Origin: Amycolatopsis mongoliensis | GTDB taxonomy: Bacteria; Actinomycetota; Actinomycetes; Mycobacteriales; Pseudonocardiaceae | DNA: 64,000 nucleotides | Direction of reading: 5' to 3' | Assembly (NCBI RefSeq): GCF_030285665.1 | Contig: NZ_CP127295.1 | Span: 9,486,001-9,550,000 of the forward strand | Part shown: piece after piece, positions 1-64,000 of the stretch | Position numbering within the stretch: the first letter of the stretch is position 1 | Layout of the letters: every line of letters starts with the position of its first letter | Notes under the pieces: generated by a model | Told to the model about the DNA's origin: nothing | The model's input: the letters and a program-made list of their open reading frames with translations, nothing else | The model's database searches: none | Translations under genes and position numbers: made by a program

Positions 1-993
1 CAGCTCGGCGGTCGCCGGGTCCTGCACGCGCTCGTGGACCTTTTCGCGCCAGAAGTCGTAGAAGGTGCGGTTGGCCTCCTCGTCGGCGAGCAGGTCCTGG
101 TACATGCCCAGCCAGAGCGGGAACCCGCCGTCGGCCCAGAACCGCTCGTAGGTGGCACGGCGTTCGGCGTCGGTCGCGTCGGCGGCGTTCTCGGGCAGGA
201 AGCTGAAGTCGAAGCCCGCGAAGGCCTTGTACCGCGCGTCGAACCGCTCCGGCAGGCCGGTGCGCACCGAGTCGTTCTCGGCGCCGTCGAGCTTGCGCTG
301 CCGCATCGGCAGCGCGAGGTTCGGCGTGCGCTGGAAGACGGTGACCTGCGCGGCGTCGTGGGCGGCTTCCTGGACGACCTGAACGCCGCTGGCGCCGGTC
401 CCGATGACGACGACGCGCTTGCCGGTCAGGTCGAGGCCGTTCTGGGGCCAGCGCGCCGTGTGGTGGCATTCGCCGGCGAAGGTGTCGATGCCGGGGATGT
501 CCGGGTAGAGCGGCTTGGCCCCGAACCCGGTCGCGACCAGGACCGTCCGCGCCTTCTGCGCCTTGCCGTCCGCGGAGAACACCGTCCATTCGCGACGGTC
601 CTCGTCCCACTGCGCCTGTGCGGCCGTGGTGTCGAACTCGATGTCCTTGGTCAGGTTCAGTTTCCGGTCGACGTACTCGAAGTAGTCGCGGACGCCGGTG
701 AAGTCGGGATAGCGCTCCGCGAAGTCGTAGTCCTTCCACAAACCCTTGTGGGAGAACTGGTAGATGTGCGCGACGGTGTCCGTCCGGGCACCCGGGTAGC
801 AGTTCCACCACCAAATCCCGCCCAAGCCGCCGGCGGCGTCCCAGACCTTGACGTCGAAACCGAGGTCTCGCAGGCGGTCGAGCTGGTAGAGGCCGGAGAA
901 CCCGCCACCCACCACGAGCACGTCGAGAACGTCACCCTTGGCTTCCCCGCTCCGGGCGTCGGCCGAAGACTCCGAAGACACCGTTGTCGTCAT
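1..993 (-). CDS. Baeyer-Villiger monooxygenase (FAD/NADPH), 3' end outside window
   Basis: Flavin monooxygenase that would insert one O2 atom next to a ketone carbonyl, giving an ester or lactone. The visible 331 residues carry an N-terminal dinucleotide fold (GGGFSG, about 29-34), the BVMO fingerprint FAGECHHTARWP (about 172-183) and a second Rossmann motif GTGASG (about 198-203). The fingerprint separates BVMOs from other class B flavin monooxygenases. The start ATG at 993 follows a GAGGAG ribosome site. The reading frame is open to base 1, so the C-terminus lies outside. The neighbouring crotonase, lactonase and CoA ligase suggest a cyclic or aliphatic ketone substrate (inference). Family confidence is high; the substrate is unknown. 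Confidence 0.93.
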   Translation of the reverse strand, partial: MTTTVSSESSADARSGEAKGDVLDVLVVGGGFSGLYQLDRLRDLGFDVKVWDAAGGLGGIWWWNCYPGARTDTVAHIYQFSHKGLWKDYDFAERYPDFTGVRDYFEYVDRKLNLTKDIEFDTTAAQAQWDEDRREWTVFSADGKAQKARTVLVATGFGAKPLYPDIPGIDTFAGECHHTARWPQNGLDLTGKRVVVIGTGASGVQVVQEAAHDAAQVTVFQRTPNLALPMRQRKLDGAENDSVRTGLPERFDARYKAFAGFDFSFLPENAADATDAERRATYERFWADGGFPLWLGMYQDLLADEEANRTFYDFWREKVHERVQDPATAEL

Positions 994-1062
994 TGCACAC
1001 TCCTCGTTCCGTGGACTGCCTTCGCCAGGCGAGAACGAACGTAAGACTGTCGGCCAGGTCAC

Positions 1063-1074
1063 AACTGTCCGAAA
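1063..1074. promoter_or_regulatory. Candidate operator AACTGTCCGAAA upstream of the BVMO gene
   Basis: The 12-mer AACTGTCCGAAA recurs exactly at 2924-2935, and its core is inverted at 2968-2975. This copy lies 70 bp upstream of the BVMO start, in the gap before the crotonase gene. A shared binding site for one regulator is inferred from repetition and position only. Confidence 0.35.
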
Positions 1075-1083
1075 ACGAGTCGG

Positions 1084-1956
1084 TCAGAACCACTTTTCGT
1101 AGAACGGCGGCAGGTCTTTCGAAGCACTGGCACGGAAATCCGGTTCGCGTTTCTCGCGGAACGCGGCGACGCCCTCCGCACCGTCGCCGATGCTGGTGTA
1201 GAACATCGCGAGCGAGTCGACGCGGTGCGCGTCGGCGGGATGGGGCCGCCCGGCGTTGCGGTACATCATCTGCCGGGTGAGCGCCGTGCTCACCGCTGAC
1301 CGTCCCTTCGTCCACCGATCAGCCAGTTCTCGTGCCGCCGCAAGCAAGTCGCCCGGCTCGTGGACCGACCGCACCAAGCCGCGAGCGGCGGCTTCCCCGG
1401 CGCCGAGGACGTCGGCGGAGTACACGAGATCGAGCGCGGCGGGGAGGCCGACGATCCGCGGCAGGAACCACGTCGACGCCGCCTCGGGCGTGATGCCCAG
1501 GCGTCCGAAGACGAACCCGATGCGCGCACGGCTGGCGGCCAGCCGTGCGTCCATCGCCAGGGTCATGGTCGCGCCGATCCCGACCGCGGCGCCGTTGATC
1601 GCCGCGATCACCGGCTTGCGGCACGCGTGGATCGCGAGCGTGACGCGGCCGCCGGTGTCCCGGACGCGGCGCAGATCCGGATCGGTCAGGTCGGCCATGT
1701 CGTCCAGGGTGGGGCGGCGGGCTTCGTCGAGGCCGAACACGTTCCCGGGCCGGTTCAGGTCCATCCCGGCGCAGAACGCCCGGCCGGCGCCGGTGACGAT
1801 GACCGCGCGGACGTCGTCCTGCTCGTTCACTCCGGCAAAGGTCGCTTCGAGCTCGTCGGCCATCTCCACGGTGAAGGCGTTGAGGTGGTCCGGCCGGTCG
1901 AGGGTGACCGTCAGGACGCCGTCGTCCAGTCGGTGCGTCAGCGTGGTGAACCGCAT
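1084..1956 (-). CDS. Enoyl-CoA hydratase/isomerase (crotonase family)
   Basis: Acts on a CoA thioester, hydrating or isomerising a double bond. It has 290 residues, normal for the family. Both oxyanion-hole segments are visible, AFCAGMDL (about 60-67) and NGAAVGIG (about 121-128). A glutamate in GITPEA (about 158) sits where hydratases and isomerases carry a catalytic acid. The stop of the lactonase gene (1960) lies just upstream of its start at 1956, so the two are probably cotranscribed. It likely performs a beta-oxidation step on the acid formed by the surrounding monooxygenase, lactonase and ligase genes. The exact reaction cannot be told from sequence. Confidence 0.9.
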   Translation of the reverse strand: MRFTTLTHRLDDGVLTVTLDRPDHLNAFTVEMADELEATFAGVNEQDDVRAVIVTGAGRAFCAGMDLNRPGNVFGLDEARRPTLDDMADLTDPDLRRVRDTGGRVTLAIHACRKPVIAAINGAAVGIGATMTLAMDARLAASRARIGFVFGRLGITPEAASTWFLPRIVGLPAALDLVYSADVLGAGEAAARGLVRSVHEPGDLLAAARELADRWTKGRSAVSTALTRQMMYRNAGRPHPADAHRVDSLAMFYTSIGDGAEGVAAFREKREPDFRASASKDLPPFYEKWF

Positions 1957-1959
1957 CGC

Positions 1960-2859
1960 TCACGGAGTCCCGGCGTGCGGGACCTCGACGCGGACGGCGT
2001 GCAGCTCACCCTCGCGCGCCGCTGTGCGGGCCGCCTCGTCGAAGTCCGGTGCGACGCACAGGAACAGGGTCTTCCCGTCGTCGCCGCCGAGCCCGACCGC
2101 GAAGACACCGTTGGGCGCGGTGCTGACCTCGTCGAGGATCTCGCCGCCGTCGGCGATCCGGACGGCGCGCTGGTGGGCGCAGTCGGCGACCCAGACGGCG
2201 CCTTCGGCGTCCATCGCCAGCCCGTCGGGGACGATCGTCGAGGCCTCGACCCGCTTGTGCCAGCTGGGCTCGTCGCCGAGGTCGCCGTAGGCCGCGAAGT
2301 CCCGCCGCGGCCCCAGGCTGCCGTCGGCCTCGATGCCGAACGCCGACACCCGGTTGCCGAACAGCTCGTTTACGATCAGCGTCCGGTCGTCCGGGGTGAT
2401 CACCATGCCGTTGGGGAACGACAGGCCCTCGGCGACCGTCCGCGCCGTCCCGTCGGGGTTCACCAGGACCACGCTCGCGAACTCGTGGTCCGCCCCACCC
2501 ATGAGGTCGAAGCCGAAGTGGCCGACATAGGCCCGGCCGTTGCGGGCGACCACCATGTCGTTGGCGTGGCCGGTGCACAGCGCCGAGATGTCGGCGTGCT
2601 CGGCCAGCGTCCCGTCGGGCTCCTGCCGCAGGATCCTGCGGTCCTTCATGGACACGACCAGCATTCGCCCGTCGGGCAGCCAGCCGAGCCCGGAGGGCTG
2701 GTGCTCGACGACCGCGATCTGCTCGATCGCGCCCTCTGCGTCCAGCGCGTTCACCGTGTGCGTGTAGAAGTCGACGAAGTACAGCCGGCCGTTGTGCCAG
2801 CGCGGCCCCTCCAGGTAGGTGAACCCCTTGGCCACCACCTTGACGTCCCGGTTCGTCAT
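1960..2859 (-). CDS. SMP-30/gluconolactonase-family beta-propeller hydrolase
   Basis: A 299-residue SMP-30/LRE-type six-bladed propeller, a family of metal-dependent lactonases. Family features include the opening LEGPRWHNGRLYFVD, the segment FPNGMVITPD and PDGLAMDAEGAVWVAD, whose Asn/Asp residues bind the metal in known members. ATG 2859 is preferred over GTG 2865 because an AAGGA ribosome site is better spaced for it. Lying between a BVMO and a CoA ligase, it is a natural candidate to open the lactone made by the BVMO (inference). It runs divergently from the ligase gene at 3032. Confidence 0.85.
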   Translation of the reverse strand: MTNRDVKVVAKGFTYLEGPRWHNGRLYFVDFYTHTVNALDAEGAIEQIAVVEHQPSGLGWLPDGRMLVVSMKDRRILRQEPDGTLAEHADISALCTGHANDMVVARNGRAYVGHFGFDLMGGADHEFASVVLVNPDGTARTVAEGLSFPNGMVITPDDRTLIVNELFGNRVSAFGIEADGSLGPRRDFAAYGDLGDEPSWHKRVEASTIVPDGLAMDAEGAVWVADCAHQRAVRIADGGEILDEVSTAPNGVFAVGLGGDDGKTLFLCVAPDFDEAARTAAREGELHAVRVEVPHAGTP

Positions 2860-2921
2860 CAGCACTCATCCTTCGACTCGGGTTCCGATTGGCTGACCAC
2901 CGTCGCGCACCTCCGGAACCC

Positions 2922-2978
2922 GGAACTGTCCGAAATGGCTACAGCCGAAGCGTGGTGTCGCGAAGCGGGACAGTTCGG
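2922..2978. promoter_or_regulatory. Inverted pair of AACTGTCC motifs between divergent lactonase and ligase genes
   Basis: AACTGTCCGAAA at 2924-2935 faces the inverted core GGACAGTT at 2968-2975, about 30 bp apart, in the 172-bp divergent gap. With the copy at 1063-1074 this makes three occurrences in front of three transcription units. It is probably an operator for a shared regulator; no protein in the window can be assigned to it. Confidence 0.4.
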
Positions 2979-3031
2979 CCTCCGTCCCGGCGAGCAAACT
3001 CACCGGCGATCGACGACGGAAGGAACCCGCG

Positions 3032-4630
3032 GTGCTCGGAACGATGATGGATCGCCCCCTGCTCGTCAGCTCGCTGCTGCACCGGGCCGAGCGGGTCTTC
3101 GGCGACCGCGTGAACGTCAGCTGCGCCGGCGGCGAGGTCCGCCGGGAGTTCACCTACCGCGAGCTCGGCTCGGCCGCCCGCCGCCTCGCGGCCGCCCTGC
3201 TCGAACTCGGGGTCCGTCCCGGCACCAAGATCGGCTCGCTGGCCTGGAACAGCGACCGCCACCTGGCCGCCTACTTCGGCGTCCCCGGCATCGGCGCGGT
3301 ACTGCACACGATCAACCAGCGCATGCCGGCCGAGCACATCGTGTACTCGGTGAACCAGGCCGAAGACGAAGTCCTGCTCGTCGACGCGGACCTCGTGCCG
3401 GTCGTCCGGGAGATCCTGCCCGCGACGCCGGCCGTCAAGCACGTCGTCGACCTCGGCGGCTTCGCCGACCTCCCCGGGGTACGGACCTGGTCGTTCGACA
3501 CCCTCCTCGAGGAAGCCACCGAGCTGGCCGAGTTCCCGGAGTTCGACGAACGCACCGCGTCGTCGATCTGCTTCACCTCCGGCACGACCGGCCTGCCCAA
3601 GGGCGTCGTCTACACCCACCGCAGCACGGTCCTGCACGCCTTGGCGATCTCCGCCGCCGACGGCGTCGCGATGTCCGGCCACCGCGCCTACCTGATCGCC
3701 TGCCAGATGTCACACGTGCACAGCTGGGGCGCACCGCACGCGGGCACGCTGCAGGGCGCCCGCCTGATCCTCCCCGGCCCGCACCCCACCCCGGCCGACT
3801 TCCTCCGCATCATCACCACCCAAGCGCCGGACGTCCTCGTCGGCGCCCCCGCGGTCGCCGCGCTCATCCGCGACGAATACCGCAAGAACCCGGCCGCCCA
3901 CGACTTGTCGTCCCTGAAGACGGTGTGGATGGGCGGCCAGACGCCTCCGGCGGCATTGGCCGACTGGTGGGCCTCCGTCGGTGCATCGACGGCGAACGGG
4001 TGGGGCATGACCGAGACGTCGCCGATGGGCACTTTCCTCAACGGCCGCGACACCCAGGGCGTGCAGCTACCGCTGTTCGAGATCCGGATCGTCGACGACA
4101 CCGGGCGCGAACTGCCCTGGGACGGCCGCACGACCGGCGAACTCGAAGCCCGCGGTCCGTGGGTGACGGGCGCCTACCTCGGTGCGACGGGCCCGTCCGG
4201 GTCCTTCCACGACGGCTGGCTCCGCACCGGCGACGTCGCGGTCATCTCCCCCGCCGGCGCGCTCCGGATCAAGGACCGCGCCAAGGACCTGATCAAGAGC
4301 GGCGGCGAGTGGATCTCCTCCATCGAACTCGAGAACCACCTCATGCTGCACCCCGCAGTCGACGAAGCCGCGGTGATCGGTGTCCCGCACGAGAAGTGGC
4401 AGGAGCGCCCGGTGGCGTGGATCGTGACCTCCGCCGACGTCTCCGACGACGAGTTGAAGGACTACATCGGCGCGAAGTTCCCGCGCTACTGGGTGCCGGA
4501 CGCGTTCGTCCGCGTCGAGGCGATCCCGAAGACCTCGGTGGGCAAGCTCGACAAGATGACCATGCGGACCCGGCAGGCAGCCGGAACAGCTCGTCAGGAC
4601 ACCTGCGCGCCCGCGATGCTCAAGGCGTAA
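3032..4630 (+). CDS. Acyl-CoA synthetase (AMP-forming, ANL superfamily)
   Basis: Activates a carboxylic acid to its acyl-CoA using ATP, through an acyl-AMP. It has 532 residues. The P-loop-like motif [18 protein letters not shown], the adenine-binding segment GWGMTETS, the hinge region RTGDVA and a C-terminal lysine context TSVGKLDK are all present. The GTG start at 3032 is supported by GGAAGGAA about 7 nt upstream; ATG 3044 is the alternative. Its 3' end overlaps the convergent TetR gene by 37 bp. It resembles medium/long-chain fatty acid ligases of actinobacteria. In context it would activate the acid released from the lactone. Substrate unresolved. Confidence 0.92.
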
Positions 4631-5181
4631 CGGCCGTACTGCTCCGCGACGTCGGCGGCGGACAGCTTCCCGTCCTCCCGGAACCACCGGGCGATGCTCA
4701 CGCACATTTCCCGGATCGCGAACGACGCCAGCGCCGGCGAGTCGACCCGGAAAGCTCCCGCCGCGGCCCCCGAGGCGATGACCGCCCGGAATGCGTGTTC
4801 ATGCTCACGGCGCCGGCTCTGCAGGCGGCTGCGGTGGGGCTCGTCGAGCGAATCCGTGTCGCGGTTGACCACCAAGGCCTCGCGACGGTGGGTCGCGTGC
4901 CGGTAGGCGTAGACCCGGGTGGCCTCGCGCAGCCGCGTCTCCCAGTCGCCGTCGGCGGTCGCGCGGTGGAACTCCTCGAGCACGGTCGCCGTGGTCTCGT
5001 CCACGATCGCGCGCAGCAAGTCCTGTTTGGACCGCATGTGGTTGTACAGGCTCGGGGTGCGGATGCCGAGGCACTCGGCGATCTGGCTCAGCGCGGTGCC
5101 GTGGAATCCGCGCTCGGCGAAGAGGGTCAAGGCGACGTCGAGCACCACGCTCTCGCTCACGACCGGGCGGACGTCGGTCAC
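4594..5181 (-). CDS. TetR-family transcriptional regulator, last gene of the molybdenum-hydroxylase operon
   Basis: A 195-residue regulator with an N-terminal helix-turn-helix (ALTLFAERGFHGTALSQIAE then TPSLYNHM) and an all-helical ligand domain. It begins with GTG in a 4-nt GTGA overlap with the preceding gene and is the terminal gene of the 11-gene operon. It is clearly paralogous to the TetR at 16494-17123: both share YNHM, YALRHATHRREALIVNRD-like and EMCVSIARWFREDG segments. Either could bind the ACTAA-N6-TTAGT sites at 14777 and 16405. Its place in the operon suggests feedback control (inference). Confidence 0.9.
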   Translation of the reverse strand: MTDVRPVVSESVVLDVALTLFAERGFHGTALSQIAECLGIRTPSLYNHMRSKQDLLRAIVDETTATVLEEFHRATADGDWETRLREATRVYAYRHATHRREALVVNRDTDSLDEPHRSRLQSRRREHEHAFRAVIASGAAAGAFRVDSPALASFAIREMCVSIARWFREDGKLSAADVAEQYGRYALSIAGAQVS

Positions 5182-5624
5182 GGCGTCACCGCGGCGAGCC
5201 AGGCGGACGCCTCGTCCACGGTCCGAAGCTGTTTCGTCAACGGTGTCACGACGTCGTCGGCGTCCGCCACGAGCACCGGAAGCCCGGGCACCCGCGCATG
5301 CACCTCTTCGAGCACCCTTTCGGCCGCGGCCCGGTCACTGTAGGGGCCGTCGCCGCCGGAAAACGGCCCTACGCCGAGGATGAAGCGGCCATCGCTGAGG
5401 TAGTCGAGGGTTTCGGCGGCGTCCGCCACGAGCGGTGCGTCGCGGGAGGTGGTCAGGCAGCCGACGCGGACCCGCTTGGTCAGGACTGCCGCGGCGGCGC
5501 AGGACGTGAAGTCCTCCTCGAAGAAGATCGTGTGGCAGCCCGCTTCGTCGAGTACTTCGCAGGTGCGCCGCAGTTCGGCCGCGGGCCGGTCGCGCAGCCG
5601 CAGCACGACGCCGCGGCGGTTCAC
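5178..5624 (-). CDS. Short luciferase-like monooxygenase (LLM) fragment-type protein
   Basis: 148 residues that resemble part of an F420- or FMN-dependent luciferase-like monooxygenase: strand/helix pattern FFEEDFTSCAAAAVLTKRVRVG, then ETLDYLSDGRFILGVGPF. Family members are 280-380 residues with a complete TIM barrel, so this is a reduced or partial version. It is nonetheless tightly embedded, with GTGA overlaps at both ends (to the 2Fe-2S subunit upstream and TetR downstream), which argues that it is translated. Function unknown. It may be a decayed enzyme kept for translational coupling, or a small binding protein. Confidence 0.55.
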   Translation of the reverse strand: MNRRGVVLRLRDRPAAELRRTCEVLDEAGCHTIFFEEDFTSCAAAAVLTKRVRVGCLTTSRDAPLVADAAETLDYLSDGRFILGVGPFSGGDGPYSDRAAAERVLEEVHARVPGLPVLVADADDVVTPLTKQLRTVDEASAWLAAVTP

Positions 5625-6103
5625 GCCGGCTCCGCACCGGTGGCCAGCTCCTCCGCCGCGGCCTCGACGGCGTCAACAATGCCCGCGTAGCCGGTGCAGC
5701 GGCAGATGTTGCCCGACAGCTCTTCGCGGATCCGCGACCGGCACGGGCGCTCCTCGCGGTTGAGCAGGTCGAGCGCGGACATCAGCATGCCCGGGGTGCA
5801 GAAGCCGCACTGCAGCCCGTGATGAGTCGAGAAGGCTTCCTGCAGCGGGTGCAGGGTGCCGTCCGGCCCGGCCATGCCCTCGATCGTGGTGACCGACGAG
5901 CCTTCCGCCTGGACGGCGAACATGAGGCACGCGCGCACCGGCTCGCCGTCGACCAGGACCGTGCACGCGCCGCAGACTCCGTGCTCGCACCCGACGTGGG
6001 TGCCGGTGAGCCCGAGGTCCTCGCGAAGAGCGTCGGCGAGGGTGCGCCGCGGTTCGACGTCGACGTCCTGGCGATCGCCGTTGACGGTGAATTCGACCTT
6101 CAT
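5621..6103 (-). CDS. Molybdenum hydroxylase small subunit, two [2Fe-2S] clusters (CoxS/XdhC-type)
   Basis: Electron-transfer subunit of a xanthine dehydrogenase/CO dehydrogenase-type enzyme. Of 160 residues, the N-terminal ferredoxin-like half carries GCEHGVCGACTVLVDG plus a later Cys, and the C-terminal half carries CGFCTPGM and NICRCTGY; together these are the eight cluster ligands. ATG 6103 overlaps the FAD-subunit stop as ATGA. It would pass electrons from the Mo centre of the 7651-9984 product to FAD in the 6100-6918 product. Length and motif order are canonical, so family confidence is high. Confidence 0.95.
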   Translation of the reverse strand: MKVEFTVNGDRQDVDVEPRRTLADALREDLGLTGTHVGCEHGVCGACTVLVDGEPVRACLMFAVQAEGSSVTTIEGMAGPDGTLHPLQEAFSTHHGLQCGFCTPGMLMSALDLLNREERPCRSRIREELSGNICRCTGYAGIVDAVEAAAEELATGAEPA

Positions 6104-6918
6104 GCTGCGACACGCTCCTTCTCCTGGACGAGGGCACGGCGGACGAACTCCGCCGTCATCGCACGCCGGTAGCCGGCCGAGGCGTGGATGTCGGAGCTCG
6201 GTGCCGTGGCGGCCGCTGCCGCCGCCGCGACCTGCTCCACGGGCGCGCCCGCGTCGAGCAGCTGTTCGGCTTCCTCGACGCGCAACGGGACGCTGCCGAC
6301 CCCGCCGACCGCGATCCGCCAGTGCCCGCCGACCTCGGCGGCGGCGACCGTGACGAGTCCGAAGTCGCCGTGCCGGCGGGAGAATTCCGCGAACCCCCAC
6401 CGCTGGGGCAGCGGCATGTCGACGGCGGTGACCATCTCGTCTTCGGCGAGCGTGGTTTCGAGGGCGCCGGTGCAGAACTCCGCCGCGGAGCTCGTGCGGG
6501 TGCCGCGCGGGCCGGCGATGTGGATGGTGGCTTCCAGCGCCGCGGCGACCACCGGCAGCTCGGCGGCGGGGTCGGCGTGGGCGATGCTGCCGCCGCTGGT
6601 GCCCCGGGAGCGGATCGCCGTGTGCCCGATCCAGCGGGCGGCTTCGGCCAGCATCGGGTGCCCGGTCTGCTCGACCAGGCGGGCGTGGCGGACCAGCGCC
6701 CCGATCCGGACGCCACCGTCGACGGACACGATCGTGGACAGGCCGGGAATCCGGTTGATGTCCACGAGCACCTTGGGCCGGGCCATGCGCAGCGCCAGCA
6801 CGGGCGCCAGGCTCTGCCCGCCGGCGATGATCTTGCCGTCGCCTGCCGCGTCGGCCAGTGCCTGCACGGCGTCCCGGACGCTGGTGGCCCGGTGGTAGTC
6901 GAACGGTGCGGGTTTCAT
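6100..6918 (-). CDS. Molybdenum hydroxylase medium subunit, FAD-binding (CoxM-type)
   Basis: 272-residue flavoprotein subunit. AGGQSLAPVLALRMARPK (near residue 35) and the SRGTSGGSIAHADPAAELP segment are the two FAD-contacting motifs of the CoxM/XdhB family; the second is normally TIGG and is modified here. ATG 6918 was chosen because it starts the conserved MKPAPFDYHRA sequence 10 nt after the crotonase stop. An upstream in-frame extension has no family similarity. It sits between the crotonase and the 2Fe-2S subunit in the operon, with a 4-nt overlap to the latter. Confidence 0.93.
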   Translation of the reverse strand: MKPAPFDYHRATSVRDAVQALADAAGDGKIIAGGQSLAPVLALRMARPKVLVDINRIPGLSTIVSVDGGVRIGALVRHARLVEQTGHPMLAEAARWIGHTAIRSRGTSGGSIAHADPAAELPVVAAALEATIHIAGPRGTRTSSAAEFCTGALETTLAEDEMVTAVDMPLPQRWGFAEFSRRHGDFGLVTVAAAEVGGHWRIAVGGVGSVPLRVEEAEQLLDAGAPVEQVAAAAAAATAPSSDIHASAGYRRAMTAEFVRRALVQEKERVAA

Positions 6919-6928
6919 GACGGACCTT

Positions 6929-7654
6929 TCAGCGCCCTCGGAACCGCGGGGCGCGCTTCTCGGCGTGGGCACGCCGGCTTTCGGCGAAATCCTCACTGCT
7001 CCAGCAGGATTCGAAGAGCTCGTCCAGTCGCGGCTCCCCCGGCTGCGGCTCGAACAGCGACTCCAGCGCGGTCTTGGCGTACCGCAGGGACAACGGCGCG
7101 AACTCCGCGATCTCACGGGCCCACGCCAGCGCGTCGGCGACCGGCCCGAGCCGGTCCGCCAGGCCGCACGCGTGCGCTCGCCCGGCGTCGAGCCGGTCCG
7201 CGCCGAGCAGCAGCGCCCGCGCCGGTCCCCCGCCCGCGAGCAGCGCGAGCCGCCGGACGGTCCAGGGGTCCACGGCGAGGCCGTTGCGCGCGGTCGGGAC
7301 GGCGAAGACCGCCGTGCCGTCGGCGACGCGCAGATCGCAGGCGATCGCGAGCTGCGTGCCGGCGCCGATGGCGGGGCCGTTGACCGCCGCGATCACCGGC
7401 ACCGGCGCGGCGGTGATCGCGCTCAGCGCGGCGTAGAGCGCTTTGCGGAAGCCGTCGCCGTAGACGCCGTGAAGGTCGGCGCCGGCACAGAAGCTGGTGC
7501 CGGAGCCCGTCACGACGATCGCCCGGGCCGTGCCGGCGAGCTTCTCGACCGCGGCACGCAGCGCGTCGAGATGTTCGACGTCGAGTGCGTTGCGCTTTCC
7601 GTGGCGGTCGAGCACGATCAGGCCGACCCCGTCCTGTTCCTCGGTGGTGATCAT
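6929..7654 (-). CDS. Crotonase-family enzyme inserted between molybdenum-hydroxylase subunit genes
   Basis: 241-residue enoyl-CoA hydratase/isomerase homolog. Oxyanion-hole segments FCAGADL and NGPAIGAG are present. The position usually holding the catalytic Glu reads GLAVDPW, i.e. Asp or a shifted residue, so hydratase activity is not assured; a hydrolase or lyase role is possible. Start ATG 7654 overlaps the stop of the large Mo subunit (ATGA). Its placement between the large and FAD subunits is unusual and implies that the Mo enzyme and a CoA-thioester step belong to one pathway. Confidence 0.85.
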   Translation of the reverse strand: MITTEEQDGVGLIVLDRHGKRNALDVEHLDALRAAVEKLAGTARAIVVTGSGTSFCAGADLHGVYGDGFRKALYAALSAITAAPVPVIAAVNGPAIGAGTQLAIACDLRVADGTAVFAVPTARNGLAVDPWTVRRLALLAGGGPARALLLGADRLDAGRAHACGLADRLGPVADALAWAREIAEFAPLSLRYAKTALESLFEPQPGEPRLDELFESCWSSEDFAESRRAHAEKRAPRFRGR

Positions 7655-9984
7655 CGCAGAGCCTCCCAGACCGTGGCGGGTGTCAAGGGCAGGTGTGTGA
7701 TCCGGACGCCGAGGGCGTCGGCGATCGCCCCGGCCAGCACGGCGTTCGGGCCGAGGGTGCCGCCCTCCCCCACTCCGCGGACGCCCAGCGGGTTGTCCGC
7801 GGGATGCGACACGTGGTCGATGACGAGGTCCGGGATCTCGGCGCTGGTGGGCATGAGGTAGTCCATCAGCGTGCCGGTGGACAGGTTCCCGGCCTCGTCG
7901 TAGATCAGGTGCTCGTACAGCGCGCCCCCGAGGCCCTGGGCGATGGAGCCGGCGATCTGCCCCTCGACGATCTGCGGGTTGATCACCGTCCCGGCGTCCT
8001 CGACGCAGACCCACTTGAGGATCTCCAGCGTGCCCGTCGCCCGATCGACCTCGACGACCGCCGCCTGCGCGCCGGCCGCGAACGCACCGCGGACCGGGTC
8101 GTAGAACTCCGTCGCCTCCAGCCCGGGCTCGATGCCCTTCGGCAGCCGGTTGGACTCCAGGTAGGCGACCCGGGCCACTTCGGCCAGCGTGCCGAGCGGC
8201 TTCGGGTCACCCGTGACCCGGATTTCGCCCCCGACGACGGCCAGATCGTCCGGACCGACCTCGTACAGCTCGCTCGCCAGCCTGACGATCTTCTCGCGGA
8301 CGCTCTGGCCCGCGCGGTGGGCGGCGCCGCCACCGATGACCGCCTGCCGGGACGAGAACGCCCCGAAGCCCCACAGGGACTCGTTGGTGTCCCCGATGCG
8401 CACCTCGACGTCGTCGAACGGCACGCCCACGGCGTCCGCGACGATCTGCGCGACGGTCGTCTCCAGGCCCTGGCCCTGCGAGGTCACCCCGGACAGGACG
8501 GTCACCCGGCCGTCGGGGTCGATCCGGACCGTGCAGGCGTCGTGCCCGGTGCGGAACGGCATCCGGGGGCCCGCGGACGCGGCCCGGCCGAGGCCGGTCA
8601 GCTCGTTGTAGCAAGCCATTCCGAGGCCGATCGGGTTCTCCCCCGCCGCACGCCGGCGCCGTTGCTCGGCGAGGAAGTCCTCGTGCCCGATCGTCGTGAT
8701 CGCCTTTTCCAGGCACTCGCCGTACCAGCCGGAGTCGTCGACCAGCCGGGACGGCATCCGGTACGGGATCTCCCCGGGCGTGACGAGGTTGCGCCGCCGG
8801 ATGTCCAAACCGGACATTCCCAGCCGGACCGCGGCGTCGTCGAGGAGCGATTCCATCGCGAAGACGCTCGCGGGCCGGGCCACCCCGCGGTAGGGCCCCG
8901 ACGGCGCCGTGTTGGTCGCGACCCCGCGGACGGTGCAGCGGTAGTGCTGCAACCGGTACGGCCCGGACAGGAGCCCGCCGGCCATCAGCGGCTCGATCCC
9001 CGCCGTCCAGGGGTAGACCGAGTACGCGCCCACGTTGCAGGTCACGTCGGCGTCCAGGGCCACCAGGGTGCCGTCGGCGGCGAACCCGGCCCGCACCAGG
9101 TACCGGTGGTCACGGGCGTGGGTCGCGGCGAGCAGGTGCTCGGCGCGGTCTTCGACCCACTTCACCGGGACGCCGGGCATCTGCCGGGCGACCAGGCACA
9201 CGGCGACGTCCTCGGGGTAGAGGACGGCCTTCACGCCGAAGCCGCCGCCGACGTCGGGCGCGATGACGCGGATGGTGCCCTCGGGGACGCCGAGGAGCTC
9301 GGCGAGCATGTTCCGCGCGATGTGGGGCACCTGGGTCCCGGACCAGAACGTCAGGCGCTCGCCGTCCCAGACCGCCGCCCCGGCCCGGCATTCCATCGGG
9401 TTGCCCGCGTGCCGGTTGGTGATCAGCTCGCGTTCGACGACGATGTCCGCCCCCGCCAAGGCGTCCGGCACCGCACCGGTGTCGAAGGTGCGTTCCAGCA
9501 GGACGTTGTCCGGCGCGTCCGCGTGCAGCGGTTCGGCCGGCTCCGCCCAGGCGGTGACCGTGGCCGGCAACGGCTCGTAGTCGACGTCGATCAGCTCGAG
9601 CGCGTCCTCGGCCTGGTACCGGTCATCGCCCACCACGACGGCGACCGGCTCACCGGCGAAGCGCACCTTCTCCCGGGCCAGGATCGGCTGCTCGGTCTCC
9701 ACATAGGACGGCAGCGCCGACTGGGCGCGCAGGCCGATCGCGGCGAAGGCCGGGTGGTCGCCGCTGAACACCGCCCGGGCCACGCCCTCGGCGGCGGAGG
9801 TGTCGACCGCGTTGATCCGGGCGTGGCCGTACGGGCTGCGCAGGAACGCGATGTGCCGCATCCGAGGCAGCTGCAGGTCGGAGACGTACCGGCCGCGTCC
9901 GGTCAGCAGGCGGTCGTCCTCCTTGCGGCGGACGGTCCGGCCGACCGCGGGCCCGGCGTCGTGGGTCTGTTCGGGTGTCGTCAT
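7651..9984 (-). CDS. Molybdenum hydroxylase large subunit (xanthine dehydrogenase/CoxL family)
   Basis: 777-residue molybdopterin-binding catalytic subunit, full length for the CoxL/XdhA family. The N-terminal ALD_Xan_dh domain opens with GRTVRRKEDDRLLTGRGRYV. The Mo-binding region includes the DVGGGFGVK segment and a C-terminal GVRGVGEGG with the conserved Glu. The active-site loop reads PSGPYRGVARP. It lacks the cysteine-bearing loop of true (form I) CO dehydrogenase, so CO is not the likely substrate; oxidation of an aromatic heterocycle or aldehyde fits better. No Mo-cofactor maturation genes (CoxD, CoxF, XdhC types) are in the window. Confidence 0.93.
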   Translation of the reverse strand: MTTPEQTHDAGPAVGRTVRRKEDDRLLTGRGRYVSDLQLPRMRHIAFLRSPYGHARINAVDTSAAEGVARAVFSGDHPAFAAIGLRAQSALPSYVETEQPILAREKVRFAGEPVAVVVGDDRYQAEDALELIDVDYEPLPATVTAWAEPAEPLHADAPDNVLLERTFDTGAVPDALAGADIVVERELITNRHAGNPMECRAGAAVWDGERLTFWSGTQVPHIARNMLAELLGVPEGTIRVIAPDVGGGFGVKAVLYPEDVAVCLVARQMPGVPVKWVEDRAEHLLAATHARDHRYLVRAGFAADGTLVALDADVTCNVGAYSVYPWTAGIEPLMAGGLLSGPYRLQHYRCTVRGVATNTAPSGPYRGVARPASVFAMESLLDDAAVRLGMSGLDIRRRNLVTPGEIPYRMPSRLVDDSGWYGECLEKAITTIGHEDFLAEQRRRRAAGENPIGLGMACYNELTGLGRAASAGPRMPFRTGHDACTVRIDPDGRVTVLSGVTSQGQGLETTVAQIVADAVGVPFDDVEVRIGDTNESLWGFGAFSSRQAVIGGGAAHRAGQSVREKIVRLASELYEVGPDDLAVVGGEIRVTGDPKPLGTLAEVARVAYLESNRLPKGIEPGLEATEFYDPVRGAFAAGAQAAVVEVDRATGTLEILKWVCVEDAGTVINPQIVEGQIAGSIAQGLGGALYEHLIYDEAGNLSTGTLMDYLMPTSAEIPDLVIDHVSHPADNPLGVRGVGEGGTLGPNAVLAGAIADALGVRITHLPLTPATVWEALR

Positions 9985-10751
9985 GGCATCGTGTACCCGC
10001 CGTTGACCGACACGATCTGTCCCGTGGTCCAGGACGAAAGCGGCGAGGCCAGCAGCAGGACGGTCGGGGTGATGTCCGCCGGGGTGCCCAAGCGGCGCAG
10101 CGGGTACGCGGAGAGGATCTTCTTCATCTTCGCCTCGTCGGCGTTGCCGGTGTGGGCGTCGAGGCTCTGGGTCCGCACCAGCGCGATCGAGACGGCGTTC
10201 GCGCGGATCTGGTGCCGCGCCAGCTCCTTGGCCAGGGACTTGGTGAGGCCGACGGTGGTCGAGCGGGTGGTCGCGGTGACCAGCAGCCGCGATTCGCCGA
10301 CCCGGCCGGAGTCGCCCATCAGGCTGACGATCGAGCCGCCGCCGTGCTCGGCCATCTGCCGGGCCACGGCCTGGGTGACGCGCAGCGTGCCCGCCACCGT
10401 GACGCCGATCTGCGGTGCCCAGTCCTCTTCGGTGGTCTCGAGGAACGGCTTGCTCTGGGTCGCGGCGGCGTTGTTGACCAGCACGTCGATCGGGCCCAGC
10501 TGCTCGGCGACCTCGGCGACGGCCTGCGTGACGGACTCGCCGTCCTGCAGGTTCGCGCCCACGGCGATCGCCTTGACGCCCAGGGCGGCCGCTTCCTTGG
10601 CGCCCTCTTCCGCGCCGTCGGCCGAGGAGTTGTAGTGGAAGGCGACGTTGGCGCCTTCCGCGGCGAAGGCGACTCCGATCGCGCGTCCCAGGCCCTGCCC
10701 GGCGCCGGTGACGAGGACGTTCTTGCCGCGGAGCTGGAGATCCATGGTCAT
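9981..10751 (-). CDS. SDR-fold protein lacking the usual catalytic residues
   Basis: 256-residue short-chain dehydrogenase/reductase fold. The cofactor motif TGAGQGLG (about 13-20) and NNAA are kept, and the C-terminal GQIVSVNGGYTMP is typical. The active site is not: where SDRs have Tyr-x-x-x-Lys the sequence aligns as TATTR, and the catalytic Ser position in SLMGDSG is Gly. The fold is therefore predicted to bind NAD(P) but not reduce in the classical way. Start ATG 10751 gives a 4-nt overlap with the MBL gene; MDLQL at 10745 is the alternative. It may be a divergent enzyme or a structural/regulatory subunit. Confidence 0.85.
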   Translation of the reverse strand: MTMDLQLRGKNVLVTGAGQGLGRAIGVAFAAEGANVAFHYNSSADGAEEGAKEAAALGVKAIAVGANLQDGESVTQAVAEVAEQLGPIDVLVNNAAATQSKPFLETTEEDWAPQIGVTVAGTLRVTQAVARQMAEHGGGSIVSLMGDSGRVGESRLLVTATTRSTTVGLTKSLAKELARHQIRANAVSIALVRTQSLDAHTGNADEAKMKKILSAYPLRRLGTPADITPTVLLLASPLSSWTTGQIVSVNGGYTMP

Positions 10752-11542
10752 TCCTTTTCGAGTGGGGTGAAGCGGCGCTCGCCGTCCACGGTGATGAGCC
10801 GGCCGGGAGGGAAGTGCGCGGCGGCGAGGAGGTCGGGCCGGTCGGTGACGGCCCGGACGAGGTCCGCGCGGACCTTGCGCGCGGCCACCGGGTCGAGGTC
10901 GAACACCGCTTCCCAGGCGGGATCCGTCAGTTCGACCGGGGCGTGCGCGACGTCGCCGAGCAGCAGCGCCCGCTCGCCCTCGCTCGACACGACGTAGACC
11001 GCGGTGCCCGGGGTGTGCCCGGGCAGGTGGCGGACGTCGAACCCCGGCGCGAGGGTGGTGTCGTGCTCGAACGTCTCCAGCCGCTCGGTGAGCGGGAAGA
11101 GCTTGTGCACCGCGCCCGGGTCGGCGTCCGGGCTCTCCACGAAGTGGGCCCAGTCGGCCCGGTGGACGCGGTAGGTCGCCTCCGGGAACACGACGTGGCC
11201 CTTCTTCGTGGCCCACCCGACGTGGTCGAAGTGCAGGTGGGTGAACACGACGTCGGTGACGTCCCAGGGATCGACGCCGAGGCCACGCAGGCTCTCCAGG
11301 AACTGCCCGCCGTGGTACTTGTCGTTGTCGATCGTCCCGACACCGGCGTCGACCAGGATGACCCGGTCACCGGTCCGGACGAGGAACCCGCCGAGTTCCA
11401 GGCGCAGCCGGCCCGACTCGTCGAGCAGGTGCTCGTGGCACGACCAGGCGTCGGAAACCCCGGGCCGGGTGAGCACTTCGCGGGCGGGTTCCTGGCCGTA
11501 GCCGTCGTAGACCGGTTCGACGGTCAGGGCGCCGACCTTCAT
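10748..11542 (-). CDS. Metallo-beta-lactamase-fold hydrolase
   Basis: 264 residues. The di-metal motif THLHFDHVGW and later ligands (PGHTPG His, LLLGDVAH Asp, AAHFP His) mark an MBL-fold enzyme of the lactonase/glyoxalase-like branch, similar in layout to N-acyl-homoserine lactonase-type proteins. It likely hydrolyses an ester, lactone or thioester. ATG 11542 overlaps the ADH stop. Within an operon containing ADH and ALDH it could open a lactone or hydrolyse a thioester intermediate (inference). Confidence 0.88.
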   Translation of the reverse strand: MKVGALTVEPVYDGYGQEPAREVLTRPGVSDAWSCHEHLLDESGRLRLELGGFLVRTGDRVILVDAGVGTIDNDKYHGGQFLESLRGLGVDPWDVTDVVFTHLHFDHVGWATKKGHVVFPEATYRVHRADWAHFVESPDADPGAVHKLFPLTERLETFEHDTTLAPGFDVRHLPGHTPGTAVYVVSSEGERALLLGDVAHAPVELTDPAWEAVFDLDPVAARKVRADLVRAVTDRPDLLAAAHFPPGRLITVDGERRFTPLEKE

Positions 11543-12651
11543 CGGGTGCCCTCCGGCACGACGAGGGTGCGGATTCCCTTGCCGGCGGCCATCTCCGTGA
11601 GGGCGGCCTCCACATCGGACAGTTTGCCGTGGCCGGTGACCATGGCCGCCAGGTCCAGGCTGCCGTCCCGGATGTGGTCGAAGTAGCGCGGCAGGTCCTT
11701 TTCGGCGTTCAGCGAGCCGGCGACACACCCGACGAGGGTGCGCGCGAAGTGGAACAGCTCGAGTGCGCTGAAGCCGACCTGGTCGTCCTTGCCGCCGATG
11801 CCAACCACGCAAGCGGTGCCGCCGCGCCGGGTCATGCCCCACGCGTCGCGGATCGTGCGGGCGGAGCCGACGCAGTCGAAGGCGAAGTCGACGCCCTGCT
11901 TGCCGGTGAGCGCGCGGACGGCCTTCTTCGTCTCGTCGTCGGCCGGCACGAAGTGGTGCGCCCCGAGCCGGGCGGCCAGGCTGGCCTTGTCGGGGTTGCG
12001 GTCGACGGCGATGATGTTCGTGGCGCCGGCGAGCCGCGCGCCTTGCACCGCGGCCAAGCCGACGCCGCCGAGGCCGACGACCAGCACCGACGAGCCGGGC
12101 GTGACCGATGCGGTCTTGGTGACCGCGCCGACGCCGGTGGTGATGGCGCAGCCCAGCAGTGCCGCGTCGGCGGTGCTGATGTCGTCGGGCACCTTGACCG
12201 CGGCCGCGGCCGGGACGACGGTCTGCTCGGCGAAGGAGCCGACGGTCAGCCCCGGGTAGACCGGTTCGCCGGCGGAGTCCAGCGCGTAGGGTTCGGCGCC
12301 GCGGGCCGAGCCGTTGACGCACAGGTGCGGCTCGTCGCGGGCACAGCTGACGCAGTGGCCGCACGGGGTGATCCACAGCAGGATGACGCGGTCGCCTTCG
12401 CGCAGATCCGTGACGGCCGAGCCGGTCTCGACCACGGTTCCGCAGGCTTCGTGGCCCAGCACCGCGGGCAGCTGCTGGGCGAGCACGCCGCGGGCGAGGG
12501 AAAGGTCCGAGTGGCACACCCCGGTCGCGTCGATGCGGACCCGGATGTCGCCCTCCCCCACGTCACGCAGCCGGATGCGTTCGACCTCCATCGGCTTGTC
12601 CGGCGAGCGCAGCACCAGCGCGTCGACCTCGACCTGGTATCCGTCCGTCAC
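11539..12651 (-). CDS. Zinc-dependent alcohol dehydrogenase (MDR, class III-like)
   Basis: 370-residue medium-chain dehydrogenase. Catalytic zinc ligands lie in GVCHSDLS and GHEACG, the four-Cys structural zinc site in CGHCVSCARDEPHLC, and the NAD motif in GLGGVG followed by an acidic VDRN, which favours NAD over NADP. It resembles the actinobacterial NDMA-dependent/formaldehyde-type ADH branch, whose members may keep a tightly bound cofactor. The GTG start at 12651 overlaps the ALDH stop as GTGA. It probably oxidises an alcohol to the aldehyde passed to the ALDH encoded immediately upstream. Confidence 0.93.
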   Translation of the reverse strand: MTDGYQVEVDALVLRSPDKPMEVERIRLRDVGEGDIRVRIDATGVCHSDLSLARGVLAQQLPAVLGHEACGTVVETGSAVTDLREGDRVILLWITPCGHCVSCARDEPHLCVNGSARGAEPYALDSAGEPVYPGLTVGSFAEQTVVPAAAAVKVPDDISTADAALLGCAITTGVGAVTKTASVTPGSSVLVVGLGGVGLAAVQGARLAGATNIIAVDRNPDKASLAARLGAHHFVPADDETKKAVRALTGKQGVDFAFDCVGSARTIRDAWGMTRRGGTACVVGIGGKDDQVGFSALELFHFARTLVGCVAGSLNAEKDLPRYFDHIRDGSLDLAAMVTGHGKLSDVEAALTEMAAGKGIRTLVVPEGTR

Positions 12652-14048
12652 AGCTGCACCGCCTTGATCTCGAGGACGTCTTCGATGCCGAAGTCGCCGA
12701 TTTCCCGGCCGATGCCGGACTGCTTGTAGCCGCCGAAGGGCGCGCGCGGGTTGAACGGCGCCGCGTTGACGTCGATCTGGCCGGTGCGGATCCGGGCCGC
12801 CCAGTCGAGCGCGCGATCGCTGTCCTCGAGCCACAGCGCGCCGCCGAGCCCGTAGATCGAGTCGTTGGCCAGCTCGATCGCGTGGTCGTCCGAGTCGGCC
12901 GGCAGGATCGACAGGACCGGGCCGAAGATCTCTTCCCGCGCGAGCCGCGACGCCGGGTCGACCTCGCTGAACACCGCCGGGGTAACGAAGTACCCCTTGT
13001 CGGGCAGCGGGAGGTTTTCGGTGACGAGCTTGGCGCCCTGCGGCTCGAGGAAGCTCTGGACTTCCTTGCGCTGGCCCGCGGAGATCAGCGGGCCGAGCCG
13101 CTGTCCGGGGACGTACTTCGCCGCCGCCGCGGCGGCCAGTTGCTCCACCTGCGCCAGCCGGGCGGCCGGGACGATGAGCCGGGACAGCGCCGTGCAGGTC
13201 TGCCCGCCGTTGAGGAAGCAGTTCGCGACGGTCACCTTGACCGCCTTCGCCAGCAGCTCGTCGGACACGTCCGACAGCACGACGCTCGCGGACTTCCCGC
13301 CGAGTTCGAGGGTGACGCCCTTGACGGTCTCGGCCGCCGCCGCGGCGACCTGGCGGCCCACGGGGGTGGAACCGGTGAAGGACACGTGGTCGACGCCGGG
13401 GTGGCGGGACAGCAGGTCCCCGACCACCCGGCCGCCGCCGGTGACGAGGTTGAGCACGCCGGGCGGGAAGCCGGCGGCCTGGAAAGCGCGTGCCAGCTCG
13501 AAAGCCGCCAGCGGGGTCAGGGCGGCGGGCTTGAGCACGACCGTGCAGCCGGCCGCGATCGCCGGGACGACCTTGACGATCACCTGGTGCAGCGGGAGGT
13601 TCCACGGCGTGATCGCGGCGACCACCCCCACCGGTTCGCGCAGGATCACCGAGTTGTCGCGGTTCTGGCGGAAGGGGAACTCTTCCAGCGCGTCGGCGGT
13701 GCGGGCGATGACCGCGAGCGGCACGTCCACGTGCAGCTTCCGCGCCACCGGCGGCGGCGAGCCCTGCTCGCGGGTGATGAGGCCGGCGAAGACGTCGGCC
13801 CGCTCGGCGATGACGTCGTGCAGGCGGCGCACCGCGGCGGCGCGGTCCCGCACGGAAGTCGCGGCCCACTTCGGGAAAGCGGCACGCGCGGCCTCGATCG
13901 CCTGCTCGACGTCGGACTCCGTCCCCTGGGTCACCACGCCGGTGACCGCTTCGGTGGCCGGGTTGTCGACCTCGCAGTCCTCGCCGTGCCCGGCGACCCA
14001 GTCGCCGCCGATGTAGAGGGCGGGTTCGCGGATCAGCTCGTCGGTCAT
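12648..14048 (-). CDS. NAD(P)-dependent aldehyde dehydrogenase
   Basis: 466 residues. The catalytic Cys lies in NGGQTCTALS, the general-base Glu in LELGGKSA, and the cofactor loop in SFTGSTPVGR; the PWNLP segment and C-terminal APFGGYKQSGIGRE are also typical. It would oxidise an aldehyde to a carboxylic acid in the cytoplasm. It overlaps CoxG by 4 nt at its start and the ADH gene at its stop. It is likely coupled with that ADH to produce the acid substrate for the acyl-CoA ligases at 3032 and 14840. Confidence 0.95.
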   Translation of the reverse strand: MTDELIREPALYIGGDWVAGHGEDCEVDNPATEAVTGVVTQGTESDVEQAIEAARAAFPKWAATSVRDRAAAVRRLHDVIAERADVFAGLITREQGSPPPVARKLHVDVPLAVIARTADALEEFPFRQNRDNSVILREPVGVVAAITPWNLPLHQVIVKVVPAIAAGCTVVLKPAALTPLAAFELARAFQAAGFPPGVLNLVTGGGRVVGDLLSRHPGVDHVSFTGSTPVGRQVAAAAAETVKGVTLELGGKSASVVLSDVSDELLAKAVKVTVANCFLNGGQTCTALSRLIVPAARLAQVEQLAAAAAAKYVPGQRLGPLISAGQRKEVQSFLEPQGAKLVTENLPLPDKGYFVTPAVFSEVDPASRLAREEIFGPVLSILPADSDDHAIELANDSIYGLGGALWLEDSDRALDWAARIRTGQIDVNAAPFNPRAPFGGYKQSGIGREIGDFGIEDVLEIKAVQL

Positions 14049-14764
14049 CGGACGGTCTCCTCGGGGTTGGCCCGGCCGGCCAGGACCGGGAACGACAGGT
14101 TGAGCACGACGGGCGGGCCGGCCGGCGCCGGTCCCGGGCGGCCACCGCGGTTGCGGAGGAGCAGGATCCCGGCCAGCAGGGCCACCAGGCCGCCGACCAC
14201 GGGCAGGGCACGTTTGGCGATGAGGCCGCCCATGCTGGAGAACACGTCGAGAGCTTCGACTTCCGAGTCATCGCCCGAGGGCACCGACCGGGCCGCGGGC
14301 GGGCCGTCGGTGGACGCGGCGCCGGGGGCGAACTCGGCTTCCAGCCGCTGCACGAACTGCCCGATCAGCTTGTTGGTGACGTCGGAGATGACCCCGCGGC
14401 CGAACTGGGCCACCCGGCCGGACAGGTCGAGCTGGGTGCGGACGTCGACCTTGGTACCCGAGCCCTGCCCGGCCAGGCTCATCGTCACCGTCGCCGCGGC
14501 GTTGCCCTGCCCGCCCGCGTCCTTGCCTTCGGCGCGGACCACCGCGCGGTGGGCCTTGTCGTCCTTCTCCGCGAACCGCGCGGTGCCGCGGTACTGCGCC
14601 GAGACCGGGCCGACCTTGATCTTCACCGAGCCGCGGTACACGTCGTCCTCGACGCCCTGGAGCGAGGCTCCCGGCAGGCAGGGCGCGACGCGCGGCAAAT
14701 CGGTCAGTACCTTCCACGCGTCGTCGACGGGCAGGTTCACGGTGAAGGTGTTTGAGAGCTCCAC
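14045..14764 (-). CDS. CoxG-like SRPBCC protein with C-terminal membrane anchor
   Basis: 239 residues. The N-terminal SRPBCC domain of the CO dehydrogenase subunit G family contains the LPxVAPCLPGA motif. A low-complexity linker (about 150-175) leads to one hydrophobic helix (about VVGGLVALLAGILLL) and a Pro-rich tail. CoxG of aerobic CO dehydrogenase recruits the Mo enzyme to the membrane, so a similar role is inferred. GTG 14764 is chosen because AAGGTGG lies 5 nt upstream and the result, MELSNTFTV, matches the family N-terminus; GTG 14773 is less likely. First gene of the operon, right behind the 14777 operator. Confidence 0.88.
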   Translation of the reverse strand: MELSNTFTVNLPVDDAWKVLTDLPRVAPCLPGASLQGVEDDVYRGSVKIKVGPVSAQYRGTARFAEKDDKAHRAVVRAEGKDAGGQGNAAATVTMSLAGQGSGTKVDVRTQLDLSGRVAQFGRGVISDVTNKLIGQFVQRLEAEFAPGAASTDGPPAARSVPSGDDSEVEALDVFSSMGGLIAKRALPVVGGLVALLAGILLLRNRGGRPGPAPAGPPVVLNLSFPVLAGRANPEETVR

Positions 14765-14776
14765 GGAGACCACCTT

Positions 14777-14792
14777 ACTAATTAACGTTAGT
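14777..14792. promoter_or_regulatory. TetR-type operator ACTAA-N6-TTAGT in the molybdenum-hydroxylase operon promoter
   Basis: ACTAATTAACGTTAGT is an inverted repeat (5-bp arms, 6-bp spacer) 13 bp upstream of the GTG start of coxG. The same arms and spacing occur at 16405-16420 in front of the CoA ligase, with CGTTAGTTT shared beyond the arms. The AT-rich site stands out in GC-rich DNA. Binding by one of the two paralogous TetR proteins nearby is inferred. Confidence 0.65.
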
Positions 14793-14839
14793 TTGTATGC
14801 TACGGGCAGCGTGGTGCCAGGGTCAACGGCACCCGCGTC

Positions 14840-16384
14840 TCACCCGGCGGGCGCCGTCAGCCGCTTCTGCAGCAGGAACCGCTGGATCTTCCCGGAACCG
14901 GTGCGGGGAATCGTCTCGATCTCGACGACCTCGGCCGGGATCTTGAACTTGGACAGCTCACAGGCACAGCCGCCCAGCAGGGCGTCGACGTCCAGCTTCC
15001 CCGGCTCTTCCGCGACGACGAACGCCACCGGCACCTCGCCCAGGTCGGGGTGTTCGCGCGCCACCACGGCCGCGTCGCGGATCTGCGCGGACTTCAGCAG
15101 CACGGCCTCGACCTCCGCGGGGTAGATGTTCTCCCCGCCGCGGATGATCAGCTCCTTGGTCCGGCCGCTGATCGTCACGAACCCGTTGGGATCGCGCCGC
15201 CCGAGGTCGCCCGTCCGGTACCAGCCGTGGTGCAGGACTTCGGCGGTCGCGTCGGCGCGGTTGTGATAGCCGAGCATGACGTTCGGCCCGCTCACCCACA
15301 GCTCGCCCTCTTCGTCCACGCCGACGTCCTCGCCGGTCACCGGATCCACCAGGCGCACCCCGACCCCGGGCATCGGCAGCCCGCACGAGCCCAGCACCCG
15401 CCCGCCGTCGACGGTGTTCATGGTGACCATCGTCGAGGTTTCGGTGATACCGTAGCCCTCCAGCAGCTTGACCCCGAACACCGCTTCGAACTCGGCGTTG
15501 AGGGCCGCCGGCAGGATCGCGCCGGCCGAAAGGCACAGCCGCAGGCCGCCGGGGTCGACGGGGCGCTCCCGCGCGGCGTGCACGAGGTACTGGAACATGG
15601 TCGGCACCCCGGGCAGGATCGTGAACTTCTCCCGCGCCAGGAGGTCGAACACCCGGCCCGGCGAGAACCTGGTCATGATGCGCTCGGTCGCCCCCGTCGC
15701 GAACACGCCGAGCACGCACAGGACCAGCGCGTAGGAATGGAACAGCGGCAACGGGCACAGCACTTCGTCCTGTTCGGACAGACCCGCGATCGGCGCCCAG
15801 CAGGCCGCCACCACCCACAGGCACGAGCGCTGGGTCAGCAGCACGCCTTTCGGCCGGCCGGTGGTGCCGGACGTGTAGAGCATCCAGGCGACCTCGTCCA
15901 GGCCGAGGTCGTCCCGCGGCGGCCCGGCGGGCTCGGAGGTGGCCAGTTCCTCATAGGAAAGCGCGTCGTCGACCCGGCCGGGGCGGACCACCAGCACCGT
16001 CGCTCCCCCGGTGCGGGCCAGCTCGCGGGCGTGCGCCACGTGGGCCCGGTCCGTGATGATCACCGACGCGCCGGAGTCGAGGAACATGTACTCGATCTCG
16101 GCGGAGGCGGCGTCGGCGTTCACGCAGACCCCGACCAGCGAGGCCCGGGTGGTCATGAGGTAGGCCTCGGCGACGTCGGCGCTGTTGTCCAGGTAGATCA
16201 GCACGCGATCACCCCGGGCGGCGCCGGCGGCGACGAGGTGACCGGCCACCCTGCGGGTGCGTTCGGCGAGCTCCCGGTAACCCACCGAGCGGTGGTCGTC
16301 CCGGAAAGCGATCTTGTCCCCGAACCGCTCGGCCTGCTCGGCGAGCAGCTGCGGTACGGGACGGATCAGCTCGACTTTGAGCAT
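14840..16384 (-). CDS. Class I adenylate-forming acyl-CoA ligase
   Basis: 514 residues of the ANL superfamily. It has TSGTTGRPKGVLLTQRS (phosphate loop), GYGITETSTM, the hinge YRTGDLGRRD, and GKIQRF at the C-terminus supplying the catalytic Lys. ATG 16384 was selected over 16399 because CAGGAG lies 6 nt upstream. It is transcribed alone from the region holding the 16405 operator, in the same direction as the coxG operon but separated from it by about 75 bp. It would activate an acid produced by the ALDH. It resembles fatty-acid and aryl-acid ligases equally, so the substrate is open. Confidence 0.92.
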   Translation of the reverse strand: MLKVELIRPVPQLLAEQAERFGDKIAFRDDHRSVGYRELAERTRRVAGHLVAAGAARGDRVLIYLDNSADVAEAYLMTTRASLVGVCVNADAASAEIEYMFLDSGASVIITDRAHVAHARELARTGGATVLVVRPGRVDDALSYEELATSEPAGPPRDDLGLDEVAWMLYTSGTTGRPKGVLLTQRSCLWVVAACWAPIAGLSEQDEVLCPLPLFHSYALVLCVLGVFATGATERIMTRFSPGRVFDLLAREKFTILPGVPTMFQYLVHAARERPVDPGGLRLCLSAGAILPAALNAEFEAVFGVKLLEGYGITETSTMVTMNTVDGGRVLGSCGLPMPGVGVRLVDPVTGEDVGVDEEGELWVSGPNVMLGYHNRADATAEVLHHGWYRTGDLGRRDPNGFVTISGRTKELIIRGGENIYPAEVEAVLLKSAQIRDAAVVAREHPDLGEVPVAFVVAEEPGKLDVDALLGGCACELSKFKIPAEVVEIETIPRTGSGKIQRFLLQKRLTAPAG

Positions 16385-16404
16385 GAGCACTCCTGACATT
16401 ACTA

Positions 16405-16420
16405 ACTAATGCTCGTTAGT
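16405..16420. promoter_or_regulatory. Second ACTAA-N6-TTAGT operator, upstream of the acyl-CoA ligase
   Basis: ACTAATGCTCGTTAGT, with arms extendable to AACTAA/TTAGTT, lies 21 bp upstream of the ligase start and 74 bp downstream of the TetR stop. It has the same architecture as 14777-14792, suggesting co-regulation of the ligase and the Mo-hydroxylase operon. Confidence 0.65.
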
Positions 16421-16493
16421 TTCACGAGACTACCTCCGCCCTCAAGCGCGCACAAGGGTCAGTCGTGACGCCGGGCCGACCGGAAAGCCGCGG

Positions 16494-17123
16494 TCAGTTC
16501 AGGCCGGCGATGCGGAGCGCGTAGCGGCTGTAGGTCTCGGCGACCGCTTCGGCGGACTGCGGCCCGTCCTCGCGGAACCAGCGGGCGATGCTCACGCACA
16601 TCTCGAGGATGCCGAAGGCGGCCAAGGTGGGCTCCTCCTCCGTGAACCGGCCGGCGGTGACGCCCTCTTCGATCAGGTCCCGGATCGCGTGGGCATGACG
16701 TCGCCGCAGTTCCAGTACGTCCGAACGCACGGGCTCGTCGAGGCTGGCGACGTCCCGGTTGACGATCAGCGCCTCGCGCCGGTGGGTGGCGTGCCGCAGC
16801 GCGTAGACGCGCGCGGTCCGGCGCAGGCGTTCGACGACGTCGCCGACCCCGTGCACCGCCTGCTCGTGCTCCGCCCACACCTGCTCGCTGGTCTCCACGA
16901 TGATGTCGCGCAGCAGGTCCTGCTTGGCCTTCATGTGGTTGTACAGGCTCGGGGTGCGGATGCCCAGCGCGTCGGCGATCTGGCTCAGCGCGGTGCCGTG
17001 GTAGCCCCGTTCGGCGAACAGGGTCAGCGCGGCGTCCCGGACCGCGCCCGGGCTCACGGTCGTCTTGGCCTCGCCACGCGCCGACGTCTTGGAACTCGCC
17101 ACCTCCCGATGATAGGCACTCAC
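16494..17123 (-). CDS. TetR-family transcriptional regulator
   Basis: 209 residues. The HTH region is ALTLFAERGYHGTALSQIAD with LGIRTPSLYNHMKAKQDLL; the C-terminal domain is helical with EMCVSIARWFREDG shared with the TetR at 4594. GTG 17123 is chosen because it forms a GTGA overlap with the stop of an aminotransferase remnant, the junction style used across this window; GTG 17102 is the alternative. The nearest candidate target is the 16405 operator just downstream. Likely repressor of the ligase and Mo-hydroxylase transcripts (inference). Confidence 0.88.
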   Translation of the reverse strand: MSAYHREVASSKTSARGEAKTTVSPGAVRDAALTLFAERGYHGTALSQIADALGIRTPSLYNHMKAKQDLLRDIIVETSEQVWAEHEQAVHGVGDVVERLRRTARVYALRHATHRREALIVNRDVASLDEPVRSDVLELRRRHAHAIRDLIEEGVTAGRFTEEEPTLAAFGILEMCVSIARWFREDGPQSAEAVAETYSRYALRIAGLN

Positions 17124-17216
17124 CCACCCCGTTCGGCGACGGCATCCCGCAGACGGTCGATGATCAGGTCGATGTCCTCGACCGTTGAGCACCACCGGCG
17201 CCAGCAACGCGCTGCT
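17120..17216 (-). pseudogene. 3' remnant of a class III aminotransferase-like gene
   Basis: The minus strand reads STVEDIDLIIDRLRDAVAERGG and then stop at 17120, which looks like the terminal helix of a fold-type I (class III) aminotransferase. Immediately upstream ALLAPVV continues in another frame, so about one base is out of place, and nothing further of the gene is left. Its stop overlaps the TetR start, showing that the regulator once followed a full enzyme gene. The family call rests on a short tail. Confidence 0.45.
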
Positions 17217-17370
17217 CGACGTCCCGCGGGCTACGAAGGTAATTCAGGACGAGGTTTCGCGCCTGTTCTGCCGGCGCCGACCTACACCGATGAGGAGGAG
17301 ACCTTCGCCCACTCCGACTCACTGGGCAAGCCACTGAGGTCCCACCAACGGCCACAACCTTCACCGGGCC

Positions 17371-17480
17371 GAGGAGAACCTGCCCTTCGGTGGGGTGAGC
17401 TCCTCCGGTTAGGGGCGCTACCACGGCGTCCGGGGCTTCCGTGAACTGGCCGGCGCACGCTCCGGTGTTCCACGCGGCCA
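17371..17480 (+). pseudogene. Decayed 3' end of an aldehyde dehydrogenase gene
   Basis: Translation gives EENLPFGGVSSSG, an in-frame TAG at 17410, then GRYHGVRGFREL. This matches the C-terminal NLPFGGVGxSGMGRYHGxxGF signature of coniferyl-aldehyde-type ALDHs with the Met codon replaced by a stop. The catalytic domain is absent upstream, where only short unrelated frames are seen between 17217 and 17370. Confidence 0.65.
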
Positions 17481-17651
17481 TCCGCTGACCATCCCCGAGC
17501 CAGACGGCCGGAATCAGCAGGCCGGGCAGCGTGATCGACTCAAGCGAATCGAGCACGCCGCTGCACCGCGTCGACCGGCAGCCACAGCTCACGACTCGGC
17601 GCCGATCGCACGGAATACCGGGGTGCCCAGCAGGACGGTGCGGCCGTTCGG

Positions 17652-18390
17652 GTGCTCATCAGCTCCCGACTTCGTCATCAGTGCCGCTCCGTGGCCCACG
17701 CGGTCGCCGTCCGCCACGGCCGCCGTGCGCTGCTGCTCGACTGCGCCGGCCTCGACGACCGGGCCGCCAAGGTCCAGGCCCTGGCCGACGACGTCGCCGG
17801 CGGCCGGCCGCCGGTGGTGACCCTCCAGCACGCGGACGCGCTGACCGGCGAGGCCCTGCAGCGGGTGGCCGACCTGCTCACCACCTGGCGGGCGATGCCC
17901 GCGGACCAAGGCCCCGCCTGGGTCGCGGCCACGGTGCGCGACGAGGCGCCCGGCCCCGACGTCCAGCTGCAGCTGATGCCGTTCTTCACCCGGGCGATCG
18001 ACATCCCGCCGCTGCGGCACCGGATCGAGGACCTGCGCCGGCTGGTCCCGCACCTGCTCGGCCGCCACAGCAACCAGGACGTCGCGGTTTCGGACACGTG
18101 CCTGCGGCAGCTCATGCGGCTGCCGTGGCCGGGCAACGTCCGGCAGCTCGGCCAGGTGCTGAGCGAGGCATCCCGGCAGCGGCGGACCGGCACCATCGAG
18201 GTCACCGACCTGCCCGCCGAGTGCCGCATGTTCACCCGCCGCCAGCTGACGAAACTGGAGACGATCGAGTACGAGGCGCGGCCGACCTCGGCATGTCCCG
18301 GGCCACGATCTGCGGCGTGCTCCTTGTCTCCGCCGTTCGCCGCGAGGCTGCGCACGATCGCGCGTTCGGCATCGTCCCCGATCAGCGCCG
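17652..18390 (+). pseudogene. Truncated sigma54-type (AcoR-like) regulator with scrambled HTH
   Basis: Codons from about 17690 to 18276 encode the AAA-type region of actinobacterial AcoR/Fis-family activators: LQHADAL, IDIPPLRHRIEDLRRLVPHLL and LPWPGNVRQLGQVL, then LTKLETIEYEA. The N-terminal sensor part is missing. Past 18276 the frame breaks. ADLGMSRATI (second HTH half) appears in another plus frame at about 18281-18310, while the first HTH half, ERAIVRSLAANGGDKEH, is found on the opposite strand at about 18320-18375. The gene is not functional as it stands. Confidence 0.7.
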
Positions 18391-18472
18391 CGGCTGGCCG
18401 GGCACTGCGCGAGCCCGGGCGCTGCCGGGCCATGAGCGCGGTCGACGACCGGGTCGTCGATCCCATCAGTGA

Positions 18473-18489
18473 TTCAATCAATGCTTGAA
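18473..18489. promoter_or_regulatory. Inverted repeat TTCAA-N7-TTGAA upstream of TetR/OYE operon
   Basis: TTCAATCAATGCTTGAA is an AT-rich imperfect palindrome 31 bp upstream of the ATG at 18520. Position and symmetry fit autoregulation by the TetR protein encoded directly downstream (inference). Confidence 0.45.
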
Positions 18490-18519
18490 ACCGACCGCGT
18501 TCGATGCTCTACTCGACGC

Positions 18520-19107
18520 ATGAAAGCGACGGTGGACTCGACTCGCGACCGGTTGCTGGCCGCCGCGGAACGGCTGCTGCTGACCGCCGGCTACGACGAC
18601 GTTTCCGTGCGGGGGATCTGCTCGGCCGCCGGGCTCAACCCGGCCGCCGTGCACTACCACTTCGGCTCCAAGGAAGCGCTGGTCGCCGCGATGCTGGAAG
18701 TACGGCTGGCGCCCGTGTGGAGCGGCCTGCTCGACGACGTCGAACGCCGGCGGCGGGACGGGTGGGTGCCCGCCGCCGCGGACCTGGTCGACGCCGTCCT
18801 CGCCCCGCTGACCGAACTGGCCGCCGACCCCGTCGGCCGGCTGCGGCTGCACCTGCTCGCCCGGGTGCTCTTTTCCGGCCAGCGGCTGCCTTGGACGTCG
18901 CCGTGGTTCAGTCTCGATCCGTGGATCGGGATGCTGCGCGCGGCCCGTCCCGACCTGACCGGGGAGCAGGCCGCCACCCGCTGGGTGCTGGCTTTCCAGC
19001 TGCTGCTGCAGGTGTTCGGCGCCCCGGGCGCCCCGGTGCCGGCCGAGCCGCGGCTGCCCGCCGAGGCGGTCCGGTCGTTCGTCGTCGCCGGGCTGGACGC
19101 GCCGTGA
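18520..19107 (+). CDS. TetR-family regulator with C-terminal ligand domain
   Basis: 195 residues. The N-terminal HTH runs TRDRLLAAAERLLLTAGYDDVSVR then AGLNPAAVHYHFGSKEALV, the canonical TetR recognition helix and YHFGSKE motif. It is first in a three-gene operon with an OYE-type flavin oxidoreductase and an SDR; its stop overlaps the next start as GTGA. It probably represses its own operon through the palindrome at 18473 and responds to the oxidoreductase substrate (inference). Confidence 0.92.
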   Translation: MKATVDSTRDRLLAAAERLLLTAGYDDVSVRGICSAAGLNPAAVHYHFGSKEALVAAMLEVRLAPVWSGLLDDVERRRRDGWVPAAADLVDAVLAPLTELAADPVGRLRLHLLARVLFSGQRLPWTSPWFSLDPWIGMLRAARPDLTGEQAATRWVLAFQLLLQVFGAPGAPVPAEPRLPAEAVRSFVVAGLDAP

Positions 19108-20285
19108 GCGCGCCCGACGTGTTCGCGCCGGCCCGCCTCGGCCCGGTCGAGCTGCGCAACCGCGTCATCAAGGCCGCCACGTTCGAAGGGCGCACGCCGG
19201 ACGCGCTCGTCACCGACGAGCTCATCGAGTACCACCGGCGGCCGGCCCGCGGCGGCGTCGGGATGACCACGCTGGCCTACTGCGCGGTGTCGCCGGAAGG
19301 CCGCACCGATCGCCACCAGATCTGGATGCGTCCCGAAGCCGTCCCCGGGCTGCGCCGCTTCACCGACGCGATCCACGCCGAAGGCGCGGCGGCCTGCGCG
19401 CAGATCGGGCACGCCGGGCCGGTGGCGAACGCGGCGTCGAACCGGCTGCCCGCGCTGTCACCGACCCGCCGGTTCAGCCCGCTCGGCCTGCGCCCGACGC
19501 GCGCCCCCACCCCCGCCGACCTCGACCGCATCGTCGAAGCCCACGCGAGTGCGGCCCGCACCGCCCTGGAATCCGGGTTCGACGCCGTGGAAATCCACTT
19601 CGGACACAACTACCTCGTCAGCGCGTTCCTCAGCCCACGCCTCAACCACCGCACCGACGCCTACGGGGGCAGCCTCGCCAACCGGGCCCGCCTGGCCCGC
19701 GCGATCGCCCGCGCGGTGCGCGAGGCCGTCGGCGACCGGATCGCGATCACCGCCAAGCTCAACATGGACGACGGCGTCCCCGGCGGCTTCTGGCTCGACG
19801 AAAGCATCCAGGTCGCCCAGTGGCTGGAAGCCGACGGCGGCCTCGACGCCCTGGAACTGACGGCGGGCAGTTCGCTGCTCAACCCGATGTACCTGTTCAC
19901 CGGCGACGCCCCGGTCCGCGACTTCGCGGCCGCGTTCCCCCAGCCCGCCCGGCTCGGCCTGCGCCTGGGCGGCCGGTTCTTCCTGCACGAGTACCCCTAC
20001 CGCGAGGCCTACCTGGTCGACCGCGCCCGCCAGTTCCGCGCGGCGCTGGACCTGCCGCTGATCCTGCTCGGCGGCATCACCACGGTCGAGGCCATGAACC
20101 TGGCGATGGCGGAGGGCTTCGCGTTCGTCGCGATGGCCCGGGCGTTGCTGCGCGAGCCCGATCTCCTGCACCGCATGCGGGCCGACGCGGACGCGCGGTC
20201 GCTGTGCATCCACTGCAACCGCTGCATGCCCACCATCTACTCCGGCACCCGCTGCGTGCTGGCCACCGAAGGGAAACCCCGATGA
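19104..20285 (+). CDS. NADH:flavin oxidoreductase, Old Yellow Enzyme / 2,4-dienoyl-CoA reductase type
   Basis: 393-residue FMN-dependent TIM-barrel ene-reductase. HFGHNYLVSAFLSPRLNHRT-DAYGGS corresponds to the HxxHGYLxxxFLSPxxNxRxDxYGGS flavin/substrate signature. The tail has a Cys cluster (CIHCNRC ... C) like the Fe-S ligands of the FadH/trimethylamine dehydrogenase branch, but the second NAD-binding half of FadH is absent. Start GTG 19104. It likely reduces an activated C=C bond, feeding or fed by the SDR that follows with a 4-nt overlap. Confidence 0.9.
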   Translation: MSAPDVFAPARLGPVELRNRVIKAATFEGRTPDALVTDELIEYHRRPARGGVGMTTLAYCAVSPEGRTDRHQIWMRPEAVPGLRRFTDAIHAEGAAACAQIGHAGPVANAASNRLPALSPTRRFSPLGLRPTRAPTPADLDRIVEAHASAARTALESGFDAVEIHFGHNYLVSAFLSPRLNHRTDAYGGSLANRARLARAIARAVREAVGDRIAITAKLNMDDGVPGGFWLDESIQVAQWLEADGGLDALELTAGSSLLNPMYLFTGDAPVRDFAAAFPQPARLGLRLGGRFFLHEYPYREAYLVDRARQFRAALDLPLILLGGITTVEAMNLAMAEGFAFVAMARALLREPDLLHRMRADADARSLCIHCNRCMPTIYSGTRCVLATEGKPR

Positions 20286-21055
20286 GCACCGTCGCCGTCA
20301 CCGGCAGCGCGTCCGGTATCGGCGCCGCCACCGCCACCCGGCTGCGGGATGCCGGGCACCGGGTCATCGGCGTCGACTTGCGCTCGGCGGACGTGCCCGC
20401 CGACCTGGCCGCCACGGAGGGCCGGACCGCGGCCGTCGAGGGCGTACTCGACCGCTGCGACGGCGTGCTCGACGGCCTGGTCGCCTGCGCCGGCCTCGGC
20501 CCGCACGTCGACGACGTCGCCCGGATCGCCCAGGTCAACTACTTCGGGACCGTCGCCGTCATCGATGGCCTGTTTCCCGCGCTGCGCAAGGGAACGGCCG
20601 CGGCGGCGGTCGTCGTGTCGTCCGTCGCCTCCACGCACCTCAAGTGGGAGGAGAACCCGCTGACCGAGGCGATCGAGACCGGCGACGAGTCGCTGATCGC
20701 CGAAGCCGTCGCGGCGGGCGGCGACTACCGCGGCCAGTTCGCTTACGCGGCGGGCAAAAACGCGCTGACCGTGGCCGTGCGCCGGCGCGCGGCCGAGTGG
20801 GGCGCGGCCGGGGTGCGCCTCAACACCGTCGCCCCGGGCTCGGTCGACACGCCGCTGCTGGCGGCCACGGCCGAAGACCCGCGCTACGGCGAAGCGATCC
20901 GCGGCTTCACGGCCCCGATCCCCCGGCACGGCCGGCCCGACGAGATCGCGGCACTGGCCTGCTACCTGCTCGGCCCGGACGCGGGGTTCGTCCACGGGGC
21001 CCAGTTCGTCGTCGACGGGGGCATCGACGCCCTGCTCCGGCCGACCGTGTTCTGA
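20282..21055 (+). CDS. Short-chain dehydrogenase/reductase (SDR)
   Basis: 257 residues. It has the NAD(P) motif TGSASGIG, an acidic Asp after beta-2 (GVDLRS) favouring NAD, catalytic Ser in VVVSSVAS, YAAGK (Tyr-x-x-x-Lys) and the PGSVDTPLL loop. A longer insert between Ser and Tyr resembles 3-alpha-hydroxysteroid dehydrogenase/carbonyl reductase-type SDRs. Unlike the SDR at 9981 its catalytic residues are complete. ATG 20282 overlaps the OYE stop. It probably oxidises or reduces a hydroxyl/keto group on the same substrate as the OYE enzyme. Confidence 0.92.
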   Translation: MSTVAVTGSASGIGAATATRLRDAGHRVIGVDLRSADVPADLAATEGRTAAVEGVLDRCDGVLDGLVACAGLGPHVDDVARIAQVNYFGTVAVIDGLFPALRKGTAAAAVVVSSVASTHLKWEENPLTEAIETGDESLIAEAVAAGGDYRGQFAYAAGKNALTVAVRRRAAEWGAAGVRLNTVAPGSVDTPLLAATAEDPRYGEAIRGFTAPIPRHGRPDEIAALACYLLGPDAGFVHGAQFVVDGGIDALLRPTVF

Positions 21056-21140
21056 TCCGCGGCCCGTTCTTCAGCTCGCCCCGACGCGGCGAATCCTCGC
21101 CGTGGCCGGCCCGTTGGCCTGTCGTTCGCACGCCGGCTCG

Positions 21141-21560
21141 TCAGAGCATCTCGGTCCGGTACCACGGGGCCAGGTCGGCGGCTCGCCGTCGGCGTTCGGC
21201 CACCTCGACGTCGGTGAGGGGCGGGGGCGGTGCGTGCATGCTCGCGACTTCGTCGCCGACGCGGCGGAAAAACTCGTCCTGCCCGGCGGGCGTGCACGTG
21301 CAGAGCATGCGCACGCCCGCCGGGGAGCCGGCGACGTTGCGGAAGTGGTGCGGGGCGTTGGCGGGGATGTTCACCGTGGCCACGGCCGCCGCGGTGTGCT
21401 TTCGCCCCGGAAGGTGAACTCGATCTCGCCTTCGAGAATGGTGAACATCTCCTCGAAGTCGTGCCGGTGCGGCGGTGGGCCGCCGCCGTCGGGCACTCGC
21501 ACGTCGATCAAGCGGTACCGCCCACTTCCGCGGCTGGCTGTGGGTCCATTTCGTGTCGGA
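21141..21560 (-). pseudogene. Frameshifted cupin-domain gene
   Basis: Two minus frames together make one cupin. The upstream half reads YRLIDVRVPDGGG then PPPHRHDFEEMFTILEGEIE (His-rich metal motif). The downstream half reads HTAAAVATVNIPANAPHHF and ends in WYRTEML at 21141. They are joined by a single-base deletion near 21402 (GGCGAAAGCACACC, where one more A restores GEKHTAAA). The N-terminal part is unclear. Confidence 0.7.
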
Positions 21561-21852
21561 CGCCGGCTTGTTCTCGCAGGACCTGCGGCTGGGTTCCCTG
21601 TCCAAGCCGGCCGGGGCAACGGGTGACCTGCGCGAGGGGCTGCCGGCCGGCCGCGTGAGATCTGCCGGGACACCCTGGCCGGAGCAAGACGGCTGGGTGT
21701 CTCGGTACCGCGACTGGAAGCGGCCGAACCGTACTTTGCCCGTGAGACAACGGATCGATCCTGAATCCGACCGGAGTTGCCGGTCCCCGTGGTCCATTGC
21801 GGTTCCGTGGTCCGCATCGATCGCCTGTCTGTGACGTACTGGAGGGAAAGTC

Positions 21853-22827
21853 ATGACCACCGCCGAGAGGCACGAGTTCCCCATGGCCCGCACCTGCCCG
21901 TTCGCGCTGCCGCCGGCGTACCGACGGCGGATGGGCCTAGGTGGTCAGCCGCCACGAAGACGTGCGAACCGTGTTGAACGACCGGCGGTTCCGCGCCGAC
22001 CGGCGGCATCCGGACTTCCCGCAGCTGGTCGAGGGCGGGGCGGCGGCCCGGCGGCCGGGCGAGGAGCGCACCCTGATCGAGATGGACGCACCCGAGCACG
22101 GGCCGCCCGCAAAGCCGTACTCGGCGAGTTCACGGTGCGCCGGTTGGACGCGCTGCGGCCGCGGATCCAGGAGATCGTCGACGGGCGGATCGACGCGCTC
22201 CTGGCCGGCCCGCGGCCCGGCGACCTGGTGGACTCGCTGTCGCTGCCGGTGCAGTCCCTGGTGATCTGCGAGATGTCGGGTGTGCCCTACGCCGACCACG
22301 AGTACTTCCAGGGGCACACGGTGAAGATGCTCAAGCAGTCGGCACTGCCCGAGGAGCGGGGCGCGGCCATGGCAGCCATCCAGGGCTACCTGGCCGACCT
22401 CATCGCGGAGAAGGAGGAGAACCCGCCGGACGACCTGCTCGGGCGCCAGATCGTCAAGCTGCGCGCGGACGGCACCTACCGGCGGCCAGCGCTGGCCGGC
22501 CCGGGCTTCCTGCTACTCGTGGCCGGTCACGAGACGACGGCGAACCTGATCTCGCTGTCGACCGGCTGTTCGGCCAACCGGGACCCGCGGGTATACGAGA
22601 ACCCGGACGCCCTCGACGTCGAGCGCGGCGCGCGCCACCACGTTGCGTTCGGGTTCGGGCCGCAACAGTGTCCGGGTCGGAACTTCGCTCGGATGGAGCT
22701 GCAGACCGTGTCCGACACGCTGTTCCGCCGCGTCCCCACACCGGAGCCGGCGATGGACCTCGACGAGCCGCCGTTCAAGGACGACGCGAACATCCATGGC
22801 CTGCACCGGCTTCCGGTGATCCGGTAG
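21853..22827 (+). pseudogene. Decayed cytochrome P450 gene
   Basis: A strong ribosome site (GGAGGGAAAGTC) and ATG 21853 start MTTAERHEFPMARTCPFALPPAYRR, as in actinobacterial CYP105/107-like P450s. The frame then jumps: VVSRHEDVRTVLNDRRFRAD lies in a second frame between about 21940 and 22105 before returning with KAVLGEFTVRRLDALRPR. The I-helix AGHETT and haem loop FGFGPQQCPGRNFARMEL survive, but the K-helix ExxR region between them is deleted. The frame is open by chance; a working P450 is not expected. Confidence 0.75.
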
Positions 22828-24091
22828 CGGACGAACCGCCACCCCCACCGGTGCCGGACAGCGTGTGCTCACTGAGCCTGGCCGCGGCCCACAGCAGGCG
22901 GTCCTCCCGCCACGGTGCCGCCGAGAGCTGGACGCCCACCGGCAGCCCCGAGCCCGGGTGGTCGCCGGCCGGGACGCTGATCGACGGGCCGCCGTAGCAC
23001 GACCACACGTAGCAGAACCGCGCGATCTCCTGCGTCGACGCCGCCAGGTCGACGGCGTCGCGGCGGGGCACGTCCACCGGGATCGTCGGCGTCAGCACCA
23101 CGTCGCAGTTCTCGAACAGCGCGTCGACCCGATCGCGGAAGTCCCGCTGCCACGCCCGCGCTCTGGCCGACGTCTCCGGCGGGATGGACTGGCCGATCCG
23201 CAGGCGCCGCAGCACGTCCGGATCGATCGTGTCCGGCTCCTCGCGCAGCCGCCGGGCGTGCACGGCCGCCGCCTCCGGGTACATGATCTCGATCATCCGG
23301 TCCTGGGCCTCCGCCGCGCCCGGCACCTCGACGTCCTGGACCACGGCACCCGCCGAGCGCAGCGCCGCCACCACGCCGTCGACCACCCGCTGCACCCCCG
23401 GGTCCACCCGCGCGCGGAAGAAGCCGGTCGCGACGCCGACGCGCAGCCCGGCGATGTCCTGGCCCAGCAGCGAATCGACCGTCGGCCCGTCGGAAGACAG
23501 CACCGCGAGCATCGCCGCCGCCGTGGCGACGTCGGCCGCCAGCGGGGTCACCGTGTCGAACGACTCGCCGACCGGGAGCACGCCCTGGTTGGAGACGCGG
23601 CCCAGCGTCGGGCGCAGGCCGACGATGCCGTTGACCGACGCCGGCACCCGCCCCGACCCGCCGGTGTCCGTGCCGAGCGCCGCCGTCGACATGCCGCTCG
23701 CCACCGCCACCGCCGAACCGCTGCTCGACCCGCCCGAGATGCACCGCGGATCGCGGGCGTTGCGGACGTCGCCGAAGGCCGCGTTCCGGCCGACTACGCC
23801 CATCGCGAACTCGGCCAGGTTGGCCTTCGCCGTGATGAGCGCGCCCGCCGCCCGCAGCCGCCGGACGACTTCGGCGTCGACCGCCGCGGGTTCGGTGCCG
23901 AGGTGCGCCGAACCCGCGGTGGTCGGCACGCCCGCCACGTCGATGTTGTCCTTGACGCTGACCGTGAGCCCGTGCAGCGGACCGTCGCCGGCCGCGGGCG
24001 GATCCAGGGTCCGGATCAGCGCCCGTAGCTCGGGGTTGCGGTCCCGGGCCACGGCCAGCTGGGCTTCGACGAGCGAGCGCACCTCGTCCAC
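22775..24091 (-). CDS. Amidase-signature (AS) family amidohydrolase
   Basis: 438 residues. The Ser-cisSer-Lys catalytic set is visible: Lys in VSVKDNID, Gly/Ser-rich GGSSSGSAVAVA, and the nucleophile region DTGGSGRVPA (usually GGSIRxPA). It hydrolyses an amide to acid plus ammonia or amine. GTG 24091 lies 1 nt after the HyuB stop, so it is the last gene of operon 1. The C-terminal 15 or so residues run into the decayed P450 region (52-bp overlap with its end) and look non-native, as if the original stop had been lost. In context it would cleave the open-chain amide made by HyuAB. Confidence 0.88.
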   Translation of the reverse strand: MDEVRSLVEAQLAVARDRNPELRALIRTLDPPAAGDGPLHGLTVSVKDNIDVAGVPTTAGSAHLGTEPAAVDAEVVRRLRAAGALITAKANLAEFAMGVVGRNAAFGDVRNARDPRCISGGSSSGSAVAVASGMSTAALGTDTGGSGRVPASVNGIVGLRPTLGRVSNQGVLPVGESFDTVTPLAADVATAAAMLAVLSSDGPTVDSLLGQDIAGLRVGVATGFFRARVDPGVQRVVDGVVAALRSAGAVVQDVEVPGAAEAQDRMIEIMYPEAAAVHARRLREEPDTIDPDVLRRLRIGQSIPPETSARARAWQRDFRDRVDALFENCDVVLTPTIPVDVPRRDAVDLAASTQEIARFCYVWSCYGGPSISVPAGDHPGSGLPVGVQLSAAPWREDRLLWAAARLSEHTLSGTGGGGGSSATGSPEAGAGHGCSRRP

Positions 24092-24092
24092 G

Positions 24093-25904
24093 TCAGACCG
24101 CCGCCCGCAGCCGCGCGGTCTCGGCCTCGTCGACCGCCAGCGCCCTCCCGGACCCGGTCAGCGCGACACCGTAGTGCGCCCGCGCGTCCGCCACGGACAG
24201 GTAGTCGTCGAGGACGTCGTCGAGCACCTGAGCCGCCTCCCGTTCGAACGGGCTGCCGTAGCCGCCGCCGGACGGGAGCTTGATCTCCAGGGTGTCGCCC
24301 GCCGCGCACTTCTCCTGCGTGACCTTCGAGTACAGCGGCTCGTCGCGCTCGGTACCGGCGTTGCGGGTGAACGAGCCCGCGAGCCCGTCGTGCCCGCCGG
24401 CCAGGCCCTTCGGCGGGTCGGTGCGGTTGTCCGCCTCCGAGCCGATGAACGTGTCGGTCAGCATCTTCCACTTCCGCACGCTGCCGATCCCGCCGCGGTA
24501 GCGGCCCGGTGCCGGCGGCTCGTCACGCAGCTCGTAGCGCTCGGCGATCATCGCGTGGTTGAGCTCCAGCTCCTCGATCGGGTTGTTGCGCGTGTTGGCC
24601 ATCAGCGAGTCGACGCAGTCGAGCCCGTCCTTGCCGTTGCGCGCGCCGTAGGAGCCTTCGTTGATCTCGATGTACACCCAGTACGACTGGCCGTCCTCGG
24701 CCAGGCCCGAATAGGCGATCGCGCACAGCGCCGCCGACGACCCGGCCACCGCGCGCTCCGGCAGGACGTCCGACAGCGCCAGGTTGATCGAGTCGAAGAT
24801 GCGGTTGATCTGCGAGAACCGGGCGAAGCACGACGCCGGGAAGTCCGGGTTGAAGATCGTGCCCTCCGGCGCGTACGCCTTGGCGGGGCGGAAGCAGCCG
24901 TCGTTCTGCGGCACGAACTCCTCGGTCAGCGCCTCGTCGAGCAGCAGCGTGCGCACAGCCGAGGCCACGGTCGGCAGCACTGAGCCCTCGAACGGCACGT
25001 TGAACGCCGTCGGGACCTGGCCGTGCGAGCCGGTGAGGTCCACGACGATGTCGGAGCCTTCGACGCGGACCCGCACCGACACCTTCAGCGGCACGTCGCG
25101 GTTCTTGCCGTCGTCGTCCAAATAGGACAGCGGTGCTTCGTAGACGCCGTCCGGGATCTCGGTGATCCGGCGGCGCAGCATGTCCTCGGAGTAGTCCATC
25201 CACTTGTCGGCGGCAGACATCACCGTGTCGTAGCCGTAGCGGTCGAGCAGCTCCAGGAACCGCTTCTCCCCCAGCCGCGAGCACGCGATCAGCGCTTCGA
25301 GGTCGCCCGCGTTCTGCTCCGGCGTGCGGACGTTGTCGAGGATGTGCTGGATGAGCGCGGTGTTGCGGACGCCGCCGTCGTAGATCTTGACCGCGTCCAT
25401 CAGCTTGCCCTCGGCCCAGACGTCGACGACGTCCATGCACAGGCCGGGGAAGTTGCCACCGATGTCGGACACGTGCCCGGTGCAGCCGGCGAAGCCGATG
25501 TGCCTGCCGCCGAAGAAGATCGGGATCATGATCCCGTAGTCCGGCGAGTGCGCGGCGCCGTGGTAAGGGTGGTTGTGCAGGATGACGTCGCCCGGTTTGT
25601 ACGTGCCGGCGAGCTTGCGGTTGATGCCCCGGATGTAGGCCGGGATCGACCCGCAGTGCATCGGGGTCGAGTCCGACTCGCACAGCTCGCGGCCGTTGAC
25701 GTCGAACAAGCCGGCGCCGAGGTCCTCGGACTCGCGGATCAGGCTGGAGTAGGCCATCCGGTAGAGGATCTGGGCCATTTCCTTGGCGATCGAGTTCAGC
25801 GCGCCGCCGATCACGCGCAACGTGATCGGGTCGACGTCGACCGGCGTGAAGTCGTCCGGGCGGGGTCCGGCGAGCGAAACACCGGCGGGATCGAGTGCGG
25901 TCAC
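24093..25904 (-). CDS. Hydantoinase/oxoprolinase-family beta subunit (HyuB)
   Basis: 603-residue HyuB family protein, partner of HyuA. The conserved opening DPITLRVIGGALNSIAKEMA, the metal/active-site region NHPYHGAAHSPDYGI and the downstream GHVSDIGG are characteristic. HyuAB pairs hydrolyse cyclic amides (5-oxoproline, N-methylhydantoin, hydantoins) at the cost of ATP, or carboxylate aromatic ketones in the acetophenone carboxylase branch. The GTG start at 25904 overlaps the HyuA stop. Substrate cannot be called; a following amidase favours the cyclic amide reading. Confidence 0.93.
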   Translation of the reverse strand: MTALDPAGVSLAGPRPDDFTPVDVDPITLRVIGGALNSIAKEMAQILYRMAYSSLIRESEDLGAGLFDVNGRELCESDSTPMHCGSIPAYIRGINRKLAGTYKPGDVILHNHPYHGAAHSPDYGIMIPIFFGGRHIGFAGCTGHVSDIGGNFPGLCMDVVDVWAEGKLMDAVKIYDGGVRNTALIQHILDNVRTPEQNAGDLEALIACSRLGEKRFLELLDRYGYDTVMSAADKWMDYSEDMLRRRITEIPDGVYEAPLSYLDDDGKNRDVPLKVSVRVRVEGSDIVVDLTGSHGQVPTAFNVPFEGSVLPTVASAVRTLLLDEALTEEFVPQNDGCFRPAKAYAPEGTIFNPDFPASCFARFSQINRIFDSINLALSDVLPERAVAGSSAALCAIAYSGLAEDGQSYWVYIEINEGSYGARNGKDGLDCVDSLMANTRNNPIEELELNHAMIAERYELRDEPPAPGRYRGGIGSVRKWKMLTDTFIGSEADNRTDPPKGLAGGHDGLAGSFTRNAGTERDEPLYSKVTQEKCAAGDTLEIKLPSGGGYGSPFEREAAQVLDDVLDDYLSVADARAHYGVALTGSGRALAVDEAETARLRAAV

Positions 25905-28015
25905 CGCTGGCCTCCTTCGGCGTCCACGGCAGCGGATTCACCGGCGGCCGTCTCGATGATGATGTGGCCCACCCGGTCGATCGTGGCGCGCTGCCGCGGC
26001 CCGATGACCGTGGTGGAGTCGAACTGCTCGACGATCGCGGGCCCGGTGAGCACGTTGCCCGCCTTGAGCAGGGCGCGGTCGTAGACGGTGGTGGGGAACG
26101 TGGCGGGCTTGCTGCCGTCGGTCCAGAACACGGCTTCGCGGGTGCCCTTGACCGCGGCGGAGGCGTCCTCGCCGCCGCTCTCGATCTCGGCGAGCGGGAC
26201 GTGCCCGACCTTGCCGATCCCGGTGACCCGGACGTTGACCAGGTGCACCGGCTTGTCGTCGAAACGCTGCAGGTAGGTGCGCTCGTGCACCTGATGGAAC
26301 GCCTCCCTCGCGCTCGCGACCCAGGTGTCGTCGATGTCGCCGGCGGGCGCCGGGACGCGCAGCTCGTAGCCCTGGCCGATGTAGCGGCAGTCCAGGCTGC
26401 GCTCGATGACGAAGTCCTCCGGCGCGAGGCCGTCGCCGGTGAGCTGCTCGGTCACCTGCGCTTCGAGCCGCGCGAACGCGTCGCGCACGCTGTCGAGGTC
26501 CGGGGCGGCCAGCGACGTCCACACGGTCGCGGGCTGCTCGACGCGGATGTCGGTGGCCAGCAGGCCCATCGCTGAGGCGATGCCGGGGTGGTGCGGCACG
26601 ATCACGCGCGGGATGTCGAGCTGCTGCGCGATGTGCCACGCGTACAGCGGCCCGGCGCCGCCCTCGGCGACCAGCGAGAAGTCGCGCGGGTCGTAGCCCT
26701 TGCGGACCGAGTGCAGGCTGATCGCCTCGGTCATGGCGTGCGCGAGGATCTGGAAGATGCCGACCGCGGCGTGCTCGACGCTCGTGGCGAGCTTGTTCGC
26801 GATGTGCTCCTCGATCGCCTTCTCCGCCAGCTGCGGCTCCACGCGCATCGAGCCGGACAGGAAGCTGTCGGCCTGCAGCCAACCCAGCACCACCATCGCG
26901 TCGGTGCTGGTGGGCTCGGTGCCGCCGCGGTTGTAGCAGGCCGGGCCGGGAGTGGCGCCGGCACTGCGCGGGCCGACGCGGAACATGCCGCCCTCGTCGA
27001 CGAACGCGACCGAGCCGCCGCCGGCGCCGATCGTGTCGACCTCGGCCATCGGCACCATCGCGTGGTAGTCGCCGATGCGCGTGTCGAGCAGGTGCTTCAT
27101 GCGCAGCTTGCCGTCGGGCGCGACGCCGATGTCGGCCGACGTGCCGCCGACGTCGAGGGTGATCACGCTCGGGTACCCCGACGCCCGGCCGATCGCGCAC
27201 CCGCCGAGCAACCCGGCCACCACACCGCTGGTGAGCAGCAGGACCGGGTTGTCGACGGCGTGCTGGGACGTGATGAGACCGCCGGCCGAGGTCATCAGCC
27301 GGATGTCGCCGCGCACGCCCGCCTCGCGGGTGGTGTTCGCGAGGTTGTCGATGTACCGGGCGACCTTCGGCCCGACGAACGCGTTGAGCGCGGTGGTCGA
27401 GAAGCGCTCGTACTCGCGGTACTGCGGGGCGACCTCGCTGGACAGCGAGATGAACACGCCCGGGTACTCCTGCTCGATGATCCGCTTGACGGCCTGCTCG
27501 TGGGCCGGGTTGCGGTAGGCGTGGAGGAAGCAGACGGCGATGGCCGCGACGCCGTTGTCCTTCAGCACGCGGACCTGCTCGCGCACGGCTTCTTCGTCCA
27601 GCGGGACGAGGACCTCGCCGGCCGCGTTGATCCGCTCCGGCACCACACGGCGGTTGCGGCGGCGAACCAGCTGCCACTTCTGCCACGGCAGGTCCTGGTA
27701 GGACGAATAGTTGTAGGGCCGCTTCTTGCGCGCGATGTGCAGGATGTCGCGGAAGCCCTCGGTGGTGATCAGGCCGACGTCGGCGCCGTTGTGCTCCAGC
27801 ACGATGTTGGTCGCGACGGTCGTTCCGTGCAGGAACTGCCCGAGGTCGGCGACCGAGATCCCGACCTGCTCGGCCAGCTGCCGCACCCCGTCCACAGTGG
27901 CCTGTGACGGGTCGTGCGGGGTGGACGGGACCTTGTGGACGGCGAGATCGCCGTCCTCGTCCCAGTACATGACGTCGGTGAACGTGCCTCCGACGTCGAC
28001 TCCGATGCGTTTCAT
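25901..28015 (-). CDS. Hydantoinase/oxoprolinase-family alpha subunit, ATP-binding (HyuA)
   Basis: 704 residues. The ASKHA-fold ATPase motifs are VDVGGTFTDV at the N-terminus and LDVGGTSADIGV in the middle, with the AGGGS segment following. The C-terminal part contains the CRYIGQGYELRVP segment seen in N-methylhydantoinase and acetone/acetophenone carboxylase alpha subunits. ATG 28015 overlaps the CitE-type lyase stop as ATGA. It forms a complex with HyuB downstream and supplies the ATP-driven half of ring opening. Confidence 0.94.
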   Translation of the reverse strand: MKRIGVDVGGTFTDVMYWDEDGDLAVHKVPSTPHDPSQATVDGVRQLAEQVGISVADLGQFLHGTTVATNIVLEHNGADVGLITTEGFRDILHIARKKRPYNYSSYQDLPWQKWQLVRRRNRRVVPERINAAGEVLVPLDEEAVREQVRVLKDNGVAAIAVCFLHAYRNPAHEQAVKRIIEQEYPGVFISLSSEVAPQYREYERFSTTALNAFVGPKVARYIDNLANTTREAGVRGDIRLMTSAGGLITSQHAVDNPVLLLTSGVVAGLLGGCAIGRASGYPSVITLDVGGTSADIGVAPDGKLRMKHLLDTRIGDYHAMVPMAEVDTIGAGGGSVAFVDEGGMFRVGPRSAGATPGPACYNRGGTEPTSTDAMVVLGWLQADSFLSGSMRVEPQLAEKAIEEHIANKLATSVEHAAVGIFQILAHAMTEAISLHSVRKGYDPRDFSLVAEGGAGPLYAWHIAQQLDIPRVIVPHHPGIASAMGLLATDIRVEQPATVWTSLAAPDLDSVRDAFARLEAQVTEQLTGDGLAPEDFVIERSLDCRYIGQGYELRVPAPAGDIDDTWVASAREAFHQVHERTYLQRFDDKPVHLVNVRVTGIGKVGHVPLAEIESGGEDASAAVKGTREAVFWTDGSKPATFPTTVYDRALLKAGNVLTGPAIVEQFDSTTVIGPRQRATIDRVGHIIIETAAGESAAVDAEGGQR

Positions 28016-28821
28016 CGCCTGGTCCTCTCCGGCCCTGCCAAGTGGGCGACCCGGCGGGCGTGTGCCACGACCGGCGGGTCGATCATCTTCCCGTCCACCA
28101 CGAGGACGGCGTCGGTCGCTTCCTCGGCCGCCTGGACGATCTTCGTTGCCCGTTCGACTTCTTCGTCGGACGGCCGCAGCACTTCGTGCACTGTGGACAC
28201 TTGTGCCGGGTGGATGCACATCCGGCCGAAGAAGCCGAAGCGCCCCAGCTGCTGCGTGTCCGCGCGGAACCGGGGTTCGTCGCGCAGGACGGTGGAAACC
28301 GCGGCGGGAGGCGGCGGGCAGCCCTCCGCCGCGGCGGCCGCGACGACGCGGGCACGCGCCCACGCCAGGGGCGCGCCGTCCACGTCGGGTGGGCAGGTGC
28401 CCAGTTCGACGGCGAGGTCGTACTCGCCAAGCGCCAGGGTCCGCACCCGCGGGTGGGCCGCCAGCTCGCGCGCCGCCCACAGCCCGGCGGCGGTCTCGAT
28501 CAGCGCGACCAGCGGCACCGAGGTCGCGGCGGCGACCCGCTCGACGATCCCGGGCTCCGCCTTCGGGACCACGATCCCGGCGAAGTCCAGCCCGGCCAGC
28601 GCGGCCAGGTCGGCCGGGTCGTGGTTGACCCGCACCCAGGTCCGCGCGGCCGCGTCCGGGTCGCCGTGCAGCGCCGTCGCGACGGCTTTGCGGGCGGTGT
28701 CCTTGCGGTCCGGGGCGACGGCGTCTTCGAGGTCGGCGATCGCGACGTCCGCCGCGGCGACGGCCTTGGCCAGGCGGTCGGTCCGCTCGCCGGGGCAGAA
28801 CAGCCAGCTGCGCGGGATCAC
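28012..28821 (-). CDS. HpcH/HpaI aldolase / citrate lyase beta-type (CitE) acyl-CoA lyase
   Basis: 269-residue CitE-superfamily TIM barrel. It has the opening RSWLFCPGERTDRLAKA, metal ligands in LIETAAGLW (Glu) and LGEYDLAVELG (Asp), and FGRMCIHPAQV. Family members cleave malyl-CoA, citramalyl-CoA or beta-hydroxyacyl-CoA. Following a CoA transferase, an acyl-CoA dehydrogenase and a MaoC hydratase, it is well placed for the final C-C cleavage to a short acyl-CoA plus an oxo acid. GTG 28821 gives a GTGA overlap with the dehydrogenase stop. Confidence 0.9.
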   Translation of the reverse strand: MIPRSWLFCPGERTDRLAKAVAAADVAIADLEDAVAPDRKDTARKAVATALHGDPDAAARTWVRVNHDPADLAALAGLDFAGIVVPKAEPGIVERVAAATSVPLVALIETAAGLWAARELAAHPRVRTLALGEYDLAVELGTCPPDVDGAPLAWARARVVAAAAAEGCPPPPAAVSTVLRDEPRFRADTQQLGRFGFFGRMCIHPAQVSTVHEVLRPSDEEVERATKIVQAAEEATDAVLVVDGKMIDPPVVAHARRVAHLAGPERTRR

Positions 28822-29984
28822 CAGCCGACCTTTCCCTTGCCGGCCACCAGCGACTTGGCGATGACCGTGCGCATGATGTCGCTGGTGCCCTCGCCGATGG
28901 TCATCAGGATCGAGTCGCGGTAGAGCCGTTCGATCTCGAACTCCGCCGAGTAGCCGTAGCCGCCGTGGATGCGCATCGACTCCTGCGCGGCCTGCAGCGC
29001 GATCTCCGAGGAGAACAGCTTCGCCATGCCGGTCTGCAGGTCCGAGCGCTCGCCGCGGTCGAGCGCGGTGGCCGACCAGTACGTCATCAGGCGCGCGGCC
29101 TGCAGCTGCGTCGCGGTCTCGGCGAGCCGGATCTGGATGGCCTGGAAGTCGGCAATGGGCTTGCCGAACGCCTGCCGCTCGCGCGAGTACGCGAGAGCTT
29201 CGTCGTAGGCGCGCTGGGCGATGCCGAGGCTGCGGCCGGCGATGTTGAGCCGGCCGACTTCCAGCGCCGAGAGCACCTGCTGCATGCCGCGGCCCTCGCT
29301 GCCGCCGAGCAGGTTCCCCACCGGGACGCGCACGTCCTCGAACACGACCTCGCAGGACTCGGTGCCCTTGTAGCCGAGCTTCGGGATGTCCTTGGTGACG
29401 CGGAACCCGGGTGTGTTCGCGTCGATCAGCAGGACGCTCATGCCCTTGTGCGCGGGGGTCGTGGTGCGGTCGGTCTTGACCAGCACCGGCAGCGGGTCGG
29501 CGTAGCGGGCGTTGGTGATCCACATCTTCGCGCCGTTGACGACGTACTCGTCGCCGTCGCGGACCGCGGTGGTGCGGATGCCCTGCAGGTCGGTGCCCGC
29601 GTCGGGCTCGGTGAGCGCGATGCCGGTGCGCCGCTTGCCGGTGGCCAGGTCGGGCAGGTACCGCCGCTTCTGCTCGTCGGTGCCGTGCCGGGCGATCATC
29701 CAGCAGGAGAGCGAGTGGCTGCCGAGGATGCCGGCGACGCCCATCCAGCCGCGCGCGATCTCCTCGAACATCAGCGTGAACGAGGTGAAGTCGGCCGCCG
29801 CGCCCCCGTACTCCTCGGGGATCATCAGCCCGAACAGGCCGAGCTGCTTCATCTGCTCGACGATCTCGGTCGGATACCGGCCCGCCTGCTCCCACTCGCG
29901 GGCGACGGGCACGATCTCCTTGTCGACGAAGGTCCGCAGCATCGAGCGGAACTGCTCCTGGTCGTCGGTGAGGCGGAAGTCCAT
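28818..29984 (-). CDS. Acyl-CoA dehydrogenase
   Basis: 388-residue FAD enzyme of the FadE family. FAD/substrate motifs ALTEPDAGTD and KMWITNARYAD, the C-terminal IHGGYGYSAEFEIERLYRD and a catalytic Glu in TIGEGTSDI are present. It introduces an alpha,beta double bond into an acyl-CoA, passing electrons to ETF. The ATG at 29984 shares one base with the CaiB stop (TGATG). Its product would be the substrate of the MaoC hydratase encoded two genes upstream. Confidence 0.95.
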   Translation of the reverse strand: MDFRLTDDQEQFRSMLRTFVDKEIVPVAREWEQAGRYPTEIVEQMKQLGLFGLMIPEEYGGAAADFTSFTLMFEEIARGWMGVAGILGSHSLSCWMIARHGTDEQKRRYLPDLATGKRRTGIALTEPDAGTDLQGIRTTAVRDGDEYVVNGAKMWITNARYADPLPVLVKTDRTTTPAHKGMSVLLIDANTPGFRVTKDIPKLGYKGTESCEVVFEDVRVPVGNLLGGSEGRGMQQVLSALEVGRLNIAGRSLGIAQRAYDEALAYSRERQAFGKPIADFQAIQIRLAETATQLQAARLMTYWSATALDRGERSDLQTGMAKLFSSEIALQAAQESMRIHGGYGYSAEFEIERLYRDSILMTIGEGTSDIMRTVIAKSLVAGKGKVGW

Positions 29985-31192
29985 CAGTGCTCCTCGACGC
30001 CGAACGCGCCCGCGCGCGTGAGCTCGGCGAACTCGTCGGTCCCGGTGCCGAGCAGCTCGGCCAGGAGGGTTTCGGTGTGCTCCCCCATCCGCGGCGCGCG
30101 GACGTGCTCGGTGCGCGGGGTTCCGGCGCGGACCGGGGACGCGACCTGCCGGACGGTCCCGAACCGCGGGTGTTCGGTTTCCACGATCAGGCCGCGGGCG
30201 AGGGTGTGTTCCTCGCGCAGGGCCTGCGGGATGGTGTTGATCGGCGCACACGGCACGCCGGCCTCTTCGAGCAGCGGCAGCCACTCGGCGGTGGTCCGGC
30301 GCGCCAGCTCGGCTTCGATCAGCTTCACGCACTCCGCCGAGTGCTTGTAACGCGACGCGGGCGTGGCGAAGCGTTCTTCGCGAGCCCACTCGGGCGAGCC
30401 CAGCACGCCGACGAACCGCTCCCAGAACTTCTGCTTGGCGCAGCCGATCACGACCCACGAGTCCGCGGTCGGGAAGTTCTGGAACGGCACCAGGCTGGGG
30501 TGCGCGGAGTGGTGCGTGCGCTGCGGCTCGAAGCCCTCGTTGAGGTGCCAGGTCGCCAGGTAGGTGAGCATCCCGATGGCCGTGTCGTACAGGCTGACGT
30601 CGCAGTCCATGCCGACGCCGTCGCGGCGGGCCGCGTGGATGGCCGAGACCATCGACAGCGCCGCCACGATGCCGCCGGAGTAGTCCACCATGGACAAACC
30701 GGACTTCGTGGGCGGGCCGTCGGGCTCGCCGGTCACCGCCATCCAGCCGGCCAGGCCCTGCAGCATGTAGTCGTACCCGGGCTGCTTGCTGCGCGGGCCG
30801 GTCATGCCGTAGCCCGACAGGGAGCAGCAGACGATCTTCGGGTTGAGGTGCTTGAGGTCTTCGTAGCGGATGCGCATCTTCGCCGGCACGTCGCCACGCA
30901 GGTTCGAGTACACCGCGTCGCTCACCTTCACCAGGCGCTCGAACACCGCCCGCCCCCGCGGGTTGCCGAGGTCGAGGACCATCGAGCGCTTGTTGCGGTT
31001 GAACGCCTCGAAGAACAACGAGTCGCCGTCCTCGGCGTACGGCGGGGTGTGCCTGCCGACGTCGCCGCCGAAGCGCGGGTCCTCGATCTTGATGATCTCG
31101 GCGCCGAGGTCGGCCAGGTGGACCGAGCCGAACGGACCGGCGCCGTACTGCTCCAGGGAGAGGATCTTCAGGTCCTGCAACGGGAGGTTCAC
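29984..31192 (-). CDS. Type III CoA transferase (CaiB/BaiF family)
   Basis: 402 residues. It has the N-terminal SLEQYGAGPFGSVHLADLGAEIIKIE opening, NRNKRSMVLDL and a catalytic Asp within SGLSMVDYSGGI. It transfers CoA from a donor (often succinyl- or formyl-CoA) to a carboxylate. GTG 31192 overlaps the MaoC stop as GTGA. It is the CoA-activating step for the acid formed by HyuAB and the amidase; the second operon carries a separate CaiB at 41062. Confidence 0.93.
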   Translation of the reverse strand: MNLPLQDLKILSLEQYGAGPFGSVHLADLGAEIIKIEDPRFGGDVGRHTPPYAEDGDSLFFEAFNRNKRSMVLDLGNPRGRAVFERLVKVSDAVYSNLRGDVPAKMRIRYEDLKHLNPKIVCCSLSGYGMTGPRSKQPGYDYMLQGLAGWMAVTGEPDGPPTKSGLSMVDYSGGIVAALSMVSAIHAARRDGVGMDCDVSLYDTAIGMLTYLATWHLNEGFEPQRTHHSAHPSLVPFQNFPTADSWVVIGCAKQKFWERFVGVLGSPEWAREERFATPASRYKHSAECVKLIEAELARRTTAEWLPLLEEAGVPCAPINTIPQALREEHTLARGLIVETEHPRFGTVRQVASPVRAGTPRTEHVRAPRMGEHTETLLAELLGTGTDEFAELTRAGAFGVEEH

Positions 31193-31722
31193 GCGCGCAC
31201 CTCCCCCAGGGTCAGCGGGCCGGGCTTGGCGGCCGGGAACGAGTCGATGTCGCCGGCCGCCGCCTGCTTGAACACCAGCACGGTCCGGTCGAACGAAAGG
31301 CAGACGTCGCCGCCGGCGTTGAGGCCGCGGGTGTGCACCTCGACCAGGCCGGCGTAGGGCTTGGACTTCGACTCGCGCTTGGCGGTGCAGATGGACTCGC
31401 CGTAGAGCGTGTCGCCGACGAACACCGGGTGGGTGAGCTGGATGTTCGTCATGGCGAGGTTCGCGACGGCCCGCTGGCTGATGTCGGAGACGCTCTGGCC
31501 CAGCAGCATCGCGATGGTGAGCCCGGAGTTCACCAGGATCTTGCCGAACGGCGTCTTCCCCGCGTAGTGCGCGTCGAAGTGCGCCGGGTGGGTGTTCATC
31601 GTCAGCAGCGTGAACCACGTGTTGTCGGTTTCGCTGATCGTGCGTCCCAGCGGGTGCCGGTAAACGTCGCCGACGGTGAATTCCTCGTAGAACCGTCCCA
31701 GCCGGCTCTCGTGCACAGCCAC
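31189..31722 (-). CDS. MaoC-like (hot-dog fold) enoyl-CoA hydratase
   Basis: 177 residues with the hydratase-2 signature: Asp and His in DNTWFTLLTMNTHPAHFD, then GKILVNSGLT. It adds water to an enoyl-CoA. GTG 31722 is preferred because GAGGAG is correctly spaced 6 nt upstream; GTG 31728 directly abuts the ribosome site. First gene of operon 1, transcribed away from the FadR-type regulator at 31853. Similar MaoC/CitE pairs occur in itaconate and mesaconate catabolism, a possible but unproven analogy. Confidence 0.92.
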   Translation of the reverse strand: MAVHESRLGRFYEEFTVGDVYRHPLGRTISETDNTWFTLLTMNTHPAHFDAHYAGKTPFGKILVNSGLTIAMLLGQSVSDISQRAVANLAMTNIQLTHPVFVGDTLYGESICTAKRESKSKPYAGLVEVHTRGLNAGGDVCLSFDRTVLVFKQAAAGDIDSFPAAKPGPLTLGEVRA

Positions 31723-31792
31723 GGCCACCTCCTCGTGCGTTCCGGGCTCGTGCCGAGGAGTATGCGGGGCGAAACCCGCTCGCGCAATATGT

Positions 31793-31803
31793 CAGACGTT
31801 TTT
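31793..31803. promoter_or_regulatory. Candidate FadR-type operator TCAGACGTTTT in the divergent promoter
   Basis: The 11-mer TCAGACGTTTT lies 50 bp upstream of the regulator at 31853 and about 70 bp upstream of the maoC operon. Its core GTCAGAC fits the GTC-N-GAC half-palindrome often seen for FadR-subfamily GntR proteins. An exact inverted copy is found at 32583-32593. Regulation of both directions by the 31853 product is inferred. Confidence 0.5.
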
Positions 31804-31852
31804 AGGTCGTGGATTCCTACCGAAACGGTGGCCCACGCCCTACGCTGGCCGG

Positions 31853-32593
31853 ATGAAGGACGAAACCGCCCCGGGCTTGCGCGTGCGGCGCGTACAGGCC
31901 GCCTACGTGCAGATCGCCACCCAGCTGCGGGAGCAGATCATCGGCGGCGCGCTGCCCACCGGCACGCGGCTGCCGAGCGAGGCCGAGCTGTGCACGCTCT
32001 TCGGCGTCAGCCGCAGCACCGTCCGGGAAGCCTTGCGGCTGCTCACCAGCCAGCAGCTCATCGACACGACCCGCGGGGTCACCGGCGGCAGCTTCGTGGC
32101 CGCGCCCGACGCCGGCACGGTCGCCGAAAACCTCGGTGGCACGCTCGGCCTGCTGGTCAACGCCAACAACCTGAGCGTGGACAACCTGATCGAAGCGCGG
32201 CTCATGATCGAGCCGCCCGCCGCGCGGCTGGCCGCCGAACGCGCCGACGAGGTCGACCTCGAGAGCCTGCGCCGGACCATGGAGCAGACCGCGCAGCTGG
32301 ATCCCGAAAAGGGATTCGTCCTGCACTGGGACTTCCACACCACGCTCGTGTCCATCACCGGCAACCCGCTGCTGCGGCTGATGTGCCAGCCGGTCAACGT
32401 CGTACTGCGCTCCCGGATGCACCGCGACCGGATCGCGGCGTCGCGCTGGGCCGAGATCGACACCCACCACGAGGGGATCTACGCCGCCGTGGCCGCCGGC
32501 GACGGCGAGACGGCCGAGCGGCTCACCCGCGAGCACCTCGTCGCGCTGCGTCCGGTCTACGAGCGCATGAAGACCGGATCGGAAAACGTCTGA
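31853..32593 (+). CDS. FadR-subfamily GntR transcriptional regulator
   Basis: 246 residues. The N-terminal winged HTH has LPSEAELCTLFGVSRSTVREALRLL; the C-terminal FCD domain contains Asp and His metal/ligand residues (EARLMIEPPAARLAAERAD, WDFHTTLVSITGN, THHEGIYAAVAAGD). ATG 31853. It is divergent from operon 1 and followed by the MmgE/PrpD and MFS genes, with matching 11-bp motifs at both ends of the gene. Probably a repressor released by a pathway acyl-CoA or acid (inference). Confidence 0.93.
   Translation: MKDETAPGLRVRRVQAAYVQIATQLREQIIGGALPTGTRLPSEAELCTLFGVSRSTVREALRLLTSQQLIDTTRGVTGGSFVAAPDAGTVAENLGGTLGLLVNANNLSVDNLIEARLMIEPPAARLAAERADEVDLESLRRTMEQTAQLDPEKGFVLHWDFHTTLVSITGNPLLRLMCQPVNVVLRSRMHRDRIAASRWAEIDTHHEGIYAAVAAGDGETAERLTREHLVALRPVYERMKTGSENV
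32583..32593. promoter_or_regulatory. Inverted copy of the FadR-type motif (AAAACGTCTGA) before the MmgE/PrpD gene
   Basis: Exact reverse complement of 31793-31803. It spans the last codons and stop of the regulator gene and lies about 100 bp upstream of the next start, placing the MmgE/PrpD-MFS pair under the same candidate control. Confidence 0.45.
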
Positions 32594-32691
32594 ACTTTTG
32601 CTTGCGTCTCGGCCCCCCACGCTTGCAGACTTACCCCGCGGGACGCTCCGGCGGCCCGTGGGTCATCAACGCCGAGTCCCTTGGAGGAGCC

Positions 32692-34062
32692 GTGTCCCCC
32701 GCTGCCACCGAGCCCGTCGCCCGGACCGTCGGCGAGTTCGCCGCGCGCCTCCGGCTCGGCGACCTGCCGCCCGAAGTCCTCGACCGGGCCCGCCACCTGA
32801 TCCTCGACGCGGTCGGCGTCGCGCTCGCCGCCGGGGAGCACGAGTTCACCCGGCGGGCGCGGCGGGCGCTGGCCCGCTTCGGCGGCGGCGACCAGCCGGT
32901 GCTGGGGCTGCCCGACCGGCTGGCCCCGCGCGAAGCAGCGATCCTCAACGCGGTGCTGGTGCACGGCCTCGACTTCGACGACACGCACAGCGGTTCGATC
33001 ACCCACGTCTCGGCGAGCGCGCTGCCCACCGCGCTCGCCGCGGCGGTGCAGCACGGCCGCTCCACCGAAGACCTGCTGCTGGCCTACATCCTGGGGGTCG
33101 AGATCAGCGCGCGCGTCGGCAAGGTCGCGCGCGGCGGCTTCCACGCGGTCGGCTTTCACCCCACCGGCCTCGCGGGCGCGTTCGGCTCGGCGGTGGCGGC
33201 CGCGAAACTGTCCGGTCTGGACGCCGACGGCATCACTGCGGCCCAGGAGATCGTCGGCTCGATGGCGTCGGGCATCCTCGAATTCCTCGCCGAAGGCGCG
33301 TGGACCAAGCGCCTGCACCCGGGCTGGGCGGCCAACTCGGCGCTGACGGCGGTCGCCTTCGCCGCCGAGGACTGGCCCGGTCCCCCGCGGGTCTACGAAG
33401 GCCGCCACGGCCTGTACGCCACCCACCTGCAGGGCCGCGAGTGGGACGTCACCGAGCTCGTGCGGGACCTCGGCACGCGCTGGGAACTGCTGGACACAGC
33501 CGTGAAGCCGTTCCCCAGCTGCCACTTCACGCACGGCTTCGCCGACGCCGTGCTGGCCCTGCGCGCCGAGGGCGGCTTCGGCGCGGCCGACGTCGCCCGC
33601 ATCCGCTGTTTCATCCACCCGACCCCGGGCGCCGCCGTGAGCGACCCGATCGAGCGCAAGCGCGCGCCGCAGGACGACTACGACGCCAAGTTCAGCCTGC
33701 CGTTCGTCGCCGCCGCGTGCGTCGCACGCGGGCGGCTGACGCTGGCCGAGTTCACCGACGAAGCTCTGGGCGACACGGAAATCCTCGAGCTCGCGCAGCT
33801 CGTCGACATCGGCGACGACCCGGAAAGCCTGTTCCCCCAAGCGTATTCGGCGGCCGTCGAAATCGACCTCCACGACGGACGCACACTCGCCCGCCGCGAA
33901 GCCGTCCACCGCGGCCACGCCGAGCGGCCCCTGTCCCACGAGGACATCCGCGAGAAGTTCACCGGCAACGCGGGACCGCGCGCGGCCGCCGTGCTCCCGC
34001 TGGTGCTTTCCCTGGGCGAGCCCGGTGACGCCCGTGCGTTCGCCGAATCCCTCGCATCCTGA
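32692..34062 (+). CDS. MmgE/PrpD-family dehydratase
   Basis: 456 residues of the MmgE/PrpD family (2-methylcitrate dehydratase, iminodisuccinate epimerase, aconitate-decarboxylase-like). Signature segments are LDAVGVALAAGE, HGLDFDDTHSGSITHVSAS, GFHPTGLAGAFGSAVAAAKL, KRLHPGWAANSALTA and KPFPSCHFTHGFADA. GTG 32692 follows GGAGG with good spacing; upstream in-frame extension is not conserved. The family often acts on small di- and tricarboxylic acids, in keeping with the diacid-type chemistry proposed for operon 1. Confidence 0.9.
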   Translation: MSPAATEPVARTVGEFAARLRLGDLPPEVLDRARHLILDAVGVALAAGEHEFTRRARRALARFGGGDQPVLGLPDRLAPREAAILNAVLVHGLDFDDTHSGSITHVSASALPTALAAAVQHGRSTEDLLLAYILGVEISARVGKVARGGFHAVGFHPTGLAGAFGSAVAAAKLSGLDADGITAAQEIVGSMASGILEFLAEGAWTKRLHPGWAANSALTAVAFAAEDWPGPPRVYEGRHGLYATHLQGREWDVTELVRDLGTRWELLDTAVKPFPSCHFTHGFADAVLALRAEGGFGAADVARIRCFIHPTPGAAVSDPIERKRAPQDDYDAKFSLPFVAAACVARGRLTLAEFTDEALGDTEILELAQLVDIGDDPESLFPQAYSAAVEIDLHDGRTLARREAVHRGHAERPLSHEDIREKFTGNAGPRAAAVLPLVLSLGEPGDARAFAESLAS

Positions 34063-34101
34063 ATTCTTTCTCCCCCTGCGAATTCCCGAGGCGATACCCC
34101 C

Positions 34102-35427
34102 ATGTCCGAAACAGCTCCCGCACGCCCGGTCGTGACCGGCAAACCCCTGTCCGCGGCCCGCATCGCGACGTCGTCGATGATCGGCACCCTGGTCGAGATC
34201 TTCGACTTCATCGTCTACGCCTTCATGGCCGCGCTCGTGTTCGGCCCGCTGTTCTTCCCGGCGGCCTCGCCCTGGATGGGCACGCTCGCCGCGCTCGGCA
34301 CCCACGCGGTGGCGTTCGGCATGCGCCCGCTCGGCGCGCTGCTGTTCGGCTGGCTCGGCGACACCCGCGGCCGCCGCACCGCGCTGCTCGGCTCGATGCT
34401 GCTGATGGGCACCGCGACCGTCGCGATCGGGCTGCTGCCCACCTTCGCCACGGCCGGGCTGTGGGCGCCGGTGCTGCTGGTCGCGTTCCGGATGCTGCAG
34501 GGCCTGGCGGTCGGGGGCGAATGGGGCGGCGCGGTCCTGGTGGCGGTGGAACACGCGCCGAAGCGGCGGCGGTCGCTGTACGGCTCGTTCGTGCAGCTGG
34601 GCACGGTGCTCGGCATCGCGCTGGCGAGCGGGGTCGTCCTGCTGGTGAGCACGGCGGTCAGCGCGGACGTCTTCCGCGCCTGGGGCTGGCGCGTGCCGTT
34701 CCTGGCCAGCGCGCTGCTGGTGGTGCTGGGCCTGGTGCTGCGCAAGCGGCTGGAGGAGACCCCGGAGTTCGTGGCGGAGCTGGCCAAGCACGAAGCGACC
34801 ACCGGCCGCCGGCCCCGGGTGCGCGCGGTCTTCCGCGACCACTGGCGGGAGCTGATCGCGGGTTCGCTGATGTGGTCGGCCCCCTGCTCGTTCCTCTACG
34901 TGCTGATGACCGGGCTGGTGGCCTACACGAAGACGTACGTGCCGTCGCTGAGCGGGCTTGACGTCCAGCTCGGGCTGCTCATCACCTCGGTCGTGCTGGC
35001 CGGGCTGACCCTGGTGAGCGCGACCCGCGCCGACCGCTGGGGCCGCGAGCGGCTGATCCGCTGGTCGGGTGTGCTGCTGGTGGTGTGGGCGTTCCCGGCG
35101 TTCTGGCTCGTCGACACCGGTGCGTTCGGCCCGATGCTGCTGGCGATGCTGGTGGGCAGCGTCTGCTACGCGGCGTTCAACGGCGCGGTCCCGTCGCTGA
35201 TGGCGGACCTGTTCCCGGTGGCGTCCCGCTACACGGGCTGCGGCCTGTGCATCGCGTTCGGCACGGCCGTGGCGGGCGGCATCCTGCCCATCGCCGGGCT
35301 CGCGGTCGTGGGCGAGACCGGCGGTTCGTCGGTGCCGCTGTCGCTGACGCTGGTCTTGTGCGGGGTGCTGACCCTGGCGGGTGTCGCGCTCGCGCGCCGC
35401 ACCCGCCGGGACCAGCCCGCCGCGTGA
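34102..35427 (+). CDS. MFS transporter, metabolite:H+ symporter (MHS) type
   Basis: 441 residues with about 12 membrane helices. Family motifs include GTLVEIFDFIVYAFMAAL in helix 1, the loop GWLGDTRGRRTALLGS, and RMLQGLAVGGEWGGAVLVAVE typical of the ShiA/ProP/KgtP (MHS) branch, which imports organic acids and related solutes with protons. It lies 39 bp downstream of the MmgE/PrpD gene and is presumably cotranscribed. It is the likely uptake route for the substrate of operon 1 or 2; the solute is not defined by sequence. Confidence 0.92.
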   Translation: MSETAPARPVVTGKPLSAARIATSSMIGTLVEIFDFIVYAFMAALVFGPLFFPAASPWMGTLAALGTHAVAFGMRPLGALLFGWLGDTRGRRTALLGSMLLMGTATVAIGLLPTFATAGLWAPVLLVAFRMLQGLAVGGEWGGAVLVAVEHAPKRRRSLYGSFVQLGTVLGIALASGVVLLVSTAVSADVFRAWGWRVPFLASALLVVLGLVLRKRLEETPEFVAELAKHEATTGRRPRVRAVFRDHWRELIAGSLMWSAPCSFLYVLMTGLVAYTKTYVPSLSGLDVQLGLLITSVVLAGLTLVSATRADRWGRERLIRWSGVLLVVWAFPAFWLVDTGAFGPMLLAMLVGSVCYAAFNGAVPSLMADLFPVASRYTGCGLCIAFGTAVAGGILPIAGLAVVGETGGSSVPLSLTLVLCGVLTLAGVALARRTRRDQPAA

Positions 35428-35450
35428 TCCGATCCGGCGAACGGTTCAGG

Positions 35451-35550
35451 CACCTCACTGGCCCCGCCGCCGATGCCGAGGATGCGGGCATCGCGGTAGT
35501 GGGGGTCCACTTCGGACTCGCGCATGTACCCCATGCCGCCGTGGATCGAT
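35451..35550 (-). pseudogene. C-terminal remnant of an acyl-CoA dehydrogenase
   Basis: The minus strand reads IHGGMGYMRESEVDPHYRDA then RILGIGGGASEV, the unmistakable C-terminal end of a FadE-type dehydrogenase. It stops matching on both sides within about 100 bp. It is a fossil between the convergent MFS and HMG-CoA lyase-like genes. Confidence 0.75.
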
Positions 35551-35554
35551 CGGC

Positions 35555-35574
35555 CCGGCCCGGCCCCGGGCCGG
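35555..35574. terminator. GC-rich hairpin between convergent genes
   Basis: CCGGCCCGG-CC-CCGGGCCGG is a perfect 9-bp inverted repeat lying between the convergent ends of the MFS gene (35427) and the HMG-CoA lyase-like gene (35583). There is no T-run, which is common for actinobacterial hairpin terminators. It could serve both directions. Confidence 0.55.
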
Positions 35575-35582
35575 CGCGGGGC

Positions 35583-36476
35583 TCAGGCGGGGAAGGCGCC
35601 CGCGCGGGCCAGTGCGCTGGGCAGTTCCTTGCCCAGCCGCTCCTCGAGCCACACCGCCGCCGAGATCGTCTCGGCCAGGTCGATCCCTGTCGCGTGGCCC
35701 ATCCGGGCGAACAGGTACGCCAGATCCTCCGTGGCCACGTTGCCGGTCGCGGCCGGCGCGAACGGGCAGCCGCCCGCTCCCCCGATGCTCGCGTCCAGCA
35801 CCGTGACTCCACTGTGGACAGCCGCGACCGCGTTGGCGACCGCCGTGTTGCGGGTGTCGTGCAGGTGCAGCCGCAGCGGGGTGTCGCCGCCGACGATGTC
35901 CCGGGCCGATGTCAGCCGCTCGGTGACGTCGGTCGGGACCGCGACGCCGATCGTGTCCGCCAGCGCGATCTCGTCCGCGCCGGTGGCGTGCACCCGCCGG
36001 AGCACCTCACCGAGCCGGTCCAGGGAGACCTCACCCTCGAACGGGCACCCGAACGACGCGCCGATCGTGACCGTCGTGAACTTGCCCGCCTGCCGGGCCG
36101 CCGCGACCAGCCTCGCGGCCGTCTCGCACGCCTGTTCCGTGGTCATGCCCTGGTTGCGTCCGCAGAAGGTGTCCGTGGCCACGACCACGACGTCGACCTC
36201 GTCCACCTTGCCCTCGAGCGCCCGGTCGAGGCCGCGTTCGTTGATCACCAGGCCCGCGTAGCGGACGCCGTCGTGGCGGGGCAGGGCGGCCATCAGCGCG
36301 TCGGCGTCCGCCAGCTGCGGGACCCGTGCCGGGTTGACGAAGCTGGTCACTTCGATGCGCTTGGCTCCCGCCCGCACGGCTCGTCCGACCAGCTCCACCT
36401 TGTCCTCGGTGCTCAGGACGGCCTTCTCGTTCTGCAGGCCGTCCCGCGGGGACATTTCGACGATCTCGATGTTCAT
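35583..36476 (-). CDS. Hydroxymethylglutaryl-CoA lyase-like enzyme (HMGL/DRE-TIM)
   Basis: 297 residues. It has EMSPRDGLQNE (metal/catalytic Asp), ALADTIGVAVP, LHLHDTRNTAVANAVAA (His-x-His metal ligands) and the GGAGGCPFAPAATGNVATEDL loop bearing the catalytic Cys. This fits HMG-CoA lyases, which split HMG-CoA into acetyl-CoA and acetoacetate; related 3-hydroxy-3-alkylglutaryl-CoA substrates are possible. It is the last gene of operon 2, overlapping the isochorismatase-like gene by 4 nt. It probably performs the terminal C-C cleavage there. Confidence 0.92.
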   Translation of the reverse strand: MNIEIVEMSPRDGLQNEKAVLSTEDKVELVGRAVRAGAKRIEVTSFVNPARVPQLADADALMAALPRHDGVRYAGLVINERGLDRALEGKVDEVDVVVVATDTFCGRNQGMTTEQACETAARLVAAARQAGKFTTVTIGASFGCPFEGEVSLDRLGEVLRRVHATGADEIALADTIGVAVPTDVTERLTSARDIVGGDTPLRLHLHDTRNTAVANAVAAVHSGVTVLDASIGGAGGCPFAPAATGNVATEDLAYLFARMGHATGIDLAETISAAVWLEERLGKELPSALARAGAFPA

Positions 36477-37093
36477 CGTCCCTCCGCCAGGTAAGCCAAC
36501 GCGGTCGCCTCGCCGACGACCTCGCCGCACTTCGCCTGGATGTCGAACAGGTTCGCTTCCTGGGTCTCGGGCGTGCGGTCACCGACCGCCTCCCGCACCA
36601 CCAGCGGGACGAACCCGTGCTGGAGCGCGTCGAGCGCGCTCGCCCGGACACAACCGCTCGTGCTGACCCCGCCGATCACCACGGTGTCGACGCCACGGGC
36701 CCGCAACGAGGACGCCAGCGGCGTCCCGAAGAAGGCGCTGGGGTACTGCTTCACCACCACCTGCTCACCCTCCGCCGGCGCGACCTCCGGCATGAACTCA
36801 CCGAGCGGGCCGCCCCCGTCCTGCAGCATCCGCAGCGCCGGGACCTTGCGGAGGAACAGGCCACCATCCACGCCGTCCGCACCGTAGGCCACCCGCGTGT
36901 GCACGACCGGGATCCCGTGCCGCCGCGCGGCCGCCAGGACCCGGGCCGCCGAGCCGAGACAGTCGCGCGACGGCAGCAGCAGCGGGCTGCCCTCGGTGAA
37001 GTAAGCCCGCATCAGGTCGATCAGGACCAGTGCTGGACGGCTTCCGCCGGCCAGCGTCCCGTCGAACGGGTCCGAAGTGGACATGTCGCTCAC
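36473..37093 (-). CDS. Isochorismatase-like cysteine amidohydrolase
   Basis: 206 residues with the family triad: Asp in LVLIDLMRAYF, Lys in VVKQYPSAFFGT and Cys in GVSTSGCVRASALDA. The C-terminal pattern GFVPLVVREAVGDR is typical. The family includes N-carbamoylsarcosine amidase, nicotinamidase and ureidomalonase-type enzymes. GTG 37093 makes a GTGA overlap with hyuB; ATG 37084 is the alternative. Directly after a HyuAB pair, it matches the N-methylhydantoinase then N-carbamoyl amidohydrolase logic of creatinine degradation (analogy, not proof). Confidence 0.88.
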   Translation of the reverse strand: MSDMSTSDPFDGTLAGGSRPALVLIDLMRAYFTEGSPLLLPSRDCLGSAARVLAAARRHGIPVVHTRVAYGADGVDGGLFLRKVPALRMLQDGGGPLGEFMPEVAPAEGEQVVVKQYPSAFFGTPLASSLRARGVDTVVIGGVSTSGCVRASALDALQHGFVPLVVREAVGDRTPETQEANLFDIQAKCGEVVGEATALAYLAEGR

Positions 37094-38961
37094 GAGACGA
37101 CGGGCCGCAGCGGGGCGGGCAGGCCGGTTTCGGCCAGGGCCCGCTCCAGGATCGTCGCCAGCTCGGGACCGCGGTCGAACGTCGGGAGCGGCTCCGGACG
37201 GGTGCCGCGCAGCTCCTCCCGCAGCGCCTCGGTCGCGGCGGCGTCCACCCAGCCATCGCCGTCGCAGACGACGCCGTAGCGGCGCGCGCCCGGGGCGGTC
37301 ACGAGGCCGCGGCGGACCTCCAGGCCGACCAGCTCCGGGTCGCGGGCCAGCGGGTCGCCCCACCCGCCGCCGCCCCACGTGACGAAGTGCAGGAGGTCGC
37401 CGCGGTGCACGGGCACGTCGTGCACCTTGCTGCCGAGCACCTCGGTGCTGCCGTCGGCGCGCTCGATCCACTTGCGGCTGCGGGCGCCGGGCTCGCCGCC
37501 GTTGACGCCCCACGGGTAGGTGAGCCAGCGGTCGTCGTGGATCGCGATCGTGCCCGGCTCGAGGAACCGGTAGGCCACGTCGACCGCGTTGCCGCCGCGA
37601 TGCAGCCCGGACCCGCCGGTGTCGGCGACGGTCTCCCAGCGCTCGATGCGCAGCGGGTAGTACGACTCCAGGTATTCGCACGGGATGTTCACGAACGACG
37701 GCCACAGCGAGTGCCCGTCCGGCCCGTCGCCGAGGGGCCGGCCGGGGATGCCGCCGAACCCGATGGAGTAGAGCTGGAACCACTCGCCCTTGCGGTCGCC
37801 GTCGCTGTAGGTGCCCGAGTACATGAAGTGCGGCGACGACGAGAACCCCGCGGCGTTGAGCAGGTCGGGGTTCGTCTGGCCGAGCAGCCCGCCGAAGAGG
37901 TCGAACACGCGGCCGATGCCGTGGTTGCGGGCGTTGAGCGCGGCCGGGTACTTCGGCTTCCAGAACGAGTCTTCGGGGATGATGACGTCCACCAGCGGGT
38001 AGAAGCCGTCGTTCCAGAGGATCTGCGGGTCGGCGACGGTGATCATGTAGATGCCGAAGAACATCCGCATGAGGTTCTCGTTGATGAAGTAGTTGATCGG
38101 CCCCTGCGCCTGCGGGCTGCTGCCGCTGAAGTCGAGGGTGACCTTCTCCCCGTGCCGGGTCAGGCTGAGCTTCAGCTCGTACGGGCCGTAGCCGAGGCCG
38201 TCGTCGCAGATGTAGTCGGTGAAGGATATTGTCTCGCCGTCCTTGAAGACGGCCTGCAGCAGCACCTTCATCGCCCGGTAGTTGCGGTCGAGCAGCTGAT
38301 CGAGCGCCGAGTCGTAGGTGTCGACGCCAAACCGGGCGCACATCTCCTGCACACGGCGCGCGGCCGTGCGGCACGCCGCGACGATGCCGTTGAGGTCGGC
38401 GCGGTTCCAGTCGGGCTTGCGCACCTGGTTGAGGATGATGCGCAGCGCGTCCTCGGCCAGGTCGCCCTTGCGGTAGAGCTTGAAGGGCGGGATGACCACC
38501 CCCTCCTCGAAGATCGTGCGGGCGTCGGTCGGCATGGACGCCGGGGTCTTGCCGCCGACGTCGGACATGTGGCCGAACATCGCCGACCAGCCGACGATGT
38601 GCCCCTCGAAGAAGATCGGGATCACCACGAGCCAGTCGTTGGCGTGGCTGATCGCGGCACCGCACGAGTAGGGGTCGGACGTCAACAGGACGTCGCCCTC
38701 CTCGATGTCGCCGGCGAAGTTGTCGAGGAAGTCCGGAATGGACAGTCCGAACTGGCCGACGACCATCTTGCCGTCGCGGTTGGCGATCAGCGGGAACTCG
38801 TCGTGCTGCTCGCGGATGCCCGGCGAGAGCGCCGTGCGGAACAGCACCTCGTCCATCTCGTAGCGGGCGTTGCGCAGCCCGTTCTCGACGAGGTCGAGGG
38901 TGACCACGTCGACGTCCACCCGCCGCAGCGGTCCGGTCGCGGTTTCGACAAGCCGTGCCAT
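37090..38961 (-). CDS. Hydantoinase/oxoprolinase-family beta subunit (HyuB), second copy
   Basis: 623 residues. It has the family opening VDVVTLDLVENGLRNARYEMDE, the conserved TSDPYSCGAAISHANDW region and GHMSDVGGKTPAS. It differs strongly from the HyuB at 24093, so it is a separate subtype and not a recent duplicate. ATG 38961 lies 1 nt after the HyuA stop. The SPGIREQHDEF segment and overall pattern recall the acetone/acetophenone-carboxylase-like branch as much as hydantoinases, so the reaction (ring hydrolysis or carboxylation) stays open. Confidence 0.92.
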   Translation of the reverse strand: MARLVETATGPLRRVDVDVVTLDLVENGLRNARYEMDEVLFRTALSPGIREQHDEFPLIANRDGKMVVGQFGLSIPDFLDNFAGDIEEGDVLLTSDPYSCGAAISHANDWLVVIPIFFEGHIVGWSAMFGHMSDVGGKTPASMPTDARTIFEEGVVIPPFKLYRKGDLAEDALRIILNQVRKPDWNRADLNGIVAACRTAARRVQEMCARFGVDTYDSALDQLLDRNYRAMKVLLQAVFKDGETISFTDYICDDGLGYGPYELKLSLTRHGEKVTLDFSGSSPQAQGPINYFINENLMRMFFGIYMITVADPQILWNDGFYPLVDVIIPEDSFWKPKYPAALNARNHGIGRVFDLFGGLLGQTNPDLLNAAGFSSSPHFMYSGTYSDGDRKGEWFQLYSIGFGGIPGRPLGDGPDGHSLWPSFVNIPCEYLESYYPLRIERWETVADTGGSGLHRGGNAVDVAYRFLEPGTIAIHDDRWLTYPWGVNGGEPGARSRKWIERADGSTEVLGSKVHDVPVHRGDLLHFVTWGGGGWGDPLARDPELVGLEVRRGLVTAPGARRYGVVCDGDGWVDAAATEALREELRGTRPEPLPTFDRGPELATILERALAETGLPAPLRPVVS

Positions 38962-38962
38962 G

Positions 38963-41050
38963 TCAGTTCTCCGTGGTGTGCTCGGCGGTCTCGGCGACCG
39001 GGCGGATGAGCAGGCTGCCGCTGGCGTGCACGGTGGCCGCGTGGCGGGGCAGCACCAGCGTGGTGGAGTCCATTTCGGTGACGATCGCCGGACCGGTCAC
39101 CACGTTGCCCGCGAGCAGCTTCGCCCGCTCGTAGACGCCGGCTTCGACCTCGGCGCCCTCGACCCAGATCGCCGTGCGGTCGCGCAACGCGGGCGCGGCG
39201 TCGGTGCCGCCGTCCGCCAGCTTCGGGGAGGCGACCTGCGGGCGCGGCCCGTGCGCGGTGGCGCGGATCGTCACGACCTCGTGCTCGTTGTCGAGCACGA
39301 AGGAGAACAGCCGCTGGTGTTCGGCGTCGAACGCGCCGCGCAGGCTGTCCAGGCCGGCCCCGCCGCCGGTGAACCGGGTGATGTCGACCTCGACCGGGAT
39401 CTCGAAACCCTGGCCGTGGTAACGCAAGTCGGCCGAGTAGACGACGCGGATGTCGGACTCGGGCACGTCCTGGCCGACGAGCGTGCCGCGCGCCTTGTCG
39501 GCCAGCTCGGTGAGCAGCACGCGCAGGCTCTCGTCGGTGAACTCGCCGAACCGGCGCACGAGCGTGCGGACGGCTTCGTCGCGCAGGTTCGTGGTCGCGT
39601 CGCCGTAGGCGCACAGCACCCCGGGCGACGGCGGGATGATCACCGGCCAGGCACCGGTGAGCTTGCCGAGCGCGTTGGCGTGCAGTGGTCCGGCGCCGCC
39701 GAACGCGACCAGCGCGAAGTCGCGCGGGTCGAACCCCTGCTGCACCGAGACCAGGCGCAGGGCCCCGAACATGTTCTCGTTGACGATGTCGATGATCCCG
39801 GCGGCGGCCGCCTCCACCGACCCGAGACCGGTGGCGTCCGCGATGGACTTGACCGCCGACCGGGCCGCCTCGCGGTCGAGGGTGATCTCGCCGCCCGCCA
39901 GCTCCGCCGGCAGGTAGCCGAGCACGACGTTGGCGTCGGTCACCGTGGGCTCGGTGCCCCCGGCGCCGTAGGCGGCCGGTCCCGGCGACGCGCCCGCGGA
40001 CCGCGGGCCGACCCGCAGCGCCTGGGTGAGCGGCGGGACGTGGCCGATGGAACCGCCACCGGCACCGACCGTGCGCACGTCGACCGAGGTGGCGCGCACC
40101 TTCAGGTCGCCGACGGTGGTCTCCCGGCCGATCCGCGGCGTCAGGTTCTGCACCAGCGCCACGTCGGTGGACGTGCCGCCCATGTCGAAGGTGAGGAAGT
40201 CGGCGAAGCCCGCCTGCTCCGCCACCCAGGTCGCGCCGGTGACACCACCGGCGGGGCCGGACAGCAGCAGGCTCACCGGGTTGTCGGCCGCGGCGCCGGC
40301 GGAGACCAGGCCACCGTCGCTGCGCAGGATGCTGAGCTGGCCGGTGATGCCGTTCTCTTCGAGCTTGTCCGCGAGGTTGGCCGTGTACAGCTTCACCTGC
40401 GGCTGCACGGCGGCGTTGGCGACCGTGGTGATGGTGCGCTCGTACTCGCGCAGTTCCGGCAGCACCGAGGAGGACAGCGAGACCGGCACGCCGGGCAGTT
40501 CCTCCGCCGCGATCTCGCCGACGCGGCGCTCGTGCGCGGCGTTGGCGTAGGAGTTGATCAGGCTGACGCTCAGCGCCTCGATGCCCGCGGACCGCAGCTT
40601 CGCCAGCTGGGGCCGCACGTCGTCCTCGGCCAGCTCGTCGACCACCGAGCCGTCGGCGGCGATGCGGCCCCGGACCTCGACGGTGTTCTCCAGTGCCGCC
40701 AAGGGTTCCGGCTTGGGCCAGATGATCCAGCCGGCGAGGCCGCCGGGCACGAAGGAGCGGGCGATCTGGAGCACCTGGCGGAAACCGTGGGTGGTCACGA
40801 GACCGACCTTGGCGCCCTTGCCCTCCAGGATCGCGTTCGTCGCGACCGTGGTGCCGTGGTAGACGGAAGCGATCTCCGCCGGGTCCGCGCCGGCCACCGC
40901 GCACACGCGCTCGATGCCGCGCAGCACGCCGATCGACTGGTCCTGCGGGGTGGAGGACGTCTTGGCCCGGTAGGTCTGACCGGAGTCCTCGTCGATGAGA
41001 AGGATGTCGGTGAACGTGCCGCCCACGTCCACGCCGAGCCGGTAGGTCAT
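38963..41050 (-). CDS. Hydantoinase/oxoprolinase-family alpha subunit (HyuA), second copy
   Basis: 695 residues. The ATPase motifs are VDVGGTFTDILLID (N-terminus) and FDMGGTSTDVALV (middle), followed by VGAGGGSIGHV and VGPRSAGASPGPAAYGAGG. A YHGTTVATNAILEGKG segment is conserved. ATG 41050 starts 11 nt after the CaiB stop. It pairs with HyuB2 downstream. It is full length and shows no damage. Confidence 0.94.
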   Translation of the reverse strand: MTYRLGVDVGGTFTDILLIDEDSGQTYRAKTSSTPQDQSIGVLRGIERVCAVAGADPAEIASVYHGTTVATNAILEGKGAKVGLVTTHGFRQVLQIARSFVPGGLAGWIIWPKPEPLAALENTVEVRGRIAADGSVVDELAEDDVRPQLAKLRSAGIEALSVSLINSYANAAHERRVGEIAAEELPGVPVSLSSSVLPELREYERTITTVANAAVQPQVKLYTANLADKLEENGITGQLSILRSDGGLVSAGAAADNPVSLLLSGPAGGVTGATWVAEQAGFADFLTFDMGGTSTDVALVQNLTPRIGRETTVGDLKVRATSVDVRTVGAGGGSIGHVPPLTQALRVGPRSAGASPGPAAYGAGGTEPTVTDANVVLGYLPAELAGGEITLDREAARSAVKSIADATGLGSVEAAAAGIIDIVNENMFGALRLVSVQQGFDPRDFALVAFGGAGPLHANALGKLTGAWPVIIPPSPGVLCAYGDATTNLRDEAVRTLVRRFGEFTDESLRVLLTELADKARGTLVGQDVPESDIRVVYSADLRYHGQGFEIPVEVDITRFTGGGAGLDSLRGAFDAEHQRLFSFVLDNEHEVVTIRATAHGPRPQVASPKLADGGTDAAPALRDRTAIWVEGAEVEAGVYERAKLLAGNVVTGPAIVTEMDSTTLVLPRHAATVHASGSLLIRPVAETAEHTTEN

Positions 41051-41061
41051 TGGTGGTCTCC

Positions 41062-42261
41062 TCAGATGACACCGGCCGAGCGCAACGACACCAGCTCGTC
41101 GTCGGCGAGGCCGAGCAGATCGCGGTAGATGACTTCGTTGTGCTCGCCGAGCTCGGGCCCGACGTGGCGGACCTTCCCCGGCGTGTCCGAGAGCTTCGGC
41201 ACCACGTTGTGCATGGCGAACTCGCCGATCTCGGGGTGGACCAGGCGGACGATCGCCTCCCGCGCGGCGAAGTGCGGGTCGGTGAGCATGTCCTTGGCGC
41301 GGTAGATGCGCCCGGCCGGCACACCCTTGTCGTTCATCAGCTCCAGCAGGTCGTCCGCCTTCATGGTGGAGGTCCACTCGGCGATGAGGCCGTCGAGCTC
41401 TTCCATGGACTTGCCGCGGGCGCCGTGCGTGGCGTAGCGCTCGTCGGTGGCCAGCTCGGGCCGCCCCATGGCATCGGCCAGCCGCCGGAACACCGTGTCC
41501 TGGTTGGCCGCGAGCAGGATCATCTCCTCGTCGGCGGTCGGGTAGACGTTGCTCGGCGCGACGTTCGGCAGCGTCGCGCCGGTGCGCTGCCGCTGGTAGC
41601 CCGCCACCTGGTACTCGGGGATCAGGGACTCCATCATCGCGAGCACCGCCTCGTAGATGGCGGAGTCGACGACCTGGCCCTTGCCGGTGCGTCCTCGGTT
41701 GTGCAGCGCCACCAGCGTGCCGATGCAGGCGAACGTCGCGGCGAGCGCGTCGCCGAGGGAAATGCCCGTGCGGGACGGGGCGCGGTCCGGGTCACCGGTG
41801 ATGTACCGGATGCCGCCCATGGCTTCGCCGATGGAGCCGTACCCCGCGCGCTTGGCGTACGGTCCCGTCTGGCCGTAGCCGCTCACGCGGGTGATGATCA
41901 GACGAGGGTTCCGCTCCCAGAGCACCTCCGGGCTCAGCCCCCACCGCTCGAGCGTGCCGGGGCGGAAGTTCTCGATGAGCACGTCGGCCTCGACGATGAG
42001 CCGGGCGACGAGCCGCTGTCCTTCCTCGGTCCGCAGGTCGGCGGTGACCGACTGCTTGTTGCGTGCCACGACCGGCCACCAGAGCGACCGGCCGTAGGGC
42101 CGTTCCCGCCCCCACTGGCGCATCGGGTCACCGGTGCGCGGGTCCTCGACCTTGATCACCTGGGCGCCGAAGTCGCCGAGGAGCTGCCCGCAGAACGGCC
42201 CGGCGAGCAACTGCCCGAGCTCCACCACCCGCAGACCGGCCAAGGGCATCTCTTCAGGCAT
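41062..42261 (-). CDS. Type III CoA transferase (CaiB/BaiF family), second copy
   Basis: 399 residues. It has the MPLAGLRVVELGQLLAGPFC opening, ARNKQSVTADL, LIENFRPGTLERWG and a catalytic Asp in RTGISLGDALAA. It moves CoA onto a carboxylic acid. ATG 42261 follows a GAGGAG site; the ATG at 42297 would place the operator inside the gene. First gene of operon 2, repressed if the 42274 site is occupied. With the HMGL-like enzyme it frames a CoA-activation then lyase sequence around the HyuAB/amidohydrolase steps. Confidence 0.93.
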   Translation of the reverse strand: MPEEMPLAGLRVVELGQLLAGPFCGQLLGDFGAQVIKVEDPRTGDPMRQWGRERPYGRSLWWPVVARNKQSVTADLRTEEGQRLVARLIVEADVLIENFRPGTLERWGLSPEVLWERNPRLIITRVSGYGQTGPYAKRAGYGSIGEAMGGIRYITGDPDRAPSRTGISLGDALAATFACIGTLVALHNRGRTGKGQVVDSAIYEAVLAMMESLIPEYQVAGYQRQRTGATLPNVAPSNVYPTADEEMILLAANQDTVFRRLADAMGRPELATDERYATHGARGKSMEELDGLIAEWTSTMKADDLLELMNDKGVPAGRIYRAKDMLTDPHFAAREAIVRLVHPEIGEFAMHNVVPKLSDTPGKVRHVGPELGEHNEVIYRDLLGLADDELVSLRSAGVI

Positions 42262-42273
42262 CCAGCACTCCTC

Positions 42274-42285
42274 GTTGTATGCAAC
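42274..42285. promoter_or_regulatory. GntR operator GTTGTATGCAAC next to the operon 2 ribosome site
   Basis: GTTGTATGCAAC (arms GTTG/CAAC) sits directly upstream of the CaiB ribosome site. Its exact reverse complement, extended to 15 bp (AAAGTTGCATACAAC), is at 42367-42381. TTGTATNCAA-type palindromes are classic for FadR/VanR-type GntR proteins. Occupancy here would block the operon 2 transcript. Confidence 0.7.
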
Positions 42286-42366
42286 TTTTCGCGACACGTG
42301 ATCTGCGTCGCCGCTCGACCAGCAAAAAAGTAGAGCTCACGGTGGCAGCGTGTCAACGGCTCAGCG

Positions 42367-42381
42367 AAAGTTGCATACAAC
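42367..42381. promoter_or_regulatory. Second GntR operator AAAGTTGCATACAAC upstream of the regulator gene
   Basis: Inverted exact copy of the 42274 site, 28 bp upstream of the GntR start at 42409 and about 80 bp from its partner. Paired sites in a divergent promoter suggest cooperative binding and autoregulation. Confidence 0.7.
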
Positions 42382-42408
42382 TCTGGTCGTCCTTTAGGGT
42401 CGTCCTCG

Positions 42409-43077
42409 ATGAGCGACACGGCGTACGAGCAGGACGGCCGGCACGCGGCCGATCACGCCTACCGGCTGATCCGCGACGAGATCCTCTCCGGCAGGCGGGC
42501 AGGCGGGGAGTGGCTGCGCGAAGGCGAGCTCGCCGACTCGATCGGGGTCAGCCGCACCCCGGTACGGGAAGCCCTGCGCCGGCTCACCGCCGAGGGGTTG
42601 CTGATCTACGAACGCCACCGCGGCGTGCAGGTCAAGCGCTGGGACATCGCCGACCTCGACGAGATCTTCAGCCTGCGCATGGTGCTCGAACCGTGGGGCT
42701 GCAGCCTCGCCGCCGAACGTGCGACGGTCGACGTCGACCGGCTCGAGGAGCTGGCGTGCGCGATGGACGCGTTGGTCGCGAACGGCCAGCCGACCGACCT
42801 CGACGAGCTCACCGACCTCAACAACCGCTTCCACCGCGCGATCCTGGAGGGGTCGGGCAACAACCGCCTCGCCGCGGTGCTCGCGTCGGTCGTGCAGCTG
42901 CCGATCGTCTGGCGGACGTTCGCCCACTACCGACCGGAAGCACTGCGCCGCAGCCTCGCCCACCACCACGAACTGATCGCCGCGCTGCGCGCCCGCGACG
43001 CCGACTGGGCCCAGTCGGTGATGTGCAGCCACATCAAGTCGGCATGGCACTCCATCCGGGAGCACTCGCAGGCCTGA
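42409..43077 (+). CDS. FadR-subfamily GntR transcriptional regulator, controller of operon 2
   Basis: 222 residues. The N-terminal winged HTH has GEWLREGELADSIGVSRTPVREALRRL and YERHRGVQV; the FCD ligand domain has DLNNRFHRAIL and LAHHHELIAALRARD. It is divergent from operon 2, with two copies of a 15-bp palindromic site between them. Distinct from the 31853 regulator, so the two operons are independently controlled. Between its stop and the IS3 end (43078-43176) nothing is recognised beyond a short CTTCCG-C-CGGAAG hairpin at 43099-43111. Confidence 0.93.
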   Translation: MSDTAYEQDGRHAADHAYRLIRDEILSGRRAGGEWLREGELADSIGVSRTPVREALRRLTAEGLLIYERHRGVQVKRWDIADLDEIFSLRMVLEPWGCSLAAERATVDVDRLEELACAMDALVANGQPTDLDELTDLNNRFHRAILEGSGNNRLAAVLASVVQLPIVWRTFAHYRPEALRRSLAHHHELIAALRARDADWAQSVMCSHIKSAWHSIREHSQA

Positions 43078-43217
43078 CCTCGCCTCCCCGGCGCACGCCT
43101 TCCGCCGGAAGCGCAGGTCCGACCTCCCCCGCGCAGCGGTCCGCGATCATCCGTCAACGGCAGGCGCAATCTCGGGGGTCTGCCCAGACTTCGGTTGACA
43201 CCGGAGCTGACTGTTTC

Positions 43218-43671
43218 TCAGGCCGCTGACGCGGTCGTGTAGATGGTCTCAAACTCGACCGGGGTGAGCTTGCCCAGCCCCCGTTGCCGGCGTTTGCGGT
43301 GATACTTCGTCTCGATCCAGGACACGATCGCCAACCTCAGCTCCTCGCGAGTGCGCCACCGCCGGGTATCGAGAACGTTCTTCTGCAGCAACGAAAAGAA
43401 CGACTCCATCGCGGCGTTGTCACCACAGGCACCGACCCGGCCCATCGACCCGGCCAGCCCATGGGCACGCAGCAGACGCCGGTAGGCTCCCGACCGAAAT
43501 TGAGCACCGCGGTCGGAGTGGACCACGACATCGCGCGGGTCGCGCAGAGCAATCGCGTTCCGCAGCGCGCTGACCGCGAGTGAGGCCCGCATGTGCGAGG
43601 CGATGGAGTAGCCGACGATCTTGTTGGAGTAGCAGTCCTTGACCGCACACAGATACAGCTTGCCCTCACCG
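43218..43671 (-). pseudogene. IS3 orfB transposase, 3' part (DDE domain)
   Basis: Encodes GEGKLYLCAVKDCYSNKIVG, VVVHSDRGAQFRSGAYRRLL (second catalytic Asp) and NAAMESFFSLLQKNVL (catalytic Glu), then the IS3 C-terminus TPVEFETIY. It is cut from the 5' part (45319-45745) by the IS30-family element. Removing that element and one copy of the GC duplication restores the frame as LTDITEHPTAGEGKLYLC. Confidence 0.9.
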
Positions 43672-43673
43672 GC

Positions 43674-45316
43674 TTGGATTCCACTGGTCGTCGCAACACC
43701 GACGTAGTGGTGGGGTTGATGACAGGGCGGAAGTACAGCAAGGAGCAGAAGGAAAAGTTCTTTGACCTGCTGGATCGTGGGGGCACGGTCAGGGCGGCGG
43801 CCACGGCCGGGGGCGTGCATCCTGAGGCTGCGTACACGTGGCTGCGGCAGGCGGGAATGTCGATGCGGCGCGCCAGTCCGAGGGCGTATTCGGAGGAGGA
43901 GAAGGCGGCGTTCTTCCGGTTGCTGGCCCAGCGGAACAACGTGTCTTCAGTCGCCCGCGAGCTGGGGTTCACCCGGGTGACGTGCTACAAGTGGGCACAC
44001 GAGGCAGGGATCTTCACCAGCGAGACCAGGCAGGTCAACCCGCGGCGCGAACGGTTCCTGCGGTTGCGTCAGGACGGCATGAGCCGGGCCGAGGCGGCCG
44101 CAGAAGTCGGGGCGGACAAGCGCTCCGCGGCCGACTGGGACAGAGGCATCCGAGTTCTTCACGGAGGCCGTGAGTATCCCGACGGGCGTGTCGTGCGGTA
44201 TCGCCAAGATCAGATACTGGCCGGCATGACATCACCTCGTGCGGCCGTGGTCCGCGGCGAACAGGTCGACCTTGCACGGGTGGAACGGGTGATCCATCCG
44301 CGCTATCTGAGCTTGCTGGAACGGGAACAGCTCCGAGACCTGCACCGGGCGGGAACCTCGATGCGGCAGATCGCGGCAGTGATGGGCCGGTCACCGTCGA
44401 CGATCAGCCGCGAGCTCGGCCGCAACACGGAGTCCGCGCAGGGCTATCTGCCGCACGCTGCGCATCGGGCTTCGGTCCGGCGCCGGGCACGTCCGAAGGA
44501 GCCGAAGTTGCTGCGCAACAGGCAGTTGCGCGCCTACGTCAAGGCGAAGTTGCGCACGAAGTGGTCGCCGCAGCAGATCAGTCACCGGCTCATCAAGGAC
44601 TTCCCTGCGGCTCCGGAGATGCGGGTGAGCACCGAGACGATCTACCAGGCGATCTACGTCCACGCCCGCGGCGAGCTTAAACGTGAGCTTGCCCGGCAGC
44701 TCCGCCGCGGACGGACGGTTAGGAAACCACGCCGCGATCCGAACACGCGGAGGCCGCGGTTCGTGGAACCGATGACCCCGATCACGATGCGGCCGCCCGA
44801 TGTCGAGACGCGCGCGGCTCCTGGGCATTGGGAAGGCGACTTGATCATTGGTGCTGCGGGGAAATCGGCGATCGTGACACTCGTCGAGCGATCCAGCCGC
44901 TTCGTCATGCTGGGGCATCTCGGCCTCGATCGCAGCGCCGACACCGTTCGCGACTGTCTCGTCGCAGCTGTTGCCGATCTACCTGACGCGCTGCGGGGCA
45001 CCCTCACCTGGGACCAGGGTGCGGAGATGGCTGAACACCGTGCGTTCACGACGGCCACCGACGTGGCTGTCTACTTCTGCGAGCCAGGCAAGCCCTGGCA
45101 GCGCGGCAGCAACGAAAACACCAATGGACTGCTGCGCCAATACTTCCCTGGCGGCACCGATCTGCGAGCCCACGACGCTGCGGCCCTGCAAGCCGTCGCC
45201 GACGAACTCAACGGACGCCCCAGAAAATCCCTTGGCTGGGAGACGCCCGCCGAACGCCTCGATGCTTTACTGAAGGCCTGACAGTTCCGACTGTTGCGAC
45301 GACCGCTGGAATCCAA
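43674..45316 (+). mobile_element. IS30-family insertion sequence inserted in IS3 orfB
   Basis: 1,643 bp. Terminal repeats of 25 bp lie at 43674-43698 and 45292-45316, both beginning TTGGATTCCA and ending GGTCGTCGCAACA inward, with two mismatches. A GC dinucleotide flanks both ends (43672-43673 and 45317-45318), fitting the 2-3-bp duplications of IS30. It contains a single intact transposase gene in the opposite direction to the host IS3. Confidence 0.92.
43719..45281 (+). CDS. IS30-family transposase
   Basis: About 520 residues, at the long end for IS30 because of two N-terminal HTH repeats (FDLLDRGGTVRAAATAGGVHPEAAYTW and a second near FFRLLAQRNNVSSVAREL). The family HTH follows (LHRAGTSMRQIAAVMGRSPSTISREL). 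The DDE residues are Asp in HWEGDLIIG, Asp in LTWDQGAEM and Glu in RGSNENTNGLLRQYFP. ATG 43719 was chosen as the first start inside the element; a farther upstream frame crosses the terminal repeat. It appears intact, so the element may be active. Confidence 0.93.
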   Translation: MTGRKYSKEQKEKFFDLLDRGGTVRAAATAGGVHPEAAYTWLRQAGMSMRRASPRAYSEEEKAAFFRLLAQRNNVSSVARELGFTRVTCYKWAHEAGIFTSETRQVNPRRERFLRLRQDGMSRAEAAAEVGADKRSAADWDRGIRVLHGGREYPDGRVVRYRQDQILAGMTSPRAAVVRGEQVDLARVERVIHPRYLSLLEREQLRDLHRAGTSMRQIAAVMGRSPSTISRELGRNTESAQGYLPHAAHRASVRRRARPKEPKLLRNRQLRAYVKAKLRTKWSPQQISHRLIKDFPAAPEMRVSTETIYQAIYVHARGELKRELARQLRRGRTVRKPRRDPNTRRPRFVEPMTPITMRPPDVETRAAPGHWEGDLIIGAAGKSAIVTLVERSSRFVMLGHLGLDRSADTVRDCLVAAVADLPDALRGTLTWDQGAEMAEHRAFTTATDVAVYFCEPGKPWQRGSNENTNGLLRQYFPGGTDLRAHDAAALQAVADELNGRPRKSLGWETPAERLDALLKA

Positions 45317-45318
45317 GC

Positions 45319-45745
45319 GGTGGGATGCTCAGTGATATCGGTCAACCACTTGGAATTCGGCGCGTCGGCAGTGAAATCACGGCGCACGAGGTCGTCGTGC
45401 ACCGGCGGACCCGCCTGACGAGAACCGCCTTTCTTCTTGGCGTGCAACGAGAAGATCTGCTGCATCGAGCAAATCCGCCACACCCGGTTCTCCGAGACGC
45501 TGAAGCCCTGTCGGGCGAGTTCGTCGGCGATGAACCGGTACCCGTCCGCCGGGTCATCGGCATGGATCTCGAGCGCGGCGTTGATCAAATGCGCATCATC
45601 CCAGTCCCGCTGCGAGACCGGCGCCGCACACCACTGGTAGTAAGCCTGCCGGGAGATCCCCAGCACCCTGCACGTCACCGCGACCGGCACCCTGATCGGG
45701 GCGCCGGCCGCGGCCAGGTCACGGACGAGCGGGAACGCTATTTTC
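45319..45745 (-). pseudogene. IS3 orfB transposase, 5' part
   Basis: Begins in the -1 frame at the slippery site and reads FPLVRDLAAAGAPIRVPVAV, CRVLGISRQAYYQW (HTH), HADDPADGYRFIADEL and NSKWLTDITEHPT, the last carrying the first catalytic Asp. It is interrupted after EHPT by the IS30 right end. Together with 43218-43671 it made a normal OrfAB integrase. Confidence 0.9.
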
Positions 45746-46025
45746 CCCGCAGGTTGCCTTGCGCCAGGTAGGCCGCGGCCTTGCGCAGGACCTCGTTCTC
45801 CTGCTCCAGCAGCCGGTTGCGCTTGCGCAGCTCCCGCAGCTCAACGGACTCGTCCCTGGTCACTCCGGGACGGGTGCCGTCCTCGACGTCGGCGGCGCGC
45901 AGCCAGTTGGCCAGGCACGACTCGGAGATCCCGAAGTCCTTCGCGACCTGCTTCAACGGTGTCTCGCCGCGACGGGCCACGGCGACCACGTCGTCACGGA
46001 ACTCGCGGGGGTAGGGCTTGGGCAC
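45738..46025 (-). CDS. IS3-family OrfA (HTH and leucine zipper protein)
   Basis: 95 residues. The HTH (YPREFRDDVVAVARRGETPLKQVAKDFGISESCLANW) is followed by a zipper RELRKRNRLLEQENEVLRKAAAYL. It binds the IS ends and is fused to OrfB by frameshifting. Its last codons CGG-GGA-AAA-TAG contain the heptamer GGGAAAA (45741-45747), a canonical -1 slippery site that would join it to OrfB. OrfA is intact, but OrfB is split, so the element is presumably immobile on its own. Confidence 0.92.
   Translation of the reverse strand: MPKPYPREFRDDVVAVARRGETPLKQVAKDFGISESCLANWLRAADVEDGTRPGVTRDESVELRELRKRNRLLEQENEVLRKAAAYLAQGNLRGK
45741..45747 (-). other. Programmed -1 frameshift heptamer GGGAAAA in IS3 orfA/orfB
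   Basis: On the minus strand G-GGA-AAA precedes the orfA stop TAG by 0 nt. Slipping by -1 enters the orfB frame (GGG-AAA-ATA-GCG). It is the standard IS3 arrangement. Confidence 0.75.
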
Positions 46026-46116
46026 GATGACATCCTCTCAGGCGAGGCCGCAGCCTCACAGGTGAGGTGTCAACCAGACCCTGGGCAGACCCGATCATCG
46101 TCTACGACGGCGCCGG

Positions 46117-46215
46117 ATGGCGATTGCAGAAGATCGATTCGAGCTGAGGTACGATCAACCCGGCTTCAAGATCGCGTTTCGCGATCCGTGGGGTAATACT
46201 GTGTCCGAGACTTGA
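46117..46215 (+). pseudogene. C-terminal remnant of a glyoxalase/VOC-fold gene
   Basis: The frame from 46117 ends in YDQPGFKIAFRDPWGNTVSE and stop at 46215, matching the last strand of vicinal-oxygen-chelate proteins (FRDPxGN). The rest of the gene is missing on the IS side. In the remaining DNA to 46289 nothing further is seen. Confidence 0.6.
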
Positions 46216-46289
46216 ACCCCCATATGTGGGATATCTCCCGTTTTTGGGGAGATCATGCCATCACTGTAGCGCAGAGTCACCGGACCTGC

Positions 46290-46316
46290 AGGAGCGGTCC
46301 CTGGCTAAACGCTCCT
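46290..46316. terminator. Hairpin at the 3' end of the TPR-NTPase gene
   Basis: AGGAGCG (46290-46296) pairs with CGCTCCT (46310-46316) across a 13-nt loop, overlapping the stop of the minus-strand gene at 46315. No T-run is present; the terminator role is tentative. Confidence 0.35.
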
Positions 46317-49300
46317 AGACCGCCTCTGAATCTTTGGACTCGTTCAAATCCCGGTCGACACCGTTCGCGCGGTGTAGCCGCAGACGGGCCGAACCGCTCG
46401 CACGTCCATCGCGCCAGGGGGGCATCAGGCAGGCTCGTGACGTGGGCGTCGCGGTCGCGATCATCCAGGCCTCACAAAATCCACGCAGAAGCTCCCGCGC
46501 CCCCGAGGAGTTCGCCCCGAGGTAACGGCGAACCCGGGCGAGGTTCTCGAAGGCGCCGAGCCCTCTCTCCAGCCCAGCAGCCATCCGGCCTTTGACGAGC
46601 CGCTCGTCAAAGACGTCGATTAGAACGGCGAGATACTCCACCATCGCGACGACGTCGAGCCGGATACCGGCGAGCCCACTGGGCTCCCCCTTTGCAAAGC
46701 CAGTGCCAGCCACCTTCGCGGCGTACTCGCGCAGTACCCCGCTGGTCAGTTTCCCGACGGGGCGCTCGTCGAGCACGGGGATGAGGGCCGCGCCGGCGCG
46801 GCGAGCGGCCGACCTGCTGACGCGGTCCATCGCGGCACGGGTGGTGCGGTCGAGCTGGCGCTGCACGAGGTGTGCGGCGACAATGGCCAGCTGCTCTTCG
46901 GACTTGTCGCACGCGATTGTCTCCGCCGTCCGGGCCAGCTCCCGCGCGAGGCCACCGGAGAACACGTAGGCGAGCGCGGCAAACTGCTCAGGCAGGTCGC
47001 GGATTCGCCGGTTGAGCAGCGATCTTGCCTGTTCGAAGGAAAAATAGTCGACCCGCACGATAGAGTCGAAGGCACTGTCGAACACTGTTCGCATCCCCAT
47101 CGCGGCGAGCTCGAACTCCGCCAGCGCGTCCTCCGAGACCGACACGAGGAAATAGCAGTTACGTACGTTAAAGACTGCCTTGAGTTCGTTCAGAAAGCGT
47201 TGTGCACCCTCGCCGTCGCTGATCCGGTCGAGCTCGTCGATGCCGATGAGTACTTTCGAGTCATACTCCGCGACGAGCTGCGCGGTCAGCCCGAGGAAGT
47301 CGCGGAACCGGTCGACCAGCTCGGGATGGTTGAGCGGCACGTCGTCCCGCCGCACACTGGCCTTGCTCTTGTACCCTACGTTCGTCGCCTTAAGCGGCGT
47401 GAATCCCAGCGAAAACTCGCCTTCCTTGGTGTGACTCTGCAGGAAGCGGATCTTCTCCCGCTCCTCTCTGGCCAAGGCGGCCAAGTCAGCGGGCTGGACA
47501 CTCCCGTCCGGCTGGGCCGGGCTTGTCAGCCTGAGCAAGCCTCTCGGCGCCGACTCACCTGAGCGGTTCACCAGACCGGGCGAGGTACGCGCGTACTCCT
47601 CAACGGCATCACACAACTTGCCGAACAAATGGGTGAGGAACTCCTTCGACTGGTAGCCGACGGGGGCGTCCACCTTGACGGTCAGGTCACGACGTACCCG
47701 GCGTTCCGACCCGGCGTCGCGCAAGAACTGTCCTGCACACCACCGGTCGAGCAGTGTCGACTTGCCCACTCCTCGCGGACCCGCCAGCGCGAAACTCCCC
47801 TTGCTGCGCTGCCTGAGCAGCCGTCGCAACTCGTCCGAGGCGGGGGTGTCGATCTCCACCGGCGCGTCCGAATACGTCCCGTCCAAGACCGGCAGGCAAG
47901 TGCCGTAGACCCGCTTGAGGCTCGCTCTCGCGCCGATCGCCAAGTGCAGCAACCCGTTGCCGTAAATACTGTTCAGCCATCGGTCGAACGCTTGTTGCGG
48001 AGCACGTGCGCTCGGTTTCGCGAAACGGAGGCGAAGCAGGTTGCCGCCCAGAACCGTACCGATCAGCGCGACCGCCACGACGATCCCGGCGACGCTGCCG
48101 GGCACGGCGCCGAGCTGCTGGACTCCTATCCAAACCGACGCGGCGAGCACCGCGACACTACCCAGAACAGCGAGAACGATGCCGAGATCGACCGGGAGAC
48201 GGACAAACCGGTTCAGCGCGGCGACCGCGAGAAACACCACCGGGAGACCGGCTGTCAACGCCAGCCGCCAGCCCGAAAACGGGTCGCCGTGCCCGGTGGC
48301 CAGCCATACCAGGAGCGCGATCGCGCCGGCCGCGAACCCGAAGGCCGACTCGAACAGCGCACGGCCGAGAAGACGCCACACGACGCCTCTCCGAGCGCGA
48401 TCCGTCCGGACCTGGAACCGGGCCCGCGCGTGCAGATAATTCTGCTCCTCTTCGAACGCACGTTGGAGCAGCGCGCGACGGTCCTCAACCACGCGCTCAC
48501 GCAGACGGCTTACGACCGGCCGGGCCAGTCCGAGCTTCACGCACACCTCGTTCGTGAGCAGTTCCAGCACCTGCTCCGGGTCATCCTTCCCGTTCTCCCA
48601 CGGCCGATCGATCTTCATCTCGATCGTGGGCGACTCGAGCATGCGCCACGGTTCCCGGAGCCACCTCACGGCCGCGTCCACCTTGCGGTTGCCGGGCAAC
48701 TCCGCGCAGAGGACAGCGACAATCTGCTCCGCCTCGGCGATCCGCTCCAGGCTGATCAGTGCTCCCACCTTCGCGATCCGAGCGCTGAGATCGCGCGGAT
48801 CTCGATCAAGCACGGGTTGGTAGGACTCGAGACGCGCGCGCGGTTGTTCGCCCGCGGCCGTCATGATCTCCGCACGGCAGAGGTGCAATTGCGGGCTGGT
48901 CGGTTCGCGCGCGATCGCGGCGTCGACCGCCTGGAGAGCGGATTCGAACCGGTCGTTGCTCAGGTGAATCAAGATCTTTCCGTTGGTTACTCCCGGCAAG
49001 GGCGGGCCGACCCGTTCGGAACGATCGAACTGCTCCATCGCCTGATCGCTCAGTTTGCGATCACCGGTCACCTCCGCGCGGTGCAGAAGCGCCCAGCCGT
49101 AGATCTCGAGAACCACAGCAGGCGGGTCCGGTTGTCTGTTCACCAACTCCTCTGCCTGAGTGACCAGCTCTTCATCGCCGCTTTCGGGCCGCCGCCGCAG
49201 CTCCAGCCGGAGCAATTCCGCTTGAAGGAAATGGGGTTCGTCCTTGATGGCTCGAAGGACAGCGTCCTCGGCCGCCGGCAGATTGTCCTGCTCCAGCCAG

Positions 49301-49779
49301 CACATCGCCCGTTCTACCAACGCTGGTGCGGTCGAACTCAGCCGGGGGCGCATATTTTCCAAGACCTCTTCGGCCCGCTGGAGACGGCCCGACATTCGGT
49401 ATGCCGTCGCGAGGCCGGTAGCCCCTTCGACAGATGATTCATCCAGCTGAACCGCTCTTTCGAAAGCCGCAATAGCCGCTTCGTCGTCCCGCTCGGCGGA
49501 TCCACAGTCGACGGCGAGGTATGACGGGTCGTCTGGCTGACCGAGCGCGACGAGGCCGCGCGCAAGTGCCACGTCGACAGAATCGTCCCGATCACCAAAC
49601 GCTTCAAGTTGGCAGCGTGCGTCGCTCCACCGTCGGAGCATCCACAACGCGCGCACACGTCCCGTCAATGCACGGACATCATTGCCATCTTCGCCGATGA
49701 CTTCGTCAAAAATGGACAAGGCAGCGACGCCGTCGAACCGGCATAACGCGGCATAGCCCTTGTCAAGCTGGGTGCTCAT
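46315..49779 (-). CDS. TPR - four-TM - P-loop NTPase (KAP/STAND-like) membrane protein
   Basis: 1,154 residues, apparently a membrane-tethered signalling NTPase. Residues 1-380 are TPR-like helical repeats. Four hydrophobic helices lie at about 474-494, 505-525, 532-553 and 562-580. The NTPase follows: Walker A GPRGVGKST (667-675), Walker B VLIGIDELDRI (about 843-853), then a sensor-like FLVSVSEDAL and a helical C-terminus. The Asp-Glu-Leu-Asp-Arg box recalls KAP NTPases, but here the TM helices precede Walker A instead of splitting it. ATG 49779 has GGGGAGG 7 nt upstream. Function unknown; the architecture resembles predicted conflict or defence proteins. Confidence 0.85.
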   Translation of the reverse strand: MSTQLDKGYAALCRFDGVAALSIFDEVIGEDGNDVRALTGRVRALWMLRRWSDARCQLEAFGDRDDSVDVALARGLVALGQPDDPSYLAVDCGSAERDDEAAIAAFERAVQLDESSVEGATGLATAYRMSGRLQRAEEVLENMRPRLSSTAPALVERAMCWLEQDNLPAAEDAVLRAIKDEPHFLQAELLRLELRRRPESGDEELVTQAEELVNRQPDPPAVVLEIYGWALLHRAEVTGDRKLSDQAMEQFDRSERVGPPLPGVTNGKILIHLSNDRFESALQAVDAAIAREPTSPQLHLCRAEIMTAAGEQPRARLESYQPVLDRDPRDLSARIAKVGALISLERIAEAEQIVAVLCAELPGNRKVDAAVRWLREPWRMLESPTIEMKIDRPWENGKDDPEQVLELLTNEVCVKLGLARPVVSRLRERVVEDRRALLQRAFEEEQNYLHARARFQVRTDRARRGVVWRLLGRALFESAFGFAAGAIALLVWLATGHGDPFSGWRLALTAGLPVVFLAVAALNRFVRLPVDLGIVLAVLGSVAVLAASVWIGVQQLGAVPGSVAGIVVAVALIGTVLGGNLLRLRFAKPSARAPQQAFDRWLNSIYGNGLLHLAIGARASLKRVYGTCLPVLDGTYSDAPVEIDTPASDELRRLLRQRSKGSFALAGPRGVGKSTLLDRWCAGQFLRDAGSERRVRRDLTVKVDAPVGYQSKEFLTHLFGKLCDAVEEYARTSPGLVNRSGESAPRGLLRLTSPAQPDGSVQPADLAALAREEREKIRFLQSHTKEGEFSLGFTPLKATNVGYKSKASVRRDDVPLNHPELVDRFRDFLGLTAQLVAEYDSKVLIGIDELDRISDGEGAQRFLNELKAVFNVRNCYFLVSVSEDALAEFELAAMGMRTVFDSAFDSIVRVDYFSFEQARSLLNRRIRDLPEQFAALAYVFSGGLARELARTAETIACDKSEEQLAIVAAHLVQRQLDRTTRAAMDRVSRSAARRAGAALIPVLDERPVGKLTSGVLREYAAKVAGTGFAKGEPSGLAGIRLDVVAMVEYLAVLIDVFDERLVKGRMAAGLERGLGAFENLARVRRYLGANSSGARELLRGFCEAWMIATATPTSRACLMPPWRDGRASGSARLRLHRANGVDRDLNESKDSEAV

Positions 49780-50465
49780 CACCGCACCTCCCCACTCACA
49801 GCTTGAGTAGGCCGTCGCCCTCGCTCTGTTACGCAGCTACCCGCCGCGGCAATCTGGTCGTGACACAACTGTGTCGTTACCGGCACACGCGCAGGCAGAA
49901 ATGTAGAACCGGTTCCTTGTTCTTAGGACCACCTGTAATCGGATTCCATTTGGACGCGCGGCCCTGCTGGTTGCCGTTCCAGCGGGTGCGGCGCGCACTG
50001 CGTTTCGACCTGCTTGACGAGAGATAACGACGCCCCGAAAGACACTAACGTAGTCGCGGACTCCGGAAGGCCTCAACAACGAGCTCAAAGTGTACGCCAA
50101 TCGAACAGGACTGGCTCATTAGCGTCTGAGCGCCGCTTTCAGTCCGAACGACTACCTCGCACATGGCTCAACTCGCTACCTGCCTCGCTCAATCCACGAA
50201 TCGGCGCGGGTTAGGTAAAGCACGCGAGGCTTAACCCTGTTGACTTCTTCGACCGCAACCCGCCCTGGATATCCCGAAGTGCGCACTGCTCCCCCGACAA
50301 GCCCCGCCGAGCCGACCGTGACTGAGCCCAGCGGGCCGCACGCCGAGCACGGCTCATCCCATGTCGGCCCGGTCACCAGACGACCTCCGCAGGGGTGATC
50401 CGTTCCTCGCCGGCCTGCCGATCGCCTCGACGGAGCGGCAGAGGACCGCTCGCGCTGAGCCTGGA
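49780..50465. other. Long intergenic region with one perfect palindrome
   Basis: 686 bp with no frame that looks coding on either strand and with lower GC than its neighbours. The only structure seen is GACACA-AC-TGTGTC at 49862-49875, about 85 bp upstream of the TPR-NTPase start, a possible operator. Remaining sequence shows no recognisable gene, RNA or repeat. Confidence 0.5.
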
Positions 50466-51518
50466 CTACGATTCCTCAGAAGTTAACCGCGTAAGGATGG
50501 AGCGCGCGACTGCCCAACGAGCGCCCTCGCGACGGATCCAGCCTCCCGGCGCCAACTGCGCCGCAACGGCCTCGCGGAGAGCCTGCCGTTGTATCTCGTC
50601 GAGGCCGTCCAGCATGGTCTTCGCCAAGAGCAGTCCCTGGTACTGCTCGAACGCCGACCTCGATCGCCCGACGGCGTCGACCACAATGCCGAAGTCGGCG
50701 AGGTCGCTGTTCCCCTGCATGAGCCCGAGTGCGAAGACTCGAACACCAGGGCTGTCCTGCGCGAAGAGTTCACGAGCCTGTTCAGCAGTCCATCCCTGTC
50801 CGGTAGCCGCCAAGCGAGCGATGTTCGTGATGCTTTCCATTTCGCTGGTGCGCAGCGGCCCGGCCGGCAGTTGCCGGCTCTGTTCGTACCGGCGGCCGAA
50901 CGCCTCCACCTCCGGTCGGAGGTATCCGATGGCTTCGGAGCGCAGGGCCTCGGCACGGTCCGAGTCGCCGGAAAGTTCGGCGTACTGCGCCTCGACGAAC
51001 CGGTCGAGCGCTTCGTCGTCCGCCCGGGTCAGTGCGGCCACCAGCAGCAGCCGCGTGGTCAGCCACCCGGCGATGAATCCACCGACCGCGAAGAAGACCA
51101 GCATCGCGCCCACGAACGCGACCGCGGTTCCATCGGGCCGGACGGTCGGGGCCACCACACCGACGAGCCGGCCGAATTCGCGGCAGATGGACCCGATCTG
51201 GGTGAGGCCCGCGCCCACGAGGATCTTCGTCAGCCAGTCGGAGATCTGCTCGAGGTTGGTGTTGGCGGCGTAGTTGCCCGGGCGGGTGTCCGATCGGTCG
51301 CCGGTGGCATTCGCCCACGTGGCGAGGACCTTGGGCACGCCAAACAGGAAACCGAGGAAGCCACCGGAGACGAAGGCCGCCGCGGATACCATGATCAGCA
51401 CCGCAAGGGCTTGGAGCGCCCGGTCGCCCCCGGCGGCGTAGCCGACCTCGACGAGAACACCGAAGCCGACACCGAGTCCGAAGGTGACGAAGCTCCTCTT
51501 CACGACCGTCCCCCGCAT
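50466..51518 (-). CDS. Membrane protein with NTNLEQISDWLTK motif (predicted conflict-system component)
   Basis: About 350 residues. Three or more hydrophobic segments are visible: FVTFGLGVGFGVLVEVGY, QALAVLIMVSAAAFVSGGFLGFLFG, and AVAFVGAMLVFFAVGGFIAGWL. Between them is GFLFGVPK ... NTNLEQISDWLTKILVGAGL, a motif I recall from membrane modules of bacterial conflict proteins, for example ones linked to pYEATS domains. The C-terminal 180 residues are helical and unrecognised. Start uncertain: GTG 51581 would leave only 14 bp to the divergent gene, so ATG 51518 (or GTG 51503) is preferred. Probably works with the divergent STAND/TPR protein. Confidence 0.65.
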   Translation of the reverse strand: MRGTVVKRSFVTFGLGVGFGVLVEVGYAAGGDRALQALAVLIMVSAAAFVSGGFLGFLFGVPKVLATWANATGDRSDTRPGNYAANTNLEQISDWLTKILVGAGLTQIGSICREFGRLVGVVAPTVRPDGTAVAFVGAMLVFFAVGGFIAGWLTTRLLLVAALTRADDEALDRFVEAQYAELSGDSDRAEALRSEAIGYLRPEVEAFGRRYEQSRQLPAGPLRTSEMESITNIARLAATGQGWTAEQARELFAQDSPGVRVFALGLMQGNSDLADFGIVVDAVGRSRSAFEQYQGLLLAKTMLDGLDEIQRQALREAVAAQLAPGGWIRREGARWAVARSILTRLTSEES

Positions 51519-51626
51519 GAGCTGAGCATCGGACGATCGTACCTTTCGACCTTCCGCGGACGGATCTAAACTGTGCGGCACACCTTGGAGTTGATGTGCC
51601 CCTTGATCAGGACACAGAACGCTTTA

Positions 51627-52502
51627 GAGGTTGTCTCATGTGGTGAGTTTGCGGAGTCTCTTGTAGCACGTGAGGCTGGCTCCGAGAATGAGGAAGGCAA
51701 GGAAGTGCTCAGCTTTGCGTTCGTAGCGCAACGTGAGGCGCCGGTATCCGGTGAACCAGGCCATCGTTCGTTCGATCACCCAGCGGTGCCGGCCGAGCTT
51801 GTCCTTGGATTCGATGCCTTTGCGGGCGATGCGGACCTTGATGCCGCGGTCGCGGACCCAGCGCCGCAGGCCGGGCTGGTCGTAGGCCTTGTCGGCGTGC
51901 AGCTTGGCCGGCTTGCGCCGCCGCGGACCACGACGGGACTTGATCGCCGGGATCGCCATCACCAGCGGTCTGAGGGCGTGGCTGTCGTGGGTGTTGGCCG
52001 CGGAGACGGCGACGGCAAGCGGCAGCCCGGCGCGATCGGACAGGGCATGGATCTTCGAGCCGGGCTTGCCGCGGTCGACTGGGCTGGGCCCGGTCAGAGA
52101 TCCCCCCTTTTGGCCCGCACGCAGGCACCGTCCACGATCGCGCGGCTCCAGTCGATGAGGCCCTGGCTGCCGAGCTCGTCCAATAGCGCATGATGCAAGC
52201 GTCGCCACAGCCCGGCTTTGGTCCACTGACCGAAGCGGCGGTGCGCGGTTTGGAACGGCACCCCGAACGACGGCGGCAGATCCCGCCACGCACATCCACT
52301 GGTCAGCACATACACAATCGCCGTGAACACCGCGCGAGCGTCCACCGGCGCCGTGCCACCACCCTGCGGACGCGGCGCGAATACCGGGATCAACGGCTCC
52401 ACCAACGCCCACAGCTCGTCCGGCACCAACCGCAGCGACAACCGATCCACCACAGCCAAGATCATCGCTTACCAGCGCCCGATCACCACGTAAGACACGC
52501 TC
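51627..52502 (-). mobile_element. IS5-family (IS427-like) insertion sequence
   Basis: 876 bp with terminal inverted repeats of about 20 bp (51627-51646 and 52483-52502), sharing TGTCT and GTGGTGA, flanked by the direct repeat TTA (51624-51626 and 52503-52505). It sits after codon 10 of the kinase-like/STAND/TPR gene. The clean target duplication and uninterrupted host frame imply a recent event. Confidence 0.9.
51636..52465 (-). CDS. IS5-family transposase, two frames joined by -1 frameshift
   Basis: The first frame (52465 to 52094) encodes LSLRLVPDELWALVEPLIPV and ends WSRAIVDGACVRAKRGDL. The second (to 51636) resumes GSLTGPSPVDRGKPGSKIHA and holds LHADKAYDQPG (Asp) and RWVIERTMAWF (Glu) of the DDE site. 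The run AAAAGGGGGG (minus strand, 52102-52111) lies at the junction; a -1 slip there yields ...AKRG-GSLTGPSP, the usual sequence of this group. No other damage is seen, so it is likely functional. Confidence 0.9.
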
Positions 52503-55500
52503 TTATTGCCACGATTCCCCACCCGCCGGCCCGCGACGCGCTGCGGACCTGGGCTGCGCAGAACAACATCCAGTTGCGCTCGGAGGGCTGGGTCAGCTCG
52601 GGCTTCACCTCGGCCGTCCTGTTCGGGGTCACCATCGACGAACCGGGCAAGCATCCGCGGTGTGCGATCTTGAAGATCAAGCCGCACGTGAGTCGTTCGG
52701 GAAGCAACGAGAGAACTGCCCACCAGGCCGCGCGACAGGACTCGGAACAGTTCGCGAGCGAACACATGGTCGGCCTCCCTTGCCACGCCCTGGGATTCGA
52801 GGGCGGCGGTCAGCTCATGTTCCAGGACGTCGCCGGTGGCGGATTCGACGAACTGATCGGATCCGGGGAAATCGCCGGGAGGCACATCGCCGTAACAGAC
52901 ACCTACCGCCTCATCATCAAATCGTTGTTGACCGAGTGGAACACGGGAACGAACCGGGTGTCCGGAAGGACATCGGCCGTGCCGGCCGGGAAACTGCTGG
53001 CCGCCCTGCTCGGCGCCCGAATCGAGCCCGGCGGCACCGTCCACGCGTGGGCCGCGGCGCACCCTGGACTCCTACCCGACCCGAGGCGCTGGCTGCGTCA
53101 CGGCGACCTACCCGTCGTCAACCCCTTCGCGCTCGCCAGGGACGAGTCGTTCGCGCGAACCGTGACCGTGCTCAACTTCCCCGGCAAGATCCACGGTGAC
53201 CTCCACCCGGACAATCTGCTGGTGGCGAAAGCCGCCAGTGAGCCGATCAGGTACTACCTGGTCGACCTGTCCCGATACGACCCGCAGGGACCACTGCCGT
53301 GGGACCCCGCCTACCTCATGCTCACCACAGCCGCGCACCACCTGAGCACCTTGAGGCACGTCGATCGGCCGAAACTGCGCACCGCCTTGCTGGACCCGGC
53401 GAACCCCCACGAGGGCGTCCTCCCGGCCGCGCTCGTCCAGACCATGAAGGGCATCCACCAGGGCGAACTGGAACACATCGATCCCCTGGGTCAGGCCGCG
53501 AACTGGCGCAAGCTCCGGCTGGTCTGCGTGGCCGCCATCGGCCTCATCCTCTCCGGGCGCCAGATCATCACCGAGGTCGACCGCGAGTGGTTCTTCTGGC
53601 TGTCCGCGTTCGCCGCCACCGAGCTATTCGGCGACACCGTACCGGACAAGGATCCGCTCGTCCTGCCCGATTCGCTGGTCGCGCGGTCACCGCAACGTAT
53701 TCCGGCATCGCGGCCCGCCGGACACGAGGAGATCGCAGCGAGAGCAGCGAAGGCCGACCACGCGCGCAAGCTCCTCGACCGCGAGGATCAGCAGCTCAAG
53801 CTGAGGACCCGGCTGTCGACGGGCGTGGGTGGCATCGTCATCGTGCACGGCCCGTCGGGTGCCGGAAAGTCCACCCTGGTCGACGCAGTCTTGGCGGAGG
53901 TGGAACAGTCCACCCGGACAAGGCCACGTCGGCGCGAGGCCGTGCCGGACATCCCGTTCGACGTACGCACCTTGACCGAAGCCGTGACCAGTGACTCGGC
54001 ACCGCCCACCGCCGAAAGGGACACCAAGTCCTCCATCGCCCGGCTGGAGGGGGCGCTCGGCGACGAGCCCGTCATCATCGTCGTCGAGAACGCAGAGAAC
54101 TTGCTGAACAGCGCCAGTGGAAAACTGGCCGACCTCGATCTCGACGAGGCGTTCGAGCTGCTGTCGACGTCCCAGCACGCGGTCACGCTGGTCCTCGTCA
54201 CCTCCAGCCCACTTCACTCGCCACACGGTGGCACGTGGCCTCGCAAGGCGGATACCGTCGAGGTGCACGACCTCCCCTACGAGCATTTCGTCGAGTTCAT
54301 CAAGACCTTGGACGACGTCTACCCGTCGGGCTTGTCAGAGCTGTCACCTGACCTTTCACGCCGGTTCCACCAGGCTGTGCACGGCATTCCTCGCGACGCC
54401 GAAATAGCACACGCGATTCTCACCCTCGACGACAGCACCGTCGACGCCCCTTCCCTCGCCGAGCAGCTCACAGCTGTGCCTTCCTCCGCCACACCACGAC
54501 TGCTCGCCCAGATCCTGCTCGATGGCGTCAGCTTCCGCAGGCGCGTTCTCGACGCACTGGCGGCCTTCGCGGTGCCCGTCGCCAGCGACGCCCTGGTAGC
54601 CGTCCTGGCCGAAGAACTCCGCGAACCACAGATCCGGATCGGTCTTCGACAGCTCATTGCGCGACGCATCGTGCGCCAGGCGTCGAACCAGGTGTACCTA
54701 CCGCCGTCCGAGGTCAGAAAGATCCTGGACGAGGAACTGGAAAGCAGCCACTCGAGCCTGCTGCACCAGGCCGCGTACGAGCTGCGGAAGCACCGGCCCA
54801 CATCAGTGCGCAGCCTGGCCGATCTTCGCATCCACTTCGCCGAAGTCTCCTGCTTGATCAGAGCTCGACGATTCGCGGCCGCACACGGGGCGATCGAGTC
54901 GATCGACAGGTTCCTGCGTGACTGGAACTGCAGCCACTTGCTGCGCGAACAGAGCATCGCTGTGCAAGGCCGGACGAAAAGTCCCACTGTGGAGATAGCG
55001 AACGACAACCGGCTCGGCCACCTGCACTCGTTGGCTGGCGAGTTCGGAGCAGCGAGTGACGCCTACGGGCGTGCACTAAAGATCGCCGAGCAGCGCAGGG
55101 ATACGACGAGGCTTACGACACTGCGCTCCAACCTGGCCTCGATGTACGCCCGCCAGAACCAAACTGGGCGGGCGTCCGGCTATTACGACCTCGCCCTCCA
55201 CGACGCAGTCGCCGGGAATCAGCCGACGGTCGCCATGGCAGCGATGGAAGGACTGGCGGACTGCCGCCGTCGGTGGGGGCGGTATGACGAGGCCATCATT
55301 TACGCCGAGCAAGCCCTCGAAGTGTACGACCGGATCGAGCTCGTGTCGGACCGGAAGGCCGCCGCGTCCCGGGCGTTCCAGTGCACGCTCAAGCTGGCGC
55401 GCTGGCACTCCGAGCTGGGATCGCCCGAGCGCGCGGCCCACTACCTCAAAACGGCCCAGCGGACCACGGCACAGCACCCCGACTTGTTCCTGGCAGGTGC

Positions 55501-56091
55501 CTACCTCGACGCTCGCGCCGACTTCGAGCTCGGTTGCGGCGAGATCGGACCGGCGACGGAAACGGCCACGGCGGCCGAAGACTACGCACTGCGGATCGCC
55601 GATCCGGTCACCCTCATGCAGGCACGCACGACGCTCTGCGTCGCGCGCCTCGCCGTCGACGACCGCAGGACCGCTGCTCAGCAGATCATCCGAGCTCTTC
55701 GGTACCGGCGTGTAGGACGCGCACTGATCGTTCTGGCACTGCGGGCGCTGACCGAGCGGCTGCTGAACCACACTGACAGCGCTGACGACTGCTTCCGGCA
55801 GTTGTATGAGGAAACGGCCGGGAGAATCAGGCTGGACAACGACGACTTCACCGCCTGGGACATGCAGGGCTTCGCGCTGTGCGGGCTCGACCCCACCGGG
55901 CCTGCAGTGCTCGACCGGGCGGTCAGGGCGTTCCGGACCGCCCGGGACCTCGCGACTTCGCCGACGCCCCTGCTCGTCGATCGCCTGAGGTTCATGCTGG
56001 CGCAATTGGACCGGGACAGCCGGCACCCCGGGCTGCTGCAGCCGGCCATCGACGGCTGCGGCACCGGCTCCAGCCGCGCCGACTCGCCGGA

Positions 56092-56718
56092 CTAATATCC
56101 CGCGGCCGGCGCCGGGACGAGCCATCCGAGCTCCTGAGCGCGGATTATAGCTTCGGTCCGGTTGTTGACGCCCATCTGCTGGTAGAGCAGCCGCAGAAGC
56201 CGGAACATCGCGCGCTCCGAGTAACCGACATCGGCAGCGAGCCGTGCCACCGTCGAGCCCGCCGCGAGGTGGCGTAGCCACGACACCTGCTCGGGCAGTG
56301 GCACGCCCGCCACACCGGTCTGGGCGGAACCGGCGGCCAGCACTTGCGCGACGGCGGCCGGCAGTACCGCTTGACCGTCGATCGTCGCCTCGACGGTACG
56401 ACGCAGCGCCGCCGTAGTGACATCCCGCCACAGCACCGACCGGGCGCCGGACTGCACCGCTGCCGCCCCGAGCGCCGAGGCGTTCCGCTCCACGAGCGCG
56501 ACCACGAAATGCTCCCTGCCCATGTCACGGAGCCGCCGCAAGATGCTCCACGTATGTTCGGACGACAGCGTCAGCAACACCAGAGTCCGCTGAGCCCTCT
56601 GCGCCCAAGAGAGCACATCCGCCGGACACTCCACGCTGTAGCCGGCCGGTGACAGTACGGAGAGAATTCCCTGCCGGTACATCGGCAACGGGTCGACGAC
56701 GGCAACAGGGACAGTCAC
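56092..56718 (-). CDS. LuxR-type response-regulator-like protein with degenerate receiver
   Basis: About 208 residues from GTG 56718 (TVPVAVVDPLPMYRQGILSVL, the usual receiver opening). The phospho-acceptor position, normally DVVLLDL, reads TLVLLTL with no Asp, so phosphorylation is not expected. The C-terminal HTH (WLRHLAAGSTVARLAADVGYSERAMFRLLRLLYQQMGVNNRTEAI) is a LuxR/NarL variant. ATG 56808 is an alternative start; no clear ribosome site favours either. It overlaps the stop of the STAND/TPR gene by 3 bp, convergently. Likely a regulator of the island's NTPase genes (inference). Confidence 0.72.
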   Translation of the reverse strand: MTVPVAVVDPLPMYRQGILSVLSPAGYSVECPADVLSWAQRAQRTLVLLTLSSEHTWSILRRLRDMGREHFVVALVERNASALGAAAVQSGARSVLWRDVTTAALRRTVEATIDGQAVLPAAVAQVLAAGSAQTGVAGVPLPEQVSWLRHLAAGSTVARLAADVGYSERAMFRLLRLLYQQMGVNNRTEAIIRAQELGWLVPAPAAGY

Positions 56719-56868
56719 CGTTGTCAGCTTAGGCACGCGATCGATCGCACCCGCAGCCGTGCAGGCATGCGCCACGACGTAAGTCACGTTCACGCCAGCT
56801 TCGGTCATAGCCCGGCGGCACCGGCTCTTCTTAGCTTCGAAAGAACACCGAACGTCGGGGAGGGTCGC

Positions 56869-57138
56869 ATGGTCTACGACGACGACACCTACGAGCCACC
56901 GCACCTCTTCATTCCCGGTTCCGATCACCTGGCCGACTACGACCTGGCGCATATCACGGTCGATGCTCTATACCGCGTCGTGGAGCTCAAGAACGCGAAT
57001 CCGGACTGGGGTTCGGAAGACGTCTTCGATCAAATGCTCGACGAAGGTCATCGGATCGAACACGACGACGTGGCCGCACTCTTCGACGCGATCGGCTGGG
57101 ACAACGGCCTGGGTGGAGACGGAATCCCGGTCATGTGA
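56869..57138 (+). CDS. Small acidic protein of unknown function
   Basis: 89 residues starting at ATG 56869 with GGGGAGGG just upstream, a strong ribosome site. It is rich in Asp/Glu (opening MVYDDDTYEPPHLFIPGSDH, then AHITVDALYRVVELK), without hydrophobic helices or Cys. It is divergent from the LuxR-type gene and convergent with the giant ATPase gene. No family recognised. It could be an adaptor or inhibitor for one of the neighbouring large proteins. Confidence 0.65.
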   Translation: MVYDDDTYEPPHLFIPGSDHLADYDLAHITVDALYRVVELKNANPDWGSEDVFDQMLDEGHRIEHDDVAALFDAIGWDNGLGGDGIPVM

Positions 57139-57191
57139 TGTGCCGGCGATTCCGCCTCGTTGCGTTCCGACTGAAGGCCGCTCGCCGGTTA

Positions 57192-60100
57192 TCAATATGC
57201 ACCGTTTCGGCGTGAAGTGGAGGACATGCGCCAGGCCGCCGCGATGACCGGTTCGACCTCCCACAAGCCATCTTGCGGCCGCTCCACGAGCACGTCCAAG
57301 TTCCGCAGGACGTTCATGGTCGCGGCCCCGCCGTGGTCATCGAAAAGCGCCAGGAGATCGTCAATAGCAAGAGCCTCGTCGTAGTTCACGAACTCGCCGA
57401 ACGCGTCTGCGCAAGCGGGCATCGTGGCTAAGCCGACCGCGTCGACCAGTTCTGCCGCGCCTTCCGGCCTGGTGAGCTGCTGGCGGATCTTGTCGCACAC
57501 CCGCCGGGCACTTCGCGCCTCCCCCGCGGCCAGCTCCGCAGCTTGGTTCAGCAAGCTCGTCCAGCCCCCGGTGATCTGGAGCAGCTCTGCCTGACTACCC
57601 GAGTCACTGAAGGACGTCGTCAGGTTGTCCGCTCCGAACCACGAGCGGAGTCCGTCCGCCGAGATGCGGCGCAAGGGGACGACGAGGTCGGCGAGATCGG
57701 CCCGATCCGAACCACAGATCGCGGAGAACACCTCGCCAGCGTCGGCGCTGACCAGCGCGACCACCGTGCGGGTCACCCCGGCGGCGGGCAGCAGCTCGAG
57801 CGCCTGGTGGACCGCCGTCCAGGCGCTTTCGACCTTCATCCCTCCCAGGTCGCAGAACACGACCCGGTGCGGGTCGCCGGGCTTGCCGCCGCGAAGTTCG
57901 CGCCGATAGCTCTCCGGAGACGTCGCCTTCTCCAGCGTGAAACGCGCTCCGACCCGGCGGTCCTCCTCCTGGAGCAGCTGCTGCACGTGGTCGGCGCCCG
58001 TCGCGCGGCTGCCCAGGACCAACCGGAGGCGATTGGAGCGTTCGATCAGCGTGGCGAACTGCTTCTCGGTCAGTGGGGCGGCCAGGCCGTCGGCGACCGT
58101 GCGGCGGGCATTCTCGGCGGCGAGCCTCGTCGGAGCCCGCCATTCCGAGCCGAACAGCTCGTCCTCGATGTCCTGCGCCGAACCCAGCAGGCGCAGGACG
58201 TTGCTGGAGCGCAGCCGCCAGCCTCCGTCCGCCGCAGCGAGCACGCCGAGGCCGCTCATCTCCTCCAAGAGCGACCGAAACTCGTCCGCTCCTTGCCCGG
58301 TGAAGCCGGCGGACCACCAGGAGTGGCATTCGTCGCGCAGCTCGCCGGTCGCCATCGTTCGGTCGGCACCGTGCTCGAGTGCGGCCAAGGCCACCACGAG
58401 GGCGATGAGCTTGTACCGCGAGTCGAGGTTCAGGGTCAGCTGGACCGCTTCCCGGACCTTCTGCCGGACTGTTTCGGATCCGATGACCCGCTCGAGCTCG
58501 TCGTCGTTGATCACGTAGCGCGGGTTGTCTTCGCGTCGCTCGTGCGCGGATCGCACGAGCGCTTCCCCGACGAGCTGCAGGAGCTTGGGCTGGTAGTTGC
58601 AGTACGCCAGGACACGGTGGATGAGCTCGTCCGACGAGAACGAGATGCCCAGCGTTTCCATCGGCGTGAACATCAGCTGGTAAGCGGGTTCCGGGGCCAG
58701 CGGGCCAATCGCCAGCGCATCCCCGAAGTGGGCGGCGGCGAGCGGCTGGTTCGGCAACTGCGCGAACCGCTGAACCTGGTGCAGACCCGCGAAGACCGGC
58801 TTGAACCGGCGTTCCGTCGAGTTCATCAGGTCACGCAGGCGGGTGGTCGTCGCAAAGCCGGTCGTGGCGTCCGCGTCGAAAAACTCGTCGCTTTCGTCGA
58901 GCAGTAGTACCAACCGTCGTTGGGCATCCGCACCCAACCAGGTCTTCACGACCCGTTCGGCGTGCTTGGCCGCATCCCGTCCTCGTTGACCCGGCGCGGT
59001 GATCTCCCGCTCGGCGAGCCCGGCGACGATCATATCCCAGAGCGCGTCCGGCTTTCGCGTCACGCCGAATCCGGGCAGCGAGAGGTATACCGCGATGTTG
59101 TCCGGCGTAACCTCAAATCGGCGAGCCGCCGCCTGCAGCACCGCCGACTTGCCGAGCTGCCGTCCGCCGTAGAGCAGGTTGGCCCCGTGCCGCTCGAGGA
59201 TGGCGGACCGCTCCGCTTGCCGACCTTTGAACATCTCGCTCGGCACGTTGCCCGTCGCATGCGGGTGGTACGGGTTGGTCGTCGCGAAGGGCAGGAGGAT
59301 GCGTTCCGTGGCCGCGAACCGGCCACCGCCGTAGGCGGCGAGGTAGGCCAGTGCCATGTCGTCGAGCATGATCACCGGCTTTTCCGGCCGGGCCGCGGTG
59401 GCTTTGCTCAACGCCCGTCGCTGACTCGCGGAAAGCGTCCCGAATACGGCGACCAGGACGGGCGCGTCGCTCGTGTCCTGGGTGACCCAGGCGAAGAGCG
59501 TCCGAACGTCGGGTGCGTTCCAGCACAGCATGAGCCGCAGCTGGTCCCCAGCCAGGGAACCGAACGCCGGGATCAACGCGTCGCCGACCCGTTTCACGCC
59601 GCTCAGCTCGACCCAGCGCCGGTTCGGCCCGTCGGACAGGCCGGCCGGGCGCTCGGCGGTGAATTCGATCCCGGCCAGCCGGAGCGCCTGGGCCAGCGCA
59701 GGCTTGAACGCCCGGTGTCGCCGGTCGCCACCAAGGTCGAGCCACGCATGCAGCCCGTCGGCCGCCGCGGTGCGTTCCGCCGGGGACAGCGGCCCGAAGT
59801 CCAGGCAGTCCGCGAGGACAGTGCCACTCTCGGCGGCCTTCAGCGCATCGCGCACCACCGTGGCGGGAAGGGTGTCGAGCGCGGTGAGAAACCGAGGCAG
59901 GTCAGGGGATTCCGGTGCGCTCGGCGGCTCTTCACCACCGAGCGCGACAAGCAGGTACTCCTCCGCGGTCGCGAGATCTCCGGCGTCGATCCGGGCGCGG
60001 ATGCGGTCCGCGGCGTTCTCGGGGACGCGCTGCCCGGCCTTGTTCAGCTCGGAGGTCACCCGTTCCCACAGTTCCGCCTTGGCCTTCGCCGCGTACTCGG

Positions 60101-62921
60101 GCAGCCGGCTGTCTATCTCCTCGAGTAGCCGGCGTACCTGGTCCAAGTCGTCACGGTCCGGCCGTGCGGCTTCGAGCTGGGCCAGCACATCGGAGCGCGC
60201 CGATTCCAGGAGCTGCCCCAGCCGGGCGGCTTTCTGGACCCGGCCTTCGATCTCCGTGGCCAGCGCGCGCACCTGGGCTCGTGATCGGGCCACGGCCTGT
60301 TCGAGCCGGTCGAGCAGCGGGGTCATGTCCCGGCCGGCTTCCTCGGCGATCGCGTCGACGATCGTCCGGGCGGCGACGAAGTCCTCGATGGCCAGCCGCT
60401 CGTCGAACGCGGTCTCCCAGCCGGTGCGGTCGGCGAGCCGGATGTCATCGAGCGTCATCTGCCGGGCCGGGACGAGGTCGGCGCTGAGCCGCAGCGGTGC
60501 ACAGCGCAGCAGGTCACGGTTCAGCACTGCGCGCGGGTCGGGCTCGGCACCCTTCAGGCTTTCGCCGTCTAGCATGTCGATGCTCTGTTCGAGCAGAGCC
60601 AGGCAGGTAGTTGCCGCGGCCGCCAGCACGGGGTCCGCACTTTCGTGACGCAGGACATTGAGCTCGCCGGAGGCTCCCTCCCGTTCCTCGAGCACCCGAG
60701 CGCGGAGCTCGGTCACCTGCGCGGGTATCGGGTGGGTCCCGTGCGCGGCGCTGGCTTCCGCTCGCACGGCGTCGACCCACACCCGCACCAGGTCGAGCGA
60801 CTCCGCGACCTGCTCGATGATCTTGCGCCGGGAAGCGCCTTCGAGCGACCGTGAACCGGAGCTGCGCAGGCGGTCGTCGATGGTCTTGAGCTCGGCGACA
60901 AGATCCTGGCGCCGGCTGAGCTTGCGCAGCGTTCCGACCGCGGTCTCGATGTCTTCCCGCCGGTCAGCCGCCGCGATGGCCACCGCCCGCCCGACCAGCC
61001 CGTTCGGTGCCCACCACGTTTCCGCGATCTGGTTGGCCCGCGGGAACCGCAGGTTCCTGCTCCGATCGCGGTCGGCGGCCGCGGCCTCCGCCGCGGCGGC
61101 GATGTCGTTGTCGGCAACGGCGATCGGGGCTAGCTCGGCCAGCAAGGCCTGGTTGTAGAGCAGCCCGCGCGCGGAGGCCTTTCCGATCGCCGACGTCAAA
61201 GCGGTCAGGTGAGGCTGGCGCTCGAAGTGCCCGCTCAGCTCGTCCGCCAGTTCACCGGCATGGGGATCGGCCATCACCAGCGCCGCGCGTACGGCCGCCG
61301 TCAGCAAGGTCAGCTGGGCGGCCTGATGACCGTCGAAACCGTGCAGGTCGAGGTTTTCGAGCGAGTCCCGGACTTCCTTGGCCGTGGTACCCGATTCGGT
61401 CCGGACGGCCGTCGCCAGCGTGAGCAGCCGGGTCGCTTCGGCGAACTGGTCGTCTCCGGCGATGTCCGCGGCGTGGTGGGTCAGAGCGAGCTTGCCGGCA
61501 CTGAGCAGTTCCGCGGTCAGTTGCCGGCCCTCGGTGTCGGCTGCCTGATCGGCGTCGTCCGGCTGATCAGTGGGAGCTGATACATCGGGCGTGGCAGTCT
61601 GCTGGGCGGGAGGCGCCACCGCAAGCGGTGCGGGCGGCGGTTCAGGTTCCGGCGAGGGCTCCGCCACCGGCGTATCACGCGGTTCCGGCTCGTCGTCCGG
61701 GCGGAAGCCGAGCCTGCCCATGAGAGCGATCACGAGTAGTGGCTGGAGGTCGCCGGGCAGTGCCGCCTGCGCCGTCTGGTGGAGTTCGACCACCACGCCG
61801 GGTTCCCCCGCGGCCGCAGCGTCGACCAGGCGGGCCAATGCGGTCAAGCCCTCGGCCCGGCTTCGCCGGGCGTCGTCCCAGTCGTCGCTTCCGAGCAGCT
61901 CACTCGCGGCGCTGCGGACGCTCGCGATCATCTCCCCGTACTCCGGCGGGCCCACGAGACCCTCGAAGCGTTCGAGTTCGGGGTGTTCGTCCGGCCGGCT
62001 TGCCCGCTCGGCCGCCTCCTCCAGCTTCTCGGCCAGAACCAGGCAATTTGCGAACTCCGATTCCGAACTCGCACCTTCGAGAAGGGCTTGCGCCGATTCG
62101 GCCTGCGGTCCGAGGGCCGCGATCGTCGCAAGGTCTTCCGCTGACGCGGTCCGGGAATCCGCCAGTTCAGCGGAAACCCTCGCTGCTGCGCGCTGGGCCT
62201 CCGCGAGGGCTTCGCGGAGCTGCTCGGCCGTCTTGACCAGCTCGTTCACCTCGGGCGCCGGAACGGGAAGAACCGTCTCTGCCGCGCCTCCGCTCACAGC
62301 TTCGAGCTTCCGGCAAGCAGCAACGACGGTGTCGACGAGCTCACTCGGCCAGCTGGGCAACGCAAGCTTGCTGCGCAGCGCGATCCGCAGCGCGGCCACT
62401 GACGCGGGCCCGCGCTGCCAGTCGGCGATAACGGTCAACCGGACCGCGCTCGCCTGAGCCGGATCGTCGGTCAGGGCCTGCCGCAAGCTATCGTCGTCGT
62501 GGCTCTCGCACCATTCGGTCAACGCCGGGGCCAGCGCTCGACGCACTGGCGACACCAGAAGCTGCAAAGCACGCGTGCGCCGCTCCTCGGGCCAGGCCCG
62601 AAGGCGGGTGAGCCCGTCACGCGCTGCCATCGGCGTCGGCCGCTTCGCCGGGGGGACACGCAGGTCGCGCAGGAAATTCGTGCGGTTGGGATTCGGCAGT
62701 CGCCAGACCAGCCGGGAAAACTCCTCCGCCGTCACGAGGTCGAGCGCCGTCTCGACGACGTCGCCGAGCCGGTCCAGCAAACCGGCCAACTCGGCCTGAG
62801 CACGCCGACGCGCGGCCTCGTCCGAATCGGTCGCCGTGGCGGCCTCGGCCAGGAGCTCGGTGGTCCCGAGCGATCCGCCGAAGTCCGTGTCATGACGGTG
62901 ACGCCGGTGTGGAGCGGCCAT
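57192..62921 (-). CDS. Giant (1,909-residue) AAA/STAND-like ATPase of the accessory island
   Basis: ATG 62921 has AGGAAGGTGG upstream. Residues 1-1150 are mostly charged alpha-helical, with a Pro/Glu-rich linker at about 415-455 and possible coiled coils. The ATPase core follows: FKGRQAERSAIL, Walker A LLYGGRQLGKSA (about 1245-1256), Walker B RLVLLLDESDEFFD (about 1335-1348), FAGLHQVQRFA, and a winged-helix-like region around CNYQPKLLQLVGEAL. The last 400 residues, including VVFCDLGGMKVESAW and WGADNL-like segments, are unrecognised. The core resembles archaeal-type/ORC-like STAND ATPases. Its 5' neighbour is 36 nt away and cotranscribed. A scaffold or sensor in a conflict system is inferred. 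Confidence 0.75.
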   Translation of the reverse strand: MAAPHRRHRHDTDFGGSLGTTELLAEAATATDSDEAARRRAQAELAGLLDRLGDVVETALDLVTAEEFSRLVWRLPNPNRTNFLRDLRVPPAKRPTPMAARDGLTRLRAWPEERRTRALQLLVSPVRRALAPALTEWCESHDDDSLRQALTDDPAQASAVRLTVIADWQRGPASVAALRIALRSKLALPSWPSELVDTVVAACRKLEAVSGGAAETVLPVPAPEVNELVKTAEQLREALAEAQRAAARVSAELADSRTASAEDLATIAALGPQAESAQALLEGASSESEFANCLVLAEKLEEAAERASRPDEHPELERFEGLVGPPEYGEMIASVRSAASELLGSDDWDDARRSRAEGLTALARLVDAAAAGEPGVVVELHQTAQAALPGDLQPLLVIALMGRLGFRPDDEPEPRDTPVAEPSPEPEPPPAPLAVAPPAQQTATPDVSAPTDQPDDADQAADTEGRQLTAELLSAGKLALTHHAADIAGDDQFAEATRLLTLATAVRTESGTTAKEVRDSLENLDLHGFDGHQAAQLTLLTAAVRAALVMADPHAGELADELSGHFERQPHLTALTSAIGKASARGLLYNQALLAELAPIAVADNDIAAAAEAAAADRDRSRNLRFPRANQIAETWWAPNGLVGRAVAIAAADRREDIETAVGTLRKLSRRQDLVAELKTIDDRLRSSGSRSLEGASRRKIIEQVAESLDLVRVWVDAVRAEASAAHGTHPIPAQVTELRARVLEEREGASGELNVLRHESADPVLAAAATTCLALLEQSIDMLDGESLKGAEPDPRAVLNRDLLRCAPLRLSADLVPARQMTLDDIRLADRTGWETAFDERLAIEDFVAARTIVDAIAEEAGRDMTPLLDRLEQAVARSRAQVRALATEIEGRVQKAARLGQLLESARSDVLAQLEAARPDRDDLDQVRRLLEEIDSRLPEYAAKAKAELWERVTSELNKAGQRVPENAADRIRARIDAGDLATAEEYLLVALGGEEPPSAPESPDLPRFLTALDTLPATVVRDALKAAESGTVLADCLDFGPLSPAERTAAADGLHAWLDLGGDRRHRAFKPALAQALRLAGIEFTAERPAGLSDGPNRRWVELSGVKRVGDALIPAFGSLAGDQLRLMLCWNAPDVRTLFAWVTQDTSDAPVLVAVFGTLSASQRRALSKATAARPEKPVIMLDDMALAYLAAYGGGRFAATERILLPFATTNPYHPHATGNVPSEMFKGRQAERSAILERHGANLLYGGRQLGKSAVLQAAARRFEVTPDNIAVYLSLPGFGVTRKPDALWDMIVAGLAEREITAPGQRGRDAAKHAERVVKTWLGADAQRRLVLLLDESDEFFDADATTGFATTTRLRDLMNSTERRFKPVFAGLHQVQRFAQLPNQPLAAAHFGDALAIGPLAPEPAYQLMFTPMETLGISFSSDELIHRVLAYCNYQPKLLQLVGEALVRSAHERREDNPRYVINDDELERVIGSETVRQKVREAVQLTLNLDSRYKLIALVVALAALEHGADRTMATGELRDECHSWWSAGFTGQGADEFRSLLEEMSGLGVLAAADGGWRLRSSNVLRLLGSAQDIEDELFGSEWRAPTRLAAENARRTVADGLAAPLTEKQFATLIERSNRLRLVLGSRATGADHVQQLLQEEDRRVGARFTLEKATSPESYRRELRGGKPGDPHRVVFCDLGGMKVESAWTAVHQALELLPAAGVTRTVVALVSADAGEVFSAICGSDRADLADLVVPLRRISADGLRSWFGADNLTTSFSDSGSQAELLQITGGWTSLLNQAAELAAGEARSARRVCDKIRQQLTRPEGAAELVDAVGLATMPACADAFGEFVNYDEALAIDDLLALFDDHGGAATMNVLRNLDVLVERPQDGLWEVEPVIAAAWRMSSTSRRNGAY

Positions 62922-62957
62922 GGTCGGCCACCTTCCTCTTCGAAGTTCGGGTGCGGT

Positions 62958-64000
62958 TCAGTCCGAGATCGCATCGAGCCAGACGGGCCCGGGCTCGTCC
63001 CCGCGGCGATGTCCTCGGACGAAGGTGAAACCAGGCGGCAATTCCACGGATGCGTGCGGTCCGTGAAGGCCGCTGATGTACTTCGCGTAGTTGGCCTTCG
63101 CCTGCTCGCTGGCCCGGAACCCGTCCGGCAGCTGCCGCAGGCTAGGCGGCACCCAGTGCTCCTTGACCTGGCCGGCCAGCCCTCCCGGTCGGCGTGCCTG
63201 ATCGGGGACACGAGGTGCTCCGGCACCGTCGGGCCACCAGACGAAGACGTCCGGTGCCGTCCGGTCCGCGACCGGTTCGCAGGTCAGCTTGCCCGCCTCC
63301 ACCAGATCTTCGCAGGTGTGGATCACCAACCAGAGCAGCACCGGGTTGACCGGTTCCGGCCCGAACAGCGCCGTCATCAGCTGAGGACCGGTGAGCTGCC
63401 GGGCACCGAACGGCCCTGCCTCGCCGTGTCTGCGCAGTGCGTTGACGATAAACCGGCCCAGCGGGTCCACCCCGCGCCCCGGCTTGACACTCCGGGCGGC
63501 CGCCGGCGCGGGAGTGACTGCCTCGGCCAGGCCGAGCGCGGCGGCGAGGAGCTTCTCGTCGGTCGCCCACCGGTAGTCGTCGCCGTAAGGCAGGGGCGCG
63601 TCGAGGAGTGTCGTCGAAAGCGCCACTCGGCGGGCGCCGCACGCGGCGGCGACGGTGACCTTGATCCCTGGGTAGAAGCCGAACGGCCAAGCGATGCCGG
63701 TCAGCCGGTTGTCCGTCAGGACCACCTCCTGGACGCGCATCGCGTCGTCGAGCGGCTCGCCTTCGTGGAACAGGTCGATGATCATGTTCTGGTGGGGGAA
63801 GAGCTCCATGGCGGACGAGGGCAGCGGGAGCACGCCGTTGTCGATGTGCGTCGCGCGCAACGCGACCGTGAAAACGGTGAGGGTGTTGTCGAGGTGTTGC
63901 AGGAGGACGTCGTCCTCGATGGGCTCCTCGCCCCGGGCGGGGTACGGCGCGTTGCGCCACACACCGCCCGCCTGCCACGGATCGTCGATCCGCACGTCGA
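62958..64000 (-). CDS. Unrecognised protein upstream of the giant ATPase, 5' end outside window
   Basis: At least 345 residues in frame from 63995 (GTG) to the stop at 62958; the frame is still open at the window edge, so the true start may lie outside. Features: an N-terminal part with MELFPHQNMIIDLFHEGEP and LPYGDDYRWATDEKLLAAAL, a helical middle with LGRFIVNALRRHGEAGPFGARQL (winged-helix-like), and a Pro-rich C-terminus. No membrane segment, no known motif. Gap to the ATPase start is 36 nt, so the two are an operon and probably work together. Confidence 0.6.
   Translation of the reverse strand, partial: DVRIDDPWQAGGVWRNAPYPARGEEPIEDDVLLQHLDNTLTVFTVALRATHIDNGVLPLPSSAMELFPHQNMIIDLFHEGEPLDDAMRVQEVVLTDNRLTGIAWPFGFYPGIKVTVAAACGARRVALSTTLLDAPLPYGDDYRWATDEKLLAAALGLAEAVTPAPAAARSVKPGRGVDPLGRFIVNALRRHGEAGPFGARQLTGPQLMTALFGPEPVNPVLLWLVIHTCEDLVEAGKLTCEPVADRTAPDVFVWWPDGAGAPRVPDQARRPGGLAGQVKEHWVPPSLRQLPDGFRASEQAKANYAKYISGLHGPHASVELPPGFTFVRGHRRGDEPGPVWLDAISD

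Follow-up and report, generated by a model that had tools for sequence, protein, structure and literature searches.

The question raised by this locus on the chromosome of Amycolatopsis mongoliensis is which of its unusually large genes act together, and in what. The initial annotation of the window (the whole analysed stretch of 64,000 nucleotides) described an island of large NTPase-type genes next to IS elements, resembling an undescribed conflict system. The claimed reading frames exist at their positions, and the island is bounded: a tRNA-Leu(GAG) hotspot of the chromosome carries a 26.4-kb element with direct repeats. The element starts on the left at 46209/46210, 105 bases ahead of the start given initially. 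The relevant features, with coordinates continued past the window end where necessary, are as follows.

46095–46209, plus strand: left direct repeat, 93% identity over 115 bases to 72496–72610
46210–46286: left inner end of the element, common to the Amycolatopsis azurea element (90% over 78 bases from 46209)
71070–72548, plus strand, outside the window: serine recombinase of the element (P0011)
72496–72610, beyond the window end: right direct repeat, including the 3' end of the recombinase gene

The sequence TGTGTCCGAG, which closes the left direct repeat, corresponds on the opposite strand to the 3' end of tRNA-Leu(GAG). By eye, the left inner end looks like a tRNA T-arm (GGGGGTTCAAGT, minus strand). 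Inside the element, a 15.5-kb block formed by a three-gene operon and the serine recombinase is 96% identical to its copy in A. azurea. On balance, we favour the reading that this mobile operon defends its host against foreign DNA.

The operon extends past the end of the window, which holds only the C-terminal part of the second gene product, U9. In the order of the features along the window, from the last gene of the operon to the first, these are:

57192–62921, minus strand: STAND/Orc-type ATPase, gene 3 (P0007), 1,909 aa
62958–64000 in the window, continuing to 65009, minus strand: U9 partner, gene 2 (P0009), 683 aa
65006–70828, minus strand: DEDDh exonuclease–DinG–RecQ fusion, gene 1 (P0010), 1,940 aa

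Genes 1 and 2 overlap by 4 bases, and 36 bases separate the U9 gene from that of the ATPase downstream. Of the ATPase with a partner noted initially, the ATPase stands, the P-loop residues GGR..GK being identical in 61 of 61 aligned sequences (window included), and the partner is in fact the 683-aa U9, preceded by the 1,940-aa nuclease-helicase.

In gene 1, the DEDDh residues and the DinG motifs are present in 116–119 of 119 aligned sequences. Between Walker A and DEAH, the DinG part lacks cysteine in 85 of the 119. A RecQ-type helicase with zinc-site cysteines occupies residues 1177–1525. Homologues number 475 proteins at E 1e-3, and nearly all of the best 120 are about 1,850–2,190 aa long with the helicase domains as in P0010; there is no plasmid match at 1e-50. 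In PADLOC, P0010 scores best against typeIV_DinG and DpdF, the latter matched by the RecQ part only; beyond DpdF, no DpdA or other match to the Dpd system (deazaguanine in DNA) is shown in the 11 proteins scanned.

The closest architecture is that of ExoDinG, the DinG of Staphylococcus and Bacillus with an N-terminal DEDDh exonuclease, since P0010 likewise starts with the exonuclease followed by the DinG helicase. However, P0010 adds a RecQ helicase and a zinc site in the same chain, and its gene shares an operon with that of a STAND ATPase. Hence the RecQ-type helicase at 1177–1525 rules out a plain ExoDinG, that is, an exonuclease with a single helicase. The RecQ fusion is absent from the ten DinG subgroups of the 2025 DinG review, and the word "RecQ" does not occur in its text.

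DEDDh exonucleases act in the 3'-5' direction, helicases of the DinG/XPD-type family move 5'-3', and those of the RecQ-type family, 3'-5'. Because all three are combined in one chain, gene 1 could act like RecBCD, unwinding both DNA strands and digesting them, and so is a candidate single-chain, RecBCD-like enzyme. The likeness, two helicases of opposite polarity with a nuclease, exists on paper; the helicase and nuclease families differ, gene 1 is one chain, and its partner is a STAND ATPase.

U9 has no recognisable catalytic motif; its residues 512–598 are predicted to form a winged helix. It is present at 27 loci of the ATPase family described below. At 9 of 12 loci with U9 and the ATPase, more than 5 kb upstream of U9 is available and shows no gene 1; the other three loci are cut short. 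Since U9 and the ATPase are also found without gene 1, the latter is probably an added effector and not the whole system.

The ATPase itself yields no match in Pfam, NCBIfam or PADLOC (2023) at E 0.1, and no PADLOC model names it, those of Avs included, in agreement with the initial statement that no known defence operon matches. Its C-terminal half has no match in 50,697 phage records. The AAA+ core spans approximately residues 1216–1595; Walker A GxxxxGK[ST] and the DE of Walker B are kept in 61 of 61 sequences, P0007 included, with S/T varying at one site. Fold prediction covered the part that follows the N-terminal region of about 1,050 residues. In fold comparison, the core shows an AAA+ fold with a C-terminal winged helix, and on this predicted structure it is an AAA+ domain of the STAND/Orc-Cdc6 clade (2qen, 2fna, ORC2, NLRs, CED-4, Avs). 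Unlike the members of this clade, P0007 has its NTPase near the C-terminus of a chain of about 1,900 aa, with a further module after it, predicted as alpha/beta plus helical and barely covered by the structural rows. In STAND proteins, the NTPase is followed by a superstructure-forming repeat domain that acts as the sensor. The alignment to Avs3 has a TMq of only 0.25.

Members of the STAND/Orc clade act as switches powered by ATP: once they meet their trigger, they form oligomers or are loaded onto DNA. By analogy, P0007 would be an ATP-driven switch triggered by infection or foreign DNA, U9 might serve as an adaptor, and the helicase-nuclease would be the effector. The sequences thus suggest a STAND-controlled, DNA-degrading defence system.

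P0007 belongs to a broad unnamed ATPase family, with at least 149 loci confirmed and 80 read. The partners differ between clades: U9, alone or together with the gene 1 fusion, a beta-CASP nuclease, a PLD-SNF2 helicase, or an LPGP/HEPN-like protein. In part of the family the ATPase is fused to pPIWI-RE; one such protein, P0102, carries a pPIWI-RE-type RNaseH domain, and 7 out of 20 listed plasmid entries are annotated as RNaseH domain-containing. The LPGP sister branch features an Rx4-6H motif, in which R and H are invariant and separated by four residues in both 9-row alignments; one of three members scanned matches Pfam HEPN_Swt1 below the cut-off (E 0.0026). Single family loci adjoin known defence genes (DruE, McrBC, type III CRISPR, a ThiF–patatin pair), and others have nothing known beside them. 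At locus L014, the ATPase relative follows a DruE1 gene. PADLOC-known genes beyond the partner were seen at 3 of 8 genomic loci, picked and scanned by eye without a background control, and at least four of the eight (L018, L061, L068, L082) have none beyond the partner itself. The STAND/Orc core, the recurrent operon and the defence neighbours of some relatives support an undescribed NTP-dependent system of the defence type, as suggested initially, here in a variable mobile locus.

We give an even chance to a broader reading, in which one giant STAND/Orc-type ATPase lineage is a common control module for unrelated plugged-in nucleic-acid effectors: DEDDh-DinG-RecQ with U9, beta-CASP nucleases, LPGP/HEPN-like proteins, PLD-SNF2 helicases and pPIWI-RE. 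It covers Actinobacteria, cyanobacteria, Proteobacteria and other phyla. If true, this would be an unnamed defence superfamily, whose branches have so far been visible, if at all, via their effectors only. Bacterial immunity would then include a widespread family of giant STAND ATPases in control of several unrelated nucleases, with a bearing on the question of how switches of the NLR type acquired differing effectors. The clear operon and the natural mobile unit make the system testable.

Compared with open-licence literature (PMC11981726, PMC12458937, PMC11090510, PMC10853773, PMC3702460, PMC3710099, PMC7159879, PMC13316683, PMC12525004), the operon appears to be a type of defence against foreign DNA that has not been described. 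The three-gene pPIWI-RE/DinG/REase systems (PMC3702460) share with it a DinG helicase and a nuclease, and they are further linked to it by the ATPases that carry the pPIWI-RE-type RNaseH domain. Pfam gives no match to the pPIWI-RE domain in P0007 (E 0.1), P0009 or P0010 (E 0.01), and the words "ATPase" and "AAA" do not occur in that 2013 paper. In the YprA-helicase systems (Druantia, ARMADA, BRIGADE, TALON; PMC12458937) a giant helicase also resides in mobile defence units; however, gene 1 is DinG plus RecQ and not YprA. Neither DinG nor RecQ occurs in that preprint, and Druantia DruE is not among the best 25 of 28 PADLOC matches of P0010. The ORC/Cdc6 capture systems with HerA/FtsK (PMC10853773) likewise place an Orc/STAND-clade ATPase within large defence operons. 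Pfam scans of 13 proteins produced no HerA/FtsK or ASCH, nor the MoxR or vWA domains of the vWA-MoxR ternary systems (Kaur et al. 2020).

An alternative role is DNA repair, replication restart or upkeep of the mobile element, the helicase-nuclease acting on damaged or excised DNA. We consider it unlikely. Elsewhere in bacteria, DinG and RecQ work as helicases of DNA repair (PMC11981726; see also PMC12525004). Moreover, a related serine recombinase is found in the stretch read at 4 of 15 gene 1 loci, the present one included, and at no other ATPase loci. However, the stretch read at the remaining 11 has none, presence is sporadic, the ATPase is of the STAND clade, the partners are swapped for beta-CASP, HEPN-like and PLD-SNF2 proteins, and some neighbourhoods contain known defence genes.

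Slightly less likely still is abortive infection, with the STAND ATPase sensing the phage and the nuclease released on the host chromosome, leading to cell death. STAND proteins frequently drive cell death, and Rx4H in the HEPN-like protein of the sister branch is a signature of toxin RNases. However, two helicases with an exonuclease would be better suited to degrading linear DNA than to making one lethal cut, and no HEPN-like protein is seen among the 27 U9 loci.

The initial reading of the five large genes as one or two joint conflict systems is very improbable. In its favour, a single 26.4-kb element encloses all five. Against it, they are in both orientations with an IS5-type element among them, the A. 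azurea element shows none of the four left-hand genes, all four loci read with a full-length P0001 relative lack the others, and the P0002 relatives are partial and located elsewhere. The left-hand part contains:

46315–49782, minus strand: TPR-TM-P-loop NTPase (P0001), 1,155 aa
50466–51581, minus strand: membrane protein with NTNLEQISDWLTK (P0002), 371 aa
51636–52465, ends approximate, minus strand: intact or remnant IS5-family element, immediately 5' of the P0005 frame
52496–56095, start approximate, plus strand: APH-like kinase (by motif)/nSTAND1-type NTPase/TPR protein (P0005)
56092–56952, minus strand: degenerate receiver/LuxR-type protein (P0006)

None of these four genes is seen alongside the operon in A. 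azurea by DNA comparison; P0002, P0005 and P0006 have no protein-level match in that element, and P0001, none in that genome. The four genes are cargo of the element, outside the operon.

P0001 has the domains claimed initially (Pfam TPR_19, 4e-15; AAA_22, 4e-7). By eye, a hydrophobic stretch separates its TPRs from the P-loop. Some match exists in 39 of 100 relatives, mostly to the ATPase part, and full-length relatives in 4 of 99 others, the 20 kb read around each showing none of the other island genes. P0002 carries NTNLEQISDWLTK as described, and at E 0.1 neither Pfam nor NCBIfam nor PADLOC has a match to it; it has three partial relatives among the 99 others, all away from the P0001 places. 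Therefore homologues of P0001 and P0002 are scattered, against the co-occurrence expected initially, but the ATPase P0007 is in a recurrent operon, in favour of it.

For P0005, the domains noted initially hold (AAA_16/nSTAND1 and TPR_12 in Pfam; the stretch HGDLHPDNLL...LVDLS is presumably a kinase-like motif), but the 1,301-aa length does not: the first approximately 108 codons of the frame 52190–56095 (plus strand) overlap the IS5-type element, hence the N-terminus is false. Eight Rhodococcus plasmid matches to the start of this frame fall on annotated IS5 transposase genes in seven cases and on an unannotated record in one. A transposase-like frame on the minus strand (52094–52465) is seen by eye. 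In-frame start codons 3' of the IS are at 52574, 52670 and 52688. Finally, P0006, noted initially as a degenerate-receiver LuxR protein, has weak Pfam matches (GerE, E 0.021; receiver, E 0.057) and matches NCBIfam NarL at 1.5e-6, far under the cut-off of that model.

The window covers bases 9486001-9550000 of a single-contig genome of 10.81 Mb. All five large genes of the initial annotation are present in it, but two gene models had to be corrected. The 1,909-residue ATPase had been described with an unknown partner; both genes are real, but the partner, denoted here U9, was truncated by the end of the window, the full gene encoding 683 aa. The coordinates continue those of the window:

62958-65009, minus strand, U9, 683 aa; ends 36 bases from the ATPase gene
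65006-70828, minus strand, gene 1, a DEDDh exonuclease-DinG-RecQ fusion of 1,940 aa; overlaps the U9 gene by four bases
71070-72548, plus strand, serine recombinase; the next gene after gene 1, divergent from it

The 1,301-aa kinase/STAND/TPR ORF (P0005) exists as well, but approximately its first 108 codons are situated over an IS5-type element, hence the real start lies further downstream, at an uncertain position.

Scanning of genome contigs with the ATPase yielded at least 591 matching stretches, at least 149 of them confirmed, and 80 were kept; Amycolatopsis azurea is the nearest named relative for the operon. By record titles, the ATPase relatives come from Actinobacteria, cyanobacteria, Acidobacteria, Proteobacteria, Verrucomicrobia, Planctomycetes, Riflebacteria, Gemmatimonadota and Chloroflexi. 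The ATPase also occurs in 24 plasmid records, and none was found in phage records. Profile searches of the 80 loci and our own revealed a partner family in 73 of 81.

Partner families at the 81 ATPase loci
Gene 1 family (F2) and U9: 15
U9 alone: 12
LPGP: 19
beta-CASP nuclease: 16
PLD-SNF2 helicase: 6
Two kinds: 5
None: 8 (four cut by a contig end)

The partner lies on the same strand within 500 bases of the ATPase for U9 in 25/26 cases, beta-CASP in 18/18, LPGP in 21/23 and PLD-SNF2 in 6/10, as counted around ATPase loci only; the converse, a partner lacking the ATPase, covers only U9 on plasmids, where the ATPase is also present in all five records (two from one strain). Beta-CASP and PLD-SNF2 were assigned by Pfam, from one member each. 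Two clusters (hhalign 99.9%) make up the LPGP family, whose members bear LPGPxxFL near the N-terminus and, near the C-terminus, RNxLAH, which fits HEPN; one of three members matched a HEPN Pfam entry, under the cut-off. One ATPase relative, P0102, is a pPIWI-RE fusion by Pfam.

A quick tree was built for 61 of the 81 rows; it has several long branches. The twelve beta-CASP rows form one clade, as do the four PLD-SNF2 rows (support 100 for both), while the rows with U9, whether F2 is present or not, lie within one set of 23 rows (support 97), three of which have no partner. The 20 LPGP rows need four changes, which, under the rooting used, would be consistent with LPGP being the older partner. 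All partner groups together require 12 changes, versus a shuffled mean of 35.8.

U9 and the ATPase occur without gene 1 at 12 loci, at nine of which over 5 kb of sequence upstream of U9 could be inspected, and gene 1 had no match on plasmids at 1e-50; this says that gene 1 is optional. The data establish the operon, its motifs, the core fold of the ATPase, partner swapping and mobility; what we infer is the trigger, the part played by U9, and protection itself. Most likely, the ATPase would be a nucleotide switch sensing infection or foreign DNA, U9 would couple this switch to the helicase-exonuclease (gene 1), and the latter would degrade the DNA. The open-licence papers and passages searched made no mention of the triple fusion or of the ATPase family. 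In the DinG review, ExoDinG is described without RecQ, whereas gene 1 additionally has it. The parts are of known kinds; what looks new is how they are combined and how partners are exchanged.

The region 57176-72646 aligns with the A. azurea locus (25.7 kb) at 96% over 15,478 columns, the common block consisting of the three-gene operon and the recombinase. The only other matches to this locus in the 100 kb compared are 78 bases (46209-46286) and 115 bases (46095-46209); pieces within positions 80.9-87.6 kb match farther A. azurea stretches at 66-78%. The segment 46095-46209 is a direct repeat of 72496-72610 (93%), and both copies terminate in TGTGTCCGAG, which is found again at 91626, forming the 3' end of a tRNA gene:

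91627-91711, minus strand, tRNA-Leu(GAG)

Just inside the left end there is a sequence resembling the T-arm of the same tRNA. Hence the island is a mobile element of about 26.4 kb (46210-72610) bounded by tRNA-like att sites. That its right end is copied at 46095-46209 suggests a neighbouring element in tandem, part of which has been deleted. Directly to the left of the island lies a transposase-like ORF (43593-45281), presumably of the IS30 type.

Next to tRNA-Leu(GAG) there is a second serine recombinase frame, related to that of the element. In one relative (G003, 40 kb compared), the alignable part begins at 91626, the 3' end of the tRNA, and extends to the right, with none to the left. 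Another relative, G005, and A. azurea both carry the tRNA-side unit (86445-92661 and 87795-91760) at about 75%; in A. azurea, tRNA-Leu is about 21 kb away from the element. Taken with the att-like ends, these comparisons make tRNA-Leu(GAG) look like an integration hotspot. None of the five relatives tested is syntenic with the island's left flank, and so no empty site could be shown. The gene-sized unit of P0012 (558 aa; 72611-74410, or 12611-14410 in the overlapping stretch L002), whose GC3 of 0.60 is the lowest among the stretches compared, is flanked by two copies of the sequence following the att core (GACGATCTTGCTC..., 4 mismatches), like a small cassette of its own at this hotspot. In the interval from the element to tRNA-Leu, two nuclease-type genes (75699-78364; L002 15699-18364) match Mrr_cat (E 7e-4, just under the cut-off) and VRR_NUC (E 2e-14).

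The four left-hand genes are cargo, and the proposal of the initial annotation that the five large genes form one or two systems is not supported: none of the four full-length loci of P0001, the TPR-TM-P-loop NTPase, has other searched genes within the 20 kb read. Of 100 genomes, 39 contain a match to P0001, in most cases to the ATPase part; full-length relatives occur in 4 of the 99 other genomes, one with an in-frame stop; P0002, the membrane protein, has three partial relatives in these 99. U9 was found in 2 of 40 genomes, our own and A. azurea, and none of P0001, P0002, P0005 and P0006 (degenerate receiver/LuxR) was seen in the A. azurea element. The best plasmid relative of P0005 is a 1,225-aa TPR protein (27% over 134-639) with an annotated S-4TM effector alongside. 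On a Streptomyces sp. NBC_00690 plasmid (L121, 5878-10602), the genes of a P0005 relative and of an annotated S-4TM pore-forming effector are arranged convergently; in the window, the degenerate LuxR gene takes this convergent position.

Neighbours beyond the partner were scanned at eight genomic loci, the examples being picked by eye. No PADLOC-known gene was seen beyond the partner in L018 (neighbours a permease and an RNA methyltransferase), L061 (an ABC1 kinase), L068 and L082, and L049 yielded a weak Helicase_C match. Three of the eight contain PADLOC-known defence genes:

L014: DruE1 (1,906 bits), together with a DruK-like PD-(D/E)XK protein
L053: SF1 helicase-nuclease, McrB-type AAA protein and McrC
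L083, 13575-18917, actinobacterial MAG: type III CRISPR Cas10 and Cas7/Cas5 after the ATPase relative and a 370-aa gene; the LPGP family is found in this locus

Five plasmid regions were read (L116-L120). Nothing was recognised among the genes read around the ATPase in L116 and L119, and L118 contains an LPGP protein as well as one with DUF3320. In Agrobacterium plasmid pTiCFBP4996 (L120, 5533-18673), the giant ATPase is accompanied by a WYL regulator and an LPGP-like protein; ThiF-family and patatin-like genes come next, a pair which we take to be CBASS-like. In a Bradyrhizobium elkanii plasmid (L117, 654-16095), the operon encodes unknown proteins of 370 and 1,126 aa, a protein of about 3,100 aa, in which the ATPase is fused to an RNaseH-annotated (pPIWI-RE-type) part, and a 549-aa LPGP-like protein; a WYL regulator is adjacent, and UvrD/PD-(D/E)XK genes are close by.
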